From NCBI RefSeq assembly GCF_007827465.1, contig NZ_VISL01000001.1, positions 2,437,001 through 2,501,000 of the forward strand: a stretch of DNA of 64,000 bases, read 5' to 3'. Numbering within the stretch: position 1 is the first letter of the stretch; every line of letters starts with the position of its first letter. The notes beneath the pieces are model-generated. The model searched no databases. It was not told the origin of the DNA and saw only the letters and a program-made list of their open reading frames with translations. The stretch is from Dokdonia sp. Hel_I_53 (lineage in GTDB: Bacteria > Bacteroidota > Bacteroidia > Flavobacteriales > Flavobacteriaceae). Positions 1 to 64,000 of the stretch are shown one piece after another. Position numbers and translations under genes: made by a program.

Positions 1-92
1 GAATGAAACTTGTAACTTCAGATAAAAGTGAAGATGTTTTTGCAGCACTGGACCTTATAGAAAAGCAATTTGCTGGGTATGAATTTGTATAA
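1..92 (+). CDS. C-terminal end of a truncated unknown protein
   Basis: An open frame enters from the left edge (codons in phase with base 3) and ends with TAA at 90-92. The visible tail is about 29 residues, contains the stretch DVFAALDLIEKQF and ends AGYEFV. It is convergent with the permease gene, whose stop lies 6 bp away. I do not recognise the family from this fragment. Confidence 0.5.
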   Translation, partial: MKLVTSDKSEDVFAALDLIEKQFAGYEFV

Positions 93-98
93 ACTGTG

Positions 99-1304
99 TT
101 AAGGAATAGCGATAAGCTTTTTGTTAATTCTCGTTGCAGCTAGGCGTGCAGCCAGTAGGCCGAGAACTAATATAGTAGTAAGTACAATCATCAAATTGAT
201 TAGCTCAAATTTTACAGGGTACGGGAGTGTAGCGGTAATGGGTATAAAGCCAAATTCTTGTTGTAAAAGAATAAGTGCTGATCCAAGGAAGATTCCAATA
301 AATCCACCTATAATAATCATAAGTGTGCCTTGTGTAAAAAACGTTTTACGTATGGTAGGCAAGCTCGCTCCAAGATCACTTAGTGTTTTAATGTGCTTGC
401 GCTTATCTATTATAATCATGATCAAACTTCCCACAAAGCTAAAAAGCGCAATTATTAATACGAGCGTACAAATAAAATAAAGTGCGAGATTTTCTGTATT
501 GAGCATTTTGTATAGCGCATCATTGAGTTGTATCCTATTTTTAATAATGACTTGGTCAGAAAATATGCGCTCTAACCTTATCCGTAAAAGTTCTTCGTCA
601 ATACCTTCCCTCATTTTAATTTCAAGGCTACTTATTTTATCAAGAGGATATTCTAATAAAGCACCTACGAAATCGATATTTGCAAAAATATGATCGTTAT
701 CTAGTGCCTCACCAGCTTGAAAAACTCCACTTGCAATAGCCTTAGAGGTATTAAAAGCTTGTGATGGATCTGTGAGTTGCCCTGTACCGGGTTTTGGCGT
801 CATAATTTTCAATAAACTACCATAATCTCCTACGTTTAATGATAACTTTTTACGTACTAAAAAACCCATAGCAACTTCAGGCTCTCCCACACTAGGCCAC
901 GTTCCGTAAAAAACGGTGCTATCAATACTCGTGACATCTAAATAATGCTCATCAACACCTTTTATGAAAGCAAGTGCTGTTTTGCCTTCATATTCAAGAT
1001 ACGCACGCTCTTCGATTATTTTGGAAAAAGCATGAACCTCTTCTAAAGATCTCAAATCATTTTCTTGCTCTTTGGTAAAAGTAATCGTCTTACCAGAGGC
1101 TGGGATTATTTTTAAGTCTGGATCAATCACAGAGGTGATTGAAAGGTTAAACTCTTTTAACCCTGAAAATGCAGAGAGTACTATAAAAAGAACCATTGTT
1201 CCTATAATAATACTTATGACAGAAATAAGCGTGATAATATTAACGGCATTTGTACCGCTTTTAGAAATAAGATATCTTTTTGCAATAAAAAGAGGAAATC
1301 TCAT
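99..1304 (-). CDS. LolC/E-like ABC transporter permease (FtsX family)
   Basis: A 401-residue inner-membrane permease with the layout of lipoprotein-release permeases: one N-terminal helix (about 20-45), a large periplasmic domain (about 50-270), then three C-terminal helices (about 275-300, 320-348, 368-392). The start IAKRYLISKSGTNAVNIIT and the cytoplasmic loop with KTLSDLGAS are typical of LolC/LolE. The likely role is extracting lipoproteins from the inner membrane together with a LolD ATPase, which is not in this window. The ATG directly abuts the rbfA stop codon (no gap), so the two are probably cotranscribed. The family is clear; a macrolide-exporter-type permease is the main alternative. 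Confidence 0.85.
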   Translation of the reverse strand: MRFPLFIAKRYLISKSGTNAVNIITLISVISIIIGTMVLFIVLSAFSGLKEFNLSITSVIDPDLKIIPASGKTITFTKEQENDLRSLEEVHAFSKIIEERAYLEYEGKTALAFIKGVDEHYLDVTSIDSTVFYGTWPSVGEPEVAMGFLVRKKLSLNVGDYGSLLKIMTPKPGTGQLTDPSQAFNTSKAIASGVFQAGEALDNDHIFANIDFVGALLEYPLDKISSLEIKMREGIDEELLRIRLERIFSDQVIIKNRIQLNDALYKMLNTENLALYFICTLVLIIALFSFVGSLIMIIIDKRKHIKTLSDLGASLPTIRKTFFTQGTLMIIIGGFIGIFLGSALILLQQEFGFIPITATLPYPVKFELINLMIVLTTILVLGLLAARLAATRINKKLIAIP

Positions 1305-1697
1305 TTACGATTTTTTACGACGAGGAAGTAAACTTGGATCTTCTAGCGGATTTTCTTCTCTCTTAAGAGACCGCTCAATTCCGTCAAGATATTCTAACGT
1401 ATCATCTATAAAAAACTGTAACTCCGGCATGCGCCTTAATTGATGACGCGTACGTTGTGAAATTTCGTGACGTATTGTTGATTTTACTTGATTAATTTCA
1501 GTAAGAATGTCTGTAGCTTTATCATTAGGAAAAACGCTTATATACACTTTAGCCATAGACAAGTCTGTAGGGACTTTTACCTTTGAAACAGAAACAATAA
1601 CACCTCCTTTTCCACTATTTCTCAATGCATTTTGTAATACTTCGGCAAGGTCCTTTTGAAGAACACCAGCCACTTTTTTCTGTCTATTTGATTCCAT
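1305..1697 (-). CDS. rbfA: Ribosome-binding factor A
   Basis: A 130-residue protein beginning MESNRQKKVAGVLQKDLAEV, a typical RbfA start. It has the KH-like fold region with VPTDLSMAKVYISVF and the RHQLRRMPELQFFIDDTLEY segment. RbfA binds the 30S subunit during late 16S rRNA maturation. The open frame extends 17 codons further upstream, but that stretch is AT-rich and does not belong to the family, so I take the ATG at 1695-1697. The permease gene follows with no gap. Confidence 0.93.
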   Translation of the reverse strand: MESNRQKKVAGVLQKDLAEVLQNALRNSGKGGVIVSVSKVKVPTDLSMAKVYISVFPNDKATDILTEINQVKSTIRHEISQRTRHQLRRMPELQFFIDDTLEYLDGIERSLKREENPLEDPSLLPRRKKS

Positions 1698-1770
1698 AGG
1701 TGCAAAAATACGCTTTTTATAGATTATGTTATTTTTGAAGTAGCACAATTAATGAATTACATTTTTATAT

Positions 1771-1784
1771 GCTTTCGCGAAAGC
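1771..1784. repeat. 14-bp palindrome, copy 1
   Basis: Exact GCTTTCGCGAAAGC between divergent rbfA and the epimerase gene, 21 bp before the epimerase start. Confidence 0.95.
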
Positions 1785-1805
1785 ATCTAAACCAACAAAG
1801 AAATA

Positions 1806-2216
1806 ATGAATAAAATAGAACACATTGGTATTGCTGTTAAAGATCTAGACGTAAGCAATAATTTATATACACAACTACTAGGTATATTGCCGTATAAAAT
1901 GGAAGTGGTTGAATCTGAAAGAGTCAATACTTCTTTTTTTAAAACAGGACCTAATAAGATTGAGTTGCTCCAAGCGACAGATGAAAATAGCGCGATTGCA
2001 AAGTTTATTGCAAAGAGGGGAGAGGGAGTTCATCATATCGCTTTTGCCGTAGATGATATTGTTGCAGAAATGAACCGTTTAAGAGACAAAGGATTTATTT
2101 TACTTAATGAAAAACCTAAGAAAGGGGCTGATAATAAGCTAGTCGCATTTGTACATCCTAAATCTTCTAATGGTGTACTTATAGAGTTGTGTCAAGAAAT
2201 TGACAATAAAGACTAA
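1806..2216 (+). CDS. mce: Methylmalonyl-CoA epimerase
   Basis: A 136-residue vicinal-oxygen-chelate (glyoxalase-fold) protein made of two beta-alpha-beta-beta-beta modules. Metal ligands expected for the epimerase are visible: His6 in KIEHIGIAV, Glu in NKIELLQA, His in EGVHHIAFAV and Glu in GVLIELCQ. It interconverts the 2R and 2S epimers of methylmalonyl-CoA, linking propionyl-CoA and succinyl-CoA. The start is the first ATG. It is monocistronic here; a tRNA promoter begins a few bases after the stop. Confidence 0.9.
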   Translation: MNKIEHIGIAVKDLDVSNNLYTQLLGILPYKMEVVESERVNTSFFKTGPNKIELLQATDENSAIAKFIAKRGEGVHHIAFAVDDIVAEMNRLRDKGFILLNEKPKKGADNKLVAFVHPKSSNGVLIELCQEIDNKD

Positions 2217-2221
2217 AATTC

Positions 2222-2252
2222 TTTGGTTAGGTCAGTATTTGTATTAAATTTG
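2222..2252 (+). promoter_or_regulatory. Bacteroidota-type promoter for tRNA-CAU
   Basis: TTTG at 2222-2225, a 19-nt spacer and TAAATTTG at 2245-2252 match the Bacteroidota consensus. It begins 6 bp after the epimerase stop and lies about 57 bp before the tRNA. Confidence 0.6.
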
Positions 2253-2308
2253 CACCCGTTTTAAAGCTAACTCTGTTGTCTGTTAAGATTGCAAATATCT
2301 TTATTACT

Positions 2309-2382
2309 GGTCCCATAGCTCAGTTGGTTAGAGCATCTGACTCATAATCAGAGGGTCCTTGGTTCGAGCCCAAGTGGGACCA
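2309..2382 (+). tRNA. tRNA with CAU anticodon (Met or lysidine-type Ile)
   Basis: A 74-nt cloverleaf. The acceptor arms GGTCCCA and TGGGACC pair, the discriminator base is A, and no CCA is encoded. The D arm has AGCTCAGTTGGTTAGAGC, the anticodon loop is CTCATAA, and the T arm contains GGTTCGAGCC. The loop fits both elongator Met and Ile2 (modified C34), and I cannot separate them by eye. Confidence 0.95.
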
Positions 2383-2396
2383 CGAAATTACATTAT

Positions 2397-2427
2397 AAAA
2401 CCCTTCGCATTGCGAAGGGTTTTTTGT
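2397..2427 (+). terminator. Rho-independent terminator after the tRNA
   Basis: The stem AACCCTTCGC / GCGAAGGGTT with a 3-nt loop is followed by a T tract. Confidence 0.9.
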
Positions 2428-2806
2428 TTTCAATGCTTTGAGAGATAGAATTTAAAATTATTTTTTTGATTAAAAAGAACTTTTACTGTTAGAGTTGCGT
2501 ATATCTTTAAAAGCTTGTGCTTCGTAAGCTCAGAAATCACTATAATTTTTAAATGATGGATTGCTTTTTTTAAATAAAAACTATTTCTATATTGTTTGTA
2601 AGATTTATTAATTGTACTTTTTTGTTTTAATAAAACTCTCAAGCTGCACTTTAGAAAAGTTGTATTTTTGATAGCATTAGCATAGTGTGTTTTGTTTAAA
2701 GCCATTACAATTTAATGTGAGTTAGTTTTAACAATACCTGCAATAATTATCTAGAAGGTTTCGTTTAGAAAGAAGCCCTTTATAATTTAACAAACTCTTG
2801 AATATC
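2428..2806. other. AT-rich intergenic region with no supported gene
   Basis: About 380 bp between the tRNA terminator and the small membrane protein. A 91-codon minus-strand frame (2430-2705) is only AT-rich Lys/Leu/Asn sequence with no domain. I see no convincing structure. Confidence 0.5.
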
Positions 2807-3046
2807 ATGAGCCCCAAACTCAGAAATTTCATTATAGTACTCTGCCTCTTTTTTGTGGCAATGCTGGGATATGGTCAAAAAGGACCGCCACCTCCAGTTA
2901 CGAGGGCAGCACCGCCACCGCCAGGACTTGCAGTGCCTATAAATGAAAATATTCTTATACTTTTAGTTTTGGGAGTTTTTCTTGGAATTTACTTTTACGT
3001 GATTAAATACAAGAAGGTAATTAAATCATCTAATAGCCAGCTGTAA
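2807..3046 (+). CDS. Small proline-rich exported membrane protein
   Basis: A 79-residue protein with an N-terminal hydrophobic signal or anchor (IIVLCLFFVAMLGYGQ), a proline cluster (GPPPPVTRAAPPPPG), a second hydrophobic segment (ILILLVLGVFLGIYFYVI) and a lysine-rich tail. The open frame begins with TTG at 2798, but the ATG at 2807 gives the cleaner signal sequence. Proline clusters before a C-terminal helix recall small flavobacterial sorting-type proteins, but I cannot assign a function. Its 3' end overlaps ribE by 17 bp tail to tail. Confidence 0.7.
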   Translation: MSPKLRNFIIVLCLFFVAMLGYGQKGPPPPVTRAAPPPPGLAVPINENILILLVLGVFLGIYFYVIKYKKVIKSSNSQL

Positions 3047-3617
3047 GTCGTTTTACATATTTACCTATTACGTCAAATTCTAGGTTTACCCTCGTGCCCA
3101 CTTCAAAATTCTTAAAGCCAGTGTTCTCATATGTATAGGGAATTATAGCAACACTAAAAGAACCTTTTTTTGAGTCTACTACTGTGAGACTTGTTCCATT
3201 CACAGTGATAGATCCTTTTTCAATGGTCACATTTTCTAGAGCAGTATCATATTCAAAAGTAAACCTCCAGCTTCCTTCCTCATTAACTTTTGCTACACAG
3301 ATACCTACTTGGTCTACATGACCCTGTACGATATGTCCATCTAGTCTTGCGCCTAGTTTCATAGCTCTTTCTAGATTGATGACATCTCCTTTATTTAGAT
3401 CTATGAGGTTAGTCTTTTCTAAAGTTTCTTTAATAGCTGTAACCACATAATTAGATCCATCAATGGCTACTACGGTTAGGCAGACACCATTATGTGCAAC
3501 ACTTTGATCAATTTTGAGCTCTGCGGTGATTGAACTTTTAATTGTATAGTGCAAATTTTCTTGTTCCTTATTAATTGAAATCACCGTTGCTAGATCTTCT
3601 ATAATGCCTGTAAACAT
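3030..3617 (-). CDS. ribE: Riboflavin synthase, alpha subunit
   Basis: A 195-residue enzyme that dismutates two 6,7-dimethyl-8-ribityllumazines into riboflavin and a pyrimidinedione. It starts with the hallmark MFTGIIED and has two tandem lumazine-binding beta-barrel halves (about 1-90 and 95-190), the first with HNGVCLTV and the second with LDGHIVQGHVDQVG and VNGTSLTVV. I reject the 14 upstream codons of the frame because the family begins at MFTGI. It is divergent from pdxA. I see no FMN riboswitch in front of it. Confidence 0.95.
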   Translation of the reverse strand: MFTGIIEDLATVISINKEQENLHYTIKSSITAELKIDQSVAHNGVCLTVVAIDGSNYVVTAIKETLEKTNLIDLNKGDVINLERAMKLGARLDGHIVQGHVDQVGICVAKVNEEGSWRFTFEYDTALENVTIEKGSITVNGTSLTVVDSKKGSFSVAIIPYTYENTGFKNFEVGTRVNLEFDVIGKYVKRLTAGY

Positions 3618-3676
3618 AAATGGATTTAATTTGGTTACTTTTGTCTTGTAAAAATACAAAACGCAATAGGCATCTT

Positions 3677-4762
3677 ATGAAGAAGGAGCAAAAAGTAAGG
3701 GTGGGAATTTCTATCGGAGATTTAAATGGTATCGGTACAGAAGTGGTAATGAAAACTTTTTCAGATCCCCTTATGCTTGATTTTTGTGTTCCTGTTATTT
3801 TTGCTTCGGCTAAGACATTAAACTATGTTAAGAAACAGTTGGGAATGCAGCTGGATTTTTATGGAATAGACGCTTTCGCGAAAGCGGCAGAAAATAAAAT
3901 TAATGTCTATAATTTATGGAAAGAGTCAGTAACGATAAACTGGGGAGAAGCTACAGAGACTTCTGGGGATTATGCTCTCAAATCTTTTACAGCAGCAACC
4001 GAAGCGCTCAAAAATGGTGATATAGATGTTCTAGTAACAGCTCCTATTAATAAATCTAATATTCAAAAAGAAGATTTTGTGTTTCCGGGGCATACAGACT
4101 ACCTAGCTCAAGAGTTAGAAGGTGATGCAATGATGCTTATGGTCACAGATACACTCAAAGTAGGTTTGCTTACAGACCATGTGGCAGTAAAAGATGTTGC
4201 CGAAAAAATTACACCTGTCCTTATTGAAAGTAAGATTCAAACGCTATATCAGACGTTACAGCAAGATTTTGGAATTGATCGACCTAAAATTGCACTATTG
4301 GGCATCAATCCTCATGTGGGAGATAATGGCGTAATAGGAGATGATGATGATAAAGTTTTAATACCTACCTTAGAAAAGATACGGAGTACAGGAAGGCTTG
4401 TATACGGGCCCTATGCGGCAGATAGTTTTTTTGGTTCTGGAAATTATAAAAATTTTGACGCGATTTTGGCAGCGTATCACGATCAGGGATTAATTCCTTT
4501 TAAAACGTTATCTTTTGGAAAAGGAGTAAACTATACTGCAGGATTAGATAAAATACGTACATCCCCAGATCACGGTACCGCATATGAAATAGCTGGAAAA
4601 GGGGAGGCAGATCCACGCTCTTTTAGACAAGCGGTATTCACTGCTATAAATATTTATAAAAAACGCTTAGAATATAAAGAGCTCACTAAGGATGTTCTAA
4701 AAGTTTCTCCTAAAAGGTTAGGCCGGGAAAGGTCTGGAAGACCACACGCTAAGAAAAAATAA
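3677..4762 (+). CDS. pdxA: 4-hydroxythreonine-4-phosphate dehydrogenase
   Basis: A 361-residue PdxA oxidises 4-phosphohydroxy-L-threonine in pyridoxal phosphate synthesis. The family start GISIGDLNGIGTE, the metal-binding His of FPGHTDYLAQE, and AAYHDQGLIPFKT with the NP and DH motifs near the C terminus are all present. The ATG at 3677 is chosen because the upstream part of the frame (from 3620) has no homology. A TACTTTTG box at 3636-3643 may be the -7 element. A copy of the 14-bp palindrome lies inside the gene and encodes AFAKA. The protein ends in a basic tail. Confidence 0.94.
   Translation: MKKEQKVRVGISIGDLNGIGTEVVMKTFSDPLMLDFCVPVIFASAKTLNYVKKQLGMQLDFYGIDAFAKAAENKINVYNLWKESVTINWGEATETSGDYALKSFTAATEALKNGDIDVLVTAPINKSNIQKEDFVFPGHTDYLAQELEGDAMMLMVTDTLKVGLLTDHVAVKDVAEKITPVLIESKIQTLYQTLQQDFGIDRPKIALLGINPHVGDNGVIGDDDDKVLIPTLEKIRSTGRLVYGPYAADSFFGSGNYKNFDAILAAYHDQGLIPFKTLSFGKGVNYTAGLDKIRTSPDHGTAYEIAGKGEADPRSFRQAVFTAINIYKKRLEYKELTKDVLKVSPKRLGRERSGRPHAKKK
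3872..3885. repeat. 14-bp palindrome, copy 2 (inside pdxA)
   Basis: Exact GCTTTCGCGAAAGC, read in frame as Ala-Phe-Ala-Lys-Ala. Confidence 0.95.
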
Positions 4763-4822
4763 TATTTAGTTCAAGATTAGTGTCTTAGAAATAAATTAAA
4801 GTAAATTAATTTTATCCCGCGC

Positions 4823-4852
4823 TTTAGTAATATAAAAAATTATGTATCTTTG
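4823..4852 (+). promoter_or_regulatory. Promoter of the yceD-rpmF operon
   Basis: TTTA at 4823-4826, an 18-nt spacer and TATCTTTG at 4845-4852 fit the Bacteroidota consensus. The box overlaps the upstream ATG at 4842, so translation must begin at the later ATG. Confidence 0.6.
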
Positions 4853-4874
4853 CGCGCTCCAAACGGCTGATGTG

Positions 4875-5414
4875 ATGAAAGGATTAAAACCATACACCAT
4901 ACAATACGTAGGTTTAAAAGAAGGAGAGCATACATTTGAATATACGATTACAAAATCGTTCTTTGATCTTTTTGAGTTTGATGACTATAATGAGTCTAAT
5001 GTAAGTGCAAAACTTACTTTGACAAAGAAGTCAACTTTAATGGAGTTTGACTTTAAAGTTGAAGGAACAGTTAATGTAAATTGCGATATTACAAATGAAC
5101 CATTTGACCACCCTGTAAAAGGGGAGTATGAGCTTGTTGTAAAATTTGGGCATGAGTTTAATGATGAGTTTGAGGACATATTGATACTTCCTTACGGGGA
5201 GTTTGAAATTAATGTAGCTCAATACATTTATGAACTTATAGTATTGTCTATGCCTAACAAAAGGGTTCATCCTGGAGTTGTAGACGGGACTCTTAAATCA
5301 GATATTTTGGATAAGCTTGAAGAGTTAAGCATACCAGATCAAGAAGTAAAAGAAAAAAAAGAAGATACAGATCCTAGATGGGATTCTTTAAAAAAACTAT
5401 TAACAGATAAATAA
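4875..5414 (+). CDS. YceD/DUF177 family protein
   Basis: A 179-residue DUF177 protein beginning MKGLKPYTIQYVGLKEGEH. The family is linked to 23S rRNA accumulation and almost always precedes rpmF, as here (9 bp gap). The conserved core VNCDITNEPFDHPV replaces the Cys-rich motif seen in some relatives, and the acidic EDILILPYGEFEINVAQYIYE segment is typical. The ATG at 4842 lies within the promoter box, so I start at 4875. Confidence 0.85.
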   Translation: MKGLKPYTIQYVGLKEGEHTFEYTITKSFFDLFEFDDYNESNVSAKLTLTKKSTLMEFDFKVEGTVNVNCDITNEPFDHPVKGEYELVVKFGHEFNDEFEDILILPYGEFEINVAQYIYELIVLSMPNKRVHPGVVDGTLKSDILDKLEELSIPDQEVKEKKEDTDPRWDSLKKLLTDK

Positions 5415-5423
5415 GAGTACGTA

Positions 5424-5621
5424 ATGGCACATCCTAAAAGAAAAATCTCGAAAACAAGAAGAGATAAAAGAAGAACGCATTACAAGGCTGCTGTACCGCA
5501 AATAGCTGTAGATCCTACAACTGGAGAAGCGCACCTTTATCACAGAGCACACTGGTTCGAAGGTAAGTTGTATTACAGAGGGCAAGTAGTGATTGATAAA
5601 ACTGAAGAAGTAGAGGCATAG
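5424..5621 (+). CDS. rpmF: 50S ribosomal protein L32
   Basis: A 65-residue L32 beginning [19 protein letters not shown], the universal start of the family. No zinc-binding Cys pair is visible, so this is the Cys-free form. It is cotranscribed with yceD and followed by a clear terminator. The plsX gene that follows rpmF in Escherichia coli is absent here; fabH comes next. Confidence 0.97.
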
Positions 5622-5643
5622 TCCTCACTTTTAAGAAGATAGA

Positions 5644-5671
5644 ACTCCCATTGAAATGGGGGTTTTTTTTA
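5644..5671 (+). terminator. Terminator after rpmF
   Basis: The inverted repeat CTCCCATT / AATGGGGG is followed by eight T residues. Confidence 0.85.
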
Positions 5672-5736
5672 TGCGCTAAAATTGGCAAAAAAAGTTAATT
5701 TTAAACTCATTTTGATCAATTTTTAGTAATTTCCCC

Positions 5737-5768
5737 TTCGATTTTAATCAAAAATGATCAAAATCGAA
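5737..5768. promoter_or_regulatory. Inverted repeat upstream of fabH (candidate operator)
   Basis: The arms TTCGATTTT (5737-5745) and AAAATCGAA (5760-5768) are perfect 9-bp inverted repeats with a 14-nt spacer, ending 19 bp before the fabH ATG. The size and position suit a dimeric repressor site for a fatty-acid regulator, or a 5'-UTR hairpin. No regulator gene is nearby. Confidence 0.45.
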
Positions 5769-5787
5769 ACAAATTTAATCAACGCAA

Positions 5788-6786
5788 ATGACTAAAATCT
5801 CAGCAGCAATTACCGCTGTGGGCGCATACGTTCCAGAATATGTGTTAACTAATGATATTCTGGCAACAATGGTCGATACAAATGACGAGTGGATTACCAC
5901 TCGAACGGGTATAAAGGAACGTCGCATTCTAAAAGAAGAAGGACAAGGAACCTCCTTCTTGGCAATAAAGGCAGCTCAAGATTTGTTAAATAAAAAAAAT
6001 CTTGACCCAGCAGAAATTGATATGGTTATCGTAGCAACCGCTACACCAGATATGCCTGTGGCCTCCACTGCTGTATATACAGCAACGCAAATAGGGGCTG
6101 TAAATGCGTTTGCATTTGACCTTTCTGCAGCTTGCTCCAGTTTTTTATATGGAATGTCTACAGCTTCTAGTTACATCGAGTCTGGTAGATATAAAAAAGT
6201 TTTATTGATAGGGGCAGATAAGATGTCCTCAATAATTGATTATACAGACAGAACCACGTGTATCATTTTTGGTGATGGTGGTGGTGCCGTACTTTTTGAA
6301 CCTAATGAGGAAGGTCTTGGTTTGCGAGATGAGTATTTACGCTCAGACGGAATAGGGCGTGATTTCCTTAAAATAGATGCTGGAGGAAGTATCTTACCTA
6401 CCTCGCAAGAAACATTAGATAATAAACAACATACGGTATTTCAAGATGGTAAAACCGTCTTTAAATTTGCAGTGTCAAATATGGCAGATGTAAGCGATAA
6501 AATTATGAAACGCAATAACCTTACTGGTGAAAGCGTGGACTTTTTAATAGCGCATCAAGCCAATAAACGAATTATAGATGCTACTTCCAGAAGGATGGAA
6601 CTTGATGAGGACAAAGTTCTTATCAATATTCATAAATATGGAAATACGACATCAGCAACCTTACCACTGCTGATGAGCGACTATGAGAAACAATTGAAAA
6701 AAGGAGATAATATCATATTTGCTGCCTTTGGCGGCGGATTCACTTGGGGTTCAATTTACCTCAAATGGGCATATGACTCTAAGTAA
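5788..6786 (+). CDS. fabH: Beta-ketoacyl-ACP synthase III
   Basis: A 332-residue KAS III that condenses acetyl-CoA with malonyl-ACP to start fatty-acid synthesis. The catalytic triad is visible: Cys116 in LSAACSSFLYGM, His in LIAHQANKRI and Asn in HKYGNTTSATLPL. The C-terminal GGGFTWGSIYLKW is typical. The ATG start gives the usual ITAVGAYVPE N terminus. It heads an apparent operon with accB (25 bp gap) and accC, so chain initiation and malonyl-CoA supply are linked. An inverted repeat lies just upstream. Confidence 0.96.
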   Translation: MTKISAAITAVGAYVPEYVLTNDILATMVDTNDEWITTRTGIKERRILKEEGQGTSFLAIKAAQDLLNKKNLDPAEIDMVIVATATPDMPVASTAVYTATQIGAVNAFAFDLSAACSSFLYGMSTASSYIESGRYKKVLLIGADKMSSIIDYTDRTTCIIFGDGGGAVLFEPNEEGLGLRDEYLRSDGIGRDFLKIDAGGSILPTSQETLDNKQHTVFQDGKTVFKFAVSNMADVSDKIMKRNNLTGESVDFLIAHQANKRIIDATSRRMELDEDKVLINIHKYGNTTSATLPLLMSDYEKQLKKGDNIIFAAFGGGFTWGSIYLKWAYDSK

Positions 6787-6811
6787 CCTAAACTGACTAA
6801 CTCAGAAAATT

Positions 6812-7306
6812 ATGGATTTAAAAGAAATTCAAAACTTAATCAGATTTGTTGCAAAATCTGGCGCTAGTGAAGTAAAACTAGAGATGGATGATGTAAAAAT
6901 CACTATCAAAACTGGTGACGACGAAAAAGCCGCTACTACTATTTTACAGCAAATGCCAGCCATGCAACCTATGCAAGCAGCAGCTCCAGTAGCCCAAGCT
7001 CCAGCAGCAAGTGCTCCAGCTCCAGCAGCAGAAGCAGCCGCTCCAGCAGAGGATGATAATTCAAAATATATCACTGTAAAGTCTCCTATCATTGGAACAT
7101 TCTATAGAAAACCAGCACCAGACAAACCAACATTTGTAGAAGTTGGTAAGCAGATCGCAGAAGGGGATGTACTTTGTGTAATTGAGGCAATGAAACTTTT
7201 CAACGAAATTGAAAGTGAAGTTTCAGGTACCATCGTAAAGATTTTAGTGGATGATTCTTCTCCAGTAGAATTTGATCAACCATTATTTTTGGTAGATCCA
7301 TCATAA
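6812..7306 (+). CDS. accB: Biotin carboxyl carrier protein of acetyl-CoA carboxylase
   Basis: A 164-residue BCCP. It has a short N-terminal domain (1-40), a flexible Ala/Pro-rich linker (about 48-80) and a C-terminal biotinyl domain with the biotin attachment Lys128 in VIEAMKLFNEIE. It carries the carboxyl group between AccC and the carboxyltransferase AccAD, whose genes are not in this window. It is separated from accC by 103 bp that contain a palindrome copy, so the two may still be cotranscribed. Confidence 0.96.
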   Translation: MDLKEIQNLIRFVAKSGASEVKLEMDDVKITIKTGDDEKAATTILQQMPAMQPMQAAAPVAQAPAASAPAPAAEAAAPAEDDNSKYITVKSPIIGTFYRKPAPDKPTFVEVGKQIAEGDVLCVIEAMKLFNEIESEVSGTIVKILVDDSSPVEFDQPLFLVDPS

Positions 7307-7351
7307 TCCCTTGCGGGTATTTTAATCATTGAAGTGCTTAGTTGATGTTAT

Positions 7352-7365
7352 GCTTTCGCGAAAGC
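7352..7365. repeat. 14-bp palindrome, copy 3
   Basis: Exact copy between accB and accC, inside an apparent operon. Confidence 0.95.
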
Positions 7366-7409
7366 GTAATCAAATACCTTCTAAGCATCTACAATAAAAA
7401 CTAAACACT

Positions 7410-8762
7410 ATGTTTAAAAAGATACTTATTGCAAATCGTGGTGAGATTGCACTACGTGTGATACGCACTTGTAAGGAGATGGGCATCAAAACAGTAGCTG
7501 TATACTCTACGGCAGACCGTGAGAGTCTTCACGTAAGATTTGCAGACGAGGCAGTTTGTATAGGTCCTGCACCTAGTGCAGAGTCGTACCTTAAAATGTC
7601 TAATGTAATTGCAGCTGCAGAAATAACTAATGCAGATGCCATTCACCCAGGGTATGGTTTCTTATCTGAAAACGCAAAGTTTTCTAAGATATGTGAAGAG
7701 CACGATATTAAGTTTATTGGCGCTTCCGAGGGAATGATCTCAAAAATGGGAGACAAGGCTACCGCAAAAGAGACAATGAAAGCAGCAGGTGTACCTTGTG
7801 TACCAGGATCTGACGGAATCATTGCAGATTTTGAAGAGTGTAAACAACTTGCTATCGAGACTGGTTACCCTGTAATGCTTAAAGCCACCGCTGGTGGTGG
7901 AGGTAAGGGAATGCGTGCCGTTTGGAAAGAAGAAGATCTGCTCAAAGCTTGGGAAAGCGCAAGACAAGAAAGTGCTGCAGCCTTTGGAAATGATGGTATG
8001 TACATGGAGAAGCTTATTGAAGAGCCTCGTCATATTGAAATACAAATCGTAGGAGATAGCAACGGTAAAGCATGTCACCTATCTGAAAGAGATTGTTCAG
8101 TACAAAGACGTCATCAAAAACTTACAGAAGAAACTCCGTCTCCATTTATGACAGATGATCTCCGTGAGCGTATGGGTGAAGCAGCCGTTAAAGCAGCAGA
8201 ATTCATTAATTATGAAGGCGCAGGAACGGTTGAATTTTTAGTAGATAAGCACCGCAATTTCTATTTCATGGAAATGAATACGCGTATTCAAGTGGAGCAC
8301 CCTATTACAGAGCAAGTAGTAGATTATGATTTGATACGAGAGCAAATTCTTGTCGCCGCAGGTGTACCTGTTTCTGGTAAGAATTATTACCCACAGTTAC
8401 ATTCTATAGAGTGTCGTATCAACGCAGAAGATCCGTTTAATGACTTTAGACCTTCACCAGGACGTATCACAAATTTACATGCACCAGGTGGACACGGAGT
8501 ACGTATTGATACCCATGTATATAGCGGGTATATGATACCGCCTAACTATGACTCTATGATTGCAAAGTTGATCACAACGGCGCAAACCAGAGAAGAGGCG
8601 ATAAGCAAAATGAAAAGAGCTCTTGATGAGTTTGTAATCGAAGGTATTAAAACAACAATTCCTTTCCATAGACAGTTAATGGATCACCCAGATTATATCG
8701 CGGGTAATTACACGACGAAGTTCATGGAAGACTTTGAAATGAAACCCTTAGATTCAGAATAA
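7410..8762 (+). CDS. accC: Biotin carboxylase subunit of acetyl-CoA carboxylase
   Basis: A 450-residue ATP-grasp enzyme that carboxylates biotin on AccB with ATP and bicarbonate. It has the N-terminal [18 protein letters not shown] motif, the glycine-rich ATP lid GGGGKGMR, the catalytic [14 protein letters not shown], and the C-terminal biotin-carboxylase domain with [11 protein letters not shown]. The length fits a stand-alone AccC rather than a fused pyruvate or propionyl carboxylase. A terminator follows directly. Confidence 0.96.
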
Positions 8763-8764
8763 TT

Positions 8765-8797
8765 AAAAAATCCCGATAGCAATATTGGGATTTTTTG
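8765..8797 (+). terminator. Terminator after accC
   Basis: The stem AATCCCGATA / TATTGGGATT with a GCAA loop is followed by six T residues. A palindrome copy follows 7 bp later. Confidence 0.9.
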
Positions 8798-8803
8798 TTT
8801 TAC

Positions 8804-8817
8804 GCTTTCGCGAAAGC
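8804..8817. repeat. 14-bp palindrome, copy 4
   Basis: Exact copy in the convergent gap after the accC terminator. Confidence 0.95.
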
Positions 8818-8859
8818 GAACTCTCAGTTAATCTACTTGTTGAGAAATCATATTATCTC

Positions 8860-10701
8860 TTACATACTCTTTACAAAATCTAAAAATACCTTTTTGTGTT
8901 TTTCAAGATCCATATTTGCCGAAAGGGAAGCGCGCACAATATAGTCTTTGTCTCCTTCTTTTGTGGTTCCTTGGGTAGACGTTGCTGGTATGGTCCAGTA
9001 AACACCTTTTAGTTGACCGTAACTTACACAATACTTACTCTCTTGCGGTATTTGTGTAATCATCATATTAATAAGCTTCAAGTTTAAAGCTCTTCGGTTT
9101 TGTTCAATTTCTGCAGGTGAATTTCCTTTTGCAGGAAGTTTAAGCGAAAAAACAGACGGTGTAAATCCACGCTGTGCAAGCTCCTCTGAAACAAAATTAA
9201 TTTTTGCTTCTGGAAGCACTTCTGCTATAAAATCTACGTATTTGCGAGTGTTCTCATAGGCTTCCGCAATTCGTTTATTCATAGAAGGGAGTTGCTGGGC
9301 TAGAAAATGATATTGTTCAGTAGTAGCTTCGTTATCACAAAGAAGTAAATGCTTTTCGATCGCCGGCATTAAGTGGGCTGCAATATCATTAGACACCACA
9401 TAACCAGCAGTCACTTTGCCACCACTCGGAAATTTGGAACCACTCGCATATGAAATGGCTTGCACACTAGAAAGTATATCACCTTCACCTAAGAAATGTA
9501 CGTTGGGACAAAAGGTCTGATCGAGTATAAATAGTGGAGGAGTAGCATCTTCACCACTTGCCGTTTGTCTCTTTTTTGCGAGCGCATCTTTTAAGGCATC
9601 CAAATCTGGAACCTCGACTCTGGGATTTGTAGGTATCTCTGCAATGATATAGGGAATAGCGTCTTCATGTGCAATTTTAGACAACACCGTATGTAAGCTT
9701 TGCACCATGTCATTATCACCATCTACTGGGAGATCTACGACATCAACATTTTGGTGTACCGCTGCCACACGTCTTGCTTGATCATTGGTTCCCCCATAAC
9801 AATTTGGAGGAACGATAAATTTTATCGCCTTACCGTCATGATGTTGTTGTGCATGATCTACTAGCCCCATCATAATCGCATATTGCATAGACAATCCGCT
9901 AGAAGCCACTAGCGGTGTAGTGGTAGTATTTGTAATCTTTGATAATAAACTTTGTACTGATGATTTGTTTTCGGCTTCTGGATGTGTTACATTTTCTTCA
10001 GGCTTCTTTACAATTCTTTTCAATGCTTTGAGTGCATTGACTGGGTTCATGGCAATGCTTTCTCGCCTTCTTACATGTTGTATATCTGATATATATTCAA
10101 AATTAGCTTGACCATTTACTATTAAGATACTTCCCAAAGTGTCGTGAAGATGAACATAGAAATCCACCTTTTCGCTTAAAGCGAAATTATCATAATCAGT
10201 TTGTGTTGAAACTACAATAGTACTGCCATCGAAAGCAGGGATGTCATCGGTGCTGGTAATTCTACTGACTTCAAAAGTATAGCCGTACACATTTTTTATG
10301 ACCTCCTCATCGAAACCCTTAGGTAAGCTTTCCGTATACAGGAGCTGTGTTTTTTTGCCTGACAGCAGATTTTTACGGAGCACGGCTAAAACAGGCATGG
10401 TTTGAGAAGAAAAACTAATCACTGCCTCTGCAGATAACCCGAATGACTTAGCGATCTTCCACTCCAGTAAGGTAGAAAGCGGATGGCCTAAACGTATGTA
10501 ATCATATGCGGTAGGCAAACTATGGAGTGCCTCTGTTTCAAAATTATTAGCTTTAAAGAGGGTTTCAAATTTCTCTAAAAATTCCGATTTGGCTTGAGAT
10601 TCATCATAGATATCCAGGCGATGTGTCGTCAGATGAAGCCAATCTGATGGAAAATTTTGAAGTACATTTTTTATATAAGTAGCTACTTGAGTATTGTGCA
10701 T
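8860..10701 (-). CDS. Large PLP-dependent Cys/Met-metabolism family enzyme, unknown substrate
   Basis: A 613-residue fold-type-I PLP enzyme related to cystathionine gamma-synthase. The C-terminal two thirds carry the catalytic core: NCYGGTNDQARR, the cofactor Asp in PLFILDQTFCPN, and the PLP-Lys region SYASGSKFPSGGKVTAGY. The first roughly 230 residues are an extension not found in classical family members, which are about 400 residues long. It lies 205 bp downstream of aceA on the same strand, but a strong terminator separates them. The reaction cannot be read from sequence; a C-S or C-C lyase or transferase is plausible. Confidence 0.75.
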   Translation of the reverse strand: MHNTQVATYIKNVLQNFPSDWLHLTTHRLDIYDESQAKSEFLEKFETLFKANNFETEALHSLPTAYDYIRLGHPLSTLLEWKIAKSFGLSAEAVISFSSQTMPVLAVLRKNLLSGKKTQLLYTESLPKGFDEEVIKNVYGYTFEVSRITSTDDIPAFDGSTIVVSTQTDYDNFALSEKVDFYVHLHDTLGSILIVNGQANFEYISDIQHVRRRESIAMNPVNALKALKRIVKKPEENVTHPEAENKSSVQSLLSKITNTTTTPLVASSGLSMQYAIMMGLVDHAQQHHDGKAIKFIVPPNCYGGTNDQARRVAAVHQNVDVVDLPVDGDNDMVQSLHTVLSKIAHEDAIPYIIAEIPTNPRVEVPDLDALKDALAKKRQTASGEDATPPLFILDQTFCPNVHFLGEGDILSSVQAISYASGSKFPSGGKVTAGYVVSNDIAAHLMPAIEKHLLLCDNEATTEQYHFLAQQLPSMNKRIAEAYENTRKYVDFIAEVLPEAKINFVSEELAQRGFTPSVFSLKLPAKGNSPAEIEQNRRALNLKLINMMITQIPQESKYCVSYGQLKGVYWTIPATSTQGTTKEGDKDYIVRASLSANMDLEKHKKVFLDFVKSM

Positions 10702-10729
10702 ATAGGAATTTGATAGTTAAACGTATCTA

Positions 10730-10743
10730 GCTTTCGCGAAAGC
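10730..10743. repeat. 14-bp palindrome, copy 5
   Basis: Exact copy, 28 bp upstream of the PLP enzyme start. Confidence 0.95.
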
Positions 10744-10848
10744 AAAAACCTTTATACAAAATTATGGAAACGAATAGACAATAGGGAATGATAAGCCGAT
10801 GACTTCTATTAGCTGAGTGTCTAAAATGTAATGGAGATTTATATCCAT

Positions 10849-10886
10849 AAAAAAGGTGGTGAGACTTGAGGTCTAACCACCTTTTT
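10849..10886. terminator. Terminator downstream of aceA
   Basis: The interrupted stem GGTGGT-AGAC / GTCT-ACCACC is flanked by A and T tracts on both sides, so it could act in either direction. It sits about 20 bp past the aceA stop on the minus strand. Confidence 0.8.
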
Positions 10887-10906
10887 AAATTTGAATAATT
10901 TATAGT

Positions 10907-12538
10907 TTATACGAGTATTGCTACTTCTTTTTCAGGAGTGTTTATGGTCACTTTTACCTCAAACTGATTTGACGTATTTTTTGTTCCACCAGCTTTCAGC
11001 GCTTTATCACCAGCAAAAAACCCTTTGTGGTCGTCTCCTAGATCAGACCCCGCCATACGTTGGTGTTTTACACAAGAGACAGACTTTCGTATCTCTTGAC
11101 GTTGTACTCCTTTTACATACGCCAGCATCCCTTGCTCTCCAAAATATCCCTCAGTAAGGTCATTCATGTGTAATGCTGTGGTGTGATAGGTAGGAAGGGT
11201 GATGAGGTGGTGGAAAATCCCTGCTTCTCTGGCACTATCTTTTTGAAAAGAACGAATGTTTCTATCTGCTCGGTATGACAATTCTGAAGTGTCATACTGC
11301 GCATCCATCAAGTTATTTCTATCATATCCCGTCATGTTTTCTCCTTCTGCACACATTTCTTCATAAGCTTGATTGCGGAAATTTAGTGTCCAGTTAAATG
11401 ATGGAGAATTGTTGTACACTAGTTTTGCATCTGGCACCACTTTTCTCACACGATTTACCATATGCGCGATTTGTTTCACATTAGGCGTAGGTGTTTCAAT
11501 CCACAGTAGATCTGCACCATTTTGTAGGCTGGTGATACAATCTAATACCACGCGGTCTATGTTGGAACCTTCTTTAAATTTGTACAATCCGTTTTCTAAA
11601 CGAAGTGGGCGCACTAGTTTTCCATCACGTTTAATAAGGACATCATCTTCTTTCGCGTCAGCGATGTCAATCTCTTCTGCATCTACAAAGGCTAGGTACT
11701 GTGAAGCTAGATCACCCGGTTCTTTACTTACAGGGAGTTTTTGAGTAAGGCCAGCACCTTCAGAATCTGTACGCGCTACGATCACTCCATCTTCTACGCC
11801 TAACTCTAAAAAGGCATATCTAATCGCATTAATTTTTGTGATAAAATCTTCATGAGGTACCGTCACTTTTCCATCTTGATGACCACATTGCTTTGCGTCT
11901 GAAACCTGATTTTCAATTTGAATAGCACAAGCTCCTGCTTCAATCATTTTTTTAGAAAGCAGGTACGTAGCCTCCTCATTTCCAAAACCTGCATCAATAT
12001 CGGCGATGATTGGAACAATATGGGTTTCATAATTGTCAATCTGATCTTGCACATCCTCTCCGTTGTCTAATCTTCTAAAGAGGTCATTTAATTCAATCGC
12101 ATCTGCCTGGCGGAGGAAGTCATAAATCTCTTCTATTAATTTTGGCACCGATGTTTTCTCGTGCATCGATTGATCTGGAAGCGGTCCAAATTCAGAGCGA
12201 AGTGCCGCTACCATCCACCCAGATAGGTATAAGTATTTTTTTGAAGTTGTTTTATGATGTTTTTTTACCGCAATCATTTTTTGTTGCGCCACAAACCCAT
12301 GCCAGCATCCAAGAGATTGTGTGTACTGTGTATTGTCTGCATCATAGGCAGCCATGTCTTTTCTCATGATTCCTGCAGTATAGGCTGCAATATCTAGACC
12401 TGTCTTAAATCTATTTTGTACCATCATACGAGCCGCGGCATTTGGTGTAATCGCATTCCAAGTAGCTCCGTATTTTTGTTTTAAATTCCTTACGGTTTCT
12501 AGTGCAGAGTTGTAGGTGGGTTGTTGTGGATTTTTCAT
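10907..12538 (-). CDS. aceA: Isocitrate lyase
   Basis: A 543-residue enzyme cleaving isocitrate to glyoxylate and succinate. The length matches the long eukaryote-like isocitrate lyases rather than the roughly 430-residue Escherichia coli form. The catalytic cysteine is Cys218 in AKQCGHQDGK; the classical signature is K-[KR]-C-G-H, so the second position (Gln) deviates. The metal-binding IADIDAGFGNEEATY and the substrate loop YNNSPSFNWT are intact. It follows aceB on the same strand with a 74-bp gap, giving a glyoxylate-shunt operon likely controlled by the divergent regulator. Confidence 0.93.
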   Translation of the reverse strand: MKNPQQPTYNSALETVRNLKQKYGATWNAITPNAAARMMVQNRFKTGLDIAAYTAGIMRKDMAAYDADNTQYTQSLGCWHGFVAQQKMIAVKKHHKTTSKKYLYLSGWMVAALRSEFGPLPDQSMHEKTSVPKLIEEIYDFLRQADAIELNDLFRRLDNGEDVQDQIDNYETHIVPIIADIDAGFGNEEATYLLSKKMIEAGACAIQIENQVSDAKQCGHQDGKVTVPHEDFITKINAIRYAFLELGVEDGVIVARTDSEGAGLTQKLPVSKEPGDLASQYLAFVDAEEIDIADAKEDDVLIKRDGKLVRPLRLENGLYKFKEGSNIDRVVLDCITSLQNGADLLWIETPTPNVKQIAHMVNRVRKVVPDAKLVYNNSPSFNWTLNFRNQAYEEMCAEGENMTGYDRNNLMDAQYDTSELSYRADRNIRSFQKDSAREAGIFHHLITLPTYHTTALHMNDLTEGYFGEQGMLAYVKGVQRQEIRKSVSCVKHQRMAGSDLGDDHKGFFAGDKALKAGGTKNTSNQFEVKVTINTPEKEVAILV

Positions 12539-12612
12539 AATTTTGAGATACGTTATTGAGTTTTAATAATGAGATCCTGTAGATTGTTGCCGCAATCGCG
12601 GGATTGTTTTTT

Positions 12613-14208
12613 TTAAATATATTGGTAAGCGGGTAGGGTTAAGAACTCTACAAACTCTTGAGCGCGTATGGAGTTATTAAACAATTCAATGGCCAGTGGA
12701 AACTTGGAGTGAACCATACTTTGTTCACCCACCTCCTTGAGTATTTTTTCAATTTCATCATCTAGTAGATCCTGATAATAATCAAGATTAAATACCTTTC
12801 CATTTTCTAAAGTAACTTCATTTTTAAGCCACTGCCATACTTGTGTTCTAGATATCTCGGCGGTGGCCGCATCTTCCATGAGGTTATATAGCGCCACTGC
12901 TCCATGACCTCTTAACCAAGCCTCTGTGTATAAGATACCAACGTTGATGTTCTTTCTCACACCAGCTTCAGTAATGGTTCCTTGAGGTATAGCAACCAAA
13001 TCCTGTTCACTAACAGTTACATCATCTCGCTTTACATCCAGCTGATTTGAGGTAGGCATATGCTCATTAAAAACATCCATCGCAATGGCTACTAATGCGG
13101 GATGTGCTACCCACGTACCGTCATGACCATTTTTTACTTCACGTTCTTTGTCTTTTTTGACTTTATCGAGCGCAGCTTGATTGGCCTCAAGATCATTTTT
13201 AATAGGAATTTGAGCTGCCATACCACCTATGGCGAGAATATTGCGCTTGTGACAGCGTTGTATCACAAGTTTTGAATAGGCATCCATAAATGGAGCATCC
13301 ATGCCTACCTGATCACGGTTAGGAACCACAAAGTTTTCATGATTTCTAAATTTCTTGATATAGGAAAAGATATAATCCCAACGGCCACAGTTTAAGCCTA
13401 CGATATGATCTTTGAGCTCGTAGATAATCTCATCTAACTGGAAACTAGCGGTAATGGTTTCTACTAATACGGTTGCTTTAAAAGTTCCTATAGGAACAGC
13501 TAAGTATTCTTCTGCAAAAGTGAACACTTCGTTCCACCAGCGAGCCTCTAAGTAGTGCTCTAGTTTAGGTAGGTAAAAATAAGGGGCTGTGTTATCTTCA
13601 AGAAGGACTCTTGTATTGTGTATCACATATAAACCAAAATCCACAAGGCTTCCTGATGCCTCTTCGTTATCAAACAACAGATTCCTTTCATTCAAGTGAA
13701 GTCCTCTAGGTCTTACCAGTAACACAGCAGTTTTCTCATTTAATTGATACGATTTTCCTCTAGCCTCATCTACGAGGGAGATGGTTTTTTTATTGGCATC
13801 CAATAAATTCTGTTGTCCTTTAATGACGTTGTCCCAAGAGGGAGCCGTGCTATCTTCAAGGTCTGCCATAAAAGTTTTTGCACCAGAATTGAGGGCATTT
13901 ATGATCATTTTTCGATCTACCGGACCCGTAATTTCAACCCTGCGATCTTGTAAGTCTGAAGGGATAGCTCCAGCTGTCCACTCAGCATTTCTAATGGCTA
14001 CAGTTTCTCTTGGAAACTCAGGAAATTTACCTTGATCAAAAACCTTTTGTTGTTCTTCACGCCTCTTGAGTAGCGCTAGCCTACTGGCATTAAATTTTTC
14101 GTGCAATGCGCTTATGAATTCTAAGGCTTCATCCGTTAGGATTTCAGGATAATAATTTGTGACAGCGTTAGAAAAGGAAATTTGTGAAAGTGCTACCGTA
14201 TTTTTCAT
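12613..14208 (-). CDS. aceB: Malate synthase A
   Basis: A 531-residue malate synthase condensing glyoxylate with acetyl-CoA. Typical motifs are TGPVDRKMIINALNSGAKTF and FMADLEDSTAPSWDN, the Mg-binding Glu/Asp region GLNCGRWDYIFSYIKKF, and the C-terminal catalytic Asp segment MEDAATAEISRTQVWQW. The size is that of form A (AceB), not GlcB. It is the first gene of the aceB-aceA pair and lies back to back with the HTH regulator across a 119-bp intergenic region containing a perfect palindrome. Confidence 0.95.
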   Translation of the reverse strand: MKNTVALSQISFSNAVTNYYPEILTDEALEFISALHEKFNASRLALLKRREEQQKVFDQGKFPEFPRETVAIRNAEWTAGAIPSDLQDRRVEITGPVDRKMIINALNSGAKTFMADLEDSTAPSWDNVIKGQQNLLDANKKTISLVDEARGKSYQLNEKTAVLLVRPRGLHLNERNLLFDNEEASGSLVDFGLYVIHNTRVLLEDNTAPYFYLPKLEHYLEARWWNEVFTFAEEYLAVPIGTFKATVLVETITASFQLDEIIYELKDHIVGLNCGRWDYIFSYIKKFRNHENFVVPNRDQVGMDAPFMDAYSKLVIQRCHKRNILAIGGMAAQIPIKNDLEANQAALDKVKKDKEREVKNGHDGTWVAHPALVAIAMDVFNEHMPTSNQLDVKRDDVTVSEQDLVAIPQGTITEAGVRKNINVGILYTEAWLRGHGAVALYNLMEDAATAEISRTQVWQWLKNEVTLENGKVFNLDYYQDLLDDEIEKILKEVGEQSMVHSKFPLAIELFNNSIRAQEFVEFLTLPAYQYI

Positions 14209-14258
14209 TTGTGTTGCTATTTATACAACAATATTAAAACAAAGAATTCATAAAAACA

Positions 14259-14272
14259 AGCGAACGTTCGCT
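14259..14272. promoter_or_regulatory. Perfect palindrome between aceB and its likely regulator (candidate operator)
   Basis: AGCGAACGTTCGCT is a 14-bp perfect palindrome. It is unrelated to the abundant repeat. Nearby, TTCGCT at 14284-14289 repeats one half, and TTTTCGCAAAT (about 14300-14310) resembles the TTTGCAAA core bound by RamB-type regulators. Shared by two divergent genes, it is a good candidate operator. Confidence 0.55.
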
Positions 14273-14315
14273 AAAAATATAAATTCGCTGAAAATTATAT
14301 TTTCGCAAATAAGAG

Positions 14316-14323
14316 TATCTTTG
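14316..14323 (+). promoter_or_regulatory. -7 box TATCTTTG of the regulator gene
   Basis: An exact TAnnTTTG box ends 4 nt before the ATG at 14328. Transcription should then start at or within a few bases of the start codon, giving a leaderless or nearly leaderless mRNA. I see no good TTG element at the usual distance upstream. Confidence 0.5.
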
Positions 14324-14327
14324 TATT

Positions 14328-15806
14328 ATGGAGGAGAATTACATCAAGCTTATTTTTGGCTTAAAGCTTAAGCAGATACGCAATGACAAGAAATTATCTC
14401 TGTTTGGATTATCCAAACTTACGGGCATGTCTAAGTCGTATTTAAATGAAATTGAAAATGGAAAAAAATATCCTAAACCCGATAAAATTGCCATTCTCTC
14501 CGAAAAATTGGAGGTTCCGTACGATCAGTTTGTTTCGCTTAAGCTAGATAAAAATTTGGCGCCTATTGGTGAATTACTACAATCCAATATTCTTAAAGAA
14601 ATTCCCCTAGAGCTATTTGGCATCAAAGAAAGTAACCTTATTGATATAGTGGCAAATGCACCTGCAAAGGTGAATGCATTTATAAGTACCATTATTAAGA
14701 TTTCACAAAATTATAATGTAAGTAGAGAAAGTTTCTTCCTAGCATCCGTACGATCGTATCAAGAGGCCAACCAGAATTACTTTGATGACTTAGAGAAGAA
14801 GGTCGCACAGTTTGCAAAAGCCTATCACATTGATTTACTAAGGCCTATCACGTCTGCTATTTTAGAAGAAATACTGCAGGAAGAATTTGGGTACACCATT
14901 TTAAATGAAGAATTATCAAAGTATGAAGACCTAGAAAACTTAAGATCTGTATTTATCCCTAAAACTAAAACTTTATTACTCACAGACGGTATAGATGAAG
15001 CACAACGCACCTTTATTTATGCAAAAGAGTTGGCCTTTCATTTTCTAGAGATCAATGAGCGTTTATATACGTTCCCGTGGATTAAGTTTGACACCTTTGA
15101 CCAAGTATTAAATAATTTTTACGCTTCCTATTTTGCCGGCGCGTTAATGATTCCAGCCACTTCGCTCAAAGAGCAATTAACTGCAATTTTTGAAAAAGAT
15201 CATTTTGATAAAGAAGCATTCTTAAACTCCATAGCCTCCTTTAACGCCTCACCAGAATCGTATTACCAGCGGCTTACGAATATACTACCCCAAGCATTTA
15301 ATATTCAAAATCTTTTCTTTTTACGCTTTACCCACAAAGCAGGCAGCGACCGCTTTTATCTTAAAAAAGAACTGCATTTATCCCACCAGCAATCGCCTCG
15401 AGCAAATGAAAGCAACGAGCATTATTGCAGGCGCTGGGTGTCTTTAAATATTTTGAAGGAAATAAGTCACAGCAAGAAGGATCATGCATTTGATTTACAA
15501 ATTTCTAATTACGAAAGTGATGGAAACAGCTATCTGGTGCTCTCCTCTGCCACCAAAGATCCCTTTAGAGAGCAGTATTACAGAAGCATCAGTATTGGAT
15601 TGTTGATTAATAGGCAACTCAAGCGAAAATTAAATTTCCTTTCAGACCCAAAATTGGAACGTCGTGAAGTAGGTGTTACCTGTGAGCGTTGCGCCATTAC
15701 AAATTGTGAGCTTCGAGCTGTGCCCGCACGTTTCCTAGAGAAAAATAATAAAAATAAGCAGATTGAAACCATAGTGGAGGAGTTGCAAACTCAATTTAGC
15801 AAATAA
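14328..15806 (+). CDS. XRE-family regulator with ImmA/IrrE-like and DUF2083 domains (RamB/ScfR type)
   Basis: A 492-residue transcription regulator. Residues about 8-63 form an XRE helix-turn-helix (LKLKQIRNDKKLSLFGLSKL, then MSKSYLNEIENGK). A middle region resembles the ImmA/IrrE fold, and the C terminus has the Cys cluster CERCAITNCELRAVPA typical of DUF2083. This architecture belongs to short-chain fatty acyl-CoA responsive regulators such as RamB, which controls glyoxylate-shunt genes in Corynebacterium. Its divergent position to aceB-aceA supports the same role here, but regulation is inferred from context. The ATG at 14328 fits the HTH start and a near-leaderless transcript. Confidence 0.85.
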   Translation: MEENYIKLIFGLKLKQIRNDKKLSLFGLSKLTGMSKSYLNEIENGKKYPKPDKIAILSEKLEVPYDQFVSLKLDKNLAPIGELLQSNILKEIPLELFGIKESNLIDIVANAPAKVNAFISTIIKISQNYNVSRESFFLASVRSYQEANQNYFDDLEKKVAQFAKAYHIDLLRPITSAILEEILQEEFGYTILNEELSKYEDLENLRSVFIPKTKTLLLTDGIDEAQRTFIYAKELAFHFLEINERLYTFPWIKFDTFDQVLNNFYASYFAGALMIPATSLKEQLTAIFEKDHFDKEAFLNSIASFNASPESYYQRLTNILPQAFNIQNLFFLRFTHKAGSDRFYLKKELHLSHQQSPRANESNEHYCRRWVSLNILKEISHSKKDHAFDLQISNYESDGNSYLVLSSATKDPFREQYYRSISIGLLINRQLKRKLNFLSDPKLERREVGVTCERCAITNCELRAVPARFLEKNNKNKQIETIVEELQTQFSK

Positions 15807-15840
15807 GAGAAATTGTCATCTTAATAAAAGTGATTATTAC

Positions 15841-15853
15841 GCTTTCGCGAAAA
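15841..15853. repeat. Imperfect 14-bp palindrome
   Basis: GCTTTCGCGAAAA matches the abundant palindrome on the left arm and loses the final GC. Confidence 0.7.
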
Positions 15854-15981
15854 TTTAAATTGGCTAAAAAAAGGGAGAGACAATTGCAGAGTGTAATTCT
15901 AAATTTTAGTTATGCGATGTGTAAGTGGAAGAATTGTTTTGAGATTTGTGGTGTTCTAATTCCTAAGTTGAAGAAAAATCT

Positions 15982-16084
15982 ACGATGAAAACCATAGATC
16001 AAAATTAGCTTAAAAGCATGTGCTGAGCTTGTCGAAGTAGGTTTTTTTTAACTCAGTTCTTTGTTGCCATACGTTGTTTTATTC
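15982..16084. repeat. Repeat A, copy 1
   Basis: A 103-bp element nearly identical to 20390-20493. Shared blocks include AAAATTAGCTTAAAAGCAT and AACTCAGTTCTTTGTTG. It contains the REP-like TGCTGAGCTTGTCGAAGTA. It overlaps the stop codon of the zinc-ribbon gene, so on the minus strand it forms that gene's 3' boundary. Confidence 0.85.
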
Positions 16085-16462
16085 AGACACATAGGTTTGA
16101 TTAAATGCTTTCACTCGATTTCTATCGTTTTTGCTTAAAATATCATAAATCCATACTGGAATTAGTAATCCGCATGCAACTGCAATAATTCCAATGACTG
16201 TTTTCATTTCGGAAACTATTTCCATCACAAAATAAATTCCGATCAAAGTACCTACTAGGAATATAATTCCAGCAAGAATTGAAATCAGTTTGGATTCCTT
16301 TGCGTAAAATTTATTAGCATGCAGAGTAGAATTCTGATTACATTTTTTACAGTAAGTTTCTCGGATTTTTCCATTTTCCATGGCATAATCAATACGAGTA
16401 CTCGATTCTGTTTTTAATCGGTTTTCATAGTTGCAATTTGAACATTTAAAATATACTCTCAA
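16079..16462 (-). CDS. Small zinc-ribbon membrane protein
   Basis: A 127-residue protein of unknown function. The N terminus holds two Cys pairs (CSNC and, about 30 residues later, CKKC) typical of a zinc ribbon. Two hydrophobic helices follow (about 60-82 and 88-108), then a short charged tail. The only start that keeps the first Cys pair is TTG at 16460-16462, since an in-frame TGA lies just upstream. It sits between repeat A (3' side) and repeat B (5' side), the same arrangement as the gene at 20492-21010. Confidence 0.6.
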   Translation of the reverse strand: MRVYFKCSNCNYENRLKTESSTRIDYAMENGKIRETYCKKCNQNSTLHANKFYAKESKLISILAGIIFLVGTLIGIYFVMEIVSEMKTVIGIIAVACGLLIPVWIYDILSKNDRNRVKAFNQTYVSE

Positions 16463-16487
16463 ATTTGGTCAATATTTTTTACAAAAA

Positions 16488-16659
16488 GCCACTGCATAAA
16501 GCGATTGCGGCATACTTCGACAAGCTCAGCATAAGCTTTGCTAATTTGCTTTACGTGTGGGTCTGTATTTGTTTTGTCTAAATATACATTTTTTTGTGAA
16601 TCTGTGAGCCGCACATATAGTACTTTGACAATCTCAGTCAACCACTTTCAAAATTGCTC
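16488..16659. repeat. Repeat B, copy 1
   Basis: A 172-bp element shared with 17512-17684 and 21036-21208. It contains two direct REP-like motifs (CATACTTCGACAAGCTCAGC and a decayed TACTTTGACAATCTCAG) about 110 bp apart. A 60-codon minus-strand frame within it is probably not a gene. Confidence 0.85.
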
Positions 16660-16934
16660 CCTTATCATCGACGAGGGAGGTCGACTGTGAAGATGATGCT
16701 AGTAGCAGTAAAATTTACTTTTGATGGATACCTCAAGTTTTGATAAAGCCAGATACTTTATTGTTTAAGTAATGCGTAAGATGGTTATGAATTTTACAGC
16801 GGAGCCATACGACAAAGCGGTAATGAGCTGATGTGGAAATACCTTCGATAGCTATAGCTATATGCATTTATAAATAAGTGAGTATTCTTGATAATTAGAC
16901 TGCCGCAATTAATTATAAACCGCATAGTGCAACG
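16660..16934. other. Intergenic sequence with no supported gene
   Basis: About 275 bp between repeat B copy 1 and the next gene's stop. The imperfect hairpin CCCTTATCATCGACGAGGG lies near 16660-16677. At 16917-16937 the sequence reads, on the minus strand, as AACGTTGCACTATGCGG just after the stop codon, resembling the gene-end motif in repeat A. Confidence 0.45.
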
Positions 16935-17486
16935 TTATTTTATTATTTCTTCCAAAAAAATTATTCCAGCGTGTTTAGATCTTTCTATTAAAATACTTTT
17001 AGCATTTAATAGTTCTGGATTTTTAGATTTTTTGAAAAGATGTTTTTTTATTTTGGAATTATTTTTTTCAAAATGTAATACAGTATCTAATCCTTCAAGA
17101 TTTTCTGCAACCTTCTTACTCAAATTTTTAACTCCAATTACGTTAAATTCTTCACGAATTTTTTCTTTATCTTCCAAGTCTCTTTTTACCGAACGAACAA
17201 AAGCATAATAGGTCAAAAATATTGTTAGCGCAACTCCAATCACAACTATAATTATCATTGTTGGACTTTTGTACATTGGTTCTGCAACGTCTTCTAAATT
17301 TCTAATAGTTCTTTTTTTATCAAAAAATTTAATAAAATTCCAAAGTTCAGGTGGAGCAAATAAAGCAGCGATACCTAAACCAGGAGCAATGATTGATGTT
17401 TTCTTGAGTTTTGAATTTCCTTTTTCATACTCTTTTTCAATAGCTTTCAACTCTTCAGGAGTCATTGGTAAAGTATTATTATTCAT
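16935..17486 (-). CDS. Two-helix membrane protein of unknown function
   Basis: A 183-residue protein starting MNNNTLPMTPEELKAIEKEY. A charged N-terminal helix is followed by hydrophobic segments at about 33-50 and 78-100 and a long lysine-rich cytoplasmic-type tail. I do not recognise a domain. The frame can be extended 17 codons upstream, but that stretch lies in repeat B copy 3, so the ATG at 17484-17486 is preferred. It is flanked by repeat B upstream and an AACGTT-type motif downstream, like its neighbours. Confidence 0.6.
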   Translation of the reverse strand: MNNNTLPMTPEELKAIEKEYEKGNSKLKKTSIIAPGLGIAALFAPPELWNFIKFFDKKRTIRNLEDVAEPMYKSPTMIIIVVIGVALTIFLTYYAFVRSVKRDLEDKEKIREEFNVIGVKNLSKKVAENLEGLDTVLHFEKNNSKIKKHLFKKSKNPELLNAKSILIERSKHAGIIFLEEIIK

Positions 17487-17511
17487 GATTCTAATTAATA
17501 TTTTAGGACAG

Positions 17512-17684
17512 GCCACTACAAAAAGCAAGTGCGGCATACTTCGACAAGCTCAGCACAAACTTTACTGATTTGCCTTACTTGTAGTTCTGTATTAGTTTTT
17601 TTTAAAAATACACTTATTTATGAATTTTGTGGCCGCACATTGAGCACTTCGACAAACTCAGTATACCATTTTCGAACTTGTCTC
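17512..17684. repeat. Repeat B, copy 3
   Basis: A 173-bp diverged copy with the REP-like CATACTTCGACAAGCTCAGC at 17528-17547 and CACTTCGACAAACTCAGTAT near 17646. It ends TTCGAACTTGTCTC and is followed 10 bp later by a 14-bp palindrome. Confidence 0.8.
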
Positions 17685-17694
17685 CGACGAGTTA

Positions 17695-17708
17695 GCTTTC
17701 GCGAAAGC
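17695..17708. repeat. 14-bp palindrome, copy 6
   Basis: Exact copy immediately after repeat B copy 3. Confidence 0.95.
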
Positions 17709-17845
17709 GTAACGGGAGAAAGGCACAGGTTCGCTTTATGCTTGAGTTCTTGTGTAGAAAATAGTATACTTTTTGATAAGCAACTCACTCGAAAACCCAT
17801 AGACCTTAATTTTATCAATAATCAATTTGCTACCTAAGTTTGTGA
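17709..17845. other. Intergenic sequence, nothing recognised
   Basis: Together with repeat B copy 3, this fills the 359-bp gap between 17487 and 17845. I see no gene or terminator. Confidence 0.4.
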
Positions 17846-18490
17846 TTAATTTTTCCGATTAAGTTTTTTAATCCAATATGATATATAGACACTTCCAATT
17901 ACTCCTGGTAAAAGCCAATTGAATAAATACGGTAAAAACTGATTAACCACAAAGAATGCTGTTATAGAGGCTATGTAGCCTCCTGTCATTTTACCCACAT
18001 GAAGCGTTAGCCATTTCTCTCTTAGTTTGTGTTTATTTTGAAATAAACGAATGTCTCTAATGCCAAAGCTAATACCCACAAGTCCGAATATAAGTAATAC
18101 AACATCAACTCTTTCATGAAAAATAATAGGATAAATAATCATGATTAGTCCAGTAATAACCATAGTTACAGCAATCAATTTATCAATAAACACATTGTGA
18201 GTTTTATTTCTAAATTTTAAGCTTCTATATCCTCCAAGTAAGAAATACGTGCTAAACATACCTACAGAGAATAAAAAAGGACTTTCGTGATTCGGCATTA
18301 TTGAGATTATGAAAGCTGTTAACGCAGAAATAAGCATAGCGTAGTAGAAAATAAGACCTGCTTTTTTGTGAGTCCTATTTCCTTTTTTAACAATAAGTGC
18401 CACTCCACCAGCTAATAGAGCAACTCCACCCATGGGAGCATGTATGTAATAAATTAATATTTGAGCTATTTTTTCAATTTCCAAAAACAT
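17846..18490 (-). CDS. Polytopic membrane protein, DUF2306-like
   Basis: A 214-residue protein with about six hydrophobic helices. The arrangement of the first helix with IHAPMGGVALLAGG, followed by KKGNRTHKKAGLIFYYAML, and the late LTLHVGKMTGGYIASITAF resembles the DUF2306 family of predicted membrane proteins. Function is unknown. Its start overlaps the stop of the alpha/beta-hydrolase gene by 1 bp, so the two are translationally coupled and probably act together. Confidence 0.7.
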   Translation of the reverse strand: MFLEIEKIAQILIYYIHAPMGGVALLAGGVALIVKKGNRTHKKAGLIFYYAMLISALTAFIISIMPNHESPFLFSVGMFSTYFLLGGYRSLKFRNKTHNVFIDKLIAVTMVITGLIMIIYPIIFHERVDVVLLIFGLVGISFGIRDIRLFQNKHKLREKWLTLHVGKMTGGYIASITAFFVVNQFLPYLFNWLLPGVIGSVYISYWIKKLNRKN

Positions 18491-19320
18491 TATTTTGTTA
18501 GTTTTAAATTGTTTGTAAACTCTCCAATAATTTTAATGTAAGCTTGTTTATCTTCTTTTAAGGCTTGAAGGTGTCCACCTTTATGTACCCAAAGTTCTTT
18601 AGGTTCTTGAGCATTTTTGTAATTTAATTCTACTTGGGCAAATGGTACAGTTTTGTCCTCTCTACTATGAATAAGTAATTTAGGTACATCTTCTATTTGT
18701 TTGATATCTTCTTTCACTGAGTAAGGTGAAGTAAGATATTGTTTAATCATTGGTTTTTGAGTTTCAGGCGCTTGCGATAACGCTATATCTGTAAAGGAAC
18801 TCATACCACCATCTATAATTAGTCCACTGATTTTTGTTTGATTGTTTTTAGTGAGATGTGTAGCTACTTGACTCCCTAATGAAGCTCCGTAAATTACAAT
18901 TCTGGTGTTTTTAATTTCTTCCTTTTTTAACAAATTATCAAATACTAATTGAGCATCGGAAATTACATTCATGTGTTTAGGTACACCTGATGAAAGACCA
19001 TATCCTCTAGGTTCAAATATTAACACTTGATACCCTAGAGAAAGTAACGAGCTTGCCATCGAAACATATTTAGAAGCATTTCCACTAGCGCCTATAAATA
19101 ATAAAATTGAAGTATGAGTTTTTTGTTTTGGTTTAAGCCATAATGTATGAATTTTTACAGCCTCAATTTCAAAAAATAAATCCTCGTGATCTACAGCATC
19201 ATTTATAGAGTAGTCTTTAGATGGGAAATAAAATTTCTCGTCGAATTGTGCATTTAATGTATTGCATAGCCCAAGAAATGTGATTGTGATAATTAAAAAT
19301 TTGTTCATAATTGTTTTCAT
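18490..19320 (-). CDS. Exported alpha/beta-hydrolase
   Basis: A 276-residue protein with an N-terminal signal peptide (hydrophobic FLIITITFLGLCNTLNA, cleaved before QFDEKF). The alpha/beta-hydrolase triad is visible: Ser in YGASLGSQVA, Asp in HSREDKTVPF and His in HKGGHLQAL. The nucleophile context and size fit BEM46/YqiA-like serine hydrolases; the substrate is unknown. The upstream gap of 106 bp holds two direct TTTGTGA repeats 20 bp apart, suggesting control by the adjacent LytTR protein. The start could also be the Met at residue 5. Confidence 0.8.
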   Translation of the reverse strand: MKTIMNKFLIITITFLGLCNTLNAQFDEKFYFPSKDYSINDAVDHEDLFFEIEAVKIHTLWLKPKQKTHTSILLFIGASGNASKYVSMASSLLSLGYQVLIFEPRGYGLSSGVPKHMNVISDAQLVFDNLLKKEEIKNTRIVIYGASLGSQVATHLTKNNQTKISGLIIDGGMSSFTDIALSQAPETQKPMIKQYLTSPYSVKEDIKQIEDVPKLLIHSREDKTVPFAQVELNYKNAQEPKELWVHKGGHLQALKEDKQAYIKIIGEFTNNLKLTK

Positions 19321-19373
19321 TTTAAATTAGAATGTGGAACAAGAATAAAACAAAAAGCCTCGCAGACAGCGAG

Positions 19374-19400
19374 TTTGTGACAAAACACAAGACTTTGTGA
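19374..19400. promoter_or_regulatory. Direct repeats, candidate LytTR binding site
   Basis: TTTGTGA occurs at 19374-19380 and 19394-19400, exactly 20 bp apart (about two helical turns), 54-80 bp upstream of the hydrolase start. LytTR proteins bind direct repeats at this kind of spacing, and the LytTR gene ends 27 bp away. Confidence 0.4.
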
Positions 19401-19426
19401 TAAGTTGCATTTTGAAGTGAGGTATT

Positions 19427-20281
19427 TTAGCTTTTATCGAACTTTGCGCTAAATGATTTGATATGATTTCTGGAAACAGGCACTTGAATTTTTCCGTTTT
19501 TAAGATCTAATTTGTAGCCTTGAGCATTTCCATTTACTTCTTTAATTTGATTTAAATTTACAATGAAAGCTTTATGGCTTCTAAACATAGAATCGAAATC
19601 CACTAATTGTTTTTCAATATCTTTTAGAGTATTGCGTATTGTCTTTTCTAAAATCTTCTCATTATCAACCCACCTAATAGTTGCATAATTTCCAATGGAT
19701 TCAATAAACATCAAATCAGAGATTGTTGTTGTAATATTATCCTTCCTATTTGATGCAAAGATTATCAACTCACCATCTGGTTTTTTTTTACTAACCTGAT
19801 GGGTCAACTTTTTATTTAGCTGTGAAGCATGGCTTAAGTTTTTAGCTAATTTTTTATTATGTGACAAAATGGTTACAATAACTAGAGGGAAGATCGCTGT
19901 AACAAACGTGTAAAGAAGAAAACGTAGAAAAATGTATAAGTCATTAGGAAAATCTATCACGTAAATAGAGTAGCAGTAATTGAGAATGGTAATTAGAAAG
20001 ACATTCCAAAGCAACCAAATAATTTGAGAAAAAACCGTCCATTGCTTTTCAATAAAAATAGAAGGGAATAGTAGCGGTGCTATATGTTGATTAAATCCAA
20101 CAGCAAGAAAGGTTATAAAACCATAACCTAAAATTACCCATATTTTGTGCTCGATATAGAGCGTGTGTAAACCAAAAGGTTGGAAAGCAAATAGAAAAAA
20201 TGCAATAAAGAATCCTAAAGTGATTGCTTTTTTCCATGAATATAGATGAAGTGGATAAGGGTTTTTTAAAATTCTAGTCAT
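19427..20281 (-). CDS. Membrane-anchored LytTR-type transcription regulator
   Basis: A 284-residue protein. The first roughly 150 residues form four hydrophobic helices (about 18-35, 47-65, 82-105 and 118-140). The C terminus (about 175-280) is a LytTR DNA-binding domain with the typical IESIGNYATIRW, TIRNTLKDIEKQL and FRSHKAFIVNLNQIKEVNG motifs and a VPVSRNHIKSF ending. There is no receiver domain, so the signal is probably sensed in the membrane, as in LytTR regulatory systems. It sits directly upstream of the hydrolase and DUF2306-like genes on the same strand and probably controls them. Confidence 0.88.
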   Translation of the reverse strand: MTRILKNPYPLHLYSWKKAITLGFFIAFFLFAFQPFGLHTLYIEHKIWVILGYGFITFLAVGFNQHIAPLLFPSIFIEKQWTVFSQIIWLLWNVFLITILNYCYSIYVIDFPNDLYIFLRFLLYTFVTAIFPLVIVTILSHNKKLAKNLSHASQLNKKLTHQVSKKKPDGELIIFASNRKDNITTTISDLMFIESIGNYATIRWVDNEKILEKTIRNTLKDIEKQLVDFDSMFRSHKAFIVNLNQIKEVNGNAQGYKLDLKNGKIQVPVSRNHIKSFSAKFDKS

Positions 20282-20389
20282 TTCTGTTGTCGCAATTTAT
20301 GTAGCAAACCTTTAGTAGATGAAAGTCTGGAATTTTTAAATAATGAATTTCCAAATTTGCGCTTGCTATTGCAAAATCAGGAAGACAAT

Positions 20390-20493
20390 ACGATGAAAAC
20401 TATAGAACAAAATTAGCTTAAAAGCATTTGCTGAGCTTGTCTAAGTAGGCTTGTATTTTAACTCAGTTCTTTGTTGTAGCACGTTTTGTATTC
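20390..20493. repeat. Repeat A, copy 2
   Basis: A 104-bp element nearly identical to 15982-16084. It overlaps the stop codon of the next minus-strand gene. Its REP-like motif is TGCTGAGCTTGTCTAAGTA (one change). Confidence 0.85.
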
Positions 20494-21010
20494 ATTTAGC
20501 TACAAAATTCAGTCCGCAATTTTTACATTCAGTTTCATTTGTCAAAATTCCGCTTTTACAGGCAGGACATTTGTCAGCCACGATAATAATTTCCTGATTA
20601 TATTCTTTTTGCAATTGATTTAGAATTTCAACATTTTTTTCCTCAATAAATTGCATAGTCCGTTTTTTAAATAAAGTAAGTCTAGTTTGAACTTCTATCC
20701 AGTATATTTTATATTTCTTTTCAGCTATGCAAAAACAGACAATCTTGTATTGCGTTCTTAAAGTAAATAATTCATCAACTGAGAATCCCTTAGTTCGGTT
20801 AAATTGATTTCTTTGTTTTTCTGTACTATTTAGAGTTTTATATTCAATAAATGAACATTTCTTTTCTTCAAGAAATTTAAAAATTTCAGATGATTTTATT
20901 TTTGGTTTAAAAAATATTGGAAATAGTATATACCTTGCAATAAGGTACCATATTGTAGCTATAAACAGAATTAGTATTATTATATATGCTATTCGAAAAA
21001 ATGGTTCCAT
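20492..21010 (-). CDS. Membrane protein with C-terminal zinc ribbon
   Basis: A 172-residue protein of unknown function. One or two N-terminal hydrophobic segments (about 8-35) are followed by a mixed alpha/beta domain and a C-terminal zinc ribbon with CPAC and CKNC. The domain order is the reverse of the neighbouring zinc-ribbon protein at 16079-16462, and the two proteins do not look homologous. Yet both lie between a repeat A at the 3' end and a repeat B at the 5' end, which suggests they are interchangeable cargo. The ATG is at 21008-21010. Confidence 0.6.
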   Translation of the reverse strand: MEPFFRIAYIIILILFIATIWYLIARYILFPIFFKPKIKSSEIFKFLEEKKCSFIEYKTLNSTEKQRNQFNRTKGFSVDELFTLRTQYKIVCFCIAEKKYKIYWIEVQTRLTLFKKRTMQFIEEKNVEILNQLQKEYNQEIIIVADKCPACKSGILTNETECKNCGLNFVAK

Positions 21011-21035
21011 TCAGTTTTTAAATGTGTTACAACAG

Positions 21036-21208
21036 GCCACTGCATAAAGCGAGTGGGGCATACTTCGGCAAGCTCAGCACAAGCTTTGCTAATTTGCTTT
21101 ACTTGTGGGTCTGTATTTGTTTTGTCTAAATATACAGGTATTTGTGAATCTGTGAGCCGCATATAGCGCACTTCGACAAGCTCACTATAACACTTTCGAA
21201 ATTGTCTC
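21036..21208. repeat. Repeat B, copy 2
   Basis: A 173-bp element, the best-preserved partner of copy 1. REP-like motifs are TACTTCGGCAAGCTCAGCAC and CACTTCGACAAGCTCACTAT. A 14-bp palindrome follows 11 bp after its end. Confidence 0.85.
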
Positions 21209-21219
21209 GGTTAAGTTTC

Positions 21220-21233
21220 GCTTTCGCGAAAGC
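21220..21233. repeat. 14-bp palindrome, copy 7
   Basis: Exact copy at the end of repeat B copy 2, just past the 3' end of the Fe-S protein gene. Confidence 0.95.
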
Positions 21234-21248
21234 GTAATAGAAATACTA

Positions 21249-22883
21249 CTAGGCAGAGTGCTGCTCGTTATTTACATAATCCATTAAATCTACATCATTG
21301 CCCAACAATACTTGTGTGGGATTAATACGTCCTTTCTCTGGGCCGTTTTCTAGCTTAAGCACGCCACGCGGGCAAACGGCACTACAAATACCACAACCTA
21401 CACAGGAGGAGCGTACTATGTTTTCTCCCTTTTGTGCATAGGCACGTACATCAATCCCTTGCTCACAATAAGTGGAGCAGTTACCACAGGAGATACACTG
21501 CCCTCCATTAGTGGTGATTCTAAAACGAGATTTAAAGCGTTGTACAAAACCAAGATATGCAGCAAGCGGGCACCCAAAACGGCACCAAACTCGATTTCCA
21601 AAAATAGGGTAGAAGCCGGTTCCTATCACCCCAGCAAACCACGCGCCTATGAGAAAGCTATAGGTGTCTTTTATCCAGTTTGTGTTAATGCCTAAAAAAG
21701 CTTGAGCTCCAGTAAAATAGCAATATAGAGTAACGAGTGTCATTACAAGGGAGAACACTAAAACACTGTGTATAAGCCAGCGCTCTAGTTTCCAAGCTTT
21801 CATGGTTTTGTTTGAATGCTGGCGGTAGGGATCTCCAAGTGTTTCAGCAAGACCACCACAACCACAGACCCAACTACAGTACCATCTTTTTCCAAAAAAA
21901 TAGACCATAACGGGTACAATGACTAGCGTAAGCACAATACCCCAAACGAGAATAAAAATTCCGAGTCCGCCGCTAGCGGTTAAGGTATTTAGATTCCATT
22001 CAAAAAAGAAGTCGTAATCTAGCGGGAATGCATTTTTAAAATCGTAGCCTGGTTTCCCAAGACTAGACATTATCTCTGGAATGAGAAAGGCAAAGACAAT
22101 TTGGAAAAATAGCACGGAGGTGGTACGTACAATCTGGTATTTATTATGTCTGTATTTTATGTACATACGCACCGCCATCGTGATCATAATGACACAATAC
22201 ATAAAACCATACACAAACCACTGGCTCGCATCGCCACCATTGAGCGCTCTACTTATAGGGTCTAAAATAAAGGTCCAGTTTACAACATAGTCTGAATAAA
22301 AGTAAAGCACAAGATAGAACGCCACTAAATAGATCAAAACCAGCCATGCTATCCACCCGCGATTGGTAGCACTATTGTGATAGATATGGTCATTTTTAAT
22401 GCCTGGTTGTCCTAAGAGCACCAGGTTAGGAAAAATGAACATAAGCGCGCCAAGTATTCCCAGTCCAAAGGTTAAAATCCACATAAGTCCTGGATTTTCT
22501 CTTACAAAACCGGTTCCCGCTTTCTTTGCCAAATTAAAAGTGAATGCTTGAAAATCTCCATTATTAATTCTGTACTGATATTGCGCCCCTTTTTTGTCCC
22601 ATTCCTTGGCAGCATCATATTTGGCAATTTGCTCATCGTAGTACACATTGTTGTCGGTAAGTGCGCCACGTATGGCACTCGAAAATCCAAAGGTGCCAAA
22701 GGTTTCACCCACAACTTCTTCTTCAAGTGTTTTGGCTAAGAGTTCGCTCTTGATTCCTTTTTCTTCTATAAAGCTATCTAACTGCTCTTGAGTAAGAGAA
22801 AATTCTCCCATAAAAAGTGCTCCGGTCCAGATAGCCATTCCTGTAAGGAAGATAATAAGGCCTATAATTTTAATCGTTTTCAT
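21249..22883 (-). CDS. Polytopic 4Fe-4S membrane protein (NosR/NapH/CcoG-like)
   Basis: A 544-residue membrane protein. It has an N-terminal helix, a periplasmic-type domain (about 25-130), then roughly seven helices. Two cytoplasmic Cys motifs, WYCSWVCGCGG and WCRFGCPLAA, are those of the NapH/NosR/CcoG family. The C terminus has two 4Fe-4S sites, CISCGNCSTYC and CVGCGICSAVCP. Such proteins pass electrons between quinol and a partner across or along the membrane. It follows a pyridine-nucleotide oxidoreductase by 20 bp on the same strand, so an NAD(P)H-to-membrane electron path is likely. The terminal acceptor is unknown. Confidence 0.85.
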   Translation of the reverse strand: MKTIKIIGLIIFLTGMAIWTGALFMGEFSLTQEQLDSFIEEKGIKSELLAKTLEEEVVGETFGTFGFSSAIRGALTDNNVYYDEQIAKYDAAKEWDKKGAQYQYRINNGDFQAFTFNLAKKAGTGFVRENPGLMWILTFGLGILGALMFIFPNLVLLGQPGIKNDHIYHNSATNRGWIAWLVLIYLVAFYLVLYFYSDYVVNWTFILDPISRALNGGDASQWFVYGFMYCVIMITMAVRMYIKYRHNKYQIVRTTSVLFFQIVFAFLIPEIMSSLGKPGYDFKNAFPLDYDFFFEWNLNTLTASGGLGIFILVWGIVLTLVIVPVMVYFFGKRWYCSWVCGCGGLAETLGDPYRQHSNKTMKAWKLERWLIHSVLVFSLVMTLVTLYCYFTGAQAFLGINTNWIKDTYSFLIGAWFAGVIGTGFYPIFGNRVWCRFGCPLAAYLGFVQRFKSRFRITTNGGQCISCGNCSTYCEQGIDVRAYAQKGENIVRSSCVGCGICSAVCPRGVLKLENGPEKGRINPTQVLLGNDVDLMDYVNNEQHSA

Positions 22884-22903
22884 ATGATATTTTATGGGAA
22901 GGT

Positions 22904-24244
22904 TTAAGCAAAAATTCGTTTCCAGCTCTTTTTCTTTGGGACGATTGAGGTACCATAGGCCTTATTATATGCTTCTAAAATTTCAGATTCGTAGTGCTTG
23001 TAAAATTCTGGATCAAAATTGGCATCTTTAAGATGCTCTAATACATAATCTGTGCTTCTTCCTTCTGTGAGCCATTTGTCTAGAAGTTCGTGACGCAACC
23101 GTATGTCAAAATTATTAATACCTAAAAACGTGCGAGACGTTTCCTCCATTTCAATCGTAATACATTTATCATCGTCTTTATGGATCCAATGAAAATGAGT
23201 ATTTCCTGCTTTCGGTTTAGCAAAAACCCAGCCGTAAGTTTGGTACTCTATATCCATAAACTTGGCACTATTAAACCAGTGGCCGGGATTGTATGGGGTG
23301 GGATTGCCTGTGAGCGTTTGGGCAAGAGCTTCGCCCATCATTCTACCCGTGTACCATACCGCTTCTATGGGTCTCCTTCCATTAATACCTTCGTGTTGCT
23401 CTGCACAGTCTCCTATAGCATAAATATCTTTTATATTGGTTTCCAGCATCGGGTTTACTTTCACACCTCTACCTATTCCTATCCCGCTATTTTTTAAGAA
23501 ATCAACATTTGGTGTAACGCCAGCTGTAAGTCCCACTACATCACAAGCAATTTCCTCACCTGTTTCTTTAATGATTATTGACGTAACGTTGCCCTGCGCA
23601 TCACCTTGGATGCTTTCTAAATTTACCCCTAAACGTAAATCTACATGATGACTTTTAATATGTCTATTGAGCATCGCACTCTCACCTTCTGGCAAGACGC
23701 TATTCCAGAAGCTATGCTCCCGCACTAGAAATGTCACGGGTATATCTCGTGTGAGTAACATCTCAACCATTTCTATCCCAATAAGTCCACCGCCCACTAC
23801 GACAGCGCGCTTGCAGGTTTCATTATTAGGAGCATTTTTTTCTAGTAAATCTAGATCCTGCTTAGAGTACAGACCTTGAACGCCATTGAGATTTTCGCCA
23901 GGCCAGCCAAATTTATTAGGCTTTGACCCTACAGCAAGAACCAGCTTGTCGTAACTCATCTGTTCTCCTCCAGAAAGGTGTAATTGTTTATTTTGATGAT
24001 CTACGTTTTTTACAAAAGCACGCTTTAAATCAATGCGGTTTTTTTTCCAGAAATAATCTTCATAGGGTTTGGTATGTTCATATTTCATGTGACCCATATA
24101 CACATACATCAAGGCGGTACGTGAGAAGAAATAATCTGTCTCAGAAGAGATGATCGTAATTTTTTTGTCTGAGGCTTTTCTGATATGCCGTGCGGTGGTC
24201 ACACCAGAAATTCCGTTACCTATAATGACGATGTGTTCTTGCAT
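22904..24244 (-). CDS. FAD-dependent NAD(P)H oxidoreductase
   Basis: A 446-residue flavoprotein of the Pyr_redox_2 family. The N-terminal FAD fingerprint is IVIIGNGISGVTTARHI, the NAD(P) fingerprint is AVVVGGGLIGIEMVEML, and the second FAD motif is IYAIGDCAE. It resembles the N-terminal half of nitrite reductase NirB and rubredoxin reductases, with an extra C-terminal part of about 90 residues ending in KKSWKRIF. It is the first gene of the pair with the Fe-S membrane protein and probably supplies electrons to it. Confidence 0.85.
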   Translation of the reverse strand: MQEHIVIIGNGISGVTTARHIRKASDKKITIISSETDYFFSRTALMYVYMGHMKYEHTKPYEDYFWKKNRIDLKRAFVKNVDHQNKQLHLSGGEQMSYDKLVLAVGSKPNKFGWPGENLNGVQGLYSKQDLDLLEKNAPNNETCKRAVVVGGGLIGIEMVEMLLTRDIPVTFLVREHSFWNSVLPEGESAMLNRHIKSHHVDLRLGVNLESIQGDAQGNVTSIIIKETGEEIACDVVGLTAGVTPNVDFLKNSGIGIGRGVKVNPMLETNIKDIYAIGDCAEQHEGINGRRPIEAVWYTGRMMGEALAQTLTGNPTPYNPGHWFNSAKFMDIEYQTYGWVFAKPKAGNTHFHWIHKDDDKCITIEMEETSRTFLGINNFDIRLRHELLDKWLTEGRSTDYVLEHLKDANFDPEFYKHYESEILEAYNKAYGTSIVPKKKSWKRIFA

Positions 24245-24476
24245 ACTAATGGGTATTTGTACAATCGTAAATATATCTTTTTAAAAACACATTTTGGGTG
24301 TGTTACTATTCTAAATACGCTTTCGCGAAAGCGTATATATTTTTTAAGCTAGTTAAATTCTTGTTGGGTAGTTTTAAATATAGGAAACTCAGAGCTCTCA
24401 AAAGTTATTTAAAAAAAATGCTTGGATCACTGGAATAGACCTTTAGACGCAAATTAAAAATTTAGAAAGCAGAATA
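24245..24476. other. Divergent intergenic region
   Basis: 232 bp between two divergent genes, holding the palindrome at 24319. I cannot assign a clear promoter. Confidence 0.4.
24319..24332. repeat. 14-bp palindrome, copy 8
   Basis: Exact copy within TACGC...GCGTA flanks, so the palindrome extends to 20 bp. Confidence 0.95.
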
Positions 24477-25532
24477 ATGAAGGTCTTGTCAAATGGTGTA
24501 TCTTTCAAAGAAAAAGTAAGTAAGGTGAATCTTATTATAAAAACATTTATTTTTATTCTTCTATGTTCCTGCAGTGCGCAACCTGTACCAGAGATGAAAA
24601 TTAAGGGAGTAAGCTTTGTCGCAAACCGAAGCCCTGTAGATAGTACCCATGTTAAACCAGTAAAAGATCTTCATGCAAATTATGCTGCGGTGATGCCTTT
24701 TGGATTTATACCAGAAAAGGATGCTCCGCAAATTGTTTATAACACAGACCGGCAATGGTATGGTGAGACTAAAGAAGGAGGGCGCAATTATATTACCCAG
24801 TTGCATAAGGGGAATATAAACGTTATGATGAAACCTCAATTATGGATTCGTCACGGAGAATTTACCGGCTATCTCAAAATGCGTACAGAAGAGGATTGGC
24901 TAGCCCTAGAAGAATCTTACAGGGTTTTTATCATAGAGTATGCAGTGCTAGCTCAAGAAGAGAATACAGCTATCTTCTGTATAGGCACAGAGCTTGAAAA
25001 TTTTGTAAGCAACAGACCAGAATTCTGGAAGCAACTTATTATTGATATCAGGAAAATCTATAATGGCAAACTTACATATGCGGCAAATTGGGATGAATAT
25101 AAGCGAACTCCTTTTTGGAATCAGCTAGATTTTATTGGAGTAGATGCATATTTTCCTGTATGCGATGAAGAAACACCATCTGTAGCCTGTGCTAGGGAAG
25201 GGTGGAAAAAGTGGGGAGGAGAGCTAGCTGCTTTCGCGAAAGCAAAAGACCGTAAAGTTATTTTCACAGAATTTGGGTACAGATCAGTCGATTATACGGG
25301 TAGAGAACCTTGGAAAGCAGACCGATCTATGACTGGGGTAAATCTCCAAGGACAAGCAAACGCAACTCAGGCATTGCTAGAAACAGTTTGGCAAGAAGAG
25401 TGGATGGCAGGTGGGTTTGTCTGGAAGTGGTTTATTCATCATGATGAGGTAGGTGGAGAACAGAATAATCAATACACCCCCCAAAACAAACCAGCAGCCG
25501 AAATTTTGCGTACTTATTTTGAACGTGACTAG
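24477..25532 (+). CDS. GH113-like glycoside hydrolase lipoprotein
   Basis: A 351-residue protein with a lipoprotein signal (IFILLCSCSAQ). The catalytic TIM barrel matches glycoside hydrolase family 113 by its general acid in FCIGTELENF, its likely nucleophile in VIFTEFGYRS, and GVDAYFPVCD plus the C-terminal GGFVWKWFIHHDE. GH113 contains beta-mannanases; activity here is inferred. The start ATG leaves a rather long charged N-region before the signal. A 14-bp palindrome inside the gene encodes AAFAKAK. The Omp85-type gene follows after 62 bp. Confidence 0.8.
   Translation: MKVLSNGVSFKEKVSKVNLIIKTFIFILLCSCSAQPVPEMKIKGVSFVANRSPVDSTHVKPVKDLHANYAAVMPFGFIPEKDAPQIVYNTDRQWYGETKEGGRNYITQLHKGNINVMMKPQLWIRHGEFTGYLKMRTEEDWLALEESYRVFIIEYAVLAQEENTAIFCIGTELENFVSNRPEFWKQLIIDIRKIYNGKLTYAANWDEYKRTPFWNQLDFIGVDAYFPVCDEETPSVACAREGWKKWGGELAAFAKAKDRKVIFTEFGYRSVDYTGREPWKADRSMTGVNLQGQANATQALLETVWQEEWMAGGFVWKWFIHHDEVGGEQNNQYTPQNKPAAEILRTYFERD
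25230..25243. repeat. 14-bp palindrome, copy 9 (inside the GH113 gene)
   Basis: Exact copy, read in frame as Ala-Phe-Ala-Lys-Ala. Confidence 0.95.
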
Positions 25533-25594
25533 CTGAGATTTAAATACTACAAAGCACTTATCTTTAAAGTTAAGACAAGCGACCTATTTTACCT

Positions 25595-26854
25595 ATGAAA
25601 TTTCTTTGGATTGCCCTTTTAGTAAGCGTTACTTCTGTTTGTAGTGCACAGCATTTTACCGTAAAAGAAATCTCGTTTGAGGGGTTAAAGCGGGTGGATG
25701 AATCGCTATTAAGGCATTTGATAAAGGTGCATGTTGCTAGGCCTTATGACTCACTCCAAGTGGTTACAGATCTTGAGCGATTAAATCGCTTGCCCGCAAT
25801 AGCAAAAGCTTCTGTTGTAAAAATTATAAACGAAGATTCTACTTATACCTTACGCTATAAAATTATTGAGAATTTTGCCATTATTCCAGGCTTGCGTATA
25901 GGGCAAGCAAATGATGATAGTTTTGCCTTTCGTGCAAGTGTATTTGATTTTAACTTCTTGGGTCAAAGTCAGATTATAGGAGGATTTTTCCAAAAGGATG
26001 TTTTTAGTTCTTTTGGGGCGTATTGGGAGGCTCCATTTCTGTTTAGTAATAAGTGGGGTCTTGGACTTAACTATATTGATAATATTACATTTGAACCTGT
26101 CTATTTTCAGGATGAGCCTTTTAATTATAAAAAAGAGGATCGCGGTCTTGAAATGTATATTTTGTATGAGATCGATTTTCACAACAAGGCAGAATTAGGT
26201 GTACGATTTTTTGACGAATCATATGTATATAATGAAACCCCAGCGGCTGAAAATCTCCCAAATGACCTTAATGCAAATAAAACATTCTATCGAGCTCAAT
26301 ATGAGACCAATTTTTTAGATATTGATTATCAATATGTAGTAGGTTTTAGAAATATTTTTGATGTAAGTTACCAGACTGGTGGTGATGGATTGCTAGGAGA
26401 TACCTTCATAGCAACTAACTCGTTCGAATATTTTAAAAAACTAGGTGAGAGAGGAAACTGGGCTAATAGGCTACAACTAGGCTATTCATCGTTTACAAAA
26501 ACAGAATTTGCTCCTTTTACGATAGATAATCAATTCAATCTTCGCGGGTCTGGAAATGACAGCAATCGTGGTACTTCGTTTGTTTTTGTAAATACAGAGT
26601 ACCGTTATACACTTTTAGAAAAAGATTGGTTTGTAATGCAAGGAAATACATTTGTTGATGCAGGTATACTCCAAGAACCCAAAGGAAGTCTAAGTACAAT
26701 TACTCCCAAATCTTCCTTTGAAATATATTCTGGGATAGGCATTAGGTTTTTACATAAGCGCATATTTAACGCCGTAATTAGATTAGATTACGGCGTAGGA
26801 ATAGGATCACGTGACAGTCGTGGATTTGTTTTTGGAATAGGTCAGTACTTTTAG
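25595..26854 (+). CDS. Outer-membrane protein with one POTRA domain (Omp85/BamA-like)
   Basis: A 419-residue protein with a signal peptide (LLVSVTSVCSAQ), one POTRA-like domain (about 22-95, with VKEISFEGLKRVDESLLRHL) and a beta-barrel that ends in VFGIGQYF with the terminal aromatic expected for outer-membrane insertion. NQFNLRGSGNDSNRG resembles the conserved RG motif of Omp85 proteins. At about half the length of BamA and with one POTRA, it is an atypical, short Omp85 member. Its substrate is unknown. Confidence 0.75.
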   Translation: MKFLWIALLVSVTSVCSAQHFTVKEISFEGLKRVDESLLRHLIKVHVARPYDSLQVVTDLERLNRLPAIAKASVVKIINEDSTYTLRYKIIENFAIIPGLRIGQANDDSFAFRASVFDFNFLGQSQIIGGFFQKDVFSSFGAYWEAPFLFSNKWGLGLNYIDNITFEPVYFQDEPFNYKKEDRGLEMYILYEIDFHNKAELGVRFFDESYVYNETPAAENLPNDLNANKTFYRAQYETNFLDIDYQYVVGFRNIFDVSYQTGGDGLLGDTFIATNSFEYFKKLGERGNWANRLQLGYSSFTKTEFAPFTIDNQFNLRGSGNDSNRGTSFVFVNTEYRYTLLEKDWFVMQGNTFVDAGILQEPKGSLSTITPKSSFEIYSGIGIRFLHKRIFNAVIRLDYGVGIGSRDSRGFVFGIGQYF

Positions 26855-26855
26855 C

Positions 26856-27290
26856 CTATCTATTTTCTTTCATAGACTTCTTATAGTCTGTTGCTAGGTC
26901 TTCTTTCTGAGTTTCTGAAAAAACTTTACCTGCGAGTTGGAAAAAAGTATGTTCTTCATCTTCTAAATGATGCTCCACTTTTTCACATAATTGCTTTGCA
27001 TATGTGAGCCAAGCTGGAGAGTCTAGATCTGTGTCGTCTATTTTTGCGATAAGTTCATCCATCTCGTGATGTTCTGCAATTCCATGTCTTGCATGTTCTT
27101 GCATCATATCATTACTTATAAGTGGTTTGTAAAAATGGCGTTCTTCTGCCATAGCGTGTACCTGTAATTCGTTTTTAAGACTTTCCCACATTTCTTTCCG
27201 TCCTTTGCTTTCTCCAGAGGTGCTTGTGACTAGGCGACAAAGCTCTCTCTGTTTATCATGGTCTTTACGTATAGCTTCAAATATATTCAT
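26856..27290 (-). CDS. Hemerythrin HHE-domain protein
   Basis: A 144-residue cytoplasmic protein with an HHE cation-binding fold. The di-iron ligand pattern is visible: His in IRKDHDKQREL, H..E in VHAMAEERHFYKPL, HH in IAEHHEMDEL and H..DE in VEHHLEDEEHTFF. Such proteins bind O2 or NO or protect iron centres. The stop lies 1 bp from the convergent Omp85-type gene. Confidence 0.9.
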   Translation of the reverse strand: MNIFEAIRKDHDKQRELCRLVTSTSGESKGRKEMWESLKNELQVHAMAEERHFYKPLISNDMMQEHARHGIAEHHEMDELIAKIDDTDLDSPAWLTYAKQLCEKVEHHLEDEEHTFFQLAGKVFSETQKEDLATDYKKSMKENR

Positions 27291-27406
27291 AGGGTTGTAT
27301 TTAGTTTTGCTTAAAAATACAATAGATCCCCAAGGCTAAATCTTAGATTTTTCTTAAAATTGAGAATCAGGAGTCTTTGTAGCTATTAGAGTATGTAGAG
27401 GAGTAC

Positions 27407-27420
27407 GCTTTCGCGAAAGC
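27407..27420. repeat. 14-bp palindrome, copy 10
   Basis: Exact copy 9 bp past the 3' end of the first hybrid kinase gene. Confidence 0.95.
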
Positions 27421-27429
27421 TAAAAAGTC

Positions 27430-29670
27430 TTATACAACGAGTCTATGGAGGTTATTAGCGATGGTATGTCTAAATTTATGAATGTCGTAGGGTTTTACGA
27501 TAATATCATTCATCCCAGAGGCGTATATCTGATCTCTCATTTCCTTGATCTCTACAGCGGTTAATGCAATGATGGGCACATTTTGGTTAAATTCTCGGAT
27601 TTTCTCTGTTGCTTCCATTCCGTTCATAATGGGCATATTTACGTCCATTAATATCAGATCAAAGTGCGAGTGCTTTGCTTTCTCCACGGCATCTTTACCA
27701 TTTCCAGCAATGGTGCATATGACATTTGATTTTTCAAGGATTTTTTGAGTAACTTTTTGATTAATGCGATTATCATCTACAATGAGAATTTCTTTATTCT
27801 GTAGGCTAGTTGAGGTTCCTAGGGGAGCATTTGCTTCGGGTCTTTCATTGATTTGAGCTATCGAAAAGTCTAACTCAAAATAAAAATTAGAACCTTCACC
27901 GTATTTACTTTCTAACTTAATTTCGCTATTGTGAAGTGCTAATAATTTTTTTACAATGGGCAATCCTAAACCTGTTCCCTGATAAGAATAGTGTTTTGAA
28001 CCTATTTGAGAAAATTCATCAAAAATACGTTCTTTTCGTTCCTGAGGAATTCCTACGCCATTATCTTGGATGGAAAAGTGTAACCTACACTTATTTTTTG
28101 AAACCGATACAGCTTTTATCAATACAGTTATGGTACCGTTCTCTGTAAATTTACAAGCATTACCTATCAAGTTCATAAGAATTTGTGACAAGCGTATCGT
28201 GTCACCTTTTATATAGGTAGGAACATCTTCTTTTATAGAGGTTATAATCACATTATTATTTTGCAAGCGCATGTATTCAAAACTGGAGGTAATGGTTTGA
28301 ATAAGCTCTCTTACATTAAATACTACAAACTCTTCTTTTAATGACTTTGAGTCTACTTTATTAATCTGTAACACATCATTGATAAGCGCTAAGAGATAAT
28401 CTGCAGAGAATTTAAGAGATTTTATGTCTTCTTCGTGTGATTTGAGCGCAGGGTCGTCTAGTAAGATTGTACTCAGACCTATAACTCCGTATAGTGGAGT
28501 TCTAAGTTCATGACTTACTGTAGAGAAGAACTCAGTTTTTGATCTGGATAGTTCTTCAGATTTTTGCTTTGCTTTGAGGTAGGCAATGTTTTTAATTCGC
28601 AAATTTCTTACATATTTTTTTCTGGTAAAGAAAGCATAGAGAAGAATTGCGATTAATAAAAAAAAGAAGATTACTACCACAAGGAGAATTTGATTCACTC
28701 TATCCTTATTTCTAACATTATTGGCTTGTAGTTCATTTTGAAGCTCTGTGCGTTCAATGTCTTTTTTGTATTGCGCTACTTCATATTGTGCTGCTACTTT
28801 TTGAGATTTTTCTGTTTGTAATTGATCAATATTTTTTTCAAAAAGAGATTGGTATTTATCACCTGCTTCATAAGCCTCTTTATATCTTTTTTGAGCGTAA
28901 AGGCTCTTAGAATATAGATCATAAGAATCTGCAAGGTCAAGTTTAGATTTATGCAACGCAGTGTCAAGAAAAACTTCTGATAAATAATAATCTACTTTCT
29001 CATAATCCTTTTTTTCAAGGTAATATTCTGCCCATGAGTTTTGTATCCCGGCTCTTAAATTGATATCTAAAGCGTATTTGTATTTATCTGCTTCGTACAG
29101 GTAAATAGCCGCAATATCAGGCTTGTCATGATCAAAAAGAGTATAGGCAGTATTATAATAAGCTGTTCCTAGATTGAGAGAGTCATTACTAGCTTTAAAA
29201 GTTTCTATAGACTTTTTGTGATATATGAGCGCCTTTTTTAATTGATCCTTAGATGACCCATATAGATTTGCTAAATCCATATAACTTAAACCTAATGTCT
29301 GAGTATCGTTAATGAGATTTGCAAGTGATTGCGCTTTTTCAAAACTATCCCGAGCACGTATGGTATCATTAAGCATTAAGTAATCATATCCTAAATAACG
29401 GTAGCCGTTTAGTAGATTACCCGTATCGTTTATTTTTTCTGCTGCTTTTATAATCTTGATGGTTAGCTCTAATGATTTGCTATGATTACCCGTATTGTAG
29501 AACGTTGTAGCAGAATCTGTAAGTTTATTAATATAGTCTCTATCTATACTTGTGCTATCTTGTGAGAGTATTGTAAGTGAGAAGAGAAAAAAGACAGCAG
29601 AAAGTGTAAGATTTCTCAAAAGTGGAGTTATTTTAAACTGTGGAAATATATAAAAAAGAGGAAATCCCAT
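27430..29670 (-). CDS. TPR-containing hybrid sensor histidine kinase (second of a tandem pair)
   Basis: A 746-residue sensor. A signal or anchor (about 20-36) precedes a periplasmic TPR region (about 45-310), one helix (about 327-348), a HisKA domain with phospho-acceptor His387 in FFSTVSHELRTPLYG, an HATPase with NLIGNACKF, DNGVGIP and GTGLGLPI, and a C-terminal receiver with Asp in LILMDVNMPIMNG. There is no DNA-binding output, so the phosphate probably moves to a separate phosphotransfer protein. It follows its paralogue by 20 bp and is strikingly similar across the kinase core. Confidence 0.92.
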   Translation of the reverse strand: MGFPLFYIFPQFKITPLLRNLTLSAVFFLFSLTILSQDSTSIDRDYINKLTDSATTFYNTGNHSKSLELTIKIIKAAEKINDTGNLLNGYRYLGYDYLMLNDTIRARDSFEKAQSLANLINDTQTLGLSYMDLANLYGSSKDQLKKALIYHKKSIETFKASNDSLNLGTAYYNTAYTLFDHDKPDIAAIYLYEADKYKYALDINLRAGIQNSWAEYYLEKKDYEKVDYYLSEVFLDTALHKSKLDLADSYDLYSKSLYAQKRYKEAYEAGDKYQSLFEKNIDQLQTEKSQKVAAQYEVAQYKKDIERTELQNELQANNVRNKDRVNQILLVVVIFFFLLIAILLYAFFTRKKYVRNLRIKNIAYLKAKQKSEELSRSKTEFFSTVSHELRTPLYGVIGLSTILLDDPALKSHEEDIKSLKFSADYLLALINDVLQINKVDSKSLKEEFVVFNVRELIQTITSSFEYMRLQNNNVIITSIKEDVPTYIKGDTIRLSQILMNLIGNACKFTENGTITVLIKAVSVSKNKCRLHFSIQDNGVGIPQERKERIFDEFSQIGSKHYSYQGTGLGLPIVKKLLALHNSEIKLESKYGEGSNFYFELDFSIAQINERPEANAPLGTSTSLQNKEILIVDDNRINQKVTQKILEKSNVICTIAGNGKDAVEKAKHSHFDLILMDVNMPIMNGMEATEKIREFNQNVPIIALTAVEIKEMRDQIYASGMNDIIVKPYDIHKFRHTIANNLHRLVV

Positions 29671-29690
29671 TTGTTAGGTATTAAACATTT

Positions 29691-31883
29691 TTAAGCTAAC
29701 TCTTTAATATGCGCTACGTTTTTGATGATCGTACGCTTAAATTTAGAGATGTCATAAGGCTTTACGATAATATCAGTCATACCAGATTCATAGATTTTTG
29801 TTCGCATTTCTTTAACTTCAACAGCTGTTAGTGCGATAATGGGGATGGAGTTGTCAAATTCTCTTATTTTCTCTGTAGCCTCCATACCATTCATAACCGG
29901 CATATTTATATCCATAAGGATCAGATCAAAATTTTCTTCTTTTGCTGCTGCTATTGCTTCCTCTCCATTATTTGCAACTTGACACAAGACATCAGATTTT
30001 TGCAAAATTTTTGTAGTTACAATCTGGTTGATACGGTTATCATCTACAATAAGTATACGTTTTCCTCTTAAAGCATCTTCATCGATGGACAGTGTGGGTT
30101 CAATACGGCTTTCTGCAACTGCATTATCTAATTCTAATGTGAAGAAAAATACAGAGCCTACACCCATTTCACTTTCTACATTTATTTTTGAGTTAGATAA
30201 TGCCAGTAGTTTTTTTACAATAGGTAAGCCTAAACCTGTACCTTGATATGTATAATGCCTAGAATTTACTTGGGAGAATTCATTAAAGATACTAGATAAT
30301 TTTGATTCTGGAATACCTATTCCAGTATCTGCTATACTAAATTTTAGTGTTGTAGTTTCTTTAGAAATAGTTTTTACATCTATTGTAATGTTGATGATGC
30401 CATTATCTGTAAACTTAAGCGCGTTACCTATAAGGTTCATTAATATCTGAGATAATCGTGTTGCATCACCACGTAAAACTCGCGGTACTTTTGAATCAAT
30501 ATCAATATTAATTATATTTTTATTTTGAAGTCGCATGTACTCAAAAGAAGAAACAATATTTTTTATAAATTCTCTTACATTAAAATTTTCTTCATTTTCT
30601 TCCAGCAATTTTGAATCAATTTTACTTATCTGAAGCACATCGTTAATAAGGGCCAACAAATAATCTGCTGAAAATTTTAAGGATTTGATGTCCTGCTCGT
30701 GCGATTTCAATTCTGGGTTGTCTAGTAAGATCGTGCTTAAACCAATGACACCATATAATGGAGTCCGAAGCTCATGACTTACCGTAGAAAAAAAGGCAGA
30801 CTTAGATTTTGAAAGTTCTTCGCTCTTTTCTTTAGCTAATAAATACTCTTGATTTTTGAGAGTTAATTTTTTAATAAATACTTTTCTATTTTTATAAGAG
30901 GTATAGAATAGTATTAGAAGAAGAACACACGCTATAACGAGAGCCGTTAAAAAATTATTTAAACGCTCCTTATTAACCATTATTTCCTGCTGCAGTTGGT
31001 TTTTTAGTTCTTTACGTTCAATATTCTTTTTATACTCATCTACTTGAAAACTCGCTGCAGCATTTTGCGAAGATGCATTTTGTATATTTTCTAAGGTTTC
31101 AGCCTCATACGCTTCAAATTTTACTCGGGACTCATATGCTTCCTTGTAAAGTTTCTGGTTGTAAAGGTTGAAGCTGAGTTTTTCATAAGTATCAGCTAGA
31201 TCTGTACTCGTTAGGCCATTGAGCGTATCTTTAAGAACTTCTTTGAGGTAAAAATCAACTTTATTGTAATTTTTATTTTGAATATAGTACTCCGCCCATT
31301 GATTGAATAACTTATTCTTATAGTTACTTATGCCAATCCCTATTAGTTTGTTTGCTTCTTTAAGGTAGGGTAATGCAGCGTTATATTGCTCGTGATTATA
31401 TAGTGTGATGATGGTATTATAATAGGCCTTTCCAAGATTTACAGAATCTTTAATCTTTTTAAATAGTGTGATAGACTTATTGTGGTAGCGTATTGCTTTC
31501 TCATAATCATTAGGAATGTTAGAAAATAAATTAGCAAGATCCATATAGGTCTCAGCGACTAAAGTATCATTCTCAATAAGTTGTGCATATTGCTGTGCTT
31601 TTTGAAAATTCACACGAGCAAGCTCTAGGTCTTCAAGTATAAGATAATCATAACCTAAATAACGATACCCTTTCTGTAAGTATGCAAAATCGTTGATTTT
31701 TTCTGCATTTTCTACAATGGCAATATTGTTAGATAGAGATTTCACATAGTTGCCCGCACTATAATTAATAGCTGAAGAATCTATAAGCTTTTCAATATGA
31801 TTCTGGATGGAAAGTGTATCTATCTGAGCGTGTGAGGTCAGCGTTGCAACAACGCATATAAAATACAAAGAAAAATTTCTCAT
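29691..31883 (-). CDS. TPR-containing hybrid sensor histidine kinase (first of a tandem pair)
   Basis: A 730-residue paralogue of the next gene with the same order: signal peptide (MRNFSLYFICVVATLTSHAQ), TPR region, a single helix with LVIACVLLLILFYTSY, HisKA with STVSHELRTPLYG, HATPase with NLIGNALKF and DTGIGIP, and a receiver with LILMDINMPVMNG. I choose the Met nine codons into the open frame because it gives a proper signal peptide. The TPR parts are more diverged than the kinase parts, as expected if the two sense different inputs after duplication. Confidence 0.92.
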   Translation of the reverse strand: MRNFSLYFICVVATLTSHAQIDTLSIQNHIEKLIDSSAINYSAGNYVKSLSNNIAIVENAEKINDFAYLQKGYRYLGYDYLILEDLELARVNFQKAQQYAQLIENDTLVAETYMDLANLFSNIPNDYEKAIRYHNKSITLFKKIKDSVNLGKAYYNTIITLYNHEQYNAALPYLKEANKLIGIGISNYKNKLFNQWAEYYIQNKNYNKVDFYLKEVLKDTLNGLTSTDLADTYEKLSFNLYNQKLYKEAYESRVKFEAYEAETLENIQNASSQNAAASFQVDEYKKNIERKELKNQLQQEIMVNKERLNNFLTALVIACVLLLILFYTSYKNRKVFIKKLTLKNQEYLLAKEKSEELSKSKSAFFSTVSHELRTPLYGVIGLSTILLDNPELKSHEQDIKSLKFSADYLLALINDVLQISKIDSKLLEENEENFNVREFIKNIVSSFEYMRLQNKNIINIDIDSKVPRVLRGDATRLSQILMNLIGNALKFTDNGIINITIDVKTISKETTTLKFSIADTGIGIPESKLSSIFNEFSQVNSRHYTYQGTGLGLPIVKKLLALSNSKINVESEMGVGSVFFFTLELDNAVAESRIEPTLSIDEDALRGKRILIVDDNRINQIVTTKILQKSDVLCQVANNGEEAIAAAKEENFDLILMDINMPVMNGMEATEKIREFDNSIPIIALTAVEVKEMRTKIYESGMTDIIVKPYDISKFKRTIIKNVAHIKELA

Positions 31884-32148
31884 CGGGGAGCACTGAGTTA
31901 CTATATGCAATGATAGTGAATTTTAAAGGAAAAATGCCATTCGTCGGAGATTAATTGCATTATATCGATAATTTTACATTTTTGATTTTCAGTAGAATGT
32001 AAAGGAAAACAGTACTATTTACCTTATTTAGATTACAAGAGCACAATATTAATAGTATAAAACATAATGGCGTGTTAATATCTAGCAGCGTGTTGTTAAC
32101 GTTGTCTCAATTGCAAATTCTTTAACTGTAGAACCTTTATTGATCATT
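31884..32148. other. Divergent intergenic region
   Basis: About 265 bp of AT-rich sequence between the kinase genes and the YqaE gene. I see no gene. Confidence 0.4.
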
Positions 32149-32156
32149 TACATTTG
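32149..32156 (+). promoter_or_regulatory. -7 box TACATTTG for the YqaE gene
   Basis: Exact TAnnTTTG, 24 bp before the ATG at 32181. No clear TTG element at the expected distance, so the call is tentative. Confidence 0.4.
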
Positions 32157-32180
32157 TACAAACTATTAAAAACAATCAGA

Positions 32181-32336
32181 ATGTCATTACTCATTATTAT
32201 CTTAAGTATTTTACTTCCACCACTAGCAGTAGCATTAACAAAAGGTGCAGGTAAAGATTTACTTATAAACATATTACTTACATTACTAGGCTGGCTTCCA
32301 GGAGTCATTCATGCCTTTTATGTAAACAGCAAATAA
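32181..32336 (+). CDS. YqaE/Pmp3 family membrane protein
   Basis: A 51-residue two-helix protein of the Pmp3/YqaE/UPF0057 family. The first helix carries SLLIIILSILLPPLAV, and the second the conserved GWLPGVIHAFYV. Family members are membrane-potential or stress-related proteins. The open frame starts 27 bp earlier with TTG, but the family begins at the ATG at 32181 and a -7 box overlaps the earlier start. It is followed after 24 bp by an acidic lipoprotein gene, probably in the same transcript. Confidence 0.88.
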   Translation: MSLLIIILSILLPPLAVALTKGAGKDLLINILLTLLGWLPGVIHAFYVNSK

Positions 32337-32360
32337 AGAATAACAAACTAAAATTAAATT

Positions 32361-32948
32361 ATGATGAAAAAATATCTTTTAAGTATAGCAGTAGTAACAG
32401 CATTAATCAGCTGTGATATCGATAAAAAAGGACAAGTTGAACTTCCAGAAGTAGATGTAGATGTAGACGCAGAGGCAGGAGATCTACCATCATTTGACGT
32501 AGACTGGGCAGATGTAAATGTAGGAACTAGAACTAAGATGGTAGAAGTGCCAAAAGTAGTAGTTGTAATGGAAGAAGAGGAAATTGAAGTTCCTTATGTA
32601 GATGTAGATATGCCTGAAGATTATGAAGATAAAGAAAAGATGGAGCGTACGCTACGTGTAGAAGCAGAAGTAGATGACGTTGAGCATAATCTTGATATCA
32701 AAGAAATAAGAGCTTACAACAATAAATTATATGTCATTGCTGAGTTAGAAAAAATGACTCAAAGTATTGCAGGTAAAACAATGAGAGTTCAAGATCAAAT
32801 TGAATTGAATGCACCAAATATGAATGTAGAATATATAATAGTTGGTGAAAAGCCTAACAGATTATTCAATAATCAGTATAGGTACTTATCTAGTATGAAC
32901 GATCTTGATGATGAAATTGCAAATGCAAAAGTTATTTACAATAGGTAA
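32361..32948 (+). CDS. Very acidic lipoprotein of unknown function
   Basis: A 195-residue protein with a lipobox (VVTALISCDID) and an extremely acidic mature region with repeated Val-Asp and Val-Glu pairs (PEVDVDVDAEAGD, PYVDVDMPEDYED) before a mixed C-terminal domain. I do not recognise the family. Coupling to the YqaE gene hints at envelope or ion stress. A strong terminator ends the unit. Confidence 0.75.
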   Translation: MMKKYLLSIAVVTALISCDIDKKGQVELPEVDVDVDAEAGDLPSFDVDWADVNVGTRTKMVEVPKVVVVMEEEEIEVPYVDVDMPEDYEDKEKMERTLRVEAEVDDVEHNLDIKEIRAYNNKLYVIAELEKMTQSIAGKTMRVQDQIELNAPNMNVEYIIVGEKPNRLFNNQYRYLSSMNDLDDEIANAKVIYNR

Positions 32949-32973
32949 GATAACTGAAATAAGAATACTGAAG

Positions 32974-33000
32974 AGCAGCCGGAAGGCTGCTTTTTTTTTT
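32974..33000 (+). terminator. Terminator after the acidic lipoprotein gene
   Basis: The stem AGCAGCC / GGCTGCT with a GGAA loop is followed by ten T residues. Confidence 0.95.
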
Positions 33001-33014
33001 GCTTTCGCGAAAAC
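33001..33014. repeat. Imperfect 14-bp palindrome
   Basis: GCTTTCGCGAAAAC differs at one base and directly follows the terminator T tract. Confidence 0.8.
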
Positions 33015-33112
33015 GTACTATTTTTAGATAAATTCTTATTGATCATAATTATTTTCAATTTGAAAATTTTTGTAAGTTCACACCAAAACTAATAAGTTCT
33101 TCATTGCTATCT

Positions 33113-34210
33113 ATGCGTACTATCGCTTTATTTCTTTTCTTATTAAACTGTTGTTTGTTACATGCCCAAGAGAAAATTTTAAAACCTTTTGATATTGAAG
33201 CAGACCTTTTTTATGGAACTATTTTAGAACATAATCCGGACATTTCTCACCTTATTACAGAGCATCCCACAGGTATAATGCTTGCGTATAACCGAAAGAC
33301 CTATGGGTTTGAGGACTGGGAAAGAAGGTATAATTTCCCAGATGTAGGGTATACGTTTGCATATCAAGATATGAAGAACTTCTATCTTGGGGAGTTATAT
33401 TCTGGTTATGCCCACTACAATTTTTATTATTGGAAACGAAGATTGCAATTTCGGATAGGACAGGGATTTGCTATTGCTACTAAGCCCTATGACCGCGAGA
33501 CAAACTTCATTAATAACGCCTATGGAACTCGAGTTTTAAGTAGCACAATGCTCAAGTTTAGTTATAAGCAAAATAATATTTGGAGGGGCTTTGGCGCGCA
33601 TGCAGGATTCTCTCTTATACATTATAGTAATGCAAATCTAAAAGCACCTAACAATTCGACAAATACATGGGCCTTTACTGCGGGTATCAATTATTTTCCC
33701 AACCATGAGAAAATGCCTGATTTTATTCCTATGGGAGAAAAGACCAAATATTCAGAACCACTTCATTATAATCTAGTCGTAAGGAGTGGTGCAAACCAAA
33801 GTGATATTAATAATTCTCCAAGATATGGCTTTGTTACCCTAACAGGCTTTGTGGATAAACGCATCAACCACAAATCAAGCTTAACCGGAGGGGTGGATGC
33901 TTTCTTTGCAAATTTTTTAAAAGAACTTATTCGTTATGAATCTGTAGCCTTCCCAGAGGGAGAGGTGAGTGGTGATGAAGACTGGAAACGTTTTGGCGTT
34001 TTTGTGGGGCACGAGTTGCATTTTAACGAGATGTCATTTGTTTCTCAATTAGGATACTATGTGTACTATCCCTATGATTTTGAAGGAAGATTTTATAATA
34101 GACTTGGTTTAAAACGAACGTTTGGAAAGCATTTTAGAGGGAGTATGGTTGTAAAAGCGCATGGTGCAAAGGCTGAGGCTGTAGAATTTGGAATAGGTTA
34201 TCGATTTTAA
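33113..34210 (+). CDS. PagL-like acyloxyacyl hydrolase (lipid A deacylase family)
   Basis: A 365-residue outer-membrane beta-barrel protein with a signal peptide (MRTIALFLFLLNCCLLHAQ). The stretch GFSLIHYSNANLK holds the His-Ser-Asn pattern of PagL-type lipid A 3-O-deacylases, and the protein ends in an aromatic residue (GIGYRF) as outer-membrane barrels do. It is longer than classical PagL (about 170 residues), so substrate specificity is uncertain. The ATG at 33113 is preferred over TTG at 33104 because it starts the signal peptide. The GIN-domain lipoprotein begins 1 bp after the stop. Confidence 0.75.
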   Translation: MRTIALFLFLLNCCLLHAQEKILKPFDIEADLFYGTILEHNPDISHLITEHPTGIMLAYNRKTYGFEDWERRYNFPDVGYTFAYQDMKNFYLGELYSGYAHYNFYYWKRRLQFRIGQGFAIATKPYDRETNFINNAYGTRVLSSTMLKFSYKQNNIWRGFGAHAGFSLIHYSNANLKAPNNSTNTWAFTAGINYFPNHEKMPDFIPMGEKTKYSEPLHYNLVVRSGANQSDINNSPRYGFVTLTGFVDKRINHKSSLTGGVDAFFANFLKELIRYESVAFPEGEVSGDEDWKRFGVFVGHELHFNEMSFVSQLGYYVYYPYDFEGRFYNRLGLKRTFGKHFRGSMVVKAHGAKAEAVEFGIGYRF

Positions 34211-34211
34211 T

Positions 34212-34976
34212 ATGAAGAACTTTTGTCAATATATCGTTTTGCTATCTTTAGTTTATCTCACTTTCATATCCTGTGATACAGATAATACTTTGACGTGTCT
34301 CAAAGCTACTGGAACTATCATCACAAAAGAATATGAGTTAGAGGACTTTGACAGTATTGTAGCTTTTGAACGACTACAACTTATAGTAAAAGATGCTTCA
34401 GAAATTTCTGTGCAATTAGAAACAGGAGAGAATTTATTAGAAGATTTTGATGTTTTTGTGGAGAATAACACTCTCCATATACGTAATAATGGAGCTTGTA
34501 ATATTGCCAGAGATTATGATACTTCTAAAATATATGTTAGCCATCCCGATCTCAAACAAATAAGAAACAGTAGCGGCCAAACGGTTTTAGGTGATGGTAT
34601 CTTAAGCTGGGAAAATCTGAATTTAATCTCTGACGATTTGATAGAGGAGGACTTTTATCATAAAGATGGAGATTTTCGCCTTGAGCTGGATTCAGAAAAT
34701 GTGTTAGTACAGTGTAATGGATTGTCTAATTTCTTTTTATCTGGTACTGTAACTAACCTTCAAATTAACTTGCTTGAAGGTGATAGTAGATTACCGCTTG
34801 AAAATCTTCTGGTACAAAATGTAATTCTTTTTCATCGCGGAACAAATGATATACTCATTGCTCCACAACAATCTATTACTGGAGAATTACGTAGCACTGG
34901 AAATTTAATTTTACTTAATAATCCACCAGTAGTAGACATCGAAGCCTACTTTACCGGTGAAGTTATATTTGATTAA
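34212..34976 (+). CDS. GIN-domain (DUF2807) lipoprotein
   Basis: A 254-residue lipoprotein (lipobox VYLTFISCDT) with the parallel beta-helix of the GIN/DUF2807 family: GTIITKEYELEDFDSIVAFE, SKIYVSHPDLKQIRNSSG, and repeated short strand units. The biochemical role of this family is unknown. It probably shares a transcript with the PagL-like gene (1 bp gap) and may act with it at the cell envelope. Confidence 0.8.
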   Translation: MKNFCQYIVLLSLVYLTFISCDTDNTLTCLKATGTIITKEYELEDFDSIVAFERLQLIVKDASEISVQLETGENLLEDFDVFVENNTLHIRNNGACNIARDYDTSKIYVSHPDLKQIRNSSGQTVLGDGILSWENLNLISDDLIEEDFYHKDGDFRLELDSENVLVQCNGLSNFFLSGTVTNLQINLLEGDSRLPLENLLVQNVILFHRGTNDILIAPQQSITGELRSTGNLILLNNPPVVDIEAYFTGEVIFD

Positions 34977-35042
34977 ACGGAGCGTCAATATTGAGTGAGA
35001 ATTTTAATAGAAACTAATGACTCTTAAAAGTTCTGATTATAC

Positions 35043-35642
35043 TTAAATATTCTCCACAATTTTCTCGAGAGCTATCCTAGATTTAGGCTTTATACTTGGT
35101 TGGTTTTGATCATCTTCTGCTCTGTGACCTATTGCCACTGCAACTAGCGTTTGATATTTTGTTTGGTCTAAAACTTTGTCATAGTTTTCTGGCTCAATAC
35201 CTTCCATTGGTGTAGAATCTATGCCCATCGTTGCACAAGCACTTAAAAAGACGCCTAGAGAGATATAAACCTGTTTATCAAACCATGCTTTTATATTTTC
35301 TTGACCCATTGGCTTTTTATTTTGTTCATAATATTCAAAAGCGCGTTCTGGTAGTTCTTCTTTTAATTGCTGCTCAAAAAAAGATAAATCATTTATCCTA
35401 CTGAAGACAACTACAGTATCACACTTTAATACCTTCTCTGTGTTTATTTTTGAATACTTTGAGAGCTTCTCTCTAGTAAGCTCATCTGATACAAAAGTGA
35501 ATCTCCAAGGTTGACTATTTATAGAAGAAGGTGTGAGTCTAAGAATTTCCTTTAGCTCTTCAATTTTTGAAGCTTTTATTTTTTTGTCTGGATTATACTT
35601 CTTAGTTGTATATCGCTCTTGCATGGCCTTAAGAAAATTCAT
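35043..35642 (-). CDS. Nitroreductase-family FMN oxidoreductase
   Basis: A 199-residue protein of the NfsB type. FMN-binding features are visible in RYTTKKYNPDKKI at the N terminus, LTPSSINSQPWRF and MGIDSTPMEGIEPENY. It probably reduces nitroaromatics or quinones with NAD(P)H. It stands alone on the minus strand. Confidence 0.9.
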   Translation of the reverse strand: MNFLKAMQERYTTKKYNPDKKIKASKIEELKEILRLTPSSINSQPWRFTFVSDELTREKLSKYSKINTEKVLKCDTVVVFSRINDLSFFEQQLKEELPERAFEYYEQNKKPMGQENIKAWFDKQVYISLGVFLSACATMGIDSTPMEGIEPENYDKVLDQTKYQTLVAVAIGHRAEDDQNQPSIKPKSRIALEKIVENI

Positions 35643-35824
35643 GGGTAGTTATTTATAGTTAAATTAATACTGTGAAGTTACAGATAGCGAGCCTTGAAGC
35701 CAATTTTTAAACTTTAAAGAAATCGTAAAGTTTTAAGTAATCAAAAAACAATTTAAACGAATTGAGAGCAAGTAATACATTCGTTTTAAGAGTTTAAAAC
35801 GAATATGGATTTAAAGGTAAGTAC

Positions 35825-35838
35825 GCTTTCGCGAAAGC
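35825..35838. repeat. 14-bp palindrome, copy 11
   Basis: Exact copy with TACGC/GCGTA flanks, 7 bp past the 3' end of the GT2 gene. Confidence 0.95.
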
Positions 35839-35845
35839 GTAACTT

Positions 35846-36562
35846 TTAAGAAACCTTTTTAAGGTAAAATTGATGAAGTTCTTCTGGACTTGCGCCAAAC
35901 CACTTCCGAACATATATAGACCAAAAATAGTATTGTAATTTCCAAATACCATTTTCTTCATATCGCCTGGCAGAAGTGGTGAGCCATTCTTGTATGACCA
36001 CAAATTCGTTGCGAGCGTACAATTTATTTATAAGATCATTATCTTCATAAATAATGTAGCGTTCGTCAAATCTTCCTAGCTCGTTAAAAAGGTTTTTGGT
36101 GATGAATTGGCTCTGATCACCACCCCGGCAAGCGCGCCATTCAAACTGAGTAAGCCACCCTGCGAGACGTAACCACCAGTGATTTGAGTCAAATTTCATT
36201 TTAAAACAACCGGCCTCATTACCCTGCTCAACTTCTTTTATAATAAGGTGGTCATAATCTTGTGGAGGGTAGGAATCTGCATGCAGAAAATATAGGATAT
36301 CACCCTTTGCGCTTTCTGAGCCAGTATTCATTTGAGCAGCACGCCCTTTTTTAGAATGTAATATTTTAATGTGACTGTGATCTTGCTTTCGCGAAAGCGT
36401 AGCTACTTTCTCAAAAGTGTCATCATCACTACCGCCATCTACTACAATAATCTCACTAATATTTGAAATAGAAAAAGCCTTCTGCTTCAAGTGTTCTAGT
36501 AGCTCAATAATCGTTGCAGATTCATTAAACACAGGAATTATAATTGAAATAGAAGACTTCAT
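35846..36562 (-). CDS. GT2 glycosyltransferase of the arsenosugar-associated type (TIGR04283)
   Basis: A 238-residue GT-A-fold glycosyltransferase. The start SISIIIPVFNESATI, the EIIVVDGGSDDDT and SKKGRAAQMNTGSE motifs, and LYFLHADSYPP (with the metal-binding acidic region) match the family that co-occurs with ArsM and ArsS. The C-terminal half contains GGDQSQFITKNLF and IYEDNDLI. The rest of the arsenosugar cluster starts about 3.3 kb to the right on the same strand, separated by a DUF547/sigma module. A palindrome copy lies inside the gene and is read as LSRK. Confidence 0.82.
   Translation of the reverse strand: MKSSISIIIPVFNESATIIELLEHLKQKAFSISNISEIIVVDGGSDDDTFEKVATLSRKQDHSHIKILHSKKGRAAQMNTGSESAKGDILYFLHADSYPPQDYDHLIIKEVEQGNEAGCFKMKFDSNHWWLRLAGWLTQFEWRACRGGDQSQFITKNLFNELGRFDERYIIYEDNDLINKLYARNEFVVIQEWLTTSARRYEENGIWKLQYYFWSIYVRKWFGASPEELHQFYLKKVS
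36385..36398. repeat. 14-bp palindrome, copy 12 (inside the GT2 gene)
   Basis: Exact copy, read in frame as Leu-Ser-Arg-Lys (ATLSRKQ). Confidence 0.95.
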
Positions 36563-36612
36563 TAAGTGTATTATATCCTTACAAACTTACGTAAAAAACA
36601 ATACTCAAAAAG

Positions 36613-37419
36613 CTATTGTTGATCATTCAAATCCCAATTGTAGGGTAGGAATGTGACAGCTGCATTTGTATTAACTTTTACGGTTGCATATTCGTTTATG
36701 TATGGTATCAAGCTCTCATTAGAGCCACGATAAAAGTCTTTTGTGTAAAAGTCAAATATTGAAGATAATTCAACATTGTTTTTTTTGATATTATTTTTTT
36801 CGCTATTTATAAAGTCACGTGTTGCTCGATCTAGTTGTTCATTTATGGAGCCGGCTGTATAGGCTTCTCTTAAAAGTGGCGGGCAAGAAATAGAGGCACA
36901 ATTTATAGCGAAATGGATACGCGGTTCATTCATTTTTCGTAAAATTCCGTTTTCTATTCCTGCAAGCGATAAATTACGTCCATTCACGGTAACTCTGTTT
37001 TTTGTCCATGGTGCATCTGTGTCTTTTATACTTTTTACATTTGGATTATCTAATATCAAATCTACCGTTACAGCATTATATAAGTTTATGTAGTAAGCAA
37101 GTAGTTCTTGTACACTCCAATTGTTAGAGGGTGATAATGATGATAATTGATCTAAATAAGACGTAAGTGCAGCACGATCGTTTTGAAAGCCTTTATAATC
37201 GACAAGACCTTTTTTATTAACGTATTTCTTGAGGAGGATGTCCCATTTAGAGTGATCTACATTCACAGATGAATTTGCTGTGGTGGATGTAAGTGTACCT
37301 TCAACTTCCTTAGTAGGTTGGCCTTGACTCGTAATTCCTGCGGCAGATAGTAGCGAGCAGCTTTCAACAATGCAAAGAATACTTAAAATTGTAAAAAGGT
37401 GTAATAAGTTTTTCATCAT
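36613..37419 (-). CDS. DUF547 lipoprotein
   Basis: A 268-residue protein with a lipoprotein signal (ILCIVESCSLLS) and a C-terminal DUF547 domain (about 90-260). Its hallmarks are ELLAYYINLYNAVTVDLIL, GRNLSLAGIENGIL, HFAINCASISCPPLL and IFDFYTKDFY. The conserved Cys/His pattern suggests an enzyme of thiol-peptidase type, but the family function is unknown. I start at the Met-Met after 16 non-homologous codons. It is divergent from the ECF sigma gene; a second DUF547 gene lies just beyond that module. Confidence 0.85.
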   Translation of the reverse strand: MMKNLLHLFTILSILCIVESCSLLSAAGITSQGQPTKEVEGTLTSTTANSSVNVDHSKWDILLKKYVNKKGLVDYKGFQNDRAALTSYLDQLSSLSPSNNWSVQELLAYYINLYNAVTVDLILDNPNVKSIKDTDAPWTKNRVTVNGRNLSLAGIENGILRKMNEPRIHFAINCASISCPPLLREAYTAGSINEQLDRATRDFINSEKNNIKKNNVELSSIFDFYTKDFYRGSNESLIPYINEYATVKVNTNAAVTFLPYNWDLNDQQ

Positions 37420-37509
37420 ATGTAATTTTAGTTGCGAATGTAAATTGCATCTTGCTATATAGCACACTCTTTAATAATAATTTAGGTCATTTTTTACAAC
37501 ATAGTACTA

Positions 37510-37532
37510 TACCTACGTAAAAAATATAGGTA
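37510..37532. promoter_or_regulatory. Inverted repeat in the DUF547 / sigma-factor divergent region
   Basis: TACCTA (37510-37515) and TAGGTA (37527-37532) are inverted with an 11-nt spacer, 53 bp before the sigma-factor start. It could be an operator or part of a sigma-dependent promoter shared by the divergent genes. Confidence 0.35.
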
Positions 37533-37585
37533 GAGATGTGACTTTTTTTAAAAAGAATACACTTATACTATAAAAGCAACCATCA

Positions 37586-38071
37586 TTGACTACAAAAGAA
37601 TCAAAATTTACTCAGCTTATAAAAGATAATGAGGGTATTATCTATAAAATAGTGATGACTTATGCTGATAATCGAGAAGACCAAATGGACTTATATCAAG
37701 ATGTCGTTTTGCAGTTATGGAAGGGTTACGATAGCTTTAAAGGAGATTCTAAAATAAGTACTTGGATGTATCGTGTGGCACTTAATACCTCTTTCAGTTT
37801 TATACGTAAAGAAAAACGTAAAGTAAAGTCAATTGCTTTAGATCATATTCATCTTGTTTATGAAGTAAAGGACCAATTACTAGAAGAAAGGGTTAGGGAA
37901 CTTTATGCTCAAATAAAACAATTAAATGATATAGAAAAAGGTATTATGTTGTTATTGCTAGAGGGTAAGAAATATGAAGAAATTGCAAACATAACAGGAT
38001 TTTCAAAAACAGCTATAAGCACTAGAATCTCACGCATTAAAGAAAAACTAAAAAAGCAACTTGTTAACTAG
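37586..38071 (+). CDS. ECF-type sigma factor
   Basis: A 161-residue sigma-70-family ECF factor. Region 2 contains DLYQDVVLQLWKGYDSF and STWMYRVALNTSF; region 4 contains GKKYEEIANITGFSKTAIST. The start appears to be TTG at 37586-37588, since no ATG lies upstream in frame. It is followed after 8 bp by a membrane protein, probably its regulator. Both flanking genes encode DUF547 lipoproteins, which may be regulon members or signal inputs. Confidence 0.88.
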   Translation: MTTKESKFTQLIKDNEGIIYKIVMTYADNREDQMDLYQDVVLQLWKGYDSFKGDSKISTWMYRVALNTSFSFIRKEKRKVKSIALDHIHLVYEVKDQLLEERVRELYAQIKQLNDIEKGIMLLLLEGKKYEEIANITGFSKTAISTRISRIKEKLKKQLVN

Positions 38072-38079
38072 AGATTATT

Positions 38080-38682
38080 ATGGATTTAGAACAGATGCAG
38101 AAAACTTGGTTACAAATGAGCAAAGAGCTCGACCAGCAAAAAAACCTCACAAATGAACTTATTATGAAAATGGCACAACGAGATTATAATTCAAAAATCA
38201 ACAAGTTAATACGCACAGAAACTATAGGTGCAGTTATCTGTCTAAGCACTATAGTATATGTACTCTATAATTTTTCAAAATTTCAATCGTGGCAATCACA
38301 ACTTTGTGCAATTATATTAATCATTACACTTCTCACAATGTCAGTAGGATCTTTCTTTTTACTTAAGAAGTTTAAAGAAATAGATTTGCAAAGAGATAGT
38401 TTGAAAATAACTGTGGAGAAATATACTAGATACAAAAGAATAAACCTTCAATTTCAAAAGGCAAGTATAATGGTAGGCTTTATAATGTTATTTGTTTCAA
38501 CAGCAGTTTTTTCCGTATTGTTTTCTGGCAAAGATTTATTTATCGACAAGAGCTGGCAAGAATTCATTTTCCCAATGACTTTAGGGTTATTATTGTTTGG
38601 GGTCATCGCATATATAGGGTCAAGATATTATGCTAAAGCTCTCAAAGGAGCACAAAACATCATAAACAGCGTAGATGCTTAA
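38080..38682 (+). CDS. Four-helix membrane protein, probable anti-sigma partner
   Basis: A 200-residue protein with a cytoplasmic N-terminal segment of about 45 residues (MDLEQMQKTWLQMSKELDQQ) and four hydrophobic helices in two pairs (about 48-64, 74-96, 126-146 and 160-180). No ASD zinc motif is visible, so it is not a classical zinc anti-sigma. Its placement 8 bp after the sigma gene makes a membrane anti-sigma role the best guess. Confidence 0.65.
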   Translation: MDLEQMQKTWLQMSKELDQQKNLTNELIMKMAQRDYNSKINKLIRTETIGAVICLSTIVYVLYNFSKFQSWQSQLCAIILIITLLTMSVGSFFLLKKFKEIDLQRDSLKITVEKYTRYKRINLQFQKASIMVGFIMLFVSTAVFSVLFSGKDLFIDKSWQEFIFPMTLGLLLFGVIAYIGSRYYAKALKGAQNIINSVDA

Positions 38683-38692
38683 CGGAAACTTC

Positions 38693-39715
38693 TTAATTGT
38701 TTAACAACCAATTATAGTCTTTATAGCGAACGCGAGCAGAAGGGTTAATTTTTGTATTTGCATATTTGTTGAGATAGTCTACAACTGAGCCAGCTGTTTT
38801 AAAATCTTTACTAAACCATTTAAAAATCATAGAGATTTCAACAACATCTGGAGTGATTTTATTACGGACTGGATCATTTATAAATCTAGTAGTCAGAGTA
38901 TGCAACTGGGAATTTACTTTGCTAGCGGTAAATGCTTCATTGAGTAGTGGCGGGCAAGAAACAGAGGCACAATTAATTCCAAAATGAATACGAGCATCCC
39001 CCATTTTTCTTAAAATATCATGTTCAATTTCATTTAAATTGTAATATTTGTCACCTAGTTTCCAAAAACGTTGATCCCAAGGGTTTTTGATGTCTTTAAT
39101 GCTTTCTAGGGGCTGGTGGCGTAATATTAAATCTATGGTCATGGCATTATACGCATTCATCCAATAAGCTAATTTTTTATTTTTTGACCATTCATCAGTA
39201 GGAAGGTTTGCTCCTAAATTTGCAATGTACGCTGTTAGTTTAGACCAATTTTTTTTAAATCCATTGTAATTAACATCACCATTAGAATTCACGTGGGCCC
39301 TTAATAATGCATTGAAAAGGTCATGGTTTAGAGTGTTGAGCGTATCTTTTTTAGAGTTGGGCAGTGATTTGGTCTCTGGTAGGATTTCCTGAACTTCAAC
39401 TTTTTCTACCACTTCTACCACTTCTACCGCTTCTACCGCTTCTACCGCTTCTGGCAATTCTGTTTTTACTATTATTACTTCCTCTATTTTATTATCTACC
39501 ACGTCAGATTTTATATTTGCGGGCACTACAACCTCTATACTTTTTAGCTGTTTAGGTACATTTAAAGTATCAGTTTTCACAACAGTCTGTGAGGTGTCTA
39601 CCACAGTTTCAGTAACAATCGCTGGAGTTGTAGTTTCTGTATCTACTACGACATTTTTTGGAGTTCCACATTCCGTCAATAAAGTGATAATTATTAGGTA
39701 AGCTGTAATTTTCAT
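38693..39715 (-). CDS. DUF547 lipoprotein with a 9-bp tandem repeat
   Basis: A lipoprotein of 340 residues if started at the second of two Mets before the signal (MKITAYLIIITLLTEC). A long Thr/Val-rich and Val/Glu-rich linker is followed by a DUF547 domain (about 160-335) with KLAYWMNAYNAMTIDLIL, NLNEIEHDIL and HFGINCASVSCPPLL. The linker holds a tandem Glu-Ala-Val and Glu-Val-Val repeat encoded by 9-bp units. It is a paralogue of the DUF547 protein at 36613-37419. The open frame could extend to 39760, but that part covers a palindrome copy and precedes the signal. Confidence 0.82.
   Translation of the reverse strand: MKITAYLIIITLLTECGTPKNVVVDTETTTPAIVTETVVDTSQTVVKTDTLNVPKQLKSIEVVVPANIKSDVVDNKIEEVIIVKTELPEAVEAVEAVEVVEVVEKVEVQEILPETKSLPNSKKDTLNTLNHDLFNALLRAHVNSNGDVNYNGFKKNWSKLTAYIANLGANLPTDEWSKNKKLAYWMNAYNAMTIDLILRHQPLESIKDIKNPWDQRFWKLGDKYYNLNEIEHDILRKMGDARIHFGINCASVSCPPLLNEAFTASKVNSQLHTLTTRFINDPVRNKITPDVVEISMIFKWFSKDFKTAGSVVDYLNKYANTKINPSARVRYKDYNWLLNN
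39404..39448. repeat. 9-bp tandem repeat inside the DUF547 gene
   Basis: Five consecutive units, TTCTACCAC twice then TTCTACCGC three times, encode Glu-Val-Val or Glu-Ala-Val triplets on the minus strand. Copy-number changes would keep the frame and only vary linker length. Confidence 0.9.
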
Positions 39716-39733
39716 AAGCATATTTTTTGCTAC

Positions 39734-39747
39734 GCTTTCGCGAAAGC
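39734..39747. repeat. 14-bp palindrome, copy 13
   Basis: Exact copy just upstream of the DUF547 gene start. Confidence 0.95.
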
Positions 39748-39840
39748 GATTGTCTTTCAATCCTAAAGTCTAAGTTACGCTAAAAACCCATTTCAATTAA
39801 CGATTCGACTCGAAACAATTTTGCACTAGTTAGGGAGCCT

Positions 39841-40737
39841 TTAATGCTCTTTTTTCTTATGTATGGGGTATGTGATTTGGCCCATAAAGTTTTCAGGAAA
39901 ATTAGTGTCTCCTTCAAACCCTAACTCGATATCCCTACCATCATGGGGTACATGACTGGTACCAAACAAATAATCCCATGCACTAAGAGTTAAACCGAAG
40001 TTCATTCCATATTTGTGGTTATCAGGTAGTTCCTTTGCGTGATGCCAAATGTGCATTTTTGGGTTGTTAAGTATATATTTTAAAGGTCCATAATCCCAGC
40101 CTATGTTTGCGTGATTAAAATGCCCAACCGTAAGCGCGGTAAAATGAACTATCGCAACATATTGCAGGTCAAAACCTCCTACTACTGCGATAGGGATGTA
40201 AAGTAGAGATTTATATACAATAGGCTCAACCCAGTGATAGCGCATTTGGGCAGCAAAGGCCATCTCCTTTGTGGAATGATGTACTTTGTGGAAATTCCAC
40301 AAAAATGGAACGCGATGTAAAAGCCGGTGTGTATTCCATTGTACAAAATCAGAAATAATAAAGAAAATGAGTAAGCCAACTCCAAAAGGGAGTTCATCTA
40401 CATCAAAAACTTGTAGATCTTGAAGCTTTAATCCTATAAGTCCCATGATGTCATTAAAAAATAGCTCAGCGGTGTTAGAAAGCGCTATAAAAACAATAAG
40501 ATTGAGTAGAAAAAAGTTGAAGAACATATAAAATGTGTCCAGCCAGAAATCCTTTCTAAAGATCTTTTGTTGCTTACGCCACGGAAATGCTATTTCTAGC
40601 CCCCATACAATTAGTGACACGATAATTAAACCCCAAAAATAATTATCCCAATTATTTTCAAAAAAAACCTCACGCTTGAAGTAGCTCCAATAGTCTGTGT
40701 AAGACTGTAAAAAGGTGTCAATATATTTATCCATCAC
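39841..40737 (-). CDS. Sterol desaturase/fatty acid hydroxylase family membrane protein
   Basis: A 298-residue di-iron membrane oxygenase-type protein with about four to five helices. The histidine clusters are visible: HRLLH, HKVHH, HFNHAN and HIWHHAKELPDNH. The family hydroxylates or desaturates lipids. It lies 70 bp downstream of arsM on the same strand and is the last gene of the arsenosugar cluster. Lipid modification connected to arsenosugar phospholipids is possible but unproven; it may simply be a neighbour. Confidence 0.85.
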   Translation of the reverse strand: MMDKYIDTFLQSYTDYWSYFKREVFFENNWDNYFWGLIIVSLIVWGLEIAFPWRKQQKIFRKDFWLDTFYMFFNFFLLNLIVFIALSNTAELFFNDIMGLIGLKLQDLQVFDVDELPFGVGLLIFFIISDFVQWNTHRLLHRVPFLWNFHKVHHSTKEMAFAAQMRYHWVEPIVYKSLLYIPIAVVGGFDLQYVAIVHFTALTVGHFNHANIGWDYGPLKYILNNPKMHIWHHAKELPDNHKYGMNFGLTLSAWDYLFGTSHVPHDGRDIELGFEGDTNFPENFMGQITYPIHKKKEH

Positions 40738-40807
40738 ATTTCAAATTTACAAAAAGCAAAAGGCACAACTTGAGTCGTGCCTTTAGGTAATTCCTTTCAT
40801 TGCGCGT

Positions 40808-41776
40808 CTAGCAACAACCGCCACCATCATAATGGTAGGTGCTTTCACTTATAAAAATATCATTACGTCCTAGAGCAGCAAGCGCTGCAGCTGTTTTATC
40901 GCAAATAGCCAGCGGCTGATTTTTATCTAAAACATGTCCATTTTTATCATCAAAATATGACTCTGAGCCATAGTAAATAGCCGCTTTCCCAGTAAATATA
41001 CAAGGTCCATCTTCTGGCATGGGATCTTTAATAGCAGCAACTTCTATGGATTCAATATAGATAAGTTCGTCTGTAGGATATTCTTCAGGGCTCAAAATTC
41101 TGTAAGGTTTGCGAGCGCGTATCTCAATAGTTCCAAAGCCTGCATCAGTTAAAGCCTTTACATATTCTTTAATAGGTAAGCTTCCAGAGAGACACAGCGC
41201 ACGTAAACGATCATCATTTCTTAGCGCCTCGTTCATTTGCTGTTCACACGTAGGATCGCTCATTACTAACCTACCTTGCGGTTTTAAAACTCTATACATT
41301 TCGTCAATAGCCTTTTTAAGATCTTCTGCTTTGAAAATATTGAAAAGGCAATTTTGCGCCGCAACATCTATGGAGTTATCTGCTTCGGGGAGGTTGAGTG
41401 CATCTCCTTTCTTTAGCTCAACAAAATCACTTTTAAACCATGGATTAAGTTGCTCTGCCTCTTTGAAGTTTTTGCGAGAAGCCTCTAGCATTTCATCTAC
41501 AACATCTACACCTACTACGCCACCTTTTGTACGATTAAAGTAAGAAAACTGCAATAGCTCCATACCACCCCCTACACCTACATATAACATTTTTGGTTCG
41601 TTAGTAAGATCTCTAGAGTTTACCGTGCTACCACATCCATAATTCATCTCTTGCATGATTTGCGGTATCTTTAATCCTGGCAACTCCCAAACTGGATTTG
41701 TGGTGCAGCAAAGTCCCACATCTGGGGTAATAGCGGCTTCCTTATATAATGTATTTGTAGCATCTAAATAACTCAT
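40808..41776 (-). CDS. arsM: Arsenite methyltransferase of the arsenosugar type
   Basis: A 322-residue SAM-dependent methyltransferase. The SAM motif is MLYVGVGGGMELLQFSYF with GVDVVDEML. Cysteines expected for As(III) binding are present (GLCC, YGCGST, AAQNCLF, SDPTCEQQ) and the protein ends in GGGCC. It methylates arsenite toward dimethylarsenical, the substrate of ArsS. The architecture, including the N-terminal CC and the C-terminal part with TGKAAIYYG, is that of the variant encoded beside ArsS rather than stand-alone ArsM. The purine phosphorylase gene lies 85 bp upstream. Confidence 0.88.
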   Translation of the reverse strand: MSYLDATNTLYKEAAITPDVGLCCTTNPVWELPGLKIPQIMQEMNYGCGSTVNSRDLTNEPKMLYVGVGGGMELLQFSYFNRTKGGVVGVDVVDEMLEASRKNFKEAEQLNPWFKSDFVELKKGDALNLPEADNSIDVAAQNCLFNIFKAEDLKKAIDEMYRVLKPQGRLVMSDPTCEQQMNEALRNDDRLRALCLSGSLPIKEYVKALTDAGFGTIEIRARKPYRILSPEEYPTDELIYIESIEVAAIKDPMPEDGPCIFTGKAAIYYGSESYFDDKNGHVLDKNQPLAICDKTAAALAALGRNDIFISESTYHYDGGGCC

Positions 41777-41843
41777 AGCACTTTAATTTGTTTTTTGTGA
41801 CTGTTGCGTTTGCCGCACTCAGTTGTGGGTTAAATGTAAGCAC

Positions 41844-41857
41844 GCTTTCGCGAAAGC
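41844..41857. repeat. 14-bp palindrome, copy 14
   Basis: Exact copy between the phosphorylase and arsM genes, within the operon. Confidence 0.95.
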
Positions 41858-41861
41858 GTAT

Positions 41862-42674
41862 TTATAAACTTTTAATTAGCTCTGTAAATAGCGTTATCAT
41901 TGCGGGCTCTGCTTTACCAGCCATTTCAATAATTTCAGGAATATTCACAGGTTTCAAGTTATCAGGATCACACTCATCTGTAAGTACAGAAACGGCCGCT
42001 ACGGGTAGACCAAGATGGTTTGCAACGATAACTTCTGGTACCGTGCTCATGCCAACAGCATCTGCTCCAATAATTTTTAGATAGCGATACTCAGCACGCG
42101 TCTCTAGCTGTGGTCCCACTACAGATGCATAAACCCCCTCATGTAGATTGATAGCATTATTTTTTGCTATTGATTTTAATTGGGTATTCATTTCACTATC
42201 ATAAGGAGCGCTCATGTCTACAAAACGCTCTCCCATTTTTTCAACGCCTTTAAAAGCAAGCGGGGAGCCTCCTTGTAGATTAATGTGATCATCTATGAGC
42301 ATTAATTCCCCTTTTTTGAAGTCAAAGTTAATCGCCCCAGATGCGTTAGAAACTAACAATTTTTTAATTCCCAAAGCGTGCATTACGCGCACAGGATAGG
42401 TCACATCAGTAAGTGAATAGCCTTCATATACATGAAAGCGACCTTGCATAACAATAACTTTCTTGCCCTCTAAAGTTCCGTAAATTAATTTACCCGTGTG
42501 AAACTCTACAGTAGCTGTTGGGAAATTAGGTATGTGATTATAACTTACTGTTTTCTCAATATCAATTTTTTTTAATAACTGCCCTAGGCCTGTTCCTAGT
42601 ATGATACCTACTTCGGGATTCTCAAAACCTTTGTTTCTAAGATAATCTGAAGTTTCGTTTATAAATTTTTGCAT
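41862..42674 (-). CDS. Purine-nucleoside phosphorylase
   Basis: A 270-residue trimeric-type PNP that phosphorolyses purine nucleosides to base and ribose 1-phosphate. Motifs are GIILGTGLGQL, the phosphate-binding MQGRFHVYEGY, LLVSNASGAIN, and GADAVGMSTVPEVIVANH. In the arsenosugar pathway an adenosyl-arsenical made by ArsS must lose adenine before glycosylation, and a nucleoside phosphorylase in the same cluster is a natural candidate. General purine salvage is the alternative. Confidence 0.9.
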   Translation of the reverse strand: MQKFINETSDYLRNKGFENPEVGIILGTGLGQLLKKIDIEKTVSYNHIPNFPTATVEFHTGKLIYGTLEGKKVIVMQGRFHVYEGYSLTDVTYPVRVMHALGIKKLLVSNASGAINFDFKKGELMLIDDHINLQGGSPLAFKGVEKMGERFVDMSAPYDSEMNTQLKSIAKNNAINLHEGVYASVVGPQLETRAEYRYLKIIGADAVGMSTVPEVIVANHLGLPVAAVSVLTDECDPDNLKPVNIPEIIEMAGKAEPAMITLFTELIKSL

Positions 42675-42704
42675 AAGTATATATTGTCTTGTAAAAGTAC
42701 GATT

Positions 42705-43313
42705 TTAGTCTTTTTGTAAATATTGTTGAAAAATTGGGTATGGTGCTAGATCTTCAGCATAATCTATATCGTTAAGCATTGCAAGGTTGTGAACCCTCTC
42801 AGTACTTAAATCTTCCATTGTTTGTTTGTAAACTGAATCTCCGCCCCATTCTTTGTTGTAAAATACATCTTTTACAAGTTTATTCATACCTAATAGGTAA
42901 TAGCCTCCATCTTGCGCTGGGCCTATTACTGCGTCATTAGTATGTAGCGCGTTAAAAGCTTCCTTTATATGAGAAGCGCGCAAATCGTAGAGGTCACTAC
43001 CTATAATGAGTACGTTGTCGTATCCATCCGCAAAGGCTTTCTCAAAAGCATTATACATACGCACCCCTAGATCTTCGCCTTCTTGCTGAAATTTTTCAAA
43101 AATAGAATTATCCCACATGTCATTATTGCGGACCTTTATAGAGTAGCCTACGCGTTTTGTACAATTTATAGTGCTCACTACGTCCTTAGTATGTGATAAA
43201 AGTTTCTTATAAATCTCCAGGGCACTTGCCTGGCCAACACCTTTGGCTAGCCGGCTCTTAACTTTGCCTAATTCTGGGTTTCTGGTGAATATGAGTACTA
43301 TATTTTTTTTCAT
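42705..43313 (-). CDS. DUF2064-type glycosyltransferase (TIGR04282)
   Basis: A 202-residue GT-A-like nucleotidyl/glycosyltransferase. The N terminus NIVLIFTRNPELGKVKSRLA is the nucleotide-binding start of the family, GSDLYDLRASHI carries the DxD-like metal motif, and DAVIGPAQDGGYYLLGMN is the conserved acceptor-side segment. It overlaps the small membrane-protein gene by 4 bp and lies 30 bp before the phosphorylase gene. Its family co-occurs with ArsM/ArsS; a second member is at 51209-51814. Confidence 0.85.
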   Translation of the reverse strand: MKKNIVLIFTRNPELGKVKSRLAKGVGQASALEIYKKLLSHTKDVVSTINCTKRVGYSIKVRNNDMWDNSIFEKFQQEGEDLGVRMYNAFEKAFADGYDNVLIIGSDLYDLRASHIKEAFNALHTNDAVIGPAQDGGYYLLGMNKLVKDVFYNKEWGGDSVYKQTMEDLSTERVHNLAMLNDIDYAEDLAPYPIFQQYLQKD

Positions 43314-43492
43314 TGTTGTTTTCTATAATTATATACCAGATATAAAAACATAACTGCCATTGTAATGAGCTGTTGGTACATACTTACGTTAGAAGACCAA
43401 CCTAGGTTTTCAAAATCTAGCTTGCTTACAGTAAGTATGAGTAATAGGATAAGAAGTATGATAAATATGAGAATGATTTTCTTTTTAGTCAT
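43310..43492 (-). CDS. Tiny two-helix membrane protein (arsenosugar operon)
   Basis: A 60-residue protein with a Lys-rich start (MTKKK), one helix (IILIFIILLILLLILTV), a short loop and a second helix (about 38-54) ending in basic residues. It overlaps its neighbours by 1 bp and 4 bp, so it is clearly part of the operon. No family is recognised. Confidence 0.65.
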   Translation of the reverse strand: MTKKKIILIFIILLILLLILTVSKLDFENLGWSSNVSMYQQLITMAVMFLYLVYNYRKQQ

Positions 43493-43683
43493 TACTCATC
43501 ATCTTTTTTTGTCCACTGGTCACTTTTTTTAATGGCTATAAACATCCCAATATTTGCTGTAATTATTAAAATACTAGAGAGATAATCCTTCCAGTCTGAG
43601 GTTTCATTAGTAAGATGATAAGCCAGTAAAGCAAATCCTATTATGGTGAGTCCTATAAAAATGAGTGGTATATATTTATTCAT
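43492..43683 (-). CDS. Tiny two-helix membrane protein (arsenosugar operon)
   Basis: A 63-residue protein with helices at about 5-22 and 36-51 and a charged C terminus (KKSDQWTKKDDE). It starts directly after the rhodanese gene and overlaps the next gene by 1 bp. It is similar in size and layout to that neighbour but not obviously homologous. Function is unknown. Confidence 0.65.
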   Translation of the reverse strand: MNKYIPLIFIGLTIIGFALLAYHLTNETSDWKDYLSSILIITANIGMFIAIKKSDQWTKKDDE

Positions 43684-44178
43684 CTAGTAAACTTTATGTC
43701 CTGTTTTTAAATACTTTCCCCATACTTTGGAAAATACGTGAACAGAGTCGGTTGGTTGTTTTTTCTTGTTTTGAATTTCGTAGCCTTCATCTTTCCAAGC
43801 AAATATGCTTCCGTATAGATTTTTGACGTTTGTAAATCCTTTCTTCTTCAGTCGCTCGCCAAAATCTTCAGAGCGTATCCCTACTGAGCAATAAACGACG
43901 ATGGGTTGATTTTTTTTTGCTTTCGCGAAAGCGTACAAACTATCATTCACCTTCTCAGAAACCCACACCGCGCCGGGAATATGACTTACCTCATACTCTT
44001 CTTTTTTACGGGTGTCGAGTATGAGGTAATCCTCTAGTTCCATCTTGAGCTGTTGCACCGAAATGTAAGGAACAGAGCGGGTGTTGTACTGTTTTAAAAG
44101 TACATCCATATCCGACTGTCCAGACGTAATGGCGGAAACCAATAAAAGTAATATGTAAGCGATATGTTTAGTTTTCAC
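43684..44178 (-). CDS. Exported rhodanese-domain protein
   Basis: A 164-residue protein with a signal peptide (IAYILLLLVSAITSG) and a single rhodanese domain (about 35-135). The active-site loop is VVYCSVGIRSEDF with the catalytic Cys, and YLILDTRKKEEYEVSHIPGAV is the conserved entry motif. Rhodaneses transfer sulfur; in an arsenosugar cluster a role in forming thio-arsenicals or handling thiol-bound arsenic is conceivable but unproven. A palindrome copy within the gene encodes AFAKA. Confidence 0.85.
   Translation of the reverse strand: MKTKHIAYILLLLVSAITSGQSDMDVLLKQYNTRSVPYISVQQLKMELEDYLILDTRKKEEYEVSHIPGAVWVSEKVNDSLYAFAKAKKNQPIVVYCSVGIRSEDFGERLKKKGFTNVKNLYGSIFAWKDEGYEIQNKKKQPTDSVHVFSKVWGKYLKTGHKVY
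43919..43932. repeat. 14-bp palindrome, copy 15 (inside the rhodanese gene)
   Basis: Exact copy, read in frame as Ala-Phe-Ala-Lys-Ala. Confidence 0.95.
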
Positions 44179-44181
44179 ATT

Positions 44182-45009
44182 TTATAATTTTATGCCAAAC
44201 CCCTGCAATCCACTCTCTACAGCTGGCAGTATTTCTGTGTTATCCCAGATGCCAGTTACGATGGTACGCGCATATTCTTCTGGCAGTAAGCCGTTTTGCA
44301 TTAACTGGCTCGTGAGCTTGTAATTATATGCAAAGGTATGATGTTCATAGCTAAGATTGCCAGAAGTGTCATCTAGAATGGCATACCAGACTTCGGTAGA
44401 GCCATCATTTGCTGGCATCCCAATCACGCCAGGGTTGAGCCAGAGTTTATCTTCTTTCTCCGTATGAAACGGCAAACCGCAATGTCCCGCAATAATCACA
44501 TCACTTTGTGTTGTATCAAAATTTGAACCTTTTATTTCCCAAGGCGTAGATTTAAATATAAATTCAGAAATATGATGGTACGAGCCGTGTACAACCGTAA
44601 CCTTTTTACCAGCGTAGGTGAATGTAATATGGTCTGGAAGCGCCTCGATGGTGTCTAGCGAATTCTTAGAGAGTTTGCTTTGTGCGTATGGATACCACAG
44701 CTGGCTAAAACCATCACAACGCGATCCTTCTCTAAAGTCACACCCACAATCTTCTGCGCCCTCACTCAGTTGTTTTTCTACATTACCTGCAATACCGTGC
44801 GTTCCCCATATTTTATAGAGTTGTACGGTTTCTTCGGGCTGCGCACAATATCCCACAATGTCTCCTGTGCAGATGCAATTTTCTGGTGCAATCCCTTGTT
44901 CCTCCGCTATGGATTTTAGTTTCTCTAGCGCTTGTAGATTGCTATACACACCGCCATACAGCAATACTTTGCCAGTGAGATTGCCCGTGTTTTTTATCTT
45001 TTTATCCAT
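44182..45009 (-). CDS. Metallophosphoesterase-like protein with a degenerate first metal motif
   Basis: A 275-residue protein of the YfcE/MJ0936-type calcineurin-like fold. GDIVGYCAQPEE, GIAGNVE, VVHGSYHHISEF and the C-terminal GHCGLPFH match motifs II-V. The first motif, normally Asp-x-His (as in SDIHGNLEAL), reads LLYGGVYSNLQAL, so both metal ligands are missing. A Cys-rich loop (NCICTGD, then EDCGCDFREGSRCDGF) is unusual for the family. It overlaps the symporter gene by 16 bp. It may be catalytically changed or bind something else. Confidence 0.78.
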   Translation of the reverse strand: MDKKIKNTGNLTGKVLLYGGVYSNLQALEKLKSIAEEQGIAPENCICTGDIVGYCAQPEETVQLYKIWGTHGIAGNVEKQLSEGAEDCGCDFREGSRCDGFSQLWYPYAQSKLSKNSLDTIEALPDHITFTYAGKKVTVVHGSYHHISEFIFKSTPWEIKGSNFDTTQSDVIIAGHCGLPFHTEKEDKLWLNPGVIGMPANDGSTEVWYAILDDTSGNLSYEHHTFAYNYKLTSQLMQNGLLPEEYARTIVTGIWDNTEILPAVESGLQGFGIKL

Positions 45010-46328
45010 CGTGGTATGAGGTATAATATGGTACAGGCTGTGATGCCCCAGACGTTGGTCCAGAGTAACGCAGCATAAGATCCTGTTGTAAATTGTAATG
45101 ATAGTGGTAAGGCATCAAAAACTAATATGAAGCCAAAAATGATACCAGTTACTACACTCAAGTAATAGCTAATTTTTGGGGCTGGCTTTCGCCAAAATAA
45201 AAATACTGGCGTAAGTCCAATTACCATCGTTCCAGATATGGTCGTGGCGCTTAAAATCTCTGCATTAAGAAATACGGGAATGGTTCCCAATATGGCAATT
45301 ACAGCCATAGACAATCTCCCAAACGAAAGATTTTTACCCAAATTTAAATCGACTGAAAGTAATTTTGAAAATGATGAGAATGTACTGTCCAGCGTAGATG
45401 CCGCCGATGTAATCATAATAAAATTGATGACTAGTAATATGACTACACCAAAAGCTTTGCCAACTTCTACCGCGGCTTGACCTGTCATTCCTTGTGACTG
45501 GGCATAAACACCTATAACACTAAATAAGATAATACAAGCAGCACCCAATACGGAGGCGATTAGAAAGCTACGCAAAGTAACCCTAGGCGAACTTAAAAAA
45601 GCTCTATCTGTCAATACTGGATCGTGAAAGGGATAGGAAAATGATTGTAACAAGGCTGCAAATAGCAAATTAAGACCAAGATCAAAACTCCACGTTCCAG
45701 AAGTCGCAACCTCCTTCACACTAAAATCATCTACCGAAAATATGCTATATAATATCACACATAGCAGTATGGAAAATAATCCCATCTGTATCACATCTGT
45801 AAATATAGAACTGCTCAATCCGCCCTTGAGCGCATAAGCCAGAGTGAGTATCGTAAAGACCAGAATCGCCCAATAGTACGGAGTGCTTCCCATCTCTCCA
45901 AAATAAGACCCTATCACCATCGTGTTACTCCACACCTCATTAAAAAGCCTAATGGCTATGAGTACAGAAAATAAGCGCATCGCTCCTTTTCCAAATCGAG
46001 AAGTCAGAAACTGATGTATACTTGTAAATCCACCTTGCAGGCGCATCTGGTAGATAATCACACCAGCCACAGCAAAGGAGAGGTAATAACCCGCATAAGC
46101 AACACCACCCACAATCCCAAAACTCAGACCTAAGTTGGCAGCATTTGTAATACTCTTTGCAAAAATCCACGAGATAATGAGACTACCCGTAACCATCCAT
46201 ACATTAGGAGACTTCTTACGATGCGTAGCCTTAAAAAACTCATCAGGACTTTTGGCAAGCGGAGACAGCACAAATAGCATCACACTCGATGCTATAATTA
46301 ATCCCCATTGCCAGATTTCTACATTCAT
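44994..46328 (-). CDS. Sodium:solute symporter family transporter
   Basis: A 444-residue protein with about 12-13 helices of the SSS family. Recognisable parts are TGSLIISWIFAKSITNAANLG, YALKGGLSSSIFTDVIQ (the typical GG-S-I-TD motif) and ITSAASTLDSTFSSFSKLL. I use the Met beginning NVEIWQWGLII. The substrate is unknown; its position suggests uptake or export of an arsenosugar-related organic compound. The next gene's start lies inside its 3' end. Confidence 0.82.
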   Translation of the reverse strand: MNVEIWQWGLIIASSVMLFVLSPLAKSPDEFFKATHRKKSPNVWMVTGSLIISWIFAKSITNAANLGLSFGIVGGVAYAGYYLSFAVAGVIIYQMRLQGGFTSIHQFLTSRFGKGAMRLFSVLIAIRLFNEVWSNTMVIGSYFGEMGSTPYYWAILVFTILTLAYALKGGLSSSIFTDVIQMGLFSILLCVILYSIFSVDDFSVKEVATSGTWSFDLGLNLLFAALLQSFSYPFHDPVLTDRAFLSSPRVTLRSFLIASVLGAACIILFSVIGVYAQSQGMTGQAAVEVGKAFGVVILLVINFIMITSAASTLDSTFSSFSKLLSVDLNLGKNLSFGRLSMAVIAILGTIPVFLNAEILSATTISGTMVIGLTPVFLFWRKPAPKISYYLSVVTGIIFGFILVFDALPLSLQFTTGSYAALLWTNVWGITACTILYLIPRWIKR

Positions 46329-46355
46329 ATATTGATTTCTTATTCTAATATTTAT

Positions 46356-46375
46356 CACTTTCCGTCTGGAAAGTG
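46356..46375. repeat. Hairpin 1 between SusD-like and symporter genes
   Basis: CACTTTCC and GGAAAGTG form a perfect 8-bp stem with a 4-nt loop, 28 bp upstream of the symporter start. Confidence 0.65.
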
Positions 46376-46390
46376 TATTTCATAAAAGTT

Positions 46391-46408
46391 CCCCTCTTTG
46401 AAGAGGGG
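46391..46408. terminator. Hairpin 2 between SusD-like and symporter genes (attenuator-like or REP-like)
   Basis: CCCCTCTT and AAGAGGGG pair around TG. The following minus-strand sequence has only four consecutive T residues, so termination may be partial. Similar CCCCTCTTTGAAGAGGGGCTAGGG elements recur in Bacteroidota genomes, so a mobile repeat is the alternative. Confidence 0.45.
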
Positions 46409-46452
46409 CTAGGGAAGATGTCCGCACTACTACACCCATCTCCCACAATTCA

Positions 46453-47892
46453 TTAATCTACATCCCACCACACGCGCACATTAAGGCTATTGCCGTCTGT
46501 TGCATCAAAAGCTGTCTGGTAATTATCTGCATTGAGCGCTTCTTCTTCAGATGGGTAAGGCATACGCACAGGAATTAAACCGTCATTAAGACTTGCTTGC
46601 ACATCCATAAACGCAGGAAAACCGGTACGTCTATATTCTATCCAACCTTCATAGCCGTTTATAATGTTTGCAATCCACTTTTGAGTAAGTATTTGTTCTA
46701 GCGGCGAACTATCTGCGTTATTAAAAGCAGCATTACCTGTTAGATAATCTGATGGTAACGGTGTTTGCCAGTATTCAAAAGCGAGCGTTACGCCGTTTTC
46801 ATAAAGTGCCTGCGCATCTGCGGTGATAAGACCGCGCTGGGCAGCTTCGGCGAGTGCAAGCGAAGTTTCCCAAGCCGTCATAAAGTTGGCATCTAGCACA
46901 GAAGTATCTTCTCTAAAAGCTGTGCCTGCAAGTGATAAATCTCCTAATACTGCAGCCGTTGAGGTTGCATCTATTCCATTTATAAGTCCGTTAAAATCGT
47001 CAGTATTTGATGCTGGTCTAAAGAACGTATTAAGCCTCGTGTCTTCAAGATCTACAAGAATATTTTCCATCGTTTCAGAAAGTACGAAGTTGTTAAAGTC
47101 ACCCACACGTAATTGTGCAAGTCTAAAGCTGTTAGGCTCCGTGTTGCTAAAGTTAAAAATAGCATTATCGCTATTACTCGATATAAAGTTATCCTCATTA
47201 ACAAGTGTTTGTAATTCTGTACTTACATCTACACGATCTGAGATACGTAAAAGATGTTTAATTTTAATACTGTTTGCAAAGCGTACCCAAGCTTGTAAAT
47301 CACCACCATATAGAATATCTCCTTCTAGCGGGATGACATCTTCATAAGCCTCAATAGCAGCAATTCCTGCATCTAGATTTGCCAGAATACCATCTGCTCC
47401 AGTATATATAGCCTCCTGCGTATCATAAGCTGGTGTTACCGTTCCATCTATTCCGTTAAATGCTTCTGAGTAAGGAACATCGCCAAAAAGATCTGTAAGC
47501 CCAGCCGCCATATAAGCTTTTAGGATAAGTGCTGGGCCTTCATAAACGGCAAAGGTCACATTAGTTTGCGCCTGCTGTAAGATAATCTCGTTGTCTCTTA
47601 AATTCGTATAAAAAATAGGCCAAGGATTTCCTCCTAGCTGAGGTGATTTTAAGGCGTGACGATCAAAAAGGTTAAAGTCAAGAGCCGTTCTGTGTTGCGA
47701 GAGTAAATCTCCAGCCACAAAACCTTCATAACTCATTTGCTCTCCGTAGTCATAAATAACTTGTCGCAATAACAAGCTAGGCTGCACGCTAACGGGATCA
47801 TTTGGGTTTGTGTTTATTTCTTCAAAATCTTCTGTGCAACTGCTCATTCCAAGTAAAAGCAGGAGGGAAGTGATGTATAAAAAATTTTTCAT
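46453..47892 (-). CDS. SusD/RagB-like outer-membrane lipoprotein
   Basis: A 479-residue lipoprotein (lipobox LLLGMSSCTED) of the SusD-like type. The opening FEEINTNPNDPVSVQPSLLL and the alpha-helical TPR-like middle (AYMAAGLTDLFGDVPYSEAF, KIKHLLRISDRV) are typical of SusD family 2. It caps the SusC channel at 47927-51142, 34 bp upstream. In this cluster the pair probably imports an organic nutrient linked to the pathway; a glycan is the default alternative. Confidence 0.9.
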   Translation of the reverse strand: MKNFLYITSLLLLLGMSSCTEDFEEINTNPNDPVSVQPSLLLRQVIYDYGEQMSYEGFVAGDLLSQHRTALDFNLFDRHALKSPQLGGNPWPIFYTNLRDNEIILQQAQTNVTFAVYEGPALILKAYMAAGLTDLFGDVPYSEAFNGIDGTVTPAYDTQEAIYTGADGILANLDAGIAAIEAYEDVIPLEGDILYGGDLQAWVRFANSIKIKHLLRISDRVDVSTELQTLVNEDNFISSNSDNAIFNFSNTEPNSFRLAQLRVGDFNNFVLSETMENILVDLEDTRLNTFFRPASNTDDFNGLINGIDATSTAAVLGDLSLAGTAFREDTSVLDANFMTAWETSLALAEAAQRGLITADAQALYENGVTLAFEYWQTPLPSDYLTGNAAFNNADSSPLEQILTQKWIANIINGYEGWIEYRRTGFPAFMDVQASLNDGLIPVRMPYPSEEEALNADNYQTAFDATDGNSLNVRVWWDVD

Positions 47893-47911
47893 TTGTAATG
47901 TTTTATGTTAC

Positions 47912-47925
47912 GCTTTCGCGAAAGC
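47912..47925. repeat. 14-bp palindrome, copy 16
   Basis: Exact copy in the 34-bp gap between the SusC and SusD genes. Confidence 0.95.
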
Positions 47926-47926
47926 G

Positions 47927-50900
47927 TTAAAAGTTAAATCCTGCCTTAAATCCGAAGCTTCTTGTTGTAGCATAACTCAAATCTTCTACACCGCTCACAA
48001 ATCCTTGTCCTTGTACTGCGAGTTGCTCAGGGTCAAAATGTGGATTTTCTGTGATGGCAAAAAGATTGCGCCCTATAAGTGAAAGGTTTACGTCTACACC
48101 TTCTTTGAGCCCGATAAATCCGTCTTTAAGCTTGAATGAATATCCTATAGAAAACTGACGAAGTTTTAAGAACGAGGCGTCATAAATGTTGTTTTCTTCG
48201 TGGTTGCGGTCATAAAACTGACGGTAGTAACTCTCTGCCGAAACTGCCGTGGTGTTTGGAACAAAATTTGGATTTGCCGCAGTGCCTATGTTTACAACTC
48301 CTTGTGCTATAATTCCCTCTTCTGGGCGGAAAGCTGTTTCTGCTAGTTGGCCTCCTACATTACCTAGCGCTCGCGTTCTTGAGACAATATCTCCACCTTG
48401 ACGCCAGTCAAATAAGAAAGAAGCACTCCATTGCTTGTAGCGGAAATCATTGTTCCATCCTAGGTTAAAATCTGCGGTGTAGTTTCCTATTTTCTTGAGG
48501 TTGTTGTCTGCAATAAAGCGACCATTATTATCAATGATAAAATCACCATCGTCATTACGTAGGTAGCCTGTTCCATAAATATCGCCAACTTCCCCGCCTT
48601 CTTCTACTTGGAAAAATACGGTTTGGTTTGCGCTGTCATAAATACGGCTAAAGGCAAGCGTAAGACGACCATCAGATTGCGGTAGACTTTCAACTACAGA
48701 TTTGTTGGTGCTGAAGTTAAAGGTCGTGTTCCATCTAAAGTTTTCATTTACGATAGGAGTGATGCCTGCAATGACCTCGATACCCGAAGTGCGCACCTCA
48801 CCGCCATTTACCACCTGCTGATTAAAGCCTGAAGAAATAGCAATAGGCAAGGAGATAATCTGATCTTTGGTCAGGGCGTTGTAGTACGTGAAGTCTACAT
48901 TAAACCTGTCTTTGAAGAAACGTATATCCGTACCTATCTCGTACGATGTAGTTTGCTCTGGTTTTAGGTTTGCATTAGGGATAAAGTTTTGTGCGCTAAA
49001 AGTAGGCTGCCCTTCAAAAGGGGTCTGTGCGATAAAAGCTCCAGAAGTTTGGAAAGGATTAGTGTCATTACCCACCTGAGCAACACTTGCTCTAAGTTGT
49101 AAATAGCTTATCGCTTCTGGAAGTTCCCAAACGTTAGATCCTATAAAACTCAAACTAGCCGAAGGATAGAAAAACGAAGTGTTATCTGCACTAAAAGGTG
49201 TTGCAAGTGCGCTTGACCAGTCATTACGTCCAGTAACATCTAGATATAAAAAGTTCTTGTAACCCAGTTTTGCCACTCCGTAAAAAGAGTTGATACGCTT
49301 TTCAGATTCAAATTGGAATGCTTCTATAGGTGATGCGGCATTATTAAGGTTAAAAATACCTGGTTGTGCAAGGTTTGTAGTTTGCACCTGTTTTGTAGAA
49401 GCTACTTGTGATAAGCGATTACCTCCAAGACTAACATCTAGCGAGAAGTCGCCAAATTTATTGTCATAGTTAAGTAAGAAGTCTGTGTTGATCTCACGAT
49501 AAAAAACATCGTGCTCAGCATAACCACCGTTCTGGAAACGGTTAGAACTAAAGTTTCTTAAAAACTGTCGTTTCTCACTACTGTAGTCCATACCTGTGCG
49601 TACGGTAAGGTCAAGATTTTTGGCGAGTGTCTGTGTAAGGGCTATGTTACCAAAAACGCGATCACGGTTAAAAGAGTTTCTGTTTTCTTCTAAAATAAAA
49701 AATGGATTATCAAAGAAGGTGTAGTTAAAAGAATATTGCTGAACGCCTTCTAATCCTGGCTGCCAGTAATCACGGAGGCTGTCTATATTAAGAGAACGAG
49801 GTCCCCAGGCTACGAGTGAGTAATTTACATTCTCACTTCCGTATCCGTTTGATGGGCGGTTGTCGCTTCTAGAATTTACGTAACTAATGCTTGCCTTGAT
49901 TTTAGTTTTGTCTGTTGGCTTAAAGTTGAGTTTTGTCGCGATAGTTTGTCTATCTAGATTCACACCGGGGATGATAGACTCACTACGTAGGTCTGTAAAC
50001 GATATACGGAAATCACCTTTGTCAAATCCGCTAGAAACAGCTACATTATTTATGGTGGTTACTCCAGTTTCATAAAAGTCTTTTAGGTTATCTGGGTTTG
50101 ACCTAAATTCAGTAGGAGTGATGGCTAGTCCATTGTATAAAGCTGTATCTCCACCACGTACAATCGTCCCATCTGCAAGCGTCACCGGACTATCAAACTG
50201 CGGAATTAAATTTCCAGCATCTAGTCTAGGTCCCCAAGAATAGGTGATGTTATCTGAGATTCCTGCTCCAAGGCCATCAACATATTCAAAAACTCCACCT
50301 TGTCCTTGACCGTACTCGTTTTGAAAATCTGGAAGTTTAAAAGCACTGTCTATAAAGATAGAAGTGTTAATACTTATACCGAGTCCTTTTTTCTTGCTAC
50401 CATCTTTAGTCTCAATAACAATGACTCCGTTTGATGCACGCGTACCGTATAATGCAGCAGCACTTGGGCCTTTAAGTACAGATACAGAAGCAATGTCATC
50501 TGGATTTACTTCCATCGCACCGTTTCCAAAATCTACTTCTTGAAAACCTGCGGCTGCTTCATTTGTAAAGTTAAAAACAGTATTGTTGTTAATAGGTACA
50601 CCGTCTACTATAAACAGCGGATTATTATTAGAGAACGAAGCTTCTCCACGTATGCTTATGCGTGATGAAGATCCCACACCAGTTGCACCTTGTGTGATGG
50701 TAACTCCCGCAAGCTTACCAGAAAGGTTGTCCAGAAAGTTTACAGACTTTACCTCGTCTATATCTTTTGCATTTATGGTTTGTACTGTATATCCTAGTTC
50801 TCTTGTGTTACGTTTTACGCCTAGAGCAGTTACAACCACTTCGTCAAGTCCCTCCTGGGAGATGCTTAGTGCAACGTCTATTTGAGTTCTGCTGGCAACA

Positions 50901-51142
50901 GTAATTAATTGTGAGCTATAACCGAGCGAAGAGAATTTTAAAACGGATACATCCGTAGGTATGGTAATGGTATAAACACCATTTTCGTCTGTAATGGTTC
51001 CTTGGTTTGTGCCTTCTACAAGGACATTTGCAAATGGTATTGTAGTGTTATCTTCTGCGCTTGTGACGGTTCCGGTAACGGTAGTTTGAGCATACAAACT
51101 TGCTGTAAAAAGCAAGAGTATACTAAGATAAAATGATTTCAT
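47927..51142 (-). CDS. SusC/RagA-type TonB-dependent outer-membrane transporter
   Basis: A 1071-residue receptor. A signal peptide (LSILLLFTASLYAQ) is followed by a carboxypeptidase-regulatory-like domain (about 20-95, PFANVLVEGTNQGTITDENG), the SusC hallmark EGLDEVVVTALGVKR, a plug (about 115-235, with SRISIRGEASFSNNNPLFIV) and a 22-strand-type barrel ending in SFGFKAGFNF with the terminal Phe. It forms the transport unit with the downstream SusD gene. The 65-bp upstream gap separates it from a glycosyltransferase gene, so it may share its transcript. Confidence 0.95.
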   Translation of the reverse strand: MKSFYLSILLLFTASLYAQTTVTGTVTSAEDNTTIPFANVLVEGTNQGTITDENGVYTITIPTDVSVLKFSSLGYSSQLITVASRTQIDVALSISQEGLDEVVVTALGVKRNTRELGYTVQTINAKDIDEVKSVNFLDNLSGKLAGVTITQGATGVGSSSRISIRGEASFSNNNPLFIVDGVPINNNTVFNFTNEAAAGFQEVDFGNGAMEVNPDDIASVSVLKGPSAAALYGTRASNGVIVIETKDGSKKKGLGISINTSIFIDSAFKLPDFQNEYGQGQGGVFEYVDGLGAGISDNITYSWGPRLDAGNLIPQFDSPVTLADGTIVRGGDTALYNGLAITPTEFRSNPDNLKDFYETGVTTINNVAVSSGFDKGDFRISFTDLRSESIIPGVNLDRQTIATKLNFKPTDKTKIKASISYVNSRSDNRPSNGYGSENVNYSLVAWGPRSLNIDSLRDYWQPGLEGVQQYSFNYTFFDNPFFILEENRNSFNRDRVFGNIALTQTLAKNLDLTVRTGMDYSSEKRQFLRNFSSNRFQNGGYAEHDVFYREINTDFLLNYDNKFGDFSLDVSLGGNRLSQVASTKQVQTTNLAQPGIFNLNNAASPIEAFQFESEKRINSFYGVAKLGYKNFLYLDVTGRNDWSSALATPFSADNTSFFYPSASLSFIGSNVWELPEAISYLQLRASVAQVGNDTNPFQTSGAFIAQTPFEGQPTFSAQNFIPNANLKPEQTTSYEIGTDIRFFKDRFNVDFTYYNALTKDQIISLPIAISSGFNQQVVNGGEVRTSGIEVIAGITPIVNENFRWNTTFNFSTNKSVVESLPQSDGRLTLAFSRIYDSANQTVFFQVEEGGEVGDIYGTGYLRNDDGDFIIDNNGRFIADNNLKKIGNYTADFNLGWNNDFRYKQWSASFLFDWRQGGDIVSRTRALGNVGGQLAETAFRPEEGIIAQGVVNIGTAANPNFVPNTTAVSAESYYRQFYDRNHEENNIYDASFLKLRQFSIGYSFKLKDGFIGLKEGVDVNLSLIGRNLFAITENPHFDPEQLAVQGQGFVSGVEDLSYATTRSFGFKAGFNF

Positions 51143-51208
51143 CTGAGTGTATTAGTTGGTAATTAAGAAAATCTAAGAATAACTGTAAGCTGTTATGGCT
51201 TACAAAAT

Positions 51209-51814
51209 TTAAATACGAGCTAATGATGGTGATCCCTTATTAAAGTGGCTTTTAGTGAGCGACTCAAAGAATCGTTTTATAGTGTGGTAACCAAGAGAAA
51301 CACCTTGATTTACTATGTTTAATATAAATTGTAATAGTTTTTCTGATAGTGAAGAAGCCTCGTTTAGAATTTGCTTTAGATCTGCATAGGTGTCAAGATC
51401 TGAGAGCGTCTCAAGGAGGTAAAGGTTTGTACGCTTTCGCGAAAGCGTATCAGAAATAATTGCACCCAGTTTACTAGACTGCCATGGTAGGTTTTTAAAC
51501 TGCTCAGGCTTAAAATGGTTCTTTTTAATTCCCATTAAATAACAACCACCATCTGTGCTTGGGCCAATAACAAGCGCAGATTGCTTGAGCTTTTCTTGCG
51601 CTAAAAGAATATGTCCCGCCGAAAGGAGCGGAGTATCATTACCTATGGTTATAACTTGGTCATAACCACTGTCAAAAACTGTTGTAAGCGCATTTGTAAA
51701 GCGCTCGCCAAAGGTGTTTCCTACTTGCTCATTTTCAGAAAAAATAACATAAGAAATTCCTGTCTTGCGTGCCGTTGCGATAGTTTGCCTATTGAGCTCT
51801 TTAAATAAAGCCAC
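51209..51814 (-). CDS. DUF2064-type glycosyltransferase (TIGR04282), start codon unclear
   Basis: A 201-residue frame from GTG. Conserved blocks are VITIGNDTPLLSAGHI (DxD-like) and SALVIGPSTDGGCYLMGIKK. The family normally begins about 30 residues earlier. The same frame continues upstream with the matching segment KTAILIFAQTA and reaches a TAG at 51899-51901 without any ATG, GTG or TTG. The real start may be a rare codon (ATC or ATA) near 51880-51895, or the gene may be damaged. It follows arsS closely. A palindrome copy inside is read as LSRK. Confidence 0.7.
   Translation of the reverse strand: MALFKELNRQTIATARKTGISYVIFSENEQVGNTFGERFTNALTTVFDSGYDQVITIGNDTPLLSAGHILLAQEKLKQSALVIGPSTDGGCYLMGIKKNHFKPEQFKNLPWQSSKLGAIISDTLSRKRTNLYLLETLSDLDTYADLKQILNEASSLSEKLLQFILNIVNQGVSLGYHTIKRFFESLTKSHFNKGSPSLARI
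51433..51446. repeat. 14-bp palindrome, copy 17 (inside a glycosyltransferase gene)
   Basis: Exact copy, read in frame as Leu-Ser-Arg-Lys (DTLSRKR). Confidence 0.95.
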
Positions 51815-51905
51815 AGACTGGCCGAGCTTCTTACGAGAAGCTTCAGTAATTGCTGTTTGAGCAAATATAAGTATGGCGGTTTTTGGTGTCGTGATTCTCT
51901 ACGTA

Positions 51906-52961
51906 TTAAGCAACGGTTCCTTGACAACTACTTCCTGCACCCGCCGTACAGCCGTAACAGTGTTGAGAGATCATAATGTTACGGTCATTAAGTAAATCTT
52001 CATTATAATCCTTTATGTGCTTTACACTACTTGCGACTGGTAATTCTAGCATTTGATTAAAATCACAATCAAATAAATACCCATCCCAGCTTATGGAAAT
52101 TGTGTTTTTACACATCACATTTTCTACTGCGGCAGGGTTATATGCCTCTACGAGTTGATACATATAATCCTCATAGTTTTCTGATGCGATGAGGTAATCT
52201 AAAAATCGTGCTATAGGTAAGTTTGTGATTGCAAAAAGGTTGTGGAACTGGATATTAAAATCCTCTATAAGTGCCTTTTTAAAATCTTTCTCCATACTTG
52301 CTTGGTCTCCCGGTAAGAACGCTCCAGATGGATTATAAACTAGGTCTAGTCTTAAGTCGCTGTCTGGCATACCGTAGCCACGCTCGTTGAGCTCTTGTAA
52401 TGCTTTGATAGACTTGTCAAAAACACCATCACCACGTTGCTTGTCTGTTTTTCCGCGTGTCCAGTGTGGCATCGATGAGATGACGTGTACATTGTGTTTT
52501 TTAAAGAAATCTGGGAGATCGTAGTATTTTTTATTTGCACGTATAATGGTAAGGTTAGAACGCACAATAAAGTCTTTAATCCCAGCCTTACTCGCTTCTT
52601 CTACAAAACGTCTAAAGTTTGGGTTCATTTCTGGTGCACCACCAGTAAGATCTAGCGTGTGAGCACCTGTATTGCGTATCACTTCGAGACATTGCTCCAT
52701 AGTCTCCCAAGTCATAATCTCCTTGCGATCTGGGCCAGCATCTACGTGACAGTGATCACACACTTGATTACACATATACCCCACGTTTATTTGGAGTATT
52801 TCTAGTTTGTTAGGGCGTAATGGTAGCTGATTTGTCTCTTTGATTTTCTTAGCAAACGTAGGCAGTTCATCTTTGAAAATACCATTAGATAAAATTTCTA
52901 TCTGCTTATTTGCTTGTGCAAGTTCGCTACCTTCTTTCTTCAGTGATTTTGTTGCTGACAT
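51906..52961 (-). CDS. arsS: Radical SAM arsenosugar biosynthesis enzyme ArsS
   Basis: A 351-residue radical SAM protein. The 4Fe-4S motif CNQVCDHCH (CxxxCxxC) is followed by LDLTGGAPEMNP (SAM-binding GGE-like loop), SSMPHWTRGKTDKQRG and the C-terminal Cys-rich tail SQHCYGCTAGAGSSCQG typical of this family. Homologues adenosylate dimethylarsinous acid to give 5'-deoxy-5'-dimethylarsinoyl-adenosine. Some members carry selenocysteine; here all positions read as Cys or sense codons. It is the second gene of the cluster, after the peroxidase-like gene. Confidence 0.92.
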   Translation of the reverse strand: MSATKSLKKEGSELAQANKQIEILSNGIFKDELPTFAKKIKETNQLPLRPNKLEILQINVGYMCNQVCDHCHVDAGPDRKEIMTWETMEQCLEVIRNTGAHTLDLTGGAPEMNPNFRRFVEEASKAGIKDFIVRSNLTIIRANKKYYDLPDFFKKHNVHVISSMPHWTRGKTDKQRGDGVFDKSIKALQELNERGYGMPDSDLRLDLVYNPSGAFLPGDQASMEKDFKKALIEDFNIQFHNLFAITNLPIARFLDYLIASENYEDYMYQLVEAYNPAAVENVMCKNTISISWDGYLFDCDFNQMLELPVASSVKHIKDYNEDLLNDRNIMISQHCYGCTAGAGSSCQGTVA

Positions 52962-53020
52962 TTAAAAATTTTTGTCGTTTGTAGTGTTGATTTCCTTTGG
53001 TTGGAAATCTGTATGAGTAC

Positions 53021-53034
53021 GCTTTCGCGAAAGC
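53021..53034. repeat. 14-bp palindrome, copy 18
   Basis: Exact copy between the peroxidase-like gene and arsS. Confidence 0.95.
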
Positions 53035-53040
53035 GTAAAA

Positions 53041-53376
53041 CTACCCGTCTAGTTTATTTACTTTATTCATCATCATGACTCCATGAACAAGAGTTGCACC
53101 ACTTTTTATTGCGGCTCCGGCGTGTATGGCTTCCATCATTTCTTCTTTTGTGATGCCTTTTTGTAACCCATCTTTTGTATAAGCATCAATGCAATACGGG
53201 CACTGCTCTGTGTGAGCAACCGCAAGTGCGATGAGAGATTTTTCACGAGCAGTAAGCGCACCTTCTTCAAATACCTTACCGTAGTAGTCAAAAAATTTGT
53301 TGCCAAGCTCCTCGCTCCACTCTGTGATTTTACCGAATTTTCTAAGATCTTTAGGGTCGTAATATTGGTCTGCCAT
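53041..53376 (-). CDS. Arsenosugar-associated peroxidase-like protein (CMD/AhpD fold)
   Basis: A 111-residue all-alpha protein starting MADQYYDPKDLRKFGKITEW. The AhpD-type active site is AHTEQCPYCIDAYTKDG with a CxxC pair, and IHAGAAIKSGATLVHGV completes the fold. This small family is tightly associated with ArsS. It may act on thiol-bound or oxidised arsenicals, which is inference. The open frame extends seven codons further, but the family starts at MADQ. It is the promoter-proximal gene of the cluster. Confidence 0.85.
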   Translation of the reverse strand: MADQYYDPKDLRKFGKITEWSEELGNKFFDYYGKVFEEGALTAREKSLIALAVAHTEQCPYCIDAYTKDGLQKGITKEEMMEAIHAGAAIKSGATLVHGVMMMNKVNKLDG

Positions 53377-53398
53377 AATTTTTATTTGTGAAAACACA

Positions 53399-53429
53399 CG
53401 AATATAGCGTTAATCGCAATTGTGTACAA
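53399..53429 (-). promoter_or_regulatory. Probable promoter of the arsenosugar cluster
   Basis: On the minus strand, TTG (53427-53429), a 20-nt spacer and TATATTCG (53399-53406, one mismatch to TAnnTTTG) lie 23 bp before the first ATG. Confidence 0.4.
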
Positions 53430-53507
53430 TTACTTACGGATTAATTGAAAATAAGGTTTCTTATATAGAGGCACTTGTATTTTTTTTAATTTTTTTATTA
53501 AAATAAG

Positions 53508-53537
53508 TTGGTAGATTACAGAAAGGTCTTATATTTG
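53508..53537 (+). promoter_or_regulatory. Promoter of tRNA-Phe
   Basis: TTG at 53508-53510, a 19-nt spacer and TATATTTG at 53530-53537 match the Bacteroidota consensus, 15 bp before the tRNA. Confidence 0.65.
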
Positions 53538-53552
53538 CATCCGCTTACGCGA

Positions 53553-53625
<73 letters not shown>

Positions 53626-53628
53626 CAT

Positions 53629-53657
53629 TAAAACCCGATCTTTTGATCGGGTTTTTT
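53629..53657 (+). terminator. Terminator after tRNA-Phe
   Basis: AAACCCGATC and GATCGGGTTT form a perfect stem with a TTTT loop and a T tract. Confidence 0.95.
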
Positions 53658-53771
53658 GTTGTGTAAACTTTTCCTTTTCTAAAAGACGGTCATTGATTTT
53701 ATAAGCTGGAAGGAGCTTAATTTATTTTTCTTCTTGATACACAACAATAACAATTCTTTATAATTTAATTT

Positions 53772-53802
53772 TTTGCCTTGTCCGTGTTTGTTGCTAGATT
53801 TA
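53772..53802 (+). promoter_or_regulatory. Promoter of the copper-binding protein gene
   Basis: TTTG at 53772-53775, a 19-nt spacer and TAGATTTA at 53795-53802 (one mismatch to the -7 consensus), 25 bp before the ATG. Confidence 0.45.
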
Positions 53803-53827
53803 AAGTGATAACTAAAAAAAAACTACT

Positions 53828-54148
53828 ATGAGAAATCAAGATTTAATAAGCACATTAGGTAATTGTATTAATCACTGTAACTATTGTGCAGATGCTTGCC
53901 TAGAGGAAGACAATGTGAAAATGATGGTAAACTGCATTAGGACGGATAGAGTGTGTGCTGAGGTGTGTAGTACATTGAGTCAAGTGCTAGCAACAAACTA
54001 TGAAAACATAAATGGCCTTGTAAAATATTGTATTGAAATTTGTGAGGCTTGTGCTACTGAGTGTGAAGGTCATGAGCATAAACATTGTGTGGACTGCGCG
54101 GCCGCTTGTAGAAAATGTGCTGCCGTATGTAAAGAATATTTAGCTTAA
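53828..54148 (+). CDS. Cys-rich four-helix copper-binding protein (Csp/DUF326-like)
   Basis: A 106-residue cytosolic protein with no signal peptide. Cysteines are spaced along four predicted helices (NHCNYCADAC, VCAEVCS, YCIEICEACATEC, HCVDCAAACRKCAAVC), 16 in total, as in cytosolic copper storage proteins, where the thiols line the inside of a helical bundle and bind Cu(I). A role in copper buffering is inferred. It sits alone between tRNA-Phe and a terminator. Confidence 0.85.
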   Translation: MRNQDLISTLGNCINHCNYCADACLEEDNVKMMVNCIRTDRVCAEVCSTLSQVLATNYENINGLVKYCIEICEACATECEGHEHKHCVDCAAACRKCAAVCKEYLA

Positions 54149-54165
54149 GAGTTATTTTTAATGTA

Positions 54166-54206
54166 TTGAAAGCTATCCACGATAATTGTGGGTAGCTTTC
54201 TTTGTT
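54166..54206 (+). terminator. Terminator after the copper-binding protein gene
   Basis: GAAAGCTATCCAC and GTGGGTAGCTTTC pair (one mismatch-type bulge) around GATAATT, followed by TTTG. Confidence 0.75.
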
Positions 54207-54278
54207 GAAAAAGTTTCAATTAATACTTTATTAACTTCCTTTGTTTTGGATTACATCTAGATTTGTTGAAAAAAATTG

Positions 54279-55130
54279 ATGAGTAATCAAGTTAAAATTA
54301 TTCTGTTTATTGTAACATTAGTATCTATAAGCTGTTCAAGTGTTAAATATAAGAATGTAAATTATACAGGTGATCGCTTTGTAAGTACTAGTGTAAAAGA
54401 GGATATTGAAGCGCCTATATTAAACATTTTCAAGCCAAAAAACCTATCAGAAAAAGTTCCAATATTAATTTTCGTGCATGGGGGGAACTGGAATAAGGGT
54501 AGTAAAGAAATATATTGGTGGTTTGGACGTAATTTTGCTCGTAAGAATATTTTAACCATATTACCTGGATATACATTGAGTCCCAATGCTACTTATGATG
54601 ATCAGGCTTCACAAATTGCCACAGCAATTAAATGGATTCAAAATAACGCCCACCTATATGGGGGAGATGTTTCTAAAGTTTATGTAACTGGTCATTCTGC
54701 TGGAGGACACCTGGTAGCACTCGCTGTAATGAATCCAAAATATAACATTAAGCAAGACGAAATTTCGGGAATTATACTCAATGATGCAGCTGGACTAGAT
54801 ATGGCTCATTACTTAAAAAGTAACCCTCCTACAAAAAATAATAATTACGTCACCACATGGACAAAAAACCCAAAGCACTGGAAAGACGCATCTCCTATAA
54901 ACTTTATCAATAAAACAACCCCGCCTATTTTAAGTTATCTAGGTAAAAAAACATACCCATCAATTAAAGAAGCAAATAATAGATTTAGAGAAGCGTTAGT
55001 AAAATTTCAGCCAGAGGCAAAACGTATAACTTTAGATAAGAAGCACGTGCCTATGATGACGCAATATATTTTGGGCAGTAATAAACGATACGATGAGATT
55101 CTAGATTTTATAGAAGCTACTAAAAATTAG
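54279..55130 (+). CDS. Alpha/beta-hydrolase (esterase-type) lipoprotein
   Basis: A 283-residue lipoprotein (FIVTLVSISCSSV) with the BD-FAE/HSL-like esterase fold. The oxyanion-hole motif is FVHGGNWNKG, the nucleophile Ser is in VTGHSAGGHLVAL, and the late His is in DKKHVPMM. A catalytic Asp lies in the variable C-terminal part. The substrate is unknown. The ATG at 54279 follows a TTG that also lies in frame. The MtfA-like gene follows after 33 bp. Confidence 0.82.
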   Translation: MSNQVKIILFIVTLVSISCSSVKYKNVNYTGDRFVSTSVKEDIEAPILNIFKPKNLSEKVPILIFVHGGNWNKGSKEIYWWFGRNFARKNILTILPGYTLSPNATYDDQASQIATAIKWIQNNAHLYGGDVSKVYVTGHSAGGHLVALAVMNPKYNIKQDEISGIILNDAAGLDMAHYLKSNPPTKNNNYVTTWTKNPKHWKDASPINFINKTTPPILSYLGKKTYPSIKEANNRFREALVKFQPEAKRITLDKKHVPMMTQYILGSNKRYDEILDFIEATKN

Positions 55131-55163
55131 AGGTCTAATTGAGTTTTTAAAGCATATTTTGGA

Positions 55164-55955
55164 ATGATATATCTTATAATTTTTGGATTTTTTGTAGTTT
55201 TTGGCTATGTAGGTTTTTCAAAACTTTACACAAAACCGAAGGTTGCCCCATTTCCTAAAGAATGGCGAGCACTACTAAAAGAAAAAGTTAAATTCTACAG
55301 AAGTCTTAATCCTATTAAAAGAAATAAGTTTAGAAAGCGGGTCATGAAATTTCTTGCAGAAACTAATGTGGAATCTGTTGGTTTTGAAATGGAAGATCTT
55401 GATATTTTACTAGTAGCTGCAAGTGCGGTTATCCCAACATTAAACTTTCCTTCATGGCGGTACAGAAATTTGGATACAGTGCTAGTGTATCCAGATGCTT
55501 TTGATAGTGAGTTAGAATTTTCTAAAAGTCAGAAAGATCGTAATATTGGCGGAATGGTAGGTAGTGGGAGGCTCAAAAATCACATGATACTATCTAGGAA
55601 GTCTTTAAGGTTAGGTTTTTCTAATAAAACAAGTAAAGGCAATACTGGGGTCCATGAGTTTGTGCATCTTATAGATGGGGAGGATGGTAGTATTGATGGT
55701 ACACCGGATATTCTTCTCACAGAAAATTATTCAAAACCTTGGATTTCGTTAATGCATAAAGAGATGAAAAAAATTAACGCAGGGTCATCAGATATTCGAA
55801 AATATGCTGCTACGAGTGAGGCAGAATTCTTTGCGGTAGCCTCAGTGTATTTTTTTAAGCGGCCTCGACTTTTCCGCAAGAAGCATCCAGAACTTTATAA
55901 AATTCTAAAGGCTTGTTTTTCTCCTATAGTTGAGAAGGAAAAAAAGGCAGCTTAA
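55164..55955 (+). CDS. MtfA-like zinc metallopeptidase (M90)
   Basis: A 263-residue protein with an N-terminal helix (YLIIFGFFVVFGYVGF) and the M90/MtfA domain. The zinc motif is GVHEFVHLIDGEDG (HExxH), and a later Glu lies in ATSEAEFFAVASVYFF. In Escherichia coli MtfA binds the repressor Mlc and has peptidase activity; here only the peptidase family is supported. The N-terminal helix makes this version membrane-anchored. Confidence 0.87.
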   Translation: MIYLIIFGFFVVFGYVGFSKLYTKPKVAPFPKEWRALLKEKVKFYRSLNPIKRNKFRKRVMKFLAETNVESVGFEMEDLDILLVAASAVIPTLNFPSWRYRNLDTVLVYPDAFDSELEFSKSQKDRNIGGMVGSGRLKNHMILSRKSLRLGFSNKTSKGNTGVHEFVHLIDGEDGSIDGTPDILLTENYSKPWISLMHKEMKKINAGSSDIRKYAATSEAEFFAVASVYFFKRPRLFRKKHPELYKILKACFSPIVEKEKKAA

Positions 55956-55994
55956 ACCGTTAATACAATAAATGTTTATAACAATTTATAACTT

Positions 55995-56720
55995 ATGCAA
56001 CTCATAATAGATGTAGGTAATACACGTGTAAAAATTGCCGTATTTGAAATTAATAATTTACTTGCAAGACATGATTTTGAGCTATCAGATTTCAATAGCG
56101 AGGTTATACGATTTATTAAAAAATATCCTATAAAAAAAGCGATTGTTTCTTCTGTGGGAAGGTTGTCTCGTGAGCAGCTTCGGTTGGTGCAGTTGAGGTT
56201 TCCTACGACTTTACTTAGTCATAAAATACCTCTTCCTTTTACAAATGAGTACGGTACTCCAGAAACGCTAGGCGTTGATAGAATGGCATTAGTTTCCGCT
56301 TTCGCGAAAGAATATCCTCATAAAAATGGACTTATAATAGATGCTGGCACCTGCATCACATTTGACTTTATTGATTCTAAGGGGTCATATAAGGGCGGAG
56401 CAATATCTCCGGGCATAAGATTGCGTTATAAATCATTACATGAACTCACTGCAAATTTGCCTTTGCTTGAAAAGCTAATGCCAAAAAGCATTGTGGGAAC
56501 AACCACAGAGACTAGTATTCATTCTGGAATTGTACAAGGAATAATTTTAGAAATTGACGGTGTTATAAATGAATATAAGACGCAATATCATGTCGATACT
56601 GTAATATTAACTGGAGGTGATGCGCAATTCTTGGCAAAACGATTAAAAAATAGCATCTTTGCGCACTCAAATTTTTTACTTGAGGGCCTCAATTATATTT
56701 TAACACATTCTGATGATTAA
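55995..56720 (+). CDS. coaX: Type III pantothenate kinase
   Basis: A 241-residue ASKHA-fold kinase catalysing the first step of CoA synthesis. Signature motifs are MQLIIDVGNTRVKIAVF (phosphate 1), GVDRMALVSAF, LIIDAGTCITFDFI (phosphate 2) and GGAISPGIRLRYKSL. It overlaps the next gene by 8 bp, beginning a tightly packed run up to the CorC-type gene. An imperfect 14-bp palindrome lies in the codons for AFAKE. Confidence 0.95.
   Translation: MQLIIDVGNTRVKIAVFEINNLLARHDFELSDFNSEVIRFIKKYPIKKAIVSSVGRLSREQLRLVQLRFPTTLLSHKIPLPFTNEYGTPETLGVDRMALVSAFAKEYPHKNGLIIDAGTCITFDFIDSKGSYKGGAISPGIRLRYKSLHELTANLPLLEKLMPKSIVGTTTETSIHSGIVQGIILEIDGVINEYKTQYHVDTVILTGGDAQFLAKRLKNSIFAHSNFLLEGLNYILTHSDD
56298..56310. 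repeat. Imperfect 14-bp palindrome (inside coaX)
   Basis: GCTTTCGCGAAAG followed by A instead of C, read as Ala-Phe-Ala-Lys. Confidence 0.8.
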
Positions 56721-57960
56721 AAAACTTTGTATTGTAGCAGTGCTTTTGATGGCAGTAAAAGGCCTAGCCCAAGAGGGAGCTACTACATCTCCATATTCTT
56801 TTTATGGAGTAGGAATTCAACAATTTAGAGGAACGGTAGAGAGCAAGGCGATGGCAGGAATGCAAATCTACAGTGATAGTATACACCTAAATTTGTTAAA
56901 CCCAGCGTCTTTGTCAAAAATTAAATATACCACATTTACCGTAGGTGGGAATCATCAGCAGGTGACTGCAAAAACTTCTGATGCTAAAGAAAATGCCTCA
57001 AAATCAACATTTGATTATCTTGCAATAGCCTTTCCTGTTGCAGAAAATTTAGGAGTAAACTTTGGTCTTTTGCCATATACTGCTGTAGGTTATAGACTTA
57101 ATGATGATACCGAGACCACATTAAATAGATTTAGCGGTCGTGGAGGTATTAACCGCGTGTTCCTTTCAGCTGGATATGAAGTCGTAGAGGGCTTAAGTTT
57201 AGGTCTAAGTGCTAACTATAACTTCGGTAATATTCAAAACTCCTCATTAAGAACAGAGGAAGATGTGGAACTTGGTGCTCAAGAACGAAATAGAAGTGAT
57301 TTGTCAGGGTTTGGTTTTGAATTAGGAGCTCAATATGAGCGTATGATAACAGATAAATTACAATTATCAACATCTGTGAAGTTTGTGCCTTCTGCAAGTT
57401 ATAGTTCAGAGAATGAAAGACAAATATCAACTGTTCAATTTTCACCTACTGGAGCTACTGCTGATTTAGAAACCGAAGAAATAGCGGTGGCAGATACAGA
57501 TTTTGATTTTCCTGCATCTTTTACTTTTGGAGTAGGTGTTGGAGTGCAAAATAACTGGTTCATGGGGGTGGAGTCTACCTTTCAACAATCAAGTAATTTT
57601 ACGAACAGAACTTTTGCCATAGAAAATGTTTCTTTCAAAGACGCTGCACAAGTAAGATTGGGAGGTTTTTATATTCCAAAATATAATTCTGTTTCAAGCT
57701 ACTGGCAGCGAATTACTTATAGAGCTGGTCTGCGTTTTGAGGAGACTGGTATAGTTGTTTCTAACGAAGATATAAATGAGTTTGGCATATCTTTTGGAGT
57801 TGGACTACCAGCAGGACGTAAAATAAGTAATCTTAACCTTACTCTAGAATACGGACAGCGAGGAACAACAAATGCAAATCTCGTTCAAGAAAACTTTTTG
57901 AATGTAGGTGTGAGTTTATCACTCAATGACCTTTGGTTTGTAAAGACTAAATTTAATTAA
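56713..57960 (+). CDS. Outer-membrane beta-barrel protein, FadL-like, unknown substrate
   Basis: A 415-residue protein with a signal peptide (IVAVLLMAVKGLAQ) and regular beta-strand pattern. The opening SPYSFYGVGIQQFRGTVESKAMAGMQ and the LLNPASLSKIKYTTFTVGG segment recall FadL/outer-membrane transport family proteins and flavobacterial PorV-like barrels. It overlaps coaX by 8 bp and is followed after 17 bp by a TPR protein and lptC, so a role in envelope assembly is plausible. Confidence 0.72.
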   Translation: MIKKLCIVAVLLMAVKGLAQEGATTSPYSFYGVGIQQFRGTVESKAMAGMQIYSDSIHLNLLNPASLSKIKYTTFTVGGNHQQVTAKTSDAKENASKSTFDYLAIAFPVAENLGVNFGLLPYTAVGYRLNDDTETTLNRFSGRGGINRVFLSAGYEVVEGLSLGLSANYNFGNIQNSSLRTEEDVELGAQERNRSDLSGFGFELGAQYERMITDKLQLSTSVKFVPSASYSSENERQISTVQFSPTGATADLETEEIAVADTDFDFPASFTFGVGVGVQNNWFMGVESTFQQSSNFTNRTFAIENVSFKDAAQVRLGGFYIPKYNSVSSYWQRITYRAGLRFEETGIVVSNEDINEFGISFGVGLPAGRKISNLNLTLEYGQRGTTNANLVQENFLNVGVSLSLNDLWFVKTKFN

Positions 57961-57977
57961 TAGAAAAAACCATAACT

Positions 57978-59357
57978 ATGAAAACTAAATTAACCACACT
58001 TTTTATAGCACTTGTAGTGTCAGTAGGATTTACTGCTGGGGCACAGATAAGTGAAGAGTGCATAACGACAGGTTCTATATTTACAGAGTCTGCCAAAGTT
58101 AAAAATTACGACGCAGCAAGAGACTCATTCAATAAGTTAAGAAAAGATTGTCCTAATTGGTCACTTGCACTTTATCAATATGGTGAGCGTCTTCTCAAAA
58201 GCGATCTAAAAAAAGCTTCTGGAGATCAACAACAAGTTATTGCAAAAGATCTTATCGAATTCTTAAAACAAAGAGAGCAATATTTTCCAGCAAAAACGCC
58301 TAAAGGAGAGAATGCTGCAGATCAAGCACAGATCATGTATGATTATAAAATAGGCACAGAAAAGCAACAATTTGAGGCATTTCAAAAGGCATTTGCTATG
58401 GATGCTGCGTCTATAGGTAGTGCAAAAGCAATTTACACTCGTTTTAAACTTGCTGTAGATCTTTATCAAGATGGAGGGCAAGTAGCACTGCAAGAAGTAT
58501 TTGATCTGTACGATGATACTCAAGATAAGTTAAGTAAAGAAGCTACAGAGTTAGATGGTAAATTACAATCACTCGTTGATAAGGATGAAGCGGGTACCGC
58601 ATTGACATCTAAAGATAAGCGAAGAATGAAGGGGTATGAAACAAACCTTAAGGCTTTTGGTATTTTTGCAAGTAGTACAGATGGTGCAATGGGAGCGTTA
58701 GGAAATTGTGAAAACCTAGTTCCTTTGTATGAGAAAGATTTTGATGATATGAAAAACGACAAGGAGTGGATAAAGAAAGCTGCAGGTCGTCTAGCCGGAA
58801 AAGATTGTACCGATACAGATTTATTTAAGCAGCTAGTTGAAAACCTTCATAGACTCGATCCTTCTGCAAAATCTGCAAAGTATTTAGGTATACTTGCTGG
58901 TAAAAGAGGAGATTCTAGAGAAGAAGCAAGGTATTATCAAGAAGCTATTGATCTTGAGACGGATCCAAAAGAAAGAGCAAACGCGTATTATAGACTAGCA
59001 CTGCAAGCTAAGAAGTCAGGTAGCTATGGAAAAGCAAGAGGTCTTTTTAACAAAGCTTTATCTGAGGATGGTTCTTTAGGACAGGCCTATTTAAATATAG
59101 CTTCAATGTATGCTGCAAGTGCAAATAATTGTGGAAATTCAACTTTTGATAAAAGAGCAGTATATTGGTTAGCTGCTAGTACAGCAGAGAGAGCAGGTCG
59201 TGTAAGTCCTTCCCTTTCTGGAACAGCAAATAAAACAGCTGCTAGTTACAGAGCATTAGCCCCATCAAAGGCAGATATTTTTAGCTCAAATAAGAGTGGT
59301 CAAACAATAAGTATAGGTTGTTGGATTGGTCAAAGTGTAAGAGTACCTAAGGTATAG
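57978..59357 (+). CDS. Exported TPR-repeat protein
   Basis: A 459-residue protein with a signal peptide (LFIALVVSVGFTAGAQ). Alpha-helical repeats are visible, with TPR-like units near 300-385 (YLGILAGKRGDSREEARYYQ, then YYRLALQAKKSGSYGKARGL and SLGQAYLNIASMYAAS). It is conserved next to lptC in flavobacteria in my experience of the family, but the function is unknown. Its stop codon TAG overlaps the GTG start of lptC by 1 bp. Confidence 0.78.
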   Translation: MKTKLTTLFIALVVSVGFTAGAQISEECITTGSIFTESAKVKNYDAARDSFNKLRKDCPNWSLALYQYGERLLKSDLKKASGDQQQVIAKDLIEFLKQREQYFPAKTPKGENAADQAQIMYDYKIGTEKQQFEAFQKAFAMDAASIGSAKAIYTRFKLAVDLYQDGGQVALQEVFDLYDDTQDKLSKEATELDGKLQSLVDKDEAGTALTSKDKRRMKGYETNLKAFGIFASSTDGAMGALGNCENLVPLYEKDFDDMKNDKEWIKKAAGRLAGKDCTDTDLFKQLVENLHRLDPSAKSAKYLGILAGKRGDSREEARYYQEAIDLETDPKERANAYYRLALQAKKSGSYGKARGLFNKALSEDGSLGQAYLNIASMYAASANNCGNSTFDKRAVYWLAASTAERAGRVSPSLSGTANKTAASYRALAPSKADIFSSNKSGQTISIGCWIGQSVRVPKV

Positions 59358-59929
59358 TGAGATACTCCATACTAAATAACACATTTTACTTAGTCACGGC
59401 AATTGCCGTGACTTTGCTTTTGGGTTGTGATGGAAAAGCAGATGAAATACGCGCAATGAGTATTAAATCTGATGCACCTGCTACAGAGGGAAGAGGTATT
59501 GATATGAAATATGTAGATTCTGGAAAAGTAACGGCTCACCTCAAGACCCCGTACGTTAAGGATTATGCAAATGCATTAAATCCTTACCAAGAATTTCCAG
59601 ATGGTGTAGAAGTTATTTTTATTAATGAAGAAGGAGAGGAAAGTGTAATAACATCAGATTATGCAATAAGGTATCTTACTACAAATCTTATTGATTTACG
59701 AACTAATGTAAAGGTGTTTACAAGCGATTCTGCAACATTAAATGCAGAGCAGATGTATTGGGATCAAGCGAATAGTTGGATTTTTACAGATCAACCCTAC
59801 ACCATAGTATTAAAAGATGGATCAACAAATAGGGGAGACCTCTTTGATTCTAATGAGAAGCTTACAAATTTTGTATCTTTAAATAACGTAAGCAAACAGT
59901 ACGTAAAAGAAAATTCAGAAGATTTATGA
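59357..59929 (+). CDS. lptC: LPS export ABC transporter periplasmic protein LptC
   Basis: A 190-residue protein with a GTG start overlapping the previous stop. An N-terminal hydrophobic segment with Cys (AVTLLLGCDGKADE) suggests a lipoprotein-type anchor. The LptC jellyroll is indicated by YVDSGKVTAHLKTPYVKDY, YQEFPDGVEVIFINEEGEE and the EQMYWDQANSWIFTDQPYTI segment. It links LptB2FG to LptA in lipopolysaccharide transport. Confidence 0.88.
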   Translation: MRYSILNNTFYLVTAIAVTLLLGCDGKADEIRAMSIKSDAPATEGRGIDMKYVDSGKVTAHLKTPYVKDYANALNPYQEFPDGVEVIFINEEGEESVITSDYAIRYLTTNLIDLRTNVKVFTSDSATLNAEQMYWDQANSWIFTDQPYTIVLKDGSTNRGDLFDSNEKLTNFVSLNNVSKQYVKENSEDL

Positions 59930-60123
59930 TGCGATATGCAAAATACAGAGAGTGGTTATATGCAATAACAGGAATATTTTCATTGTATAAAGTGATTGCT
60001 TTGTGGGGAACAGAAGAACAATCTAGAGCCTATCTATTTTTATTTTTTTTAGGCTTGAGCATAGGGATGTTCTTTTTTACCCGTCACTTTCGAAAGAAGT
60101 TCGATAAACGCAATAACTCTTAA
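59926..60123 (+). CDS. Small membrane protein between lptC and the CorC-type gene
   Basis: A 65-residue protein with two hydrophobic segments (about 10-26 and 36-51) and a basic C terminus (RHFRKKFDKRNNS). It overlaps lptC by 4 bp and the next gene by 1 bp, which strongly supports it being translated. No known family is recognised. Confidence 0.75.
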   Translation: MMRYAKYREWLYAITGIFSLYKVIALWGTEEQSRAYLFLFFLGLSIGMFFFTRHFRKKFDKRNNS

Positions 60124-61421
60124 TGGGGAGCCTTGAAACTCAAATTATTGTTGTTTGCTGCTCATTAATACTGTCAGCTTTTTTTTCTGGGATGGAGATT
60201 GCCTATGTATCTGCAAATAAAATCCATATTGAAATAGAGAAAAAACAAAATGATTTTCTTTCTGTTGTCCTTAAAAAACTAACAGAGAAACCATCTAAGT
60301 TTATAGCTACTATGCTGCTGGGAAATAACATTGCCCTTGTGGTGTATGGTTATTTTATGGGAGCTATTTTACAAAATTGGCTCGTAGGGATGCCTTTCGG
60401 CGAAAACATAAGTTGGCTCAATAGTTTTATAGAAGAATTTAGTTTGTTAAGCCAGACTATTATTTCTACCATAGTCATCTTAATTACTGCTGAATTTTTG
60501 CCTAAGGTCTTCTTCCAGATTTATGCAAATAAGTTGCTTAAGTTCTTAGCTATTCCAGCCTATTTCTTTTACCTAGTATTTAGCTTTTTAAGTATGTTTA
60601 TCATTTGGATTTCAGATCTCGTTTTGAAATATGTTTTTAAGACAGATGGAGATGAAGTTCAGCTAGCATTTACAAAGGTGGAGCTTGGAAATTATATTTC
60701 AGAGCAAATGGAATCTGTAAATGATCAAGATGAGGTAGATACAGAAATTCAAATTTTCCAAAATGCATTAGAATTCTCTGAAGTAAAGTCACGAGATGTG
60801 ATGATTCCTAGAACTGAAATTATTGCTGTAGATGAGCGCACAACTCCTGCTGCGATTAATAAACTATTTATAGAAACAGGTCTTTCTAAGGTTTTGGTGT
60901 ATAAAGATACTATAGATGATATAATAGGGTATGTACATTCTTTTGAACTCTTCAAAAATCCTAAAACCATTAGCAGCGTGTTAATGCCTGTAGTATTTGT
61001 TCCCGAGACAATGTTAGTGAAGGATGTTCTCAATACTTTAACTAAAAAACATAAAAGTATTTGTGTTGTCATAGATGAATATGGAGGAACAAGCGGCATG
61101 TTAACTGTTGAAGATATCGTGGAAGAGCTCTTTGGAGAGATCGAAGATGAGCACGATAGTGTAGAGCTGGTCGAAGAAACGATAGGAGATAATCACTACA
61201 AACTTTCTGCAAGACATGAAGTGGATTATCTAAATGAAACCTACAAATTAGATCTGCCTGAAAGTGAAAATTACGGGACTTTAGGGGGGTTGGTGGTAAG
61301 CTATGCAGAAGAAATACCAGAAGCTGGAGAAACGATAGAGATAGAGGGATTTATCTTTAATATTCTTGAGACTTCAAATACAAAAATTGAACTCTTAGAA
61401 GTGCTACGTTCTAAAGACTAA
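60123..61421 (+). CDS. HlyC/CorC family membrane protein with CBS domains
   Basis: A 432-residue protein. An N-terminal DUF21/CNNM domain with about four helices (about 1-180) is followed by two CBS domains (about 220-335, with SRDVMIPRTEIIAVDE and VVIDEYGGTSGMLTVEDIVEE) and a C-terminal CorC/HlyC domain (about 345-430). The family is linked to Mg or Co efflux and, in gliding Bacteroidota, to GldE; I cannot decide which applies. It is the last of the overlapping run that starts at coaX. Confidence 0.87.
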   Translation: MGSLETQIIVVCCSLILSAFFSGMEIAYVSANKIHIEIEKKQNDFLSVVLKKLTEKPSKFIATMLLGNNIALVVYGYFMGAILQNWLVGMPFGENISWLNSFIEEFSLLSQTIISTIVILITAEFLPKVFFQIYANKLLKFLAIPAYFFYLVFSFLSMFIIWISDLVLKYVFKTDGDEVQLAFTKVELGNYISEQMESVNDQDEVDTEIQIFQNALEFSEVKSRDVMIPRTEIIAVDERTTPAAINKLFIETGLSKVLVYKDTIDDIIGYVHSFELFKNPKTISSVLMPVVFVPETMLVKDVLNTLTKKHKSICVVIDEYGGTSGMLTVEDIVEELFGEIEDEHDSVELVEETIGDNHYKLSARHEVDYLNETYKLDLPESENYGTLGGLVVSYAEEIPEAGETIEIEGFIFNILETSNTKIELLEVLRSKD

Positions 61422-61435
61422 TATTGACTTATTTT

Positions 61436-61470
61436 TTTGTTTTTTATTATGCGAGAAAATGGTATTTTCG
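61436..61470 (+). promoter_or_regulatory. Probable promoter of the ppiD-like gene
   Basis: TTTG at 61436-61439, a 23-nt spacer and TATTTTCG at 61463-61470 (one mismatch to TAnnTTTG), 29 bp before the ATG. Confidence 0.4.
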
Positions 61471-61498
61471 CCCACTATTATAGCATAAACTACATACA

Positions 61499-63640
61499 AT
61501 GGCAATTTTAAATAAAATTCGTAGCAAGAGTATCTTTTTGATTATCATCATCGCACTTGCACTTTTTGCATTTATCTTCTCATCTATCCTAGATAGTGGT
61601 GGATTTAGTGCAGATAAGCAAAACCGCGTGGCTTCAATAAATGGAGTGAATATAGATCGTGAAGATTTTGCTGCAAAAGTTGAAGCTCAGTCACGTCGTC
61701 TAGGTGCTAATGCATCTACAACTAGAGCAGTAAACACTGTTTGGGATCAAGAAGTAAATCGTGTTCTTTTAGAAGAGCAGTATGAAGAGCTAGGGATACA
61801 AGTAGGAAAAGATCGTACACAAGAACTTTTAAAACAAGCACTACAAAGTGATGCCCGTTTTCAAGATGCAGATGGTTTCTTTAGTGAAGCAAAAATGCAA
61901 GAGTTTATCGCTACAATGAGGGAGAGTCAAAATCCTAATGACTACAGATCATGGTTAACCTTTGAGGAATCTTTGAGAAATCAAGAAAAACAAAATATCT
62001 ATTACAATCTTGTAAAGGCTGGCGTAGGAGCTACACTTAAAGATGGTGAAGTTGCATACAGATTAGATGGAAACAATGTAGATATTCAGTTTGTACAAGT
62101 GCCATATACATCAATTCCTGATGAAGATGTGTCTGTAAGCAAAGAAGAAATACAAGATTATATTAATGATCATAAAGATGAATTTAAAACGGAGGCAACC
62201 CGTTCTATCCGATTTGTGAAATTTGCAGAAGAAGCTTCACTTGAAGATGAAAATCAATTAAAAGCAGAGCTTGAAAAGATACGAAAGCCATATACCTCCC
62301 GTAATGGGGCAACTGGAGTAAATGAAACTGTCATGGGTATGGAAGAAACAGAGAATATAGAAGACTTCATTGCAGAGAATTCTGATACTCCTTACGTAGA
62401 TAGATGGTTTTTCAAGAAAGATCTTCCTTCAAGTATTGCAGATACGCTATTTTCTATGAATACTGGTGATATCTATGGGCCCTATAAAGATGGAAAATTC
62501 ATGAATCTTAGTCGTGTAGTTGCTGTACGCACTATGCCAGATTCTATTAGATCTAGCCATATTCTTATCGATTACCAAGGTGCAATTACAAATACTCAAA
62601 GAGGTCCTGTAGCATCTACATCCACAAGAACAAAAGAAGAAGCAAAGCAATTAGCTGATAGTTTACTAACTGTGCTAAAGAGAAACTCTTCTAAGTTTGA
62701 AGATTTAGCTAAAGAGTTTTCTACAGATGTTTCTAATGCTGACAAAGGAGGGGACTTAGATTACCAAAACCCTAATTTATTCGCAGAGGAGTTTAGAGAT
62801 TTCTTAGTAGATAACAAAACAGGTGATTTAGGGATGGCAGAAACAAATTTTGGTTTCCACGTGATCAAAATTGTAGACCAAAAGAACAGCCAAAAAGTAA
62901 TGAAAATAGCTACGGTTGTAAAAGAAATTACACCATCTGACAAAACAATTTCAAATGTGTATAACACCACGCAAAAATTTGAAATTGCTGCTAAAGATGG
63001 TAATTTTCAAGAAGTAGCAACAGAAAATGGATATGCAGTACGACCAGTGCAAAGAATGCGTGCAATGGACGAAAACCTGCCAGGAGAAGGAGCTCAAAGG
63101 GCAGTTGTACAGTGGGCTTTCGAAGAAGATATAAAAGTAGGAGATATCAAACGTTTCGCAACAAATGATGGATATCTTGTAGCACAGGTAACACGTAAAA
63201 CGCCTAAAGGTACAGAGCGCGTAGAAGATGTCTCAGCTAGAGTGACTCCGATCTTACGTAACCAAAAGAAAGCTGAGGTTATTAAGGATAAATTTTCTGG
63301 CAGTACACTTGAAGAGATGGCTCAATCTCAAAATCAAGCTGTAAAATCTGCAAATGGAGTTTCTATGAATGTTCCTACGATTGCAGGTGCAGGTAACGAC
63401 CCTAAAGTAGTGGGAGCTGCTTTTGGACTTAATGAAGGAGAATTATCAAGCCCAATTGAAGGTGAAAGAGGTGTCTATGTGCTTAAAGTCACAAAAATAA
63501 CAGAGGCGGCACCTTTAGATAATTACGCTAGTTATGCTGCTCAACAAGCCCAAAAAGCTAGAGTAGCTGTAAATAGTAAAGTTCTTACTGCACTTAAGGA
63601 AGCTGCAGAGATTGAAGACAATAGATCTAAATTCTACTAG
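61499..63640 (+). CDS. PpiD/SurA-type periplasmic peptidyl-prolyl isomerase
   Basis: A 713-residue protein anchored by one N-terminal helix (IFLIIIIALALFAFIFSSIL) with a large periplasmic part. It has a SurA_N-like region (about 40-180, RVASINGVNIDREDFAAKV) and a parvulin domain (about 350-465, IRSSHILIDYQGA, FEDLAKEFSTDVSNADKGGDL, FGFHVIKIVDQ). The layout matches PpiD, a folding factor for outer-membrane proteins at the inner-membrane surface. It has its own upstream region and a strong terminator. Confidence 0.9.
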   Translation: MAILNKIRSKSIFLIIIIALALFAFIFSSILDSGGFSADKQNRVASINGVNIDREDFAAKVEAQSRRLGANASTTRAVNTVWDQEVNRVLLEEQYEELGIQVGKDRTQELLKQALQSDARFQDADGFFSEAKMQEFIATMRESQNPNDYRSWLTFEESLRNQEKQNIYYNLVKAGVGATLKDGEVAYRLDGNNVDIQFVQVPYTSIPDEDVSVSKEEIQDYINDHKDEFKTEATRSIRFVKFAEEASLEDENQLKAELEKIRKPYTSRNGATGVNETVMGMEETENIEDFIAENSDTPYVDRWFFKKDLPSSIADTLFSMNTGDIYGPYKDGKFMNLSRVVAVRTMPDSIRSSHILIDYQGAITNTQRGPVASTSTRTKEEAKQLADSLLTVLKRNSSKFEDLAKEFSTDVSNADKGGDLDYQNPNLFAEEFRDFLVDNKTGDLGMAETNFGFHVIKIVDQKNSQKVMKIATVVKEITPSDKTISNVYNTTQKFEIAAKDGNFQEVATENGYAVRPVQRMRAMDENLPGEGAQRAVVQWAFEEDIKVGDIKRFATNDGYLVAQVTRKTPKGTERVEDVSARVTPILRNQKKAEVIKDKFSGSTLEEMAQSQNQAVKSANGVSMNVPTIAGAGNDPKVVGAAFGLNEGELSSPIEGERGVYVLKVTKITEAAPLDNYASYAAQQAQKARVAVNSKVLTALKEAAEIEDNRSKFY

Positions 63641-63678
63641 TAGTTGAGAAAGATTTACAATCGACTATATTAAAATAA

Positions 63679-63713
63679 AAAATGCCTGAGATTTCTTCTC
63701 AGGCATTTTTTTT
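63679..63713 (+). terminator. Terminator after the ppiD-like gene
   Basis: AATGCCTGAG and CTCAGGCATT pair around ATTTCTT and are followed by a T tract; A residues on the left make it possibly bidirectional for the convergent partial gene. Confidence 0.92.
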
Positions 63714-63729
63714 ATGGAATAAGAATTGC

Positions 63730-63743
63730 GCTTTCGCGAAAGC
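63730..63743. repeat. 14-bp palindrome, copy 19
   Basis: Exact copy between the terminator and the partial GHMP kinase gene. Confidence 0.95.
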
Positions 63744-63749
63744 GAACTA

Positions 63750-64000
63750 TTATAAAATCATATCATCATAAGAAATGATAGTTTGAAATCCTCTGCTATA
63801 GAAATAGTTCTTCTGTAAAGTGCCTCCTGTTGCTAGGATAAAATCGCCACCCCAACCCCCTAAACTCTTAATAGTCTTAGGGTAATCAGGAAAGAGTTGC
63901 GATTTTATAGTTGGAGTTTTAAGTACCTCAGAAAGGCGAGATTCATGAGCTTGTAATAAATGTTCAAATTCAGTCAGATCGCTACTTTGAATGATGTGTT
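63750..64000 (-). CDS. C-terminal part of a flavobacterial GHMP kinase (GYDIA type), truncated by the window edge
   Basis: A minus-strand frame runs from the right edge to TAA at 63750-63752. The visible 82 residues include KSLGGWGGDFILATGG and end FYSRGFQTIISYDDMIL. This matches the C terminus of the small GHMP kinases found in flavobacteria, which are probably linked to mevalonate-type isoprenoid synthesis. The start and ATP-binding site lie outside the window. It is convergent with the ppiD-like gene. Confidence 0.75.
   Translation of the reverse strand, partial: HIIQSSDLTEFEHLLQAHESRLSEVLKTPTIKSQLFPDYPKTIKSLGGWGGDFILATGGTLQKNYFYSRGFQTIISYDDMIL

What the first reader, a model, noticed from the sequence alone, without database searches (positions are those of the whole stretch)
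1771..63743. Highly iterated 14-bp palindrome GCTTTCGCGAAAGC, 19 exact copies in 64 kb
Seen directly: exact copies start at 1771, 3872, 7352, 8804, 10730, 17695, 21220, 24319, 25230, 27407, 35825, 36385, 39734, 41844, 43919, 47912, 51433, 53021 and 63730; imperfect ones at 15841, 33001 and 56298. A given 14-mer is expected far less than once in 64 kb. Many copies extend to TACGCTTTCGCGAAAGCGTA. Fourteen of 19 are intergenic although most of the window is coding. They sit after terminators, inside operons and next to starts, so a terminator or a single operon's operator does not explain them. Because the site has no orientation, it is unlike Chi, KOPS or uptake sequences. A dimeric DNA-binding protein (nucleoid organisation), a methylation mark, or a HIP1-like maintained motif are possibilities.
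Basis: partly seen in the sequence, partly recalled or inferred. Interest (0 to 1): 0.85.

Follow-up and report, generated by a model that had tools for sequence, protein, structure and literature searches.

The report
Evenly spaced palindromic genome tag
A marine bacterium (Dokdonia) and some relatives carry hundreds of evenly spaced, almost perfectly conserved copies of one palindromic DNA word that behaves like the self-DNA uptake tags of Haemophilus and Neisseria, which would be new for this branch of bacteria.

Summary
In detail: 19 exact copies of GCTTTCGCGAAAGC in the window (0 in shuffles) and 700 in the 2.93-Mb genome (reversed control 0). All 18 genomes searched of this genus (Dokdonia), all 23 of an unnamed genus g11 and the one of g191 carry 288-905 copies; other genomes sampled have 0-19.

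The site is larger than reported: on both sides the outward strand is poor in G from about nt 4 to nt 19 past the word, in every gene context, a symmetric signature of about 52 bp. Perfect copies outnumber one-mismatch copies (116 to 15). Sites avoid lying within 1 kb of each other (4 gaps, 20.8 expected), are ten times denser between genes than in them, stay exact while surrounding DNA diverges, and in pdxA differ between relatives by in-place replacement.

This set fits DNA uptake sequences better than operators, REPs, terminators or chromosome-domain sites. The naturally transformable relative Riemerella uses a pilus-free machinery whose marker genes all eight motif genomes tested carry. 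Best explanation: a palindromic uptake sequence spread by molecular drive (0.5), untested experimentally. Main rival: an architectural DNA-binding protein. No receptor is identified; known uptake sequences are not palindromic, so membership is not claimed.

The parts
1771..1784 (.). exact GCTTTCGCGAAAGC; the 52-bp signature would span 1752-1803
   Evidence: between divergent genes; exact at the same place in 12 of 13 Dokdonia aligned there
3872..3885 (.). exact copy inside pdxA (reads A-F-A-K-A)
   Evidence: exact in 9 other Dokdonia aligned, one base off in G401, replaced without indel in 4, different with alignment gaps in 2 (and in G190, G242)
7352..7365 (.). exact copy between accB and accC
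   Evidence: exact in 13 of 15 Dokdonia aligned there and in all three g11 genomes while the spacer around it has diverged; not in G190
8804..8817 (.). exact copy between convergent genes, after the accC terminator-like hairpin
10730..10743 (.). exact copy, intergenic
15841..15854 (.). imperfect copy GCTTTCGCGAAAAT (2 mismatches), a recurrent asymmetric variant
17695..17708 (.). exact copy, intergenic
21220..21233 (.). exact copy, intergenic, 15 nt past a stop codon
24319..24332 (.). exact copy between divergent genes; full 20-mer
25230..25243 (.). exact copy inside the GH113-like gene
27407..27420 (.). exact copy, intergenic, 9 nt past a stop codon
33001..33014 (.). imperfect copy GCTTTCGCGAAAAC (1 mismatch), intergenic, after a terminator-like hairpin
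35825..35838 (.). exact copy, intergenic, 7 nt past a stop codon; full 20-mer
36385..36398 (.). exact copy inside a called gene
39734..39747 (.). exact copy, intergenic by my gene calls
41844..41857 (.). exact copy, 4 nt past a stop codon
43919..43932 (.). exact copy inside a called gene
47912..47925 (.). exact copy, 1 nt past the stop codon of the TonB-dependent receptor gene
51433..51446 (.). exact copy inside a called gene; full 20-mer
53021..53034 (.). exact copy, 6 nt past a stop codon; full 20-mer
56298..56311 (.). imperfect copy GCTTTCGCGAAAGA (1 mismatch), in a called gene
63730..63743 (.). exact copy, intergenic after the SurA/PPIase gene

Best explanation
The palindrome is the core of a symmetric, about 52-bp DNA uptake (self-recognition) sequence. 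Cells take up related DNA from outside, probably through the pilus-free transformation machinery known from Riemerella (surface DUF5689 protein, outer-membrane barrel, ComEC). An unidentified, probably dimeric receptor prefers fragments carrying the site. Recombination of preferentially imported fragments spreads and repairs the sites (molecular drive). One site per few kb suffices, so they end up evenly spaced, placed where they harm least (after stop codons, in tolerant protein stretches), and shared with dialects among related genera. Shown: abundance, strict consensus, flank signature, spacing, placement, conservation, in-place difference in pdxA, distribution by genus, presence of DUF5689, barrel and ComEC genes. 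Inferred: that uptake is biased by the site, that drive maintains it, that cells are competent at all, and any receptor.
For: (1) 700 copies; 18 of 18 Dokdonia genomes with 369-905, 23 of 23 g11 with 288-857, 1 of 1 g191 with 408. (2) Perfect copies exceed one-mismatch copies: 116 to 15 in 464 kb of G000, 49 to 20 in 400 kb of G190, 86 to 10 in 380 kb of G242 (19 of the 20 stretches fetched); PMC1626085 (passages) gives this as a shared trait of USS and DUS and unlike regulatory binding sites. (3) Spacing: gaps under 1 kb are 4 of 95 against 20.8 in a gene-class-matched null, 0 of 2000 simulations as low; also 2 of 99, 4 of 99, 0 of 99 and 5 of 93 against 20.0, 22.7, 12.5 and 18.3 in G000, G397, G190 and G755. 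PMC1939737 (passages) cites Karlin for significant even spacing of uptake sequences. (4) Outward-strand G in nt 4-19 against nt 40-60: 0.072 against 0.151 in G000, 0.058 against 0.162 in G242, 0.174 against 0.217 in G190; seen in coding, tandem, convergent and divergent sites of G000; arms differ by genus (GTA commonest in Dokdonia, GGA in g11). PMC1626085 reports flanking segments and subclade types of USS. (5) Intergenic density about ten times the coding density. (6) In 78-85% identical alignments 126 of 130 aligned sites are exact against 8-12% of control 14-mers (pairs not independent). (7) The largest gap in the first 437 kb of G000 holds an Eco57I/MmeI-type methylase, an OLD-like ATPase and a UvrD-like helicase, as expected if foreign DNA lacks sites; one case. 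(8) DUF5689 in 43 of 44 genomes, ComEC in 19 of 20, both in all 8 motif genomes tested; genes essential for pilus-free transformation in Riemerella are described in PMC8459023 (sections 19-21 read); R. columbina prefers its own DNA (PMC7965970, abstract and passages).
Against: I found no uptake or transformation data for Dokdonia. Known uptake sequences are not palindromes (PMC1939737, passages), and a perfect palindrome with symmetric flanks suggests a dimeric intracellular protein as readily. DUF5689, barrel and ComEC genes also occur in motif-free genera, and their trees do not set the motif genera apart: the barrel tree groups Dokdonia and g11 each by genus only; in the DUF5689 tree both genera are split and only G206 and G190 pair across motif genera. 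A pilus-type ATPase (PF00437 over the cut-off) is in 3 of 8 motif genomes, the window's own G000 among them, and in 6 of 36 others, so a classical uptake apparatus does not track the motif. The CV test of evenness is not significant in G755 (p 0.24), although its short-gap deficit is. PMC7811141 (passages) calls the distribution of uptake sequences around the chromosome uneven, so evenness is not a sure hallmark. In g11 the flank signature fades gradually after nt 19 rather than ending sharply.
Confidence: 0.5

Rival explanations
1. Architectural site: an abundant dimeric nucleoid or chromosome-organising protein binds the roughly 52-bp site, and selection keeps about one site every 4 kb.
For: Perfect dyad symmetry, symmetric flank signature with a clear edge at nt 19 in G000, conservation, even spacing, spread over the genome without a clear domain (20-kb counts 2-8 at 20 sampled places, variance 2.98 below mean 4.85).
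Against: The consensus is stricter than usual for regulatory binding sites (116 perfect to 15 with one mismatch; argument from PMC1626085, passages). Gain of a 14-bp word inside many genes (50 of 116 sites) is hard to explain by weak selection at each site (inference). No extra ParB-like protein: one PF02195 match in each of 8 motif genomes; other protein families were not searched.
Confidence: 0.27
2. A recombination or defence self-mark read inside the cell (Chi-like or modification-like), protecting own DNA from a nuclease.
For: Density near one per 4 kb, outward-strand composition bias, a few low-GC viral contigs hold two or three copies.
Against: Chi-type words are shorter and directional (recalled). 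TCGCGA is not consistently avoided outside the motif.
Confidence: 0.1
3. A selfish or transposed short palindrome (REP-like or MITE-like).
For: High copy number, palindrome, intergenic bias.
Against: In pdxA four Dokdonia have same-length replacement at the place, not a clean insertion. No one-sided GTAG or CGTC tag, which marks most REPs (PMC3733652, abstract and passages): the site and its flanks are symmetric. Sites are evenly spaced and stable in position.
Confidence: 0.05
4. RNA-level element: a bidirectional terminator or 3'-end hairpin.
For: 19 of 42 tandem-gene sites lie 1-15 nt past a stop codon; highest density between convergent genes.
Against: 50 of 116 sites are inside genes and 11 between divergent genes. 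Some sites follow a separate terminator-like hairpin. Flank pairing is not above chance and 0 of 20 two-mismatch copies keep the palindrome.
Confidence: 0.05

Closest known systems
USS of Pasteurellaceae (Haemophilus influenzae)
   Same: Hundreds to thousands of copies, perfect copies exceeding one-mismatch copies, flanking segments, more in non-coding DNA than expected, even spacing reported by Karlin, types differing between subclades (passages of PMC1626085, PMC1939737, PMC7811141)
   Different: USS has a 9-bp asymmetric core with AT-rich segments on one side and a type IV pilus machine; this site is a perfect palindrome with symmetric, strand-biased (G-poor) flanks, in Bacteroidota, with a pilus-type ATPase in only 3 of 8 motif genomes
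DUS of Neisseriaceae
   Same: Abundant genome-wide word with dialects (the dialect paper was seen only as a title in the reference list of PMC7965970)
   Different: Different, asymmetric word without flanking motifs (PMC1626085, passages); ComP pilin receptor (title in the same list; function recalled)
Riemerella pilus-free natural transformation
   Same: DUF5689 surface protein, adjacent outer-membrane barrel and ComEC are also encoded in the Dokdonia, g11 and g191 genomes tested (domains checked in G000); R. columbina prefers own DNA (PMC7965970)
   Different: No established uptake sequence for Riemerella: PMC7965970 lists frequent words and leaves their function open (passages)
HIP1 of cyanobacteria
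   Same: Palindromic, highly iterated word (the word, not the name, is in PMC1939737, passages)
   Different: Shorter; largely in genes (recalled)
REP elements
   Same: Palindromic, high copy, mostly extragenic (PMC3733652, abstract and passages)
   Different: One-sided tag, 20-40 bp stem-loop, thought to be mobilised by RAYTs; here no tag and, in pdxA, in-place change

Membership tests
DNA uptake sequence (USS/DUS) | hundreds of copies, genome-wide excess | tested here: met
DNA uptake sequence (USS/DUS) | perfect copies exceed one-mismatch copies | tested here: met
   116/15, 49/20, 86/10; criterion from PMC1626085 (passages)
DNA uptake sequence (USS/DUS) | under-represented in coding DNA | tested here: met
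   about 0.12 per kb coding, 1.2 per kb intergenic
DNA uptake sequence (USS/DUS) | under-represented in newly acquired DNA | tested here: inconclusive
   one 20-kb site-free island examined
DNA uptake sequence (USS/DUS) | asymmetric (non-palindromic) core | tested here: not met
   DUES are not palindromes per PMC1939737 (passages)
DNA uptake sequence (USS/DUS) | type IV pilus uptake apparatus in the host | tested here: not met
   PF00437 over cut-off in 3 of 8 motif genomes (G000 is one of the three); marker genes of a pilus-free route present in 8 of 8
DNA uptake sequence (USS/DUS) | site raises DNA uptake | not testable with these tools
   needs cells
REP element | one-sided GTAG/CGTC tag | tested here: not met
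REP element | associated RAYT transposase | not tested
   no genome search left
Noc/ParB-type site | dedicated extra ParB-like protein | tested here: not met
   one match each in 8 of 8 motif genomes
MatP/SlmA-type macrodomain site | restricted to part of the chromosome | tested here: not met
   2-8 per 20 kb at all 20 sampled places
Restriction-modification site | core word avoided elsewhere, or methylated | tested here: inconclusive
   TCGCGA outside TTTCGCGAAA 17/30.2, 33/23.7, 83/81.3 (observed/expected) in three genomes; methylation not testable
Intrinsic terminator | confined to gene 3' ends | tested here: not met
   50 coding and 11 divergent of 116

The most novel reading that the evidence does not exclude
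A palindromic, about 52-bp DNA uptake sequence, the first in Bacteroidota, read by a pilus-free outer-membrane uptake machine and used by at least two to three genera (Dokdonia, g11, g191) as a common self-tag, so that genera carrying it form a DNA-sharing group and mobile islands keep the tag as a fossil of earlier hosts.
Probability: 0.45. Interest if true: 0.9.

Novelty: new variant of a known kind. Interest (0 to 1): 0.8.

Why it matters
As far as I recall, uptake sequences are established only in Pasteurellaceae and Neisseriaceae, the two families that PMC7811141 names (summary passage), both pilus users. A palindromic one in marine Flavobacteriaceae would show that the phenomenon arises independently and with a different uptake machine. 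It would make the unexplained self-preference of Riemerella-type transformation testable, give a handle for transforming ecologically important marine bacteria, and offer a sequence marker of gene flow between genera. If it is instead an architectural site, it points to an abundant unknown chromosome-organising protein.

Tried and rejected
Type IV pilus link: pilus-type ATPase (PF00437 over the cut-off) is in 3 of 8 motif genomes and 6 of 36 others, so it does not track the motif. ParB paralogue: none in the 8 motif genomes. Receptor by co-variation: barrel and DUF5689 trees of 19 genomes do not set motif genera apart.

Other dialects: of the 80 relatives' loci, only L010 (Dokdonia) has a 12-mer palindrome three or more times, N runs aside (L009, a short Dokdonia contig, has one site). 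A TTCNGAA excess in Aequorivita-like loci was not enriched between called genes (the caller was poorly trained on such short loci) and was dropped as likely codon usage.

Single origin: with 101 taxa the four-gene tree grouped all motif genera (support 0.96). After adding 40 genera it did not: their common ancestor holds 54 taxa, 19 of them motif-bearing. In a 55-row test one clade was not rejected (AU p 0.62, the constrained tree scoring higher). One origin is possible, not shown.

RNA hairpin extension: left-right flank pairing not above chance. Viral contigs: capped list of 80 loci with 85 sites, no clear pattern. Exchange between motif genera: one shared cassette, found through its odd spacing, not a rate. 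Literature: the core word is in 10 papers that look unrelated from their listing; searches listed nothing on such a word in Dokdonia; only listings and the passages named were seen, and subscription journals and preprints are not covered.

Full report
Check of the observation. All 19 exact copies are at the stated places and none is expected from shuffles; the imperfect copies are real. The genome G000 holds 700 copies, its reversed control word none.

Distribution. Of 397 family genomes, six have hundreds of copies (two Dokdonia, three g11, one g191); the next highest has 19. Whole-genus searches gave 18 of 18 Dokdonia with 369-905, 23 of 23 g11 with 288-857 and the single g191 genome with 408. 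Among 393 genomes of the order, no genome of another family has more than 2. Whether the three genera are one lineage is unresolved: yes in a 101-taxon four-gene tree, no after adding 40 genera, not rejected in a 55-row test (AU p 0.62).

Anatomy. In 464 kb of G000 there are 116 exact copies, 15 with one mismatch and 20 with two; nine of the latter are one asymmetric variant. The commonest three bases after the word are GTA in Dokdonia (38% of half-sites) and GGA in g11 (32%). From nt 4 to nt 19 past the word G on the outward strand is 0.03-0.11 per position in G000 (background 0.18) and jumps to 0.16 at nt 20. In G242 it is 0.01-0.12 over the same stretch but returns only gradually (0.115 in nt 20-29, 0.136 in nt 30-39). 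In G190 the effect is mild (0.174 against 0.22). C is raised in the same stretch in all three. The bias in nt 4-18 holds separately for coding, tandem, convergent and divergent sites of G000, so it is not a by-product of gene orientation; beyond that the small classes vary. Left and right flanks do not pair with each other above chance. I read this as a 19+14+19 bp symmetric protein footprint (inference, resting mainly on G000).

Placement. With my own gene caller (88% of bases coding), 50 sites are coding, 42 tandem, 12 convergent, 11 divergent and 1 at an edge; per kb of each class that is about 0.12, 1.25, 2.1 and 0.73. Of tandem sites 19 of 42 lie within 15 nt of the upstream stop codon. 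Coding sites read AFAKA (28), FRES (13) or LSRK (9). Counts per 20 kb range from 2 to 8 over 20 places, with variance below the mean.

Spacing. Gaps under 1 kb are rare: 4 of 95 against 20.8 in a null that keeps gene class and allows one site per intergenic gap, 0 of 2000 simulations as low. Consecutive lists give 2 of 99 (20.0 expected) in G000 and 4 of 99 (22.7) in G397, 0 of 99 (12.5) in G190 and 5 of 93 (18.3) in one contig of G755. The coefficient of variation is significantly low in three of these four; in G755 it is not (p 0.24).

Conservation and turnover. The accB-accC site is exact in 13 of 15 Dokdonia aligned there and in all three g11 genomes although the spacer has diverged; G206 has two symmetric changes, G401 and G190 lack it. 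The pdxA site is exact in nine other Dokdonia, one base off in G401, replaced by unrelated codons without a length change in G398, G408, G412 and G410, and different with alignment gaps in G405, G404, G190 and G242. Over ordered pairs of 17 Dokdonia loci, sites in 78-85% identical alignments are exact in 126 of 130 cases against 8-12% of random 14-mers; in more diverged alignments 192 of 244 intergenic but only 34 of 113 coding sites are exact. Pairs share ancestry and few positions, so these are not independent trials.

Foreign DNA. The largest gap in the first 437 kb of G000 (20 kb) encodes an Eco57I/MmeI-type methylase and, side by side, an OLD-like ATPase and a UvrD-like helicase, a defence-island-like set. 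Other gaps were not examined. Conversely, 20 stretches fetched around low-copy sites in other genera hold 43 sites, 40 of them in called genes; eleven of the stretches share related gene clusters, in which sampled genes are metal- or drug-type efflux and P-type ATPase genes. These sites have the G-poor flanks (0.089 against 0.193) and a g11-like arm (GGA 30%), as if shaped in a motif-bearing host and then moved; the copies are related, so this is few events. One 3.2-kb cassette with two sites 223 bp apart is 92% identical between G000 and the g11 genome G755, and no such match was seen in 1.95 Mb from motif-free genera; it was noticed through its spacing and says nothing about rates.

Mechanism. 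Published traits of uptake sequences are perfect copies exceeding one-mismatch copies, unlike regulatory sites (PMC1626085, passages), excess in non-coding DNA and reported even spacing (PMC1939737, passages), and scarcity in new DNA and coding sequence, with molecular drive as a sufficient cause (PMC7811141, passages). Dokdonia fits those tested. Pilus-type ATPase genes are missing from five of eight motif genomes tested, though G000 itself has one. Riemerella transforms without pili through a DUF5689 surface protein, an adjacent outer-membrane protein, ComEC, DprA, ComF and others (PMC8459023, sections 19-21 read), and R. columbina prefers own DNA (PMC7965970, abstract and passages). DUF5689 is present in 43 of 44 genomes and ComEC in 19 of 20; the one genome lacking both is G030, which I put into the second set because it lacked DUF5689. 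A barrel-sized gene precedes the DUF5689 gene in all 19 genomes fetched; domains were checked in G000. These genes do not track the motif, so they show that uptake is possible, not that it is site-specific.

Weighing. Uptake-like self-tag 0.5; architectural protein 0.27; intracellular self-mark 0.1; REP-like 0.05; RNA element 0.05. The perfect symmetry is the strongest point for the architectural rival; strict consensus, many in-gene sites and regular spacing together favour uptake drive. I do not file it as a USS/DUS member: the known kind is asymmetric and pilus-based, and neither holds across the motif genomes. It may still work like one.

Limits. The gene caller is home-made; site statistics rest on 464 kb of G000, 400 kb of G190 and 380 kb of G242; no methylation, expression or uptake data were available; no gene-content comparison was possible.

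Noticed in passing
L336 (G000:C1:391600-411500): Largest site-free gap in the first 437 kb of the genome holds an Eco57I/MmeI-type methylase gene and, side by side, an OLD-family ATPase and a UvrD-type helicase gene, a defence-island-like set.
   Followed up: partly
L089-L097, L102, L107: Related gene clusters with AcrB-type efflux, outer-membrane efflux and P-type ATPase genes in several motif-free genera carry the site mostly within genes; in four genomes two sites are exactly 933 bp apart.
   Followed up: partly
window 15841-15854 and other places in G000: A recurrent asymmetric variant GCTTTCGCGAAAAT, nine copies in 464 kb counting both strands; flanks not tallied.
   Followed up: no
L377 and L378: A 3.2-kb cassette (one of five genes scanned has DUF7192) is 92% identical between Dokdonia G000 and g11 genome G755, far above their usual divergence, with two sites 223 bp apart in both.
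   Followed up: partly
genome G030: Of the genomes tested, the only one without a match to either DUF5689 or ComEC, in line with DUF5689 belonging to the transformation machinery; its genus mate G256 was not tested.
   Followed up: no
genome G144 (g145): Next to Dokdonia in one tree with weak support and carries 9 copies of the word; could be a remnant or an island, not examined.
   Followed up: no
L183, L191, L192, L195, L200: A few low-GC viral contigs hold two or three copies; possibly (pro)phages of motif-bearing hosts.
   Followed up: no
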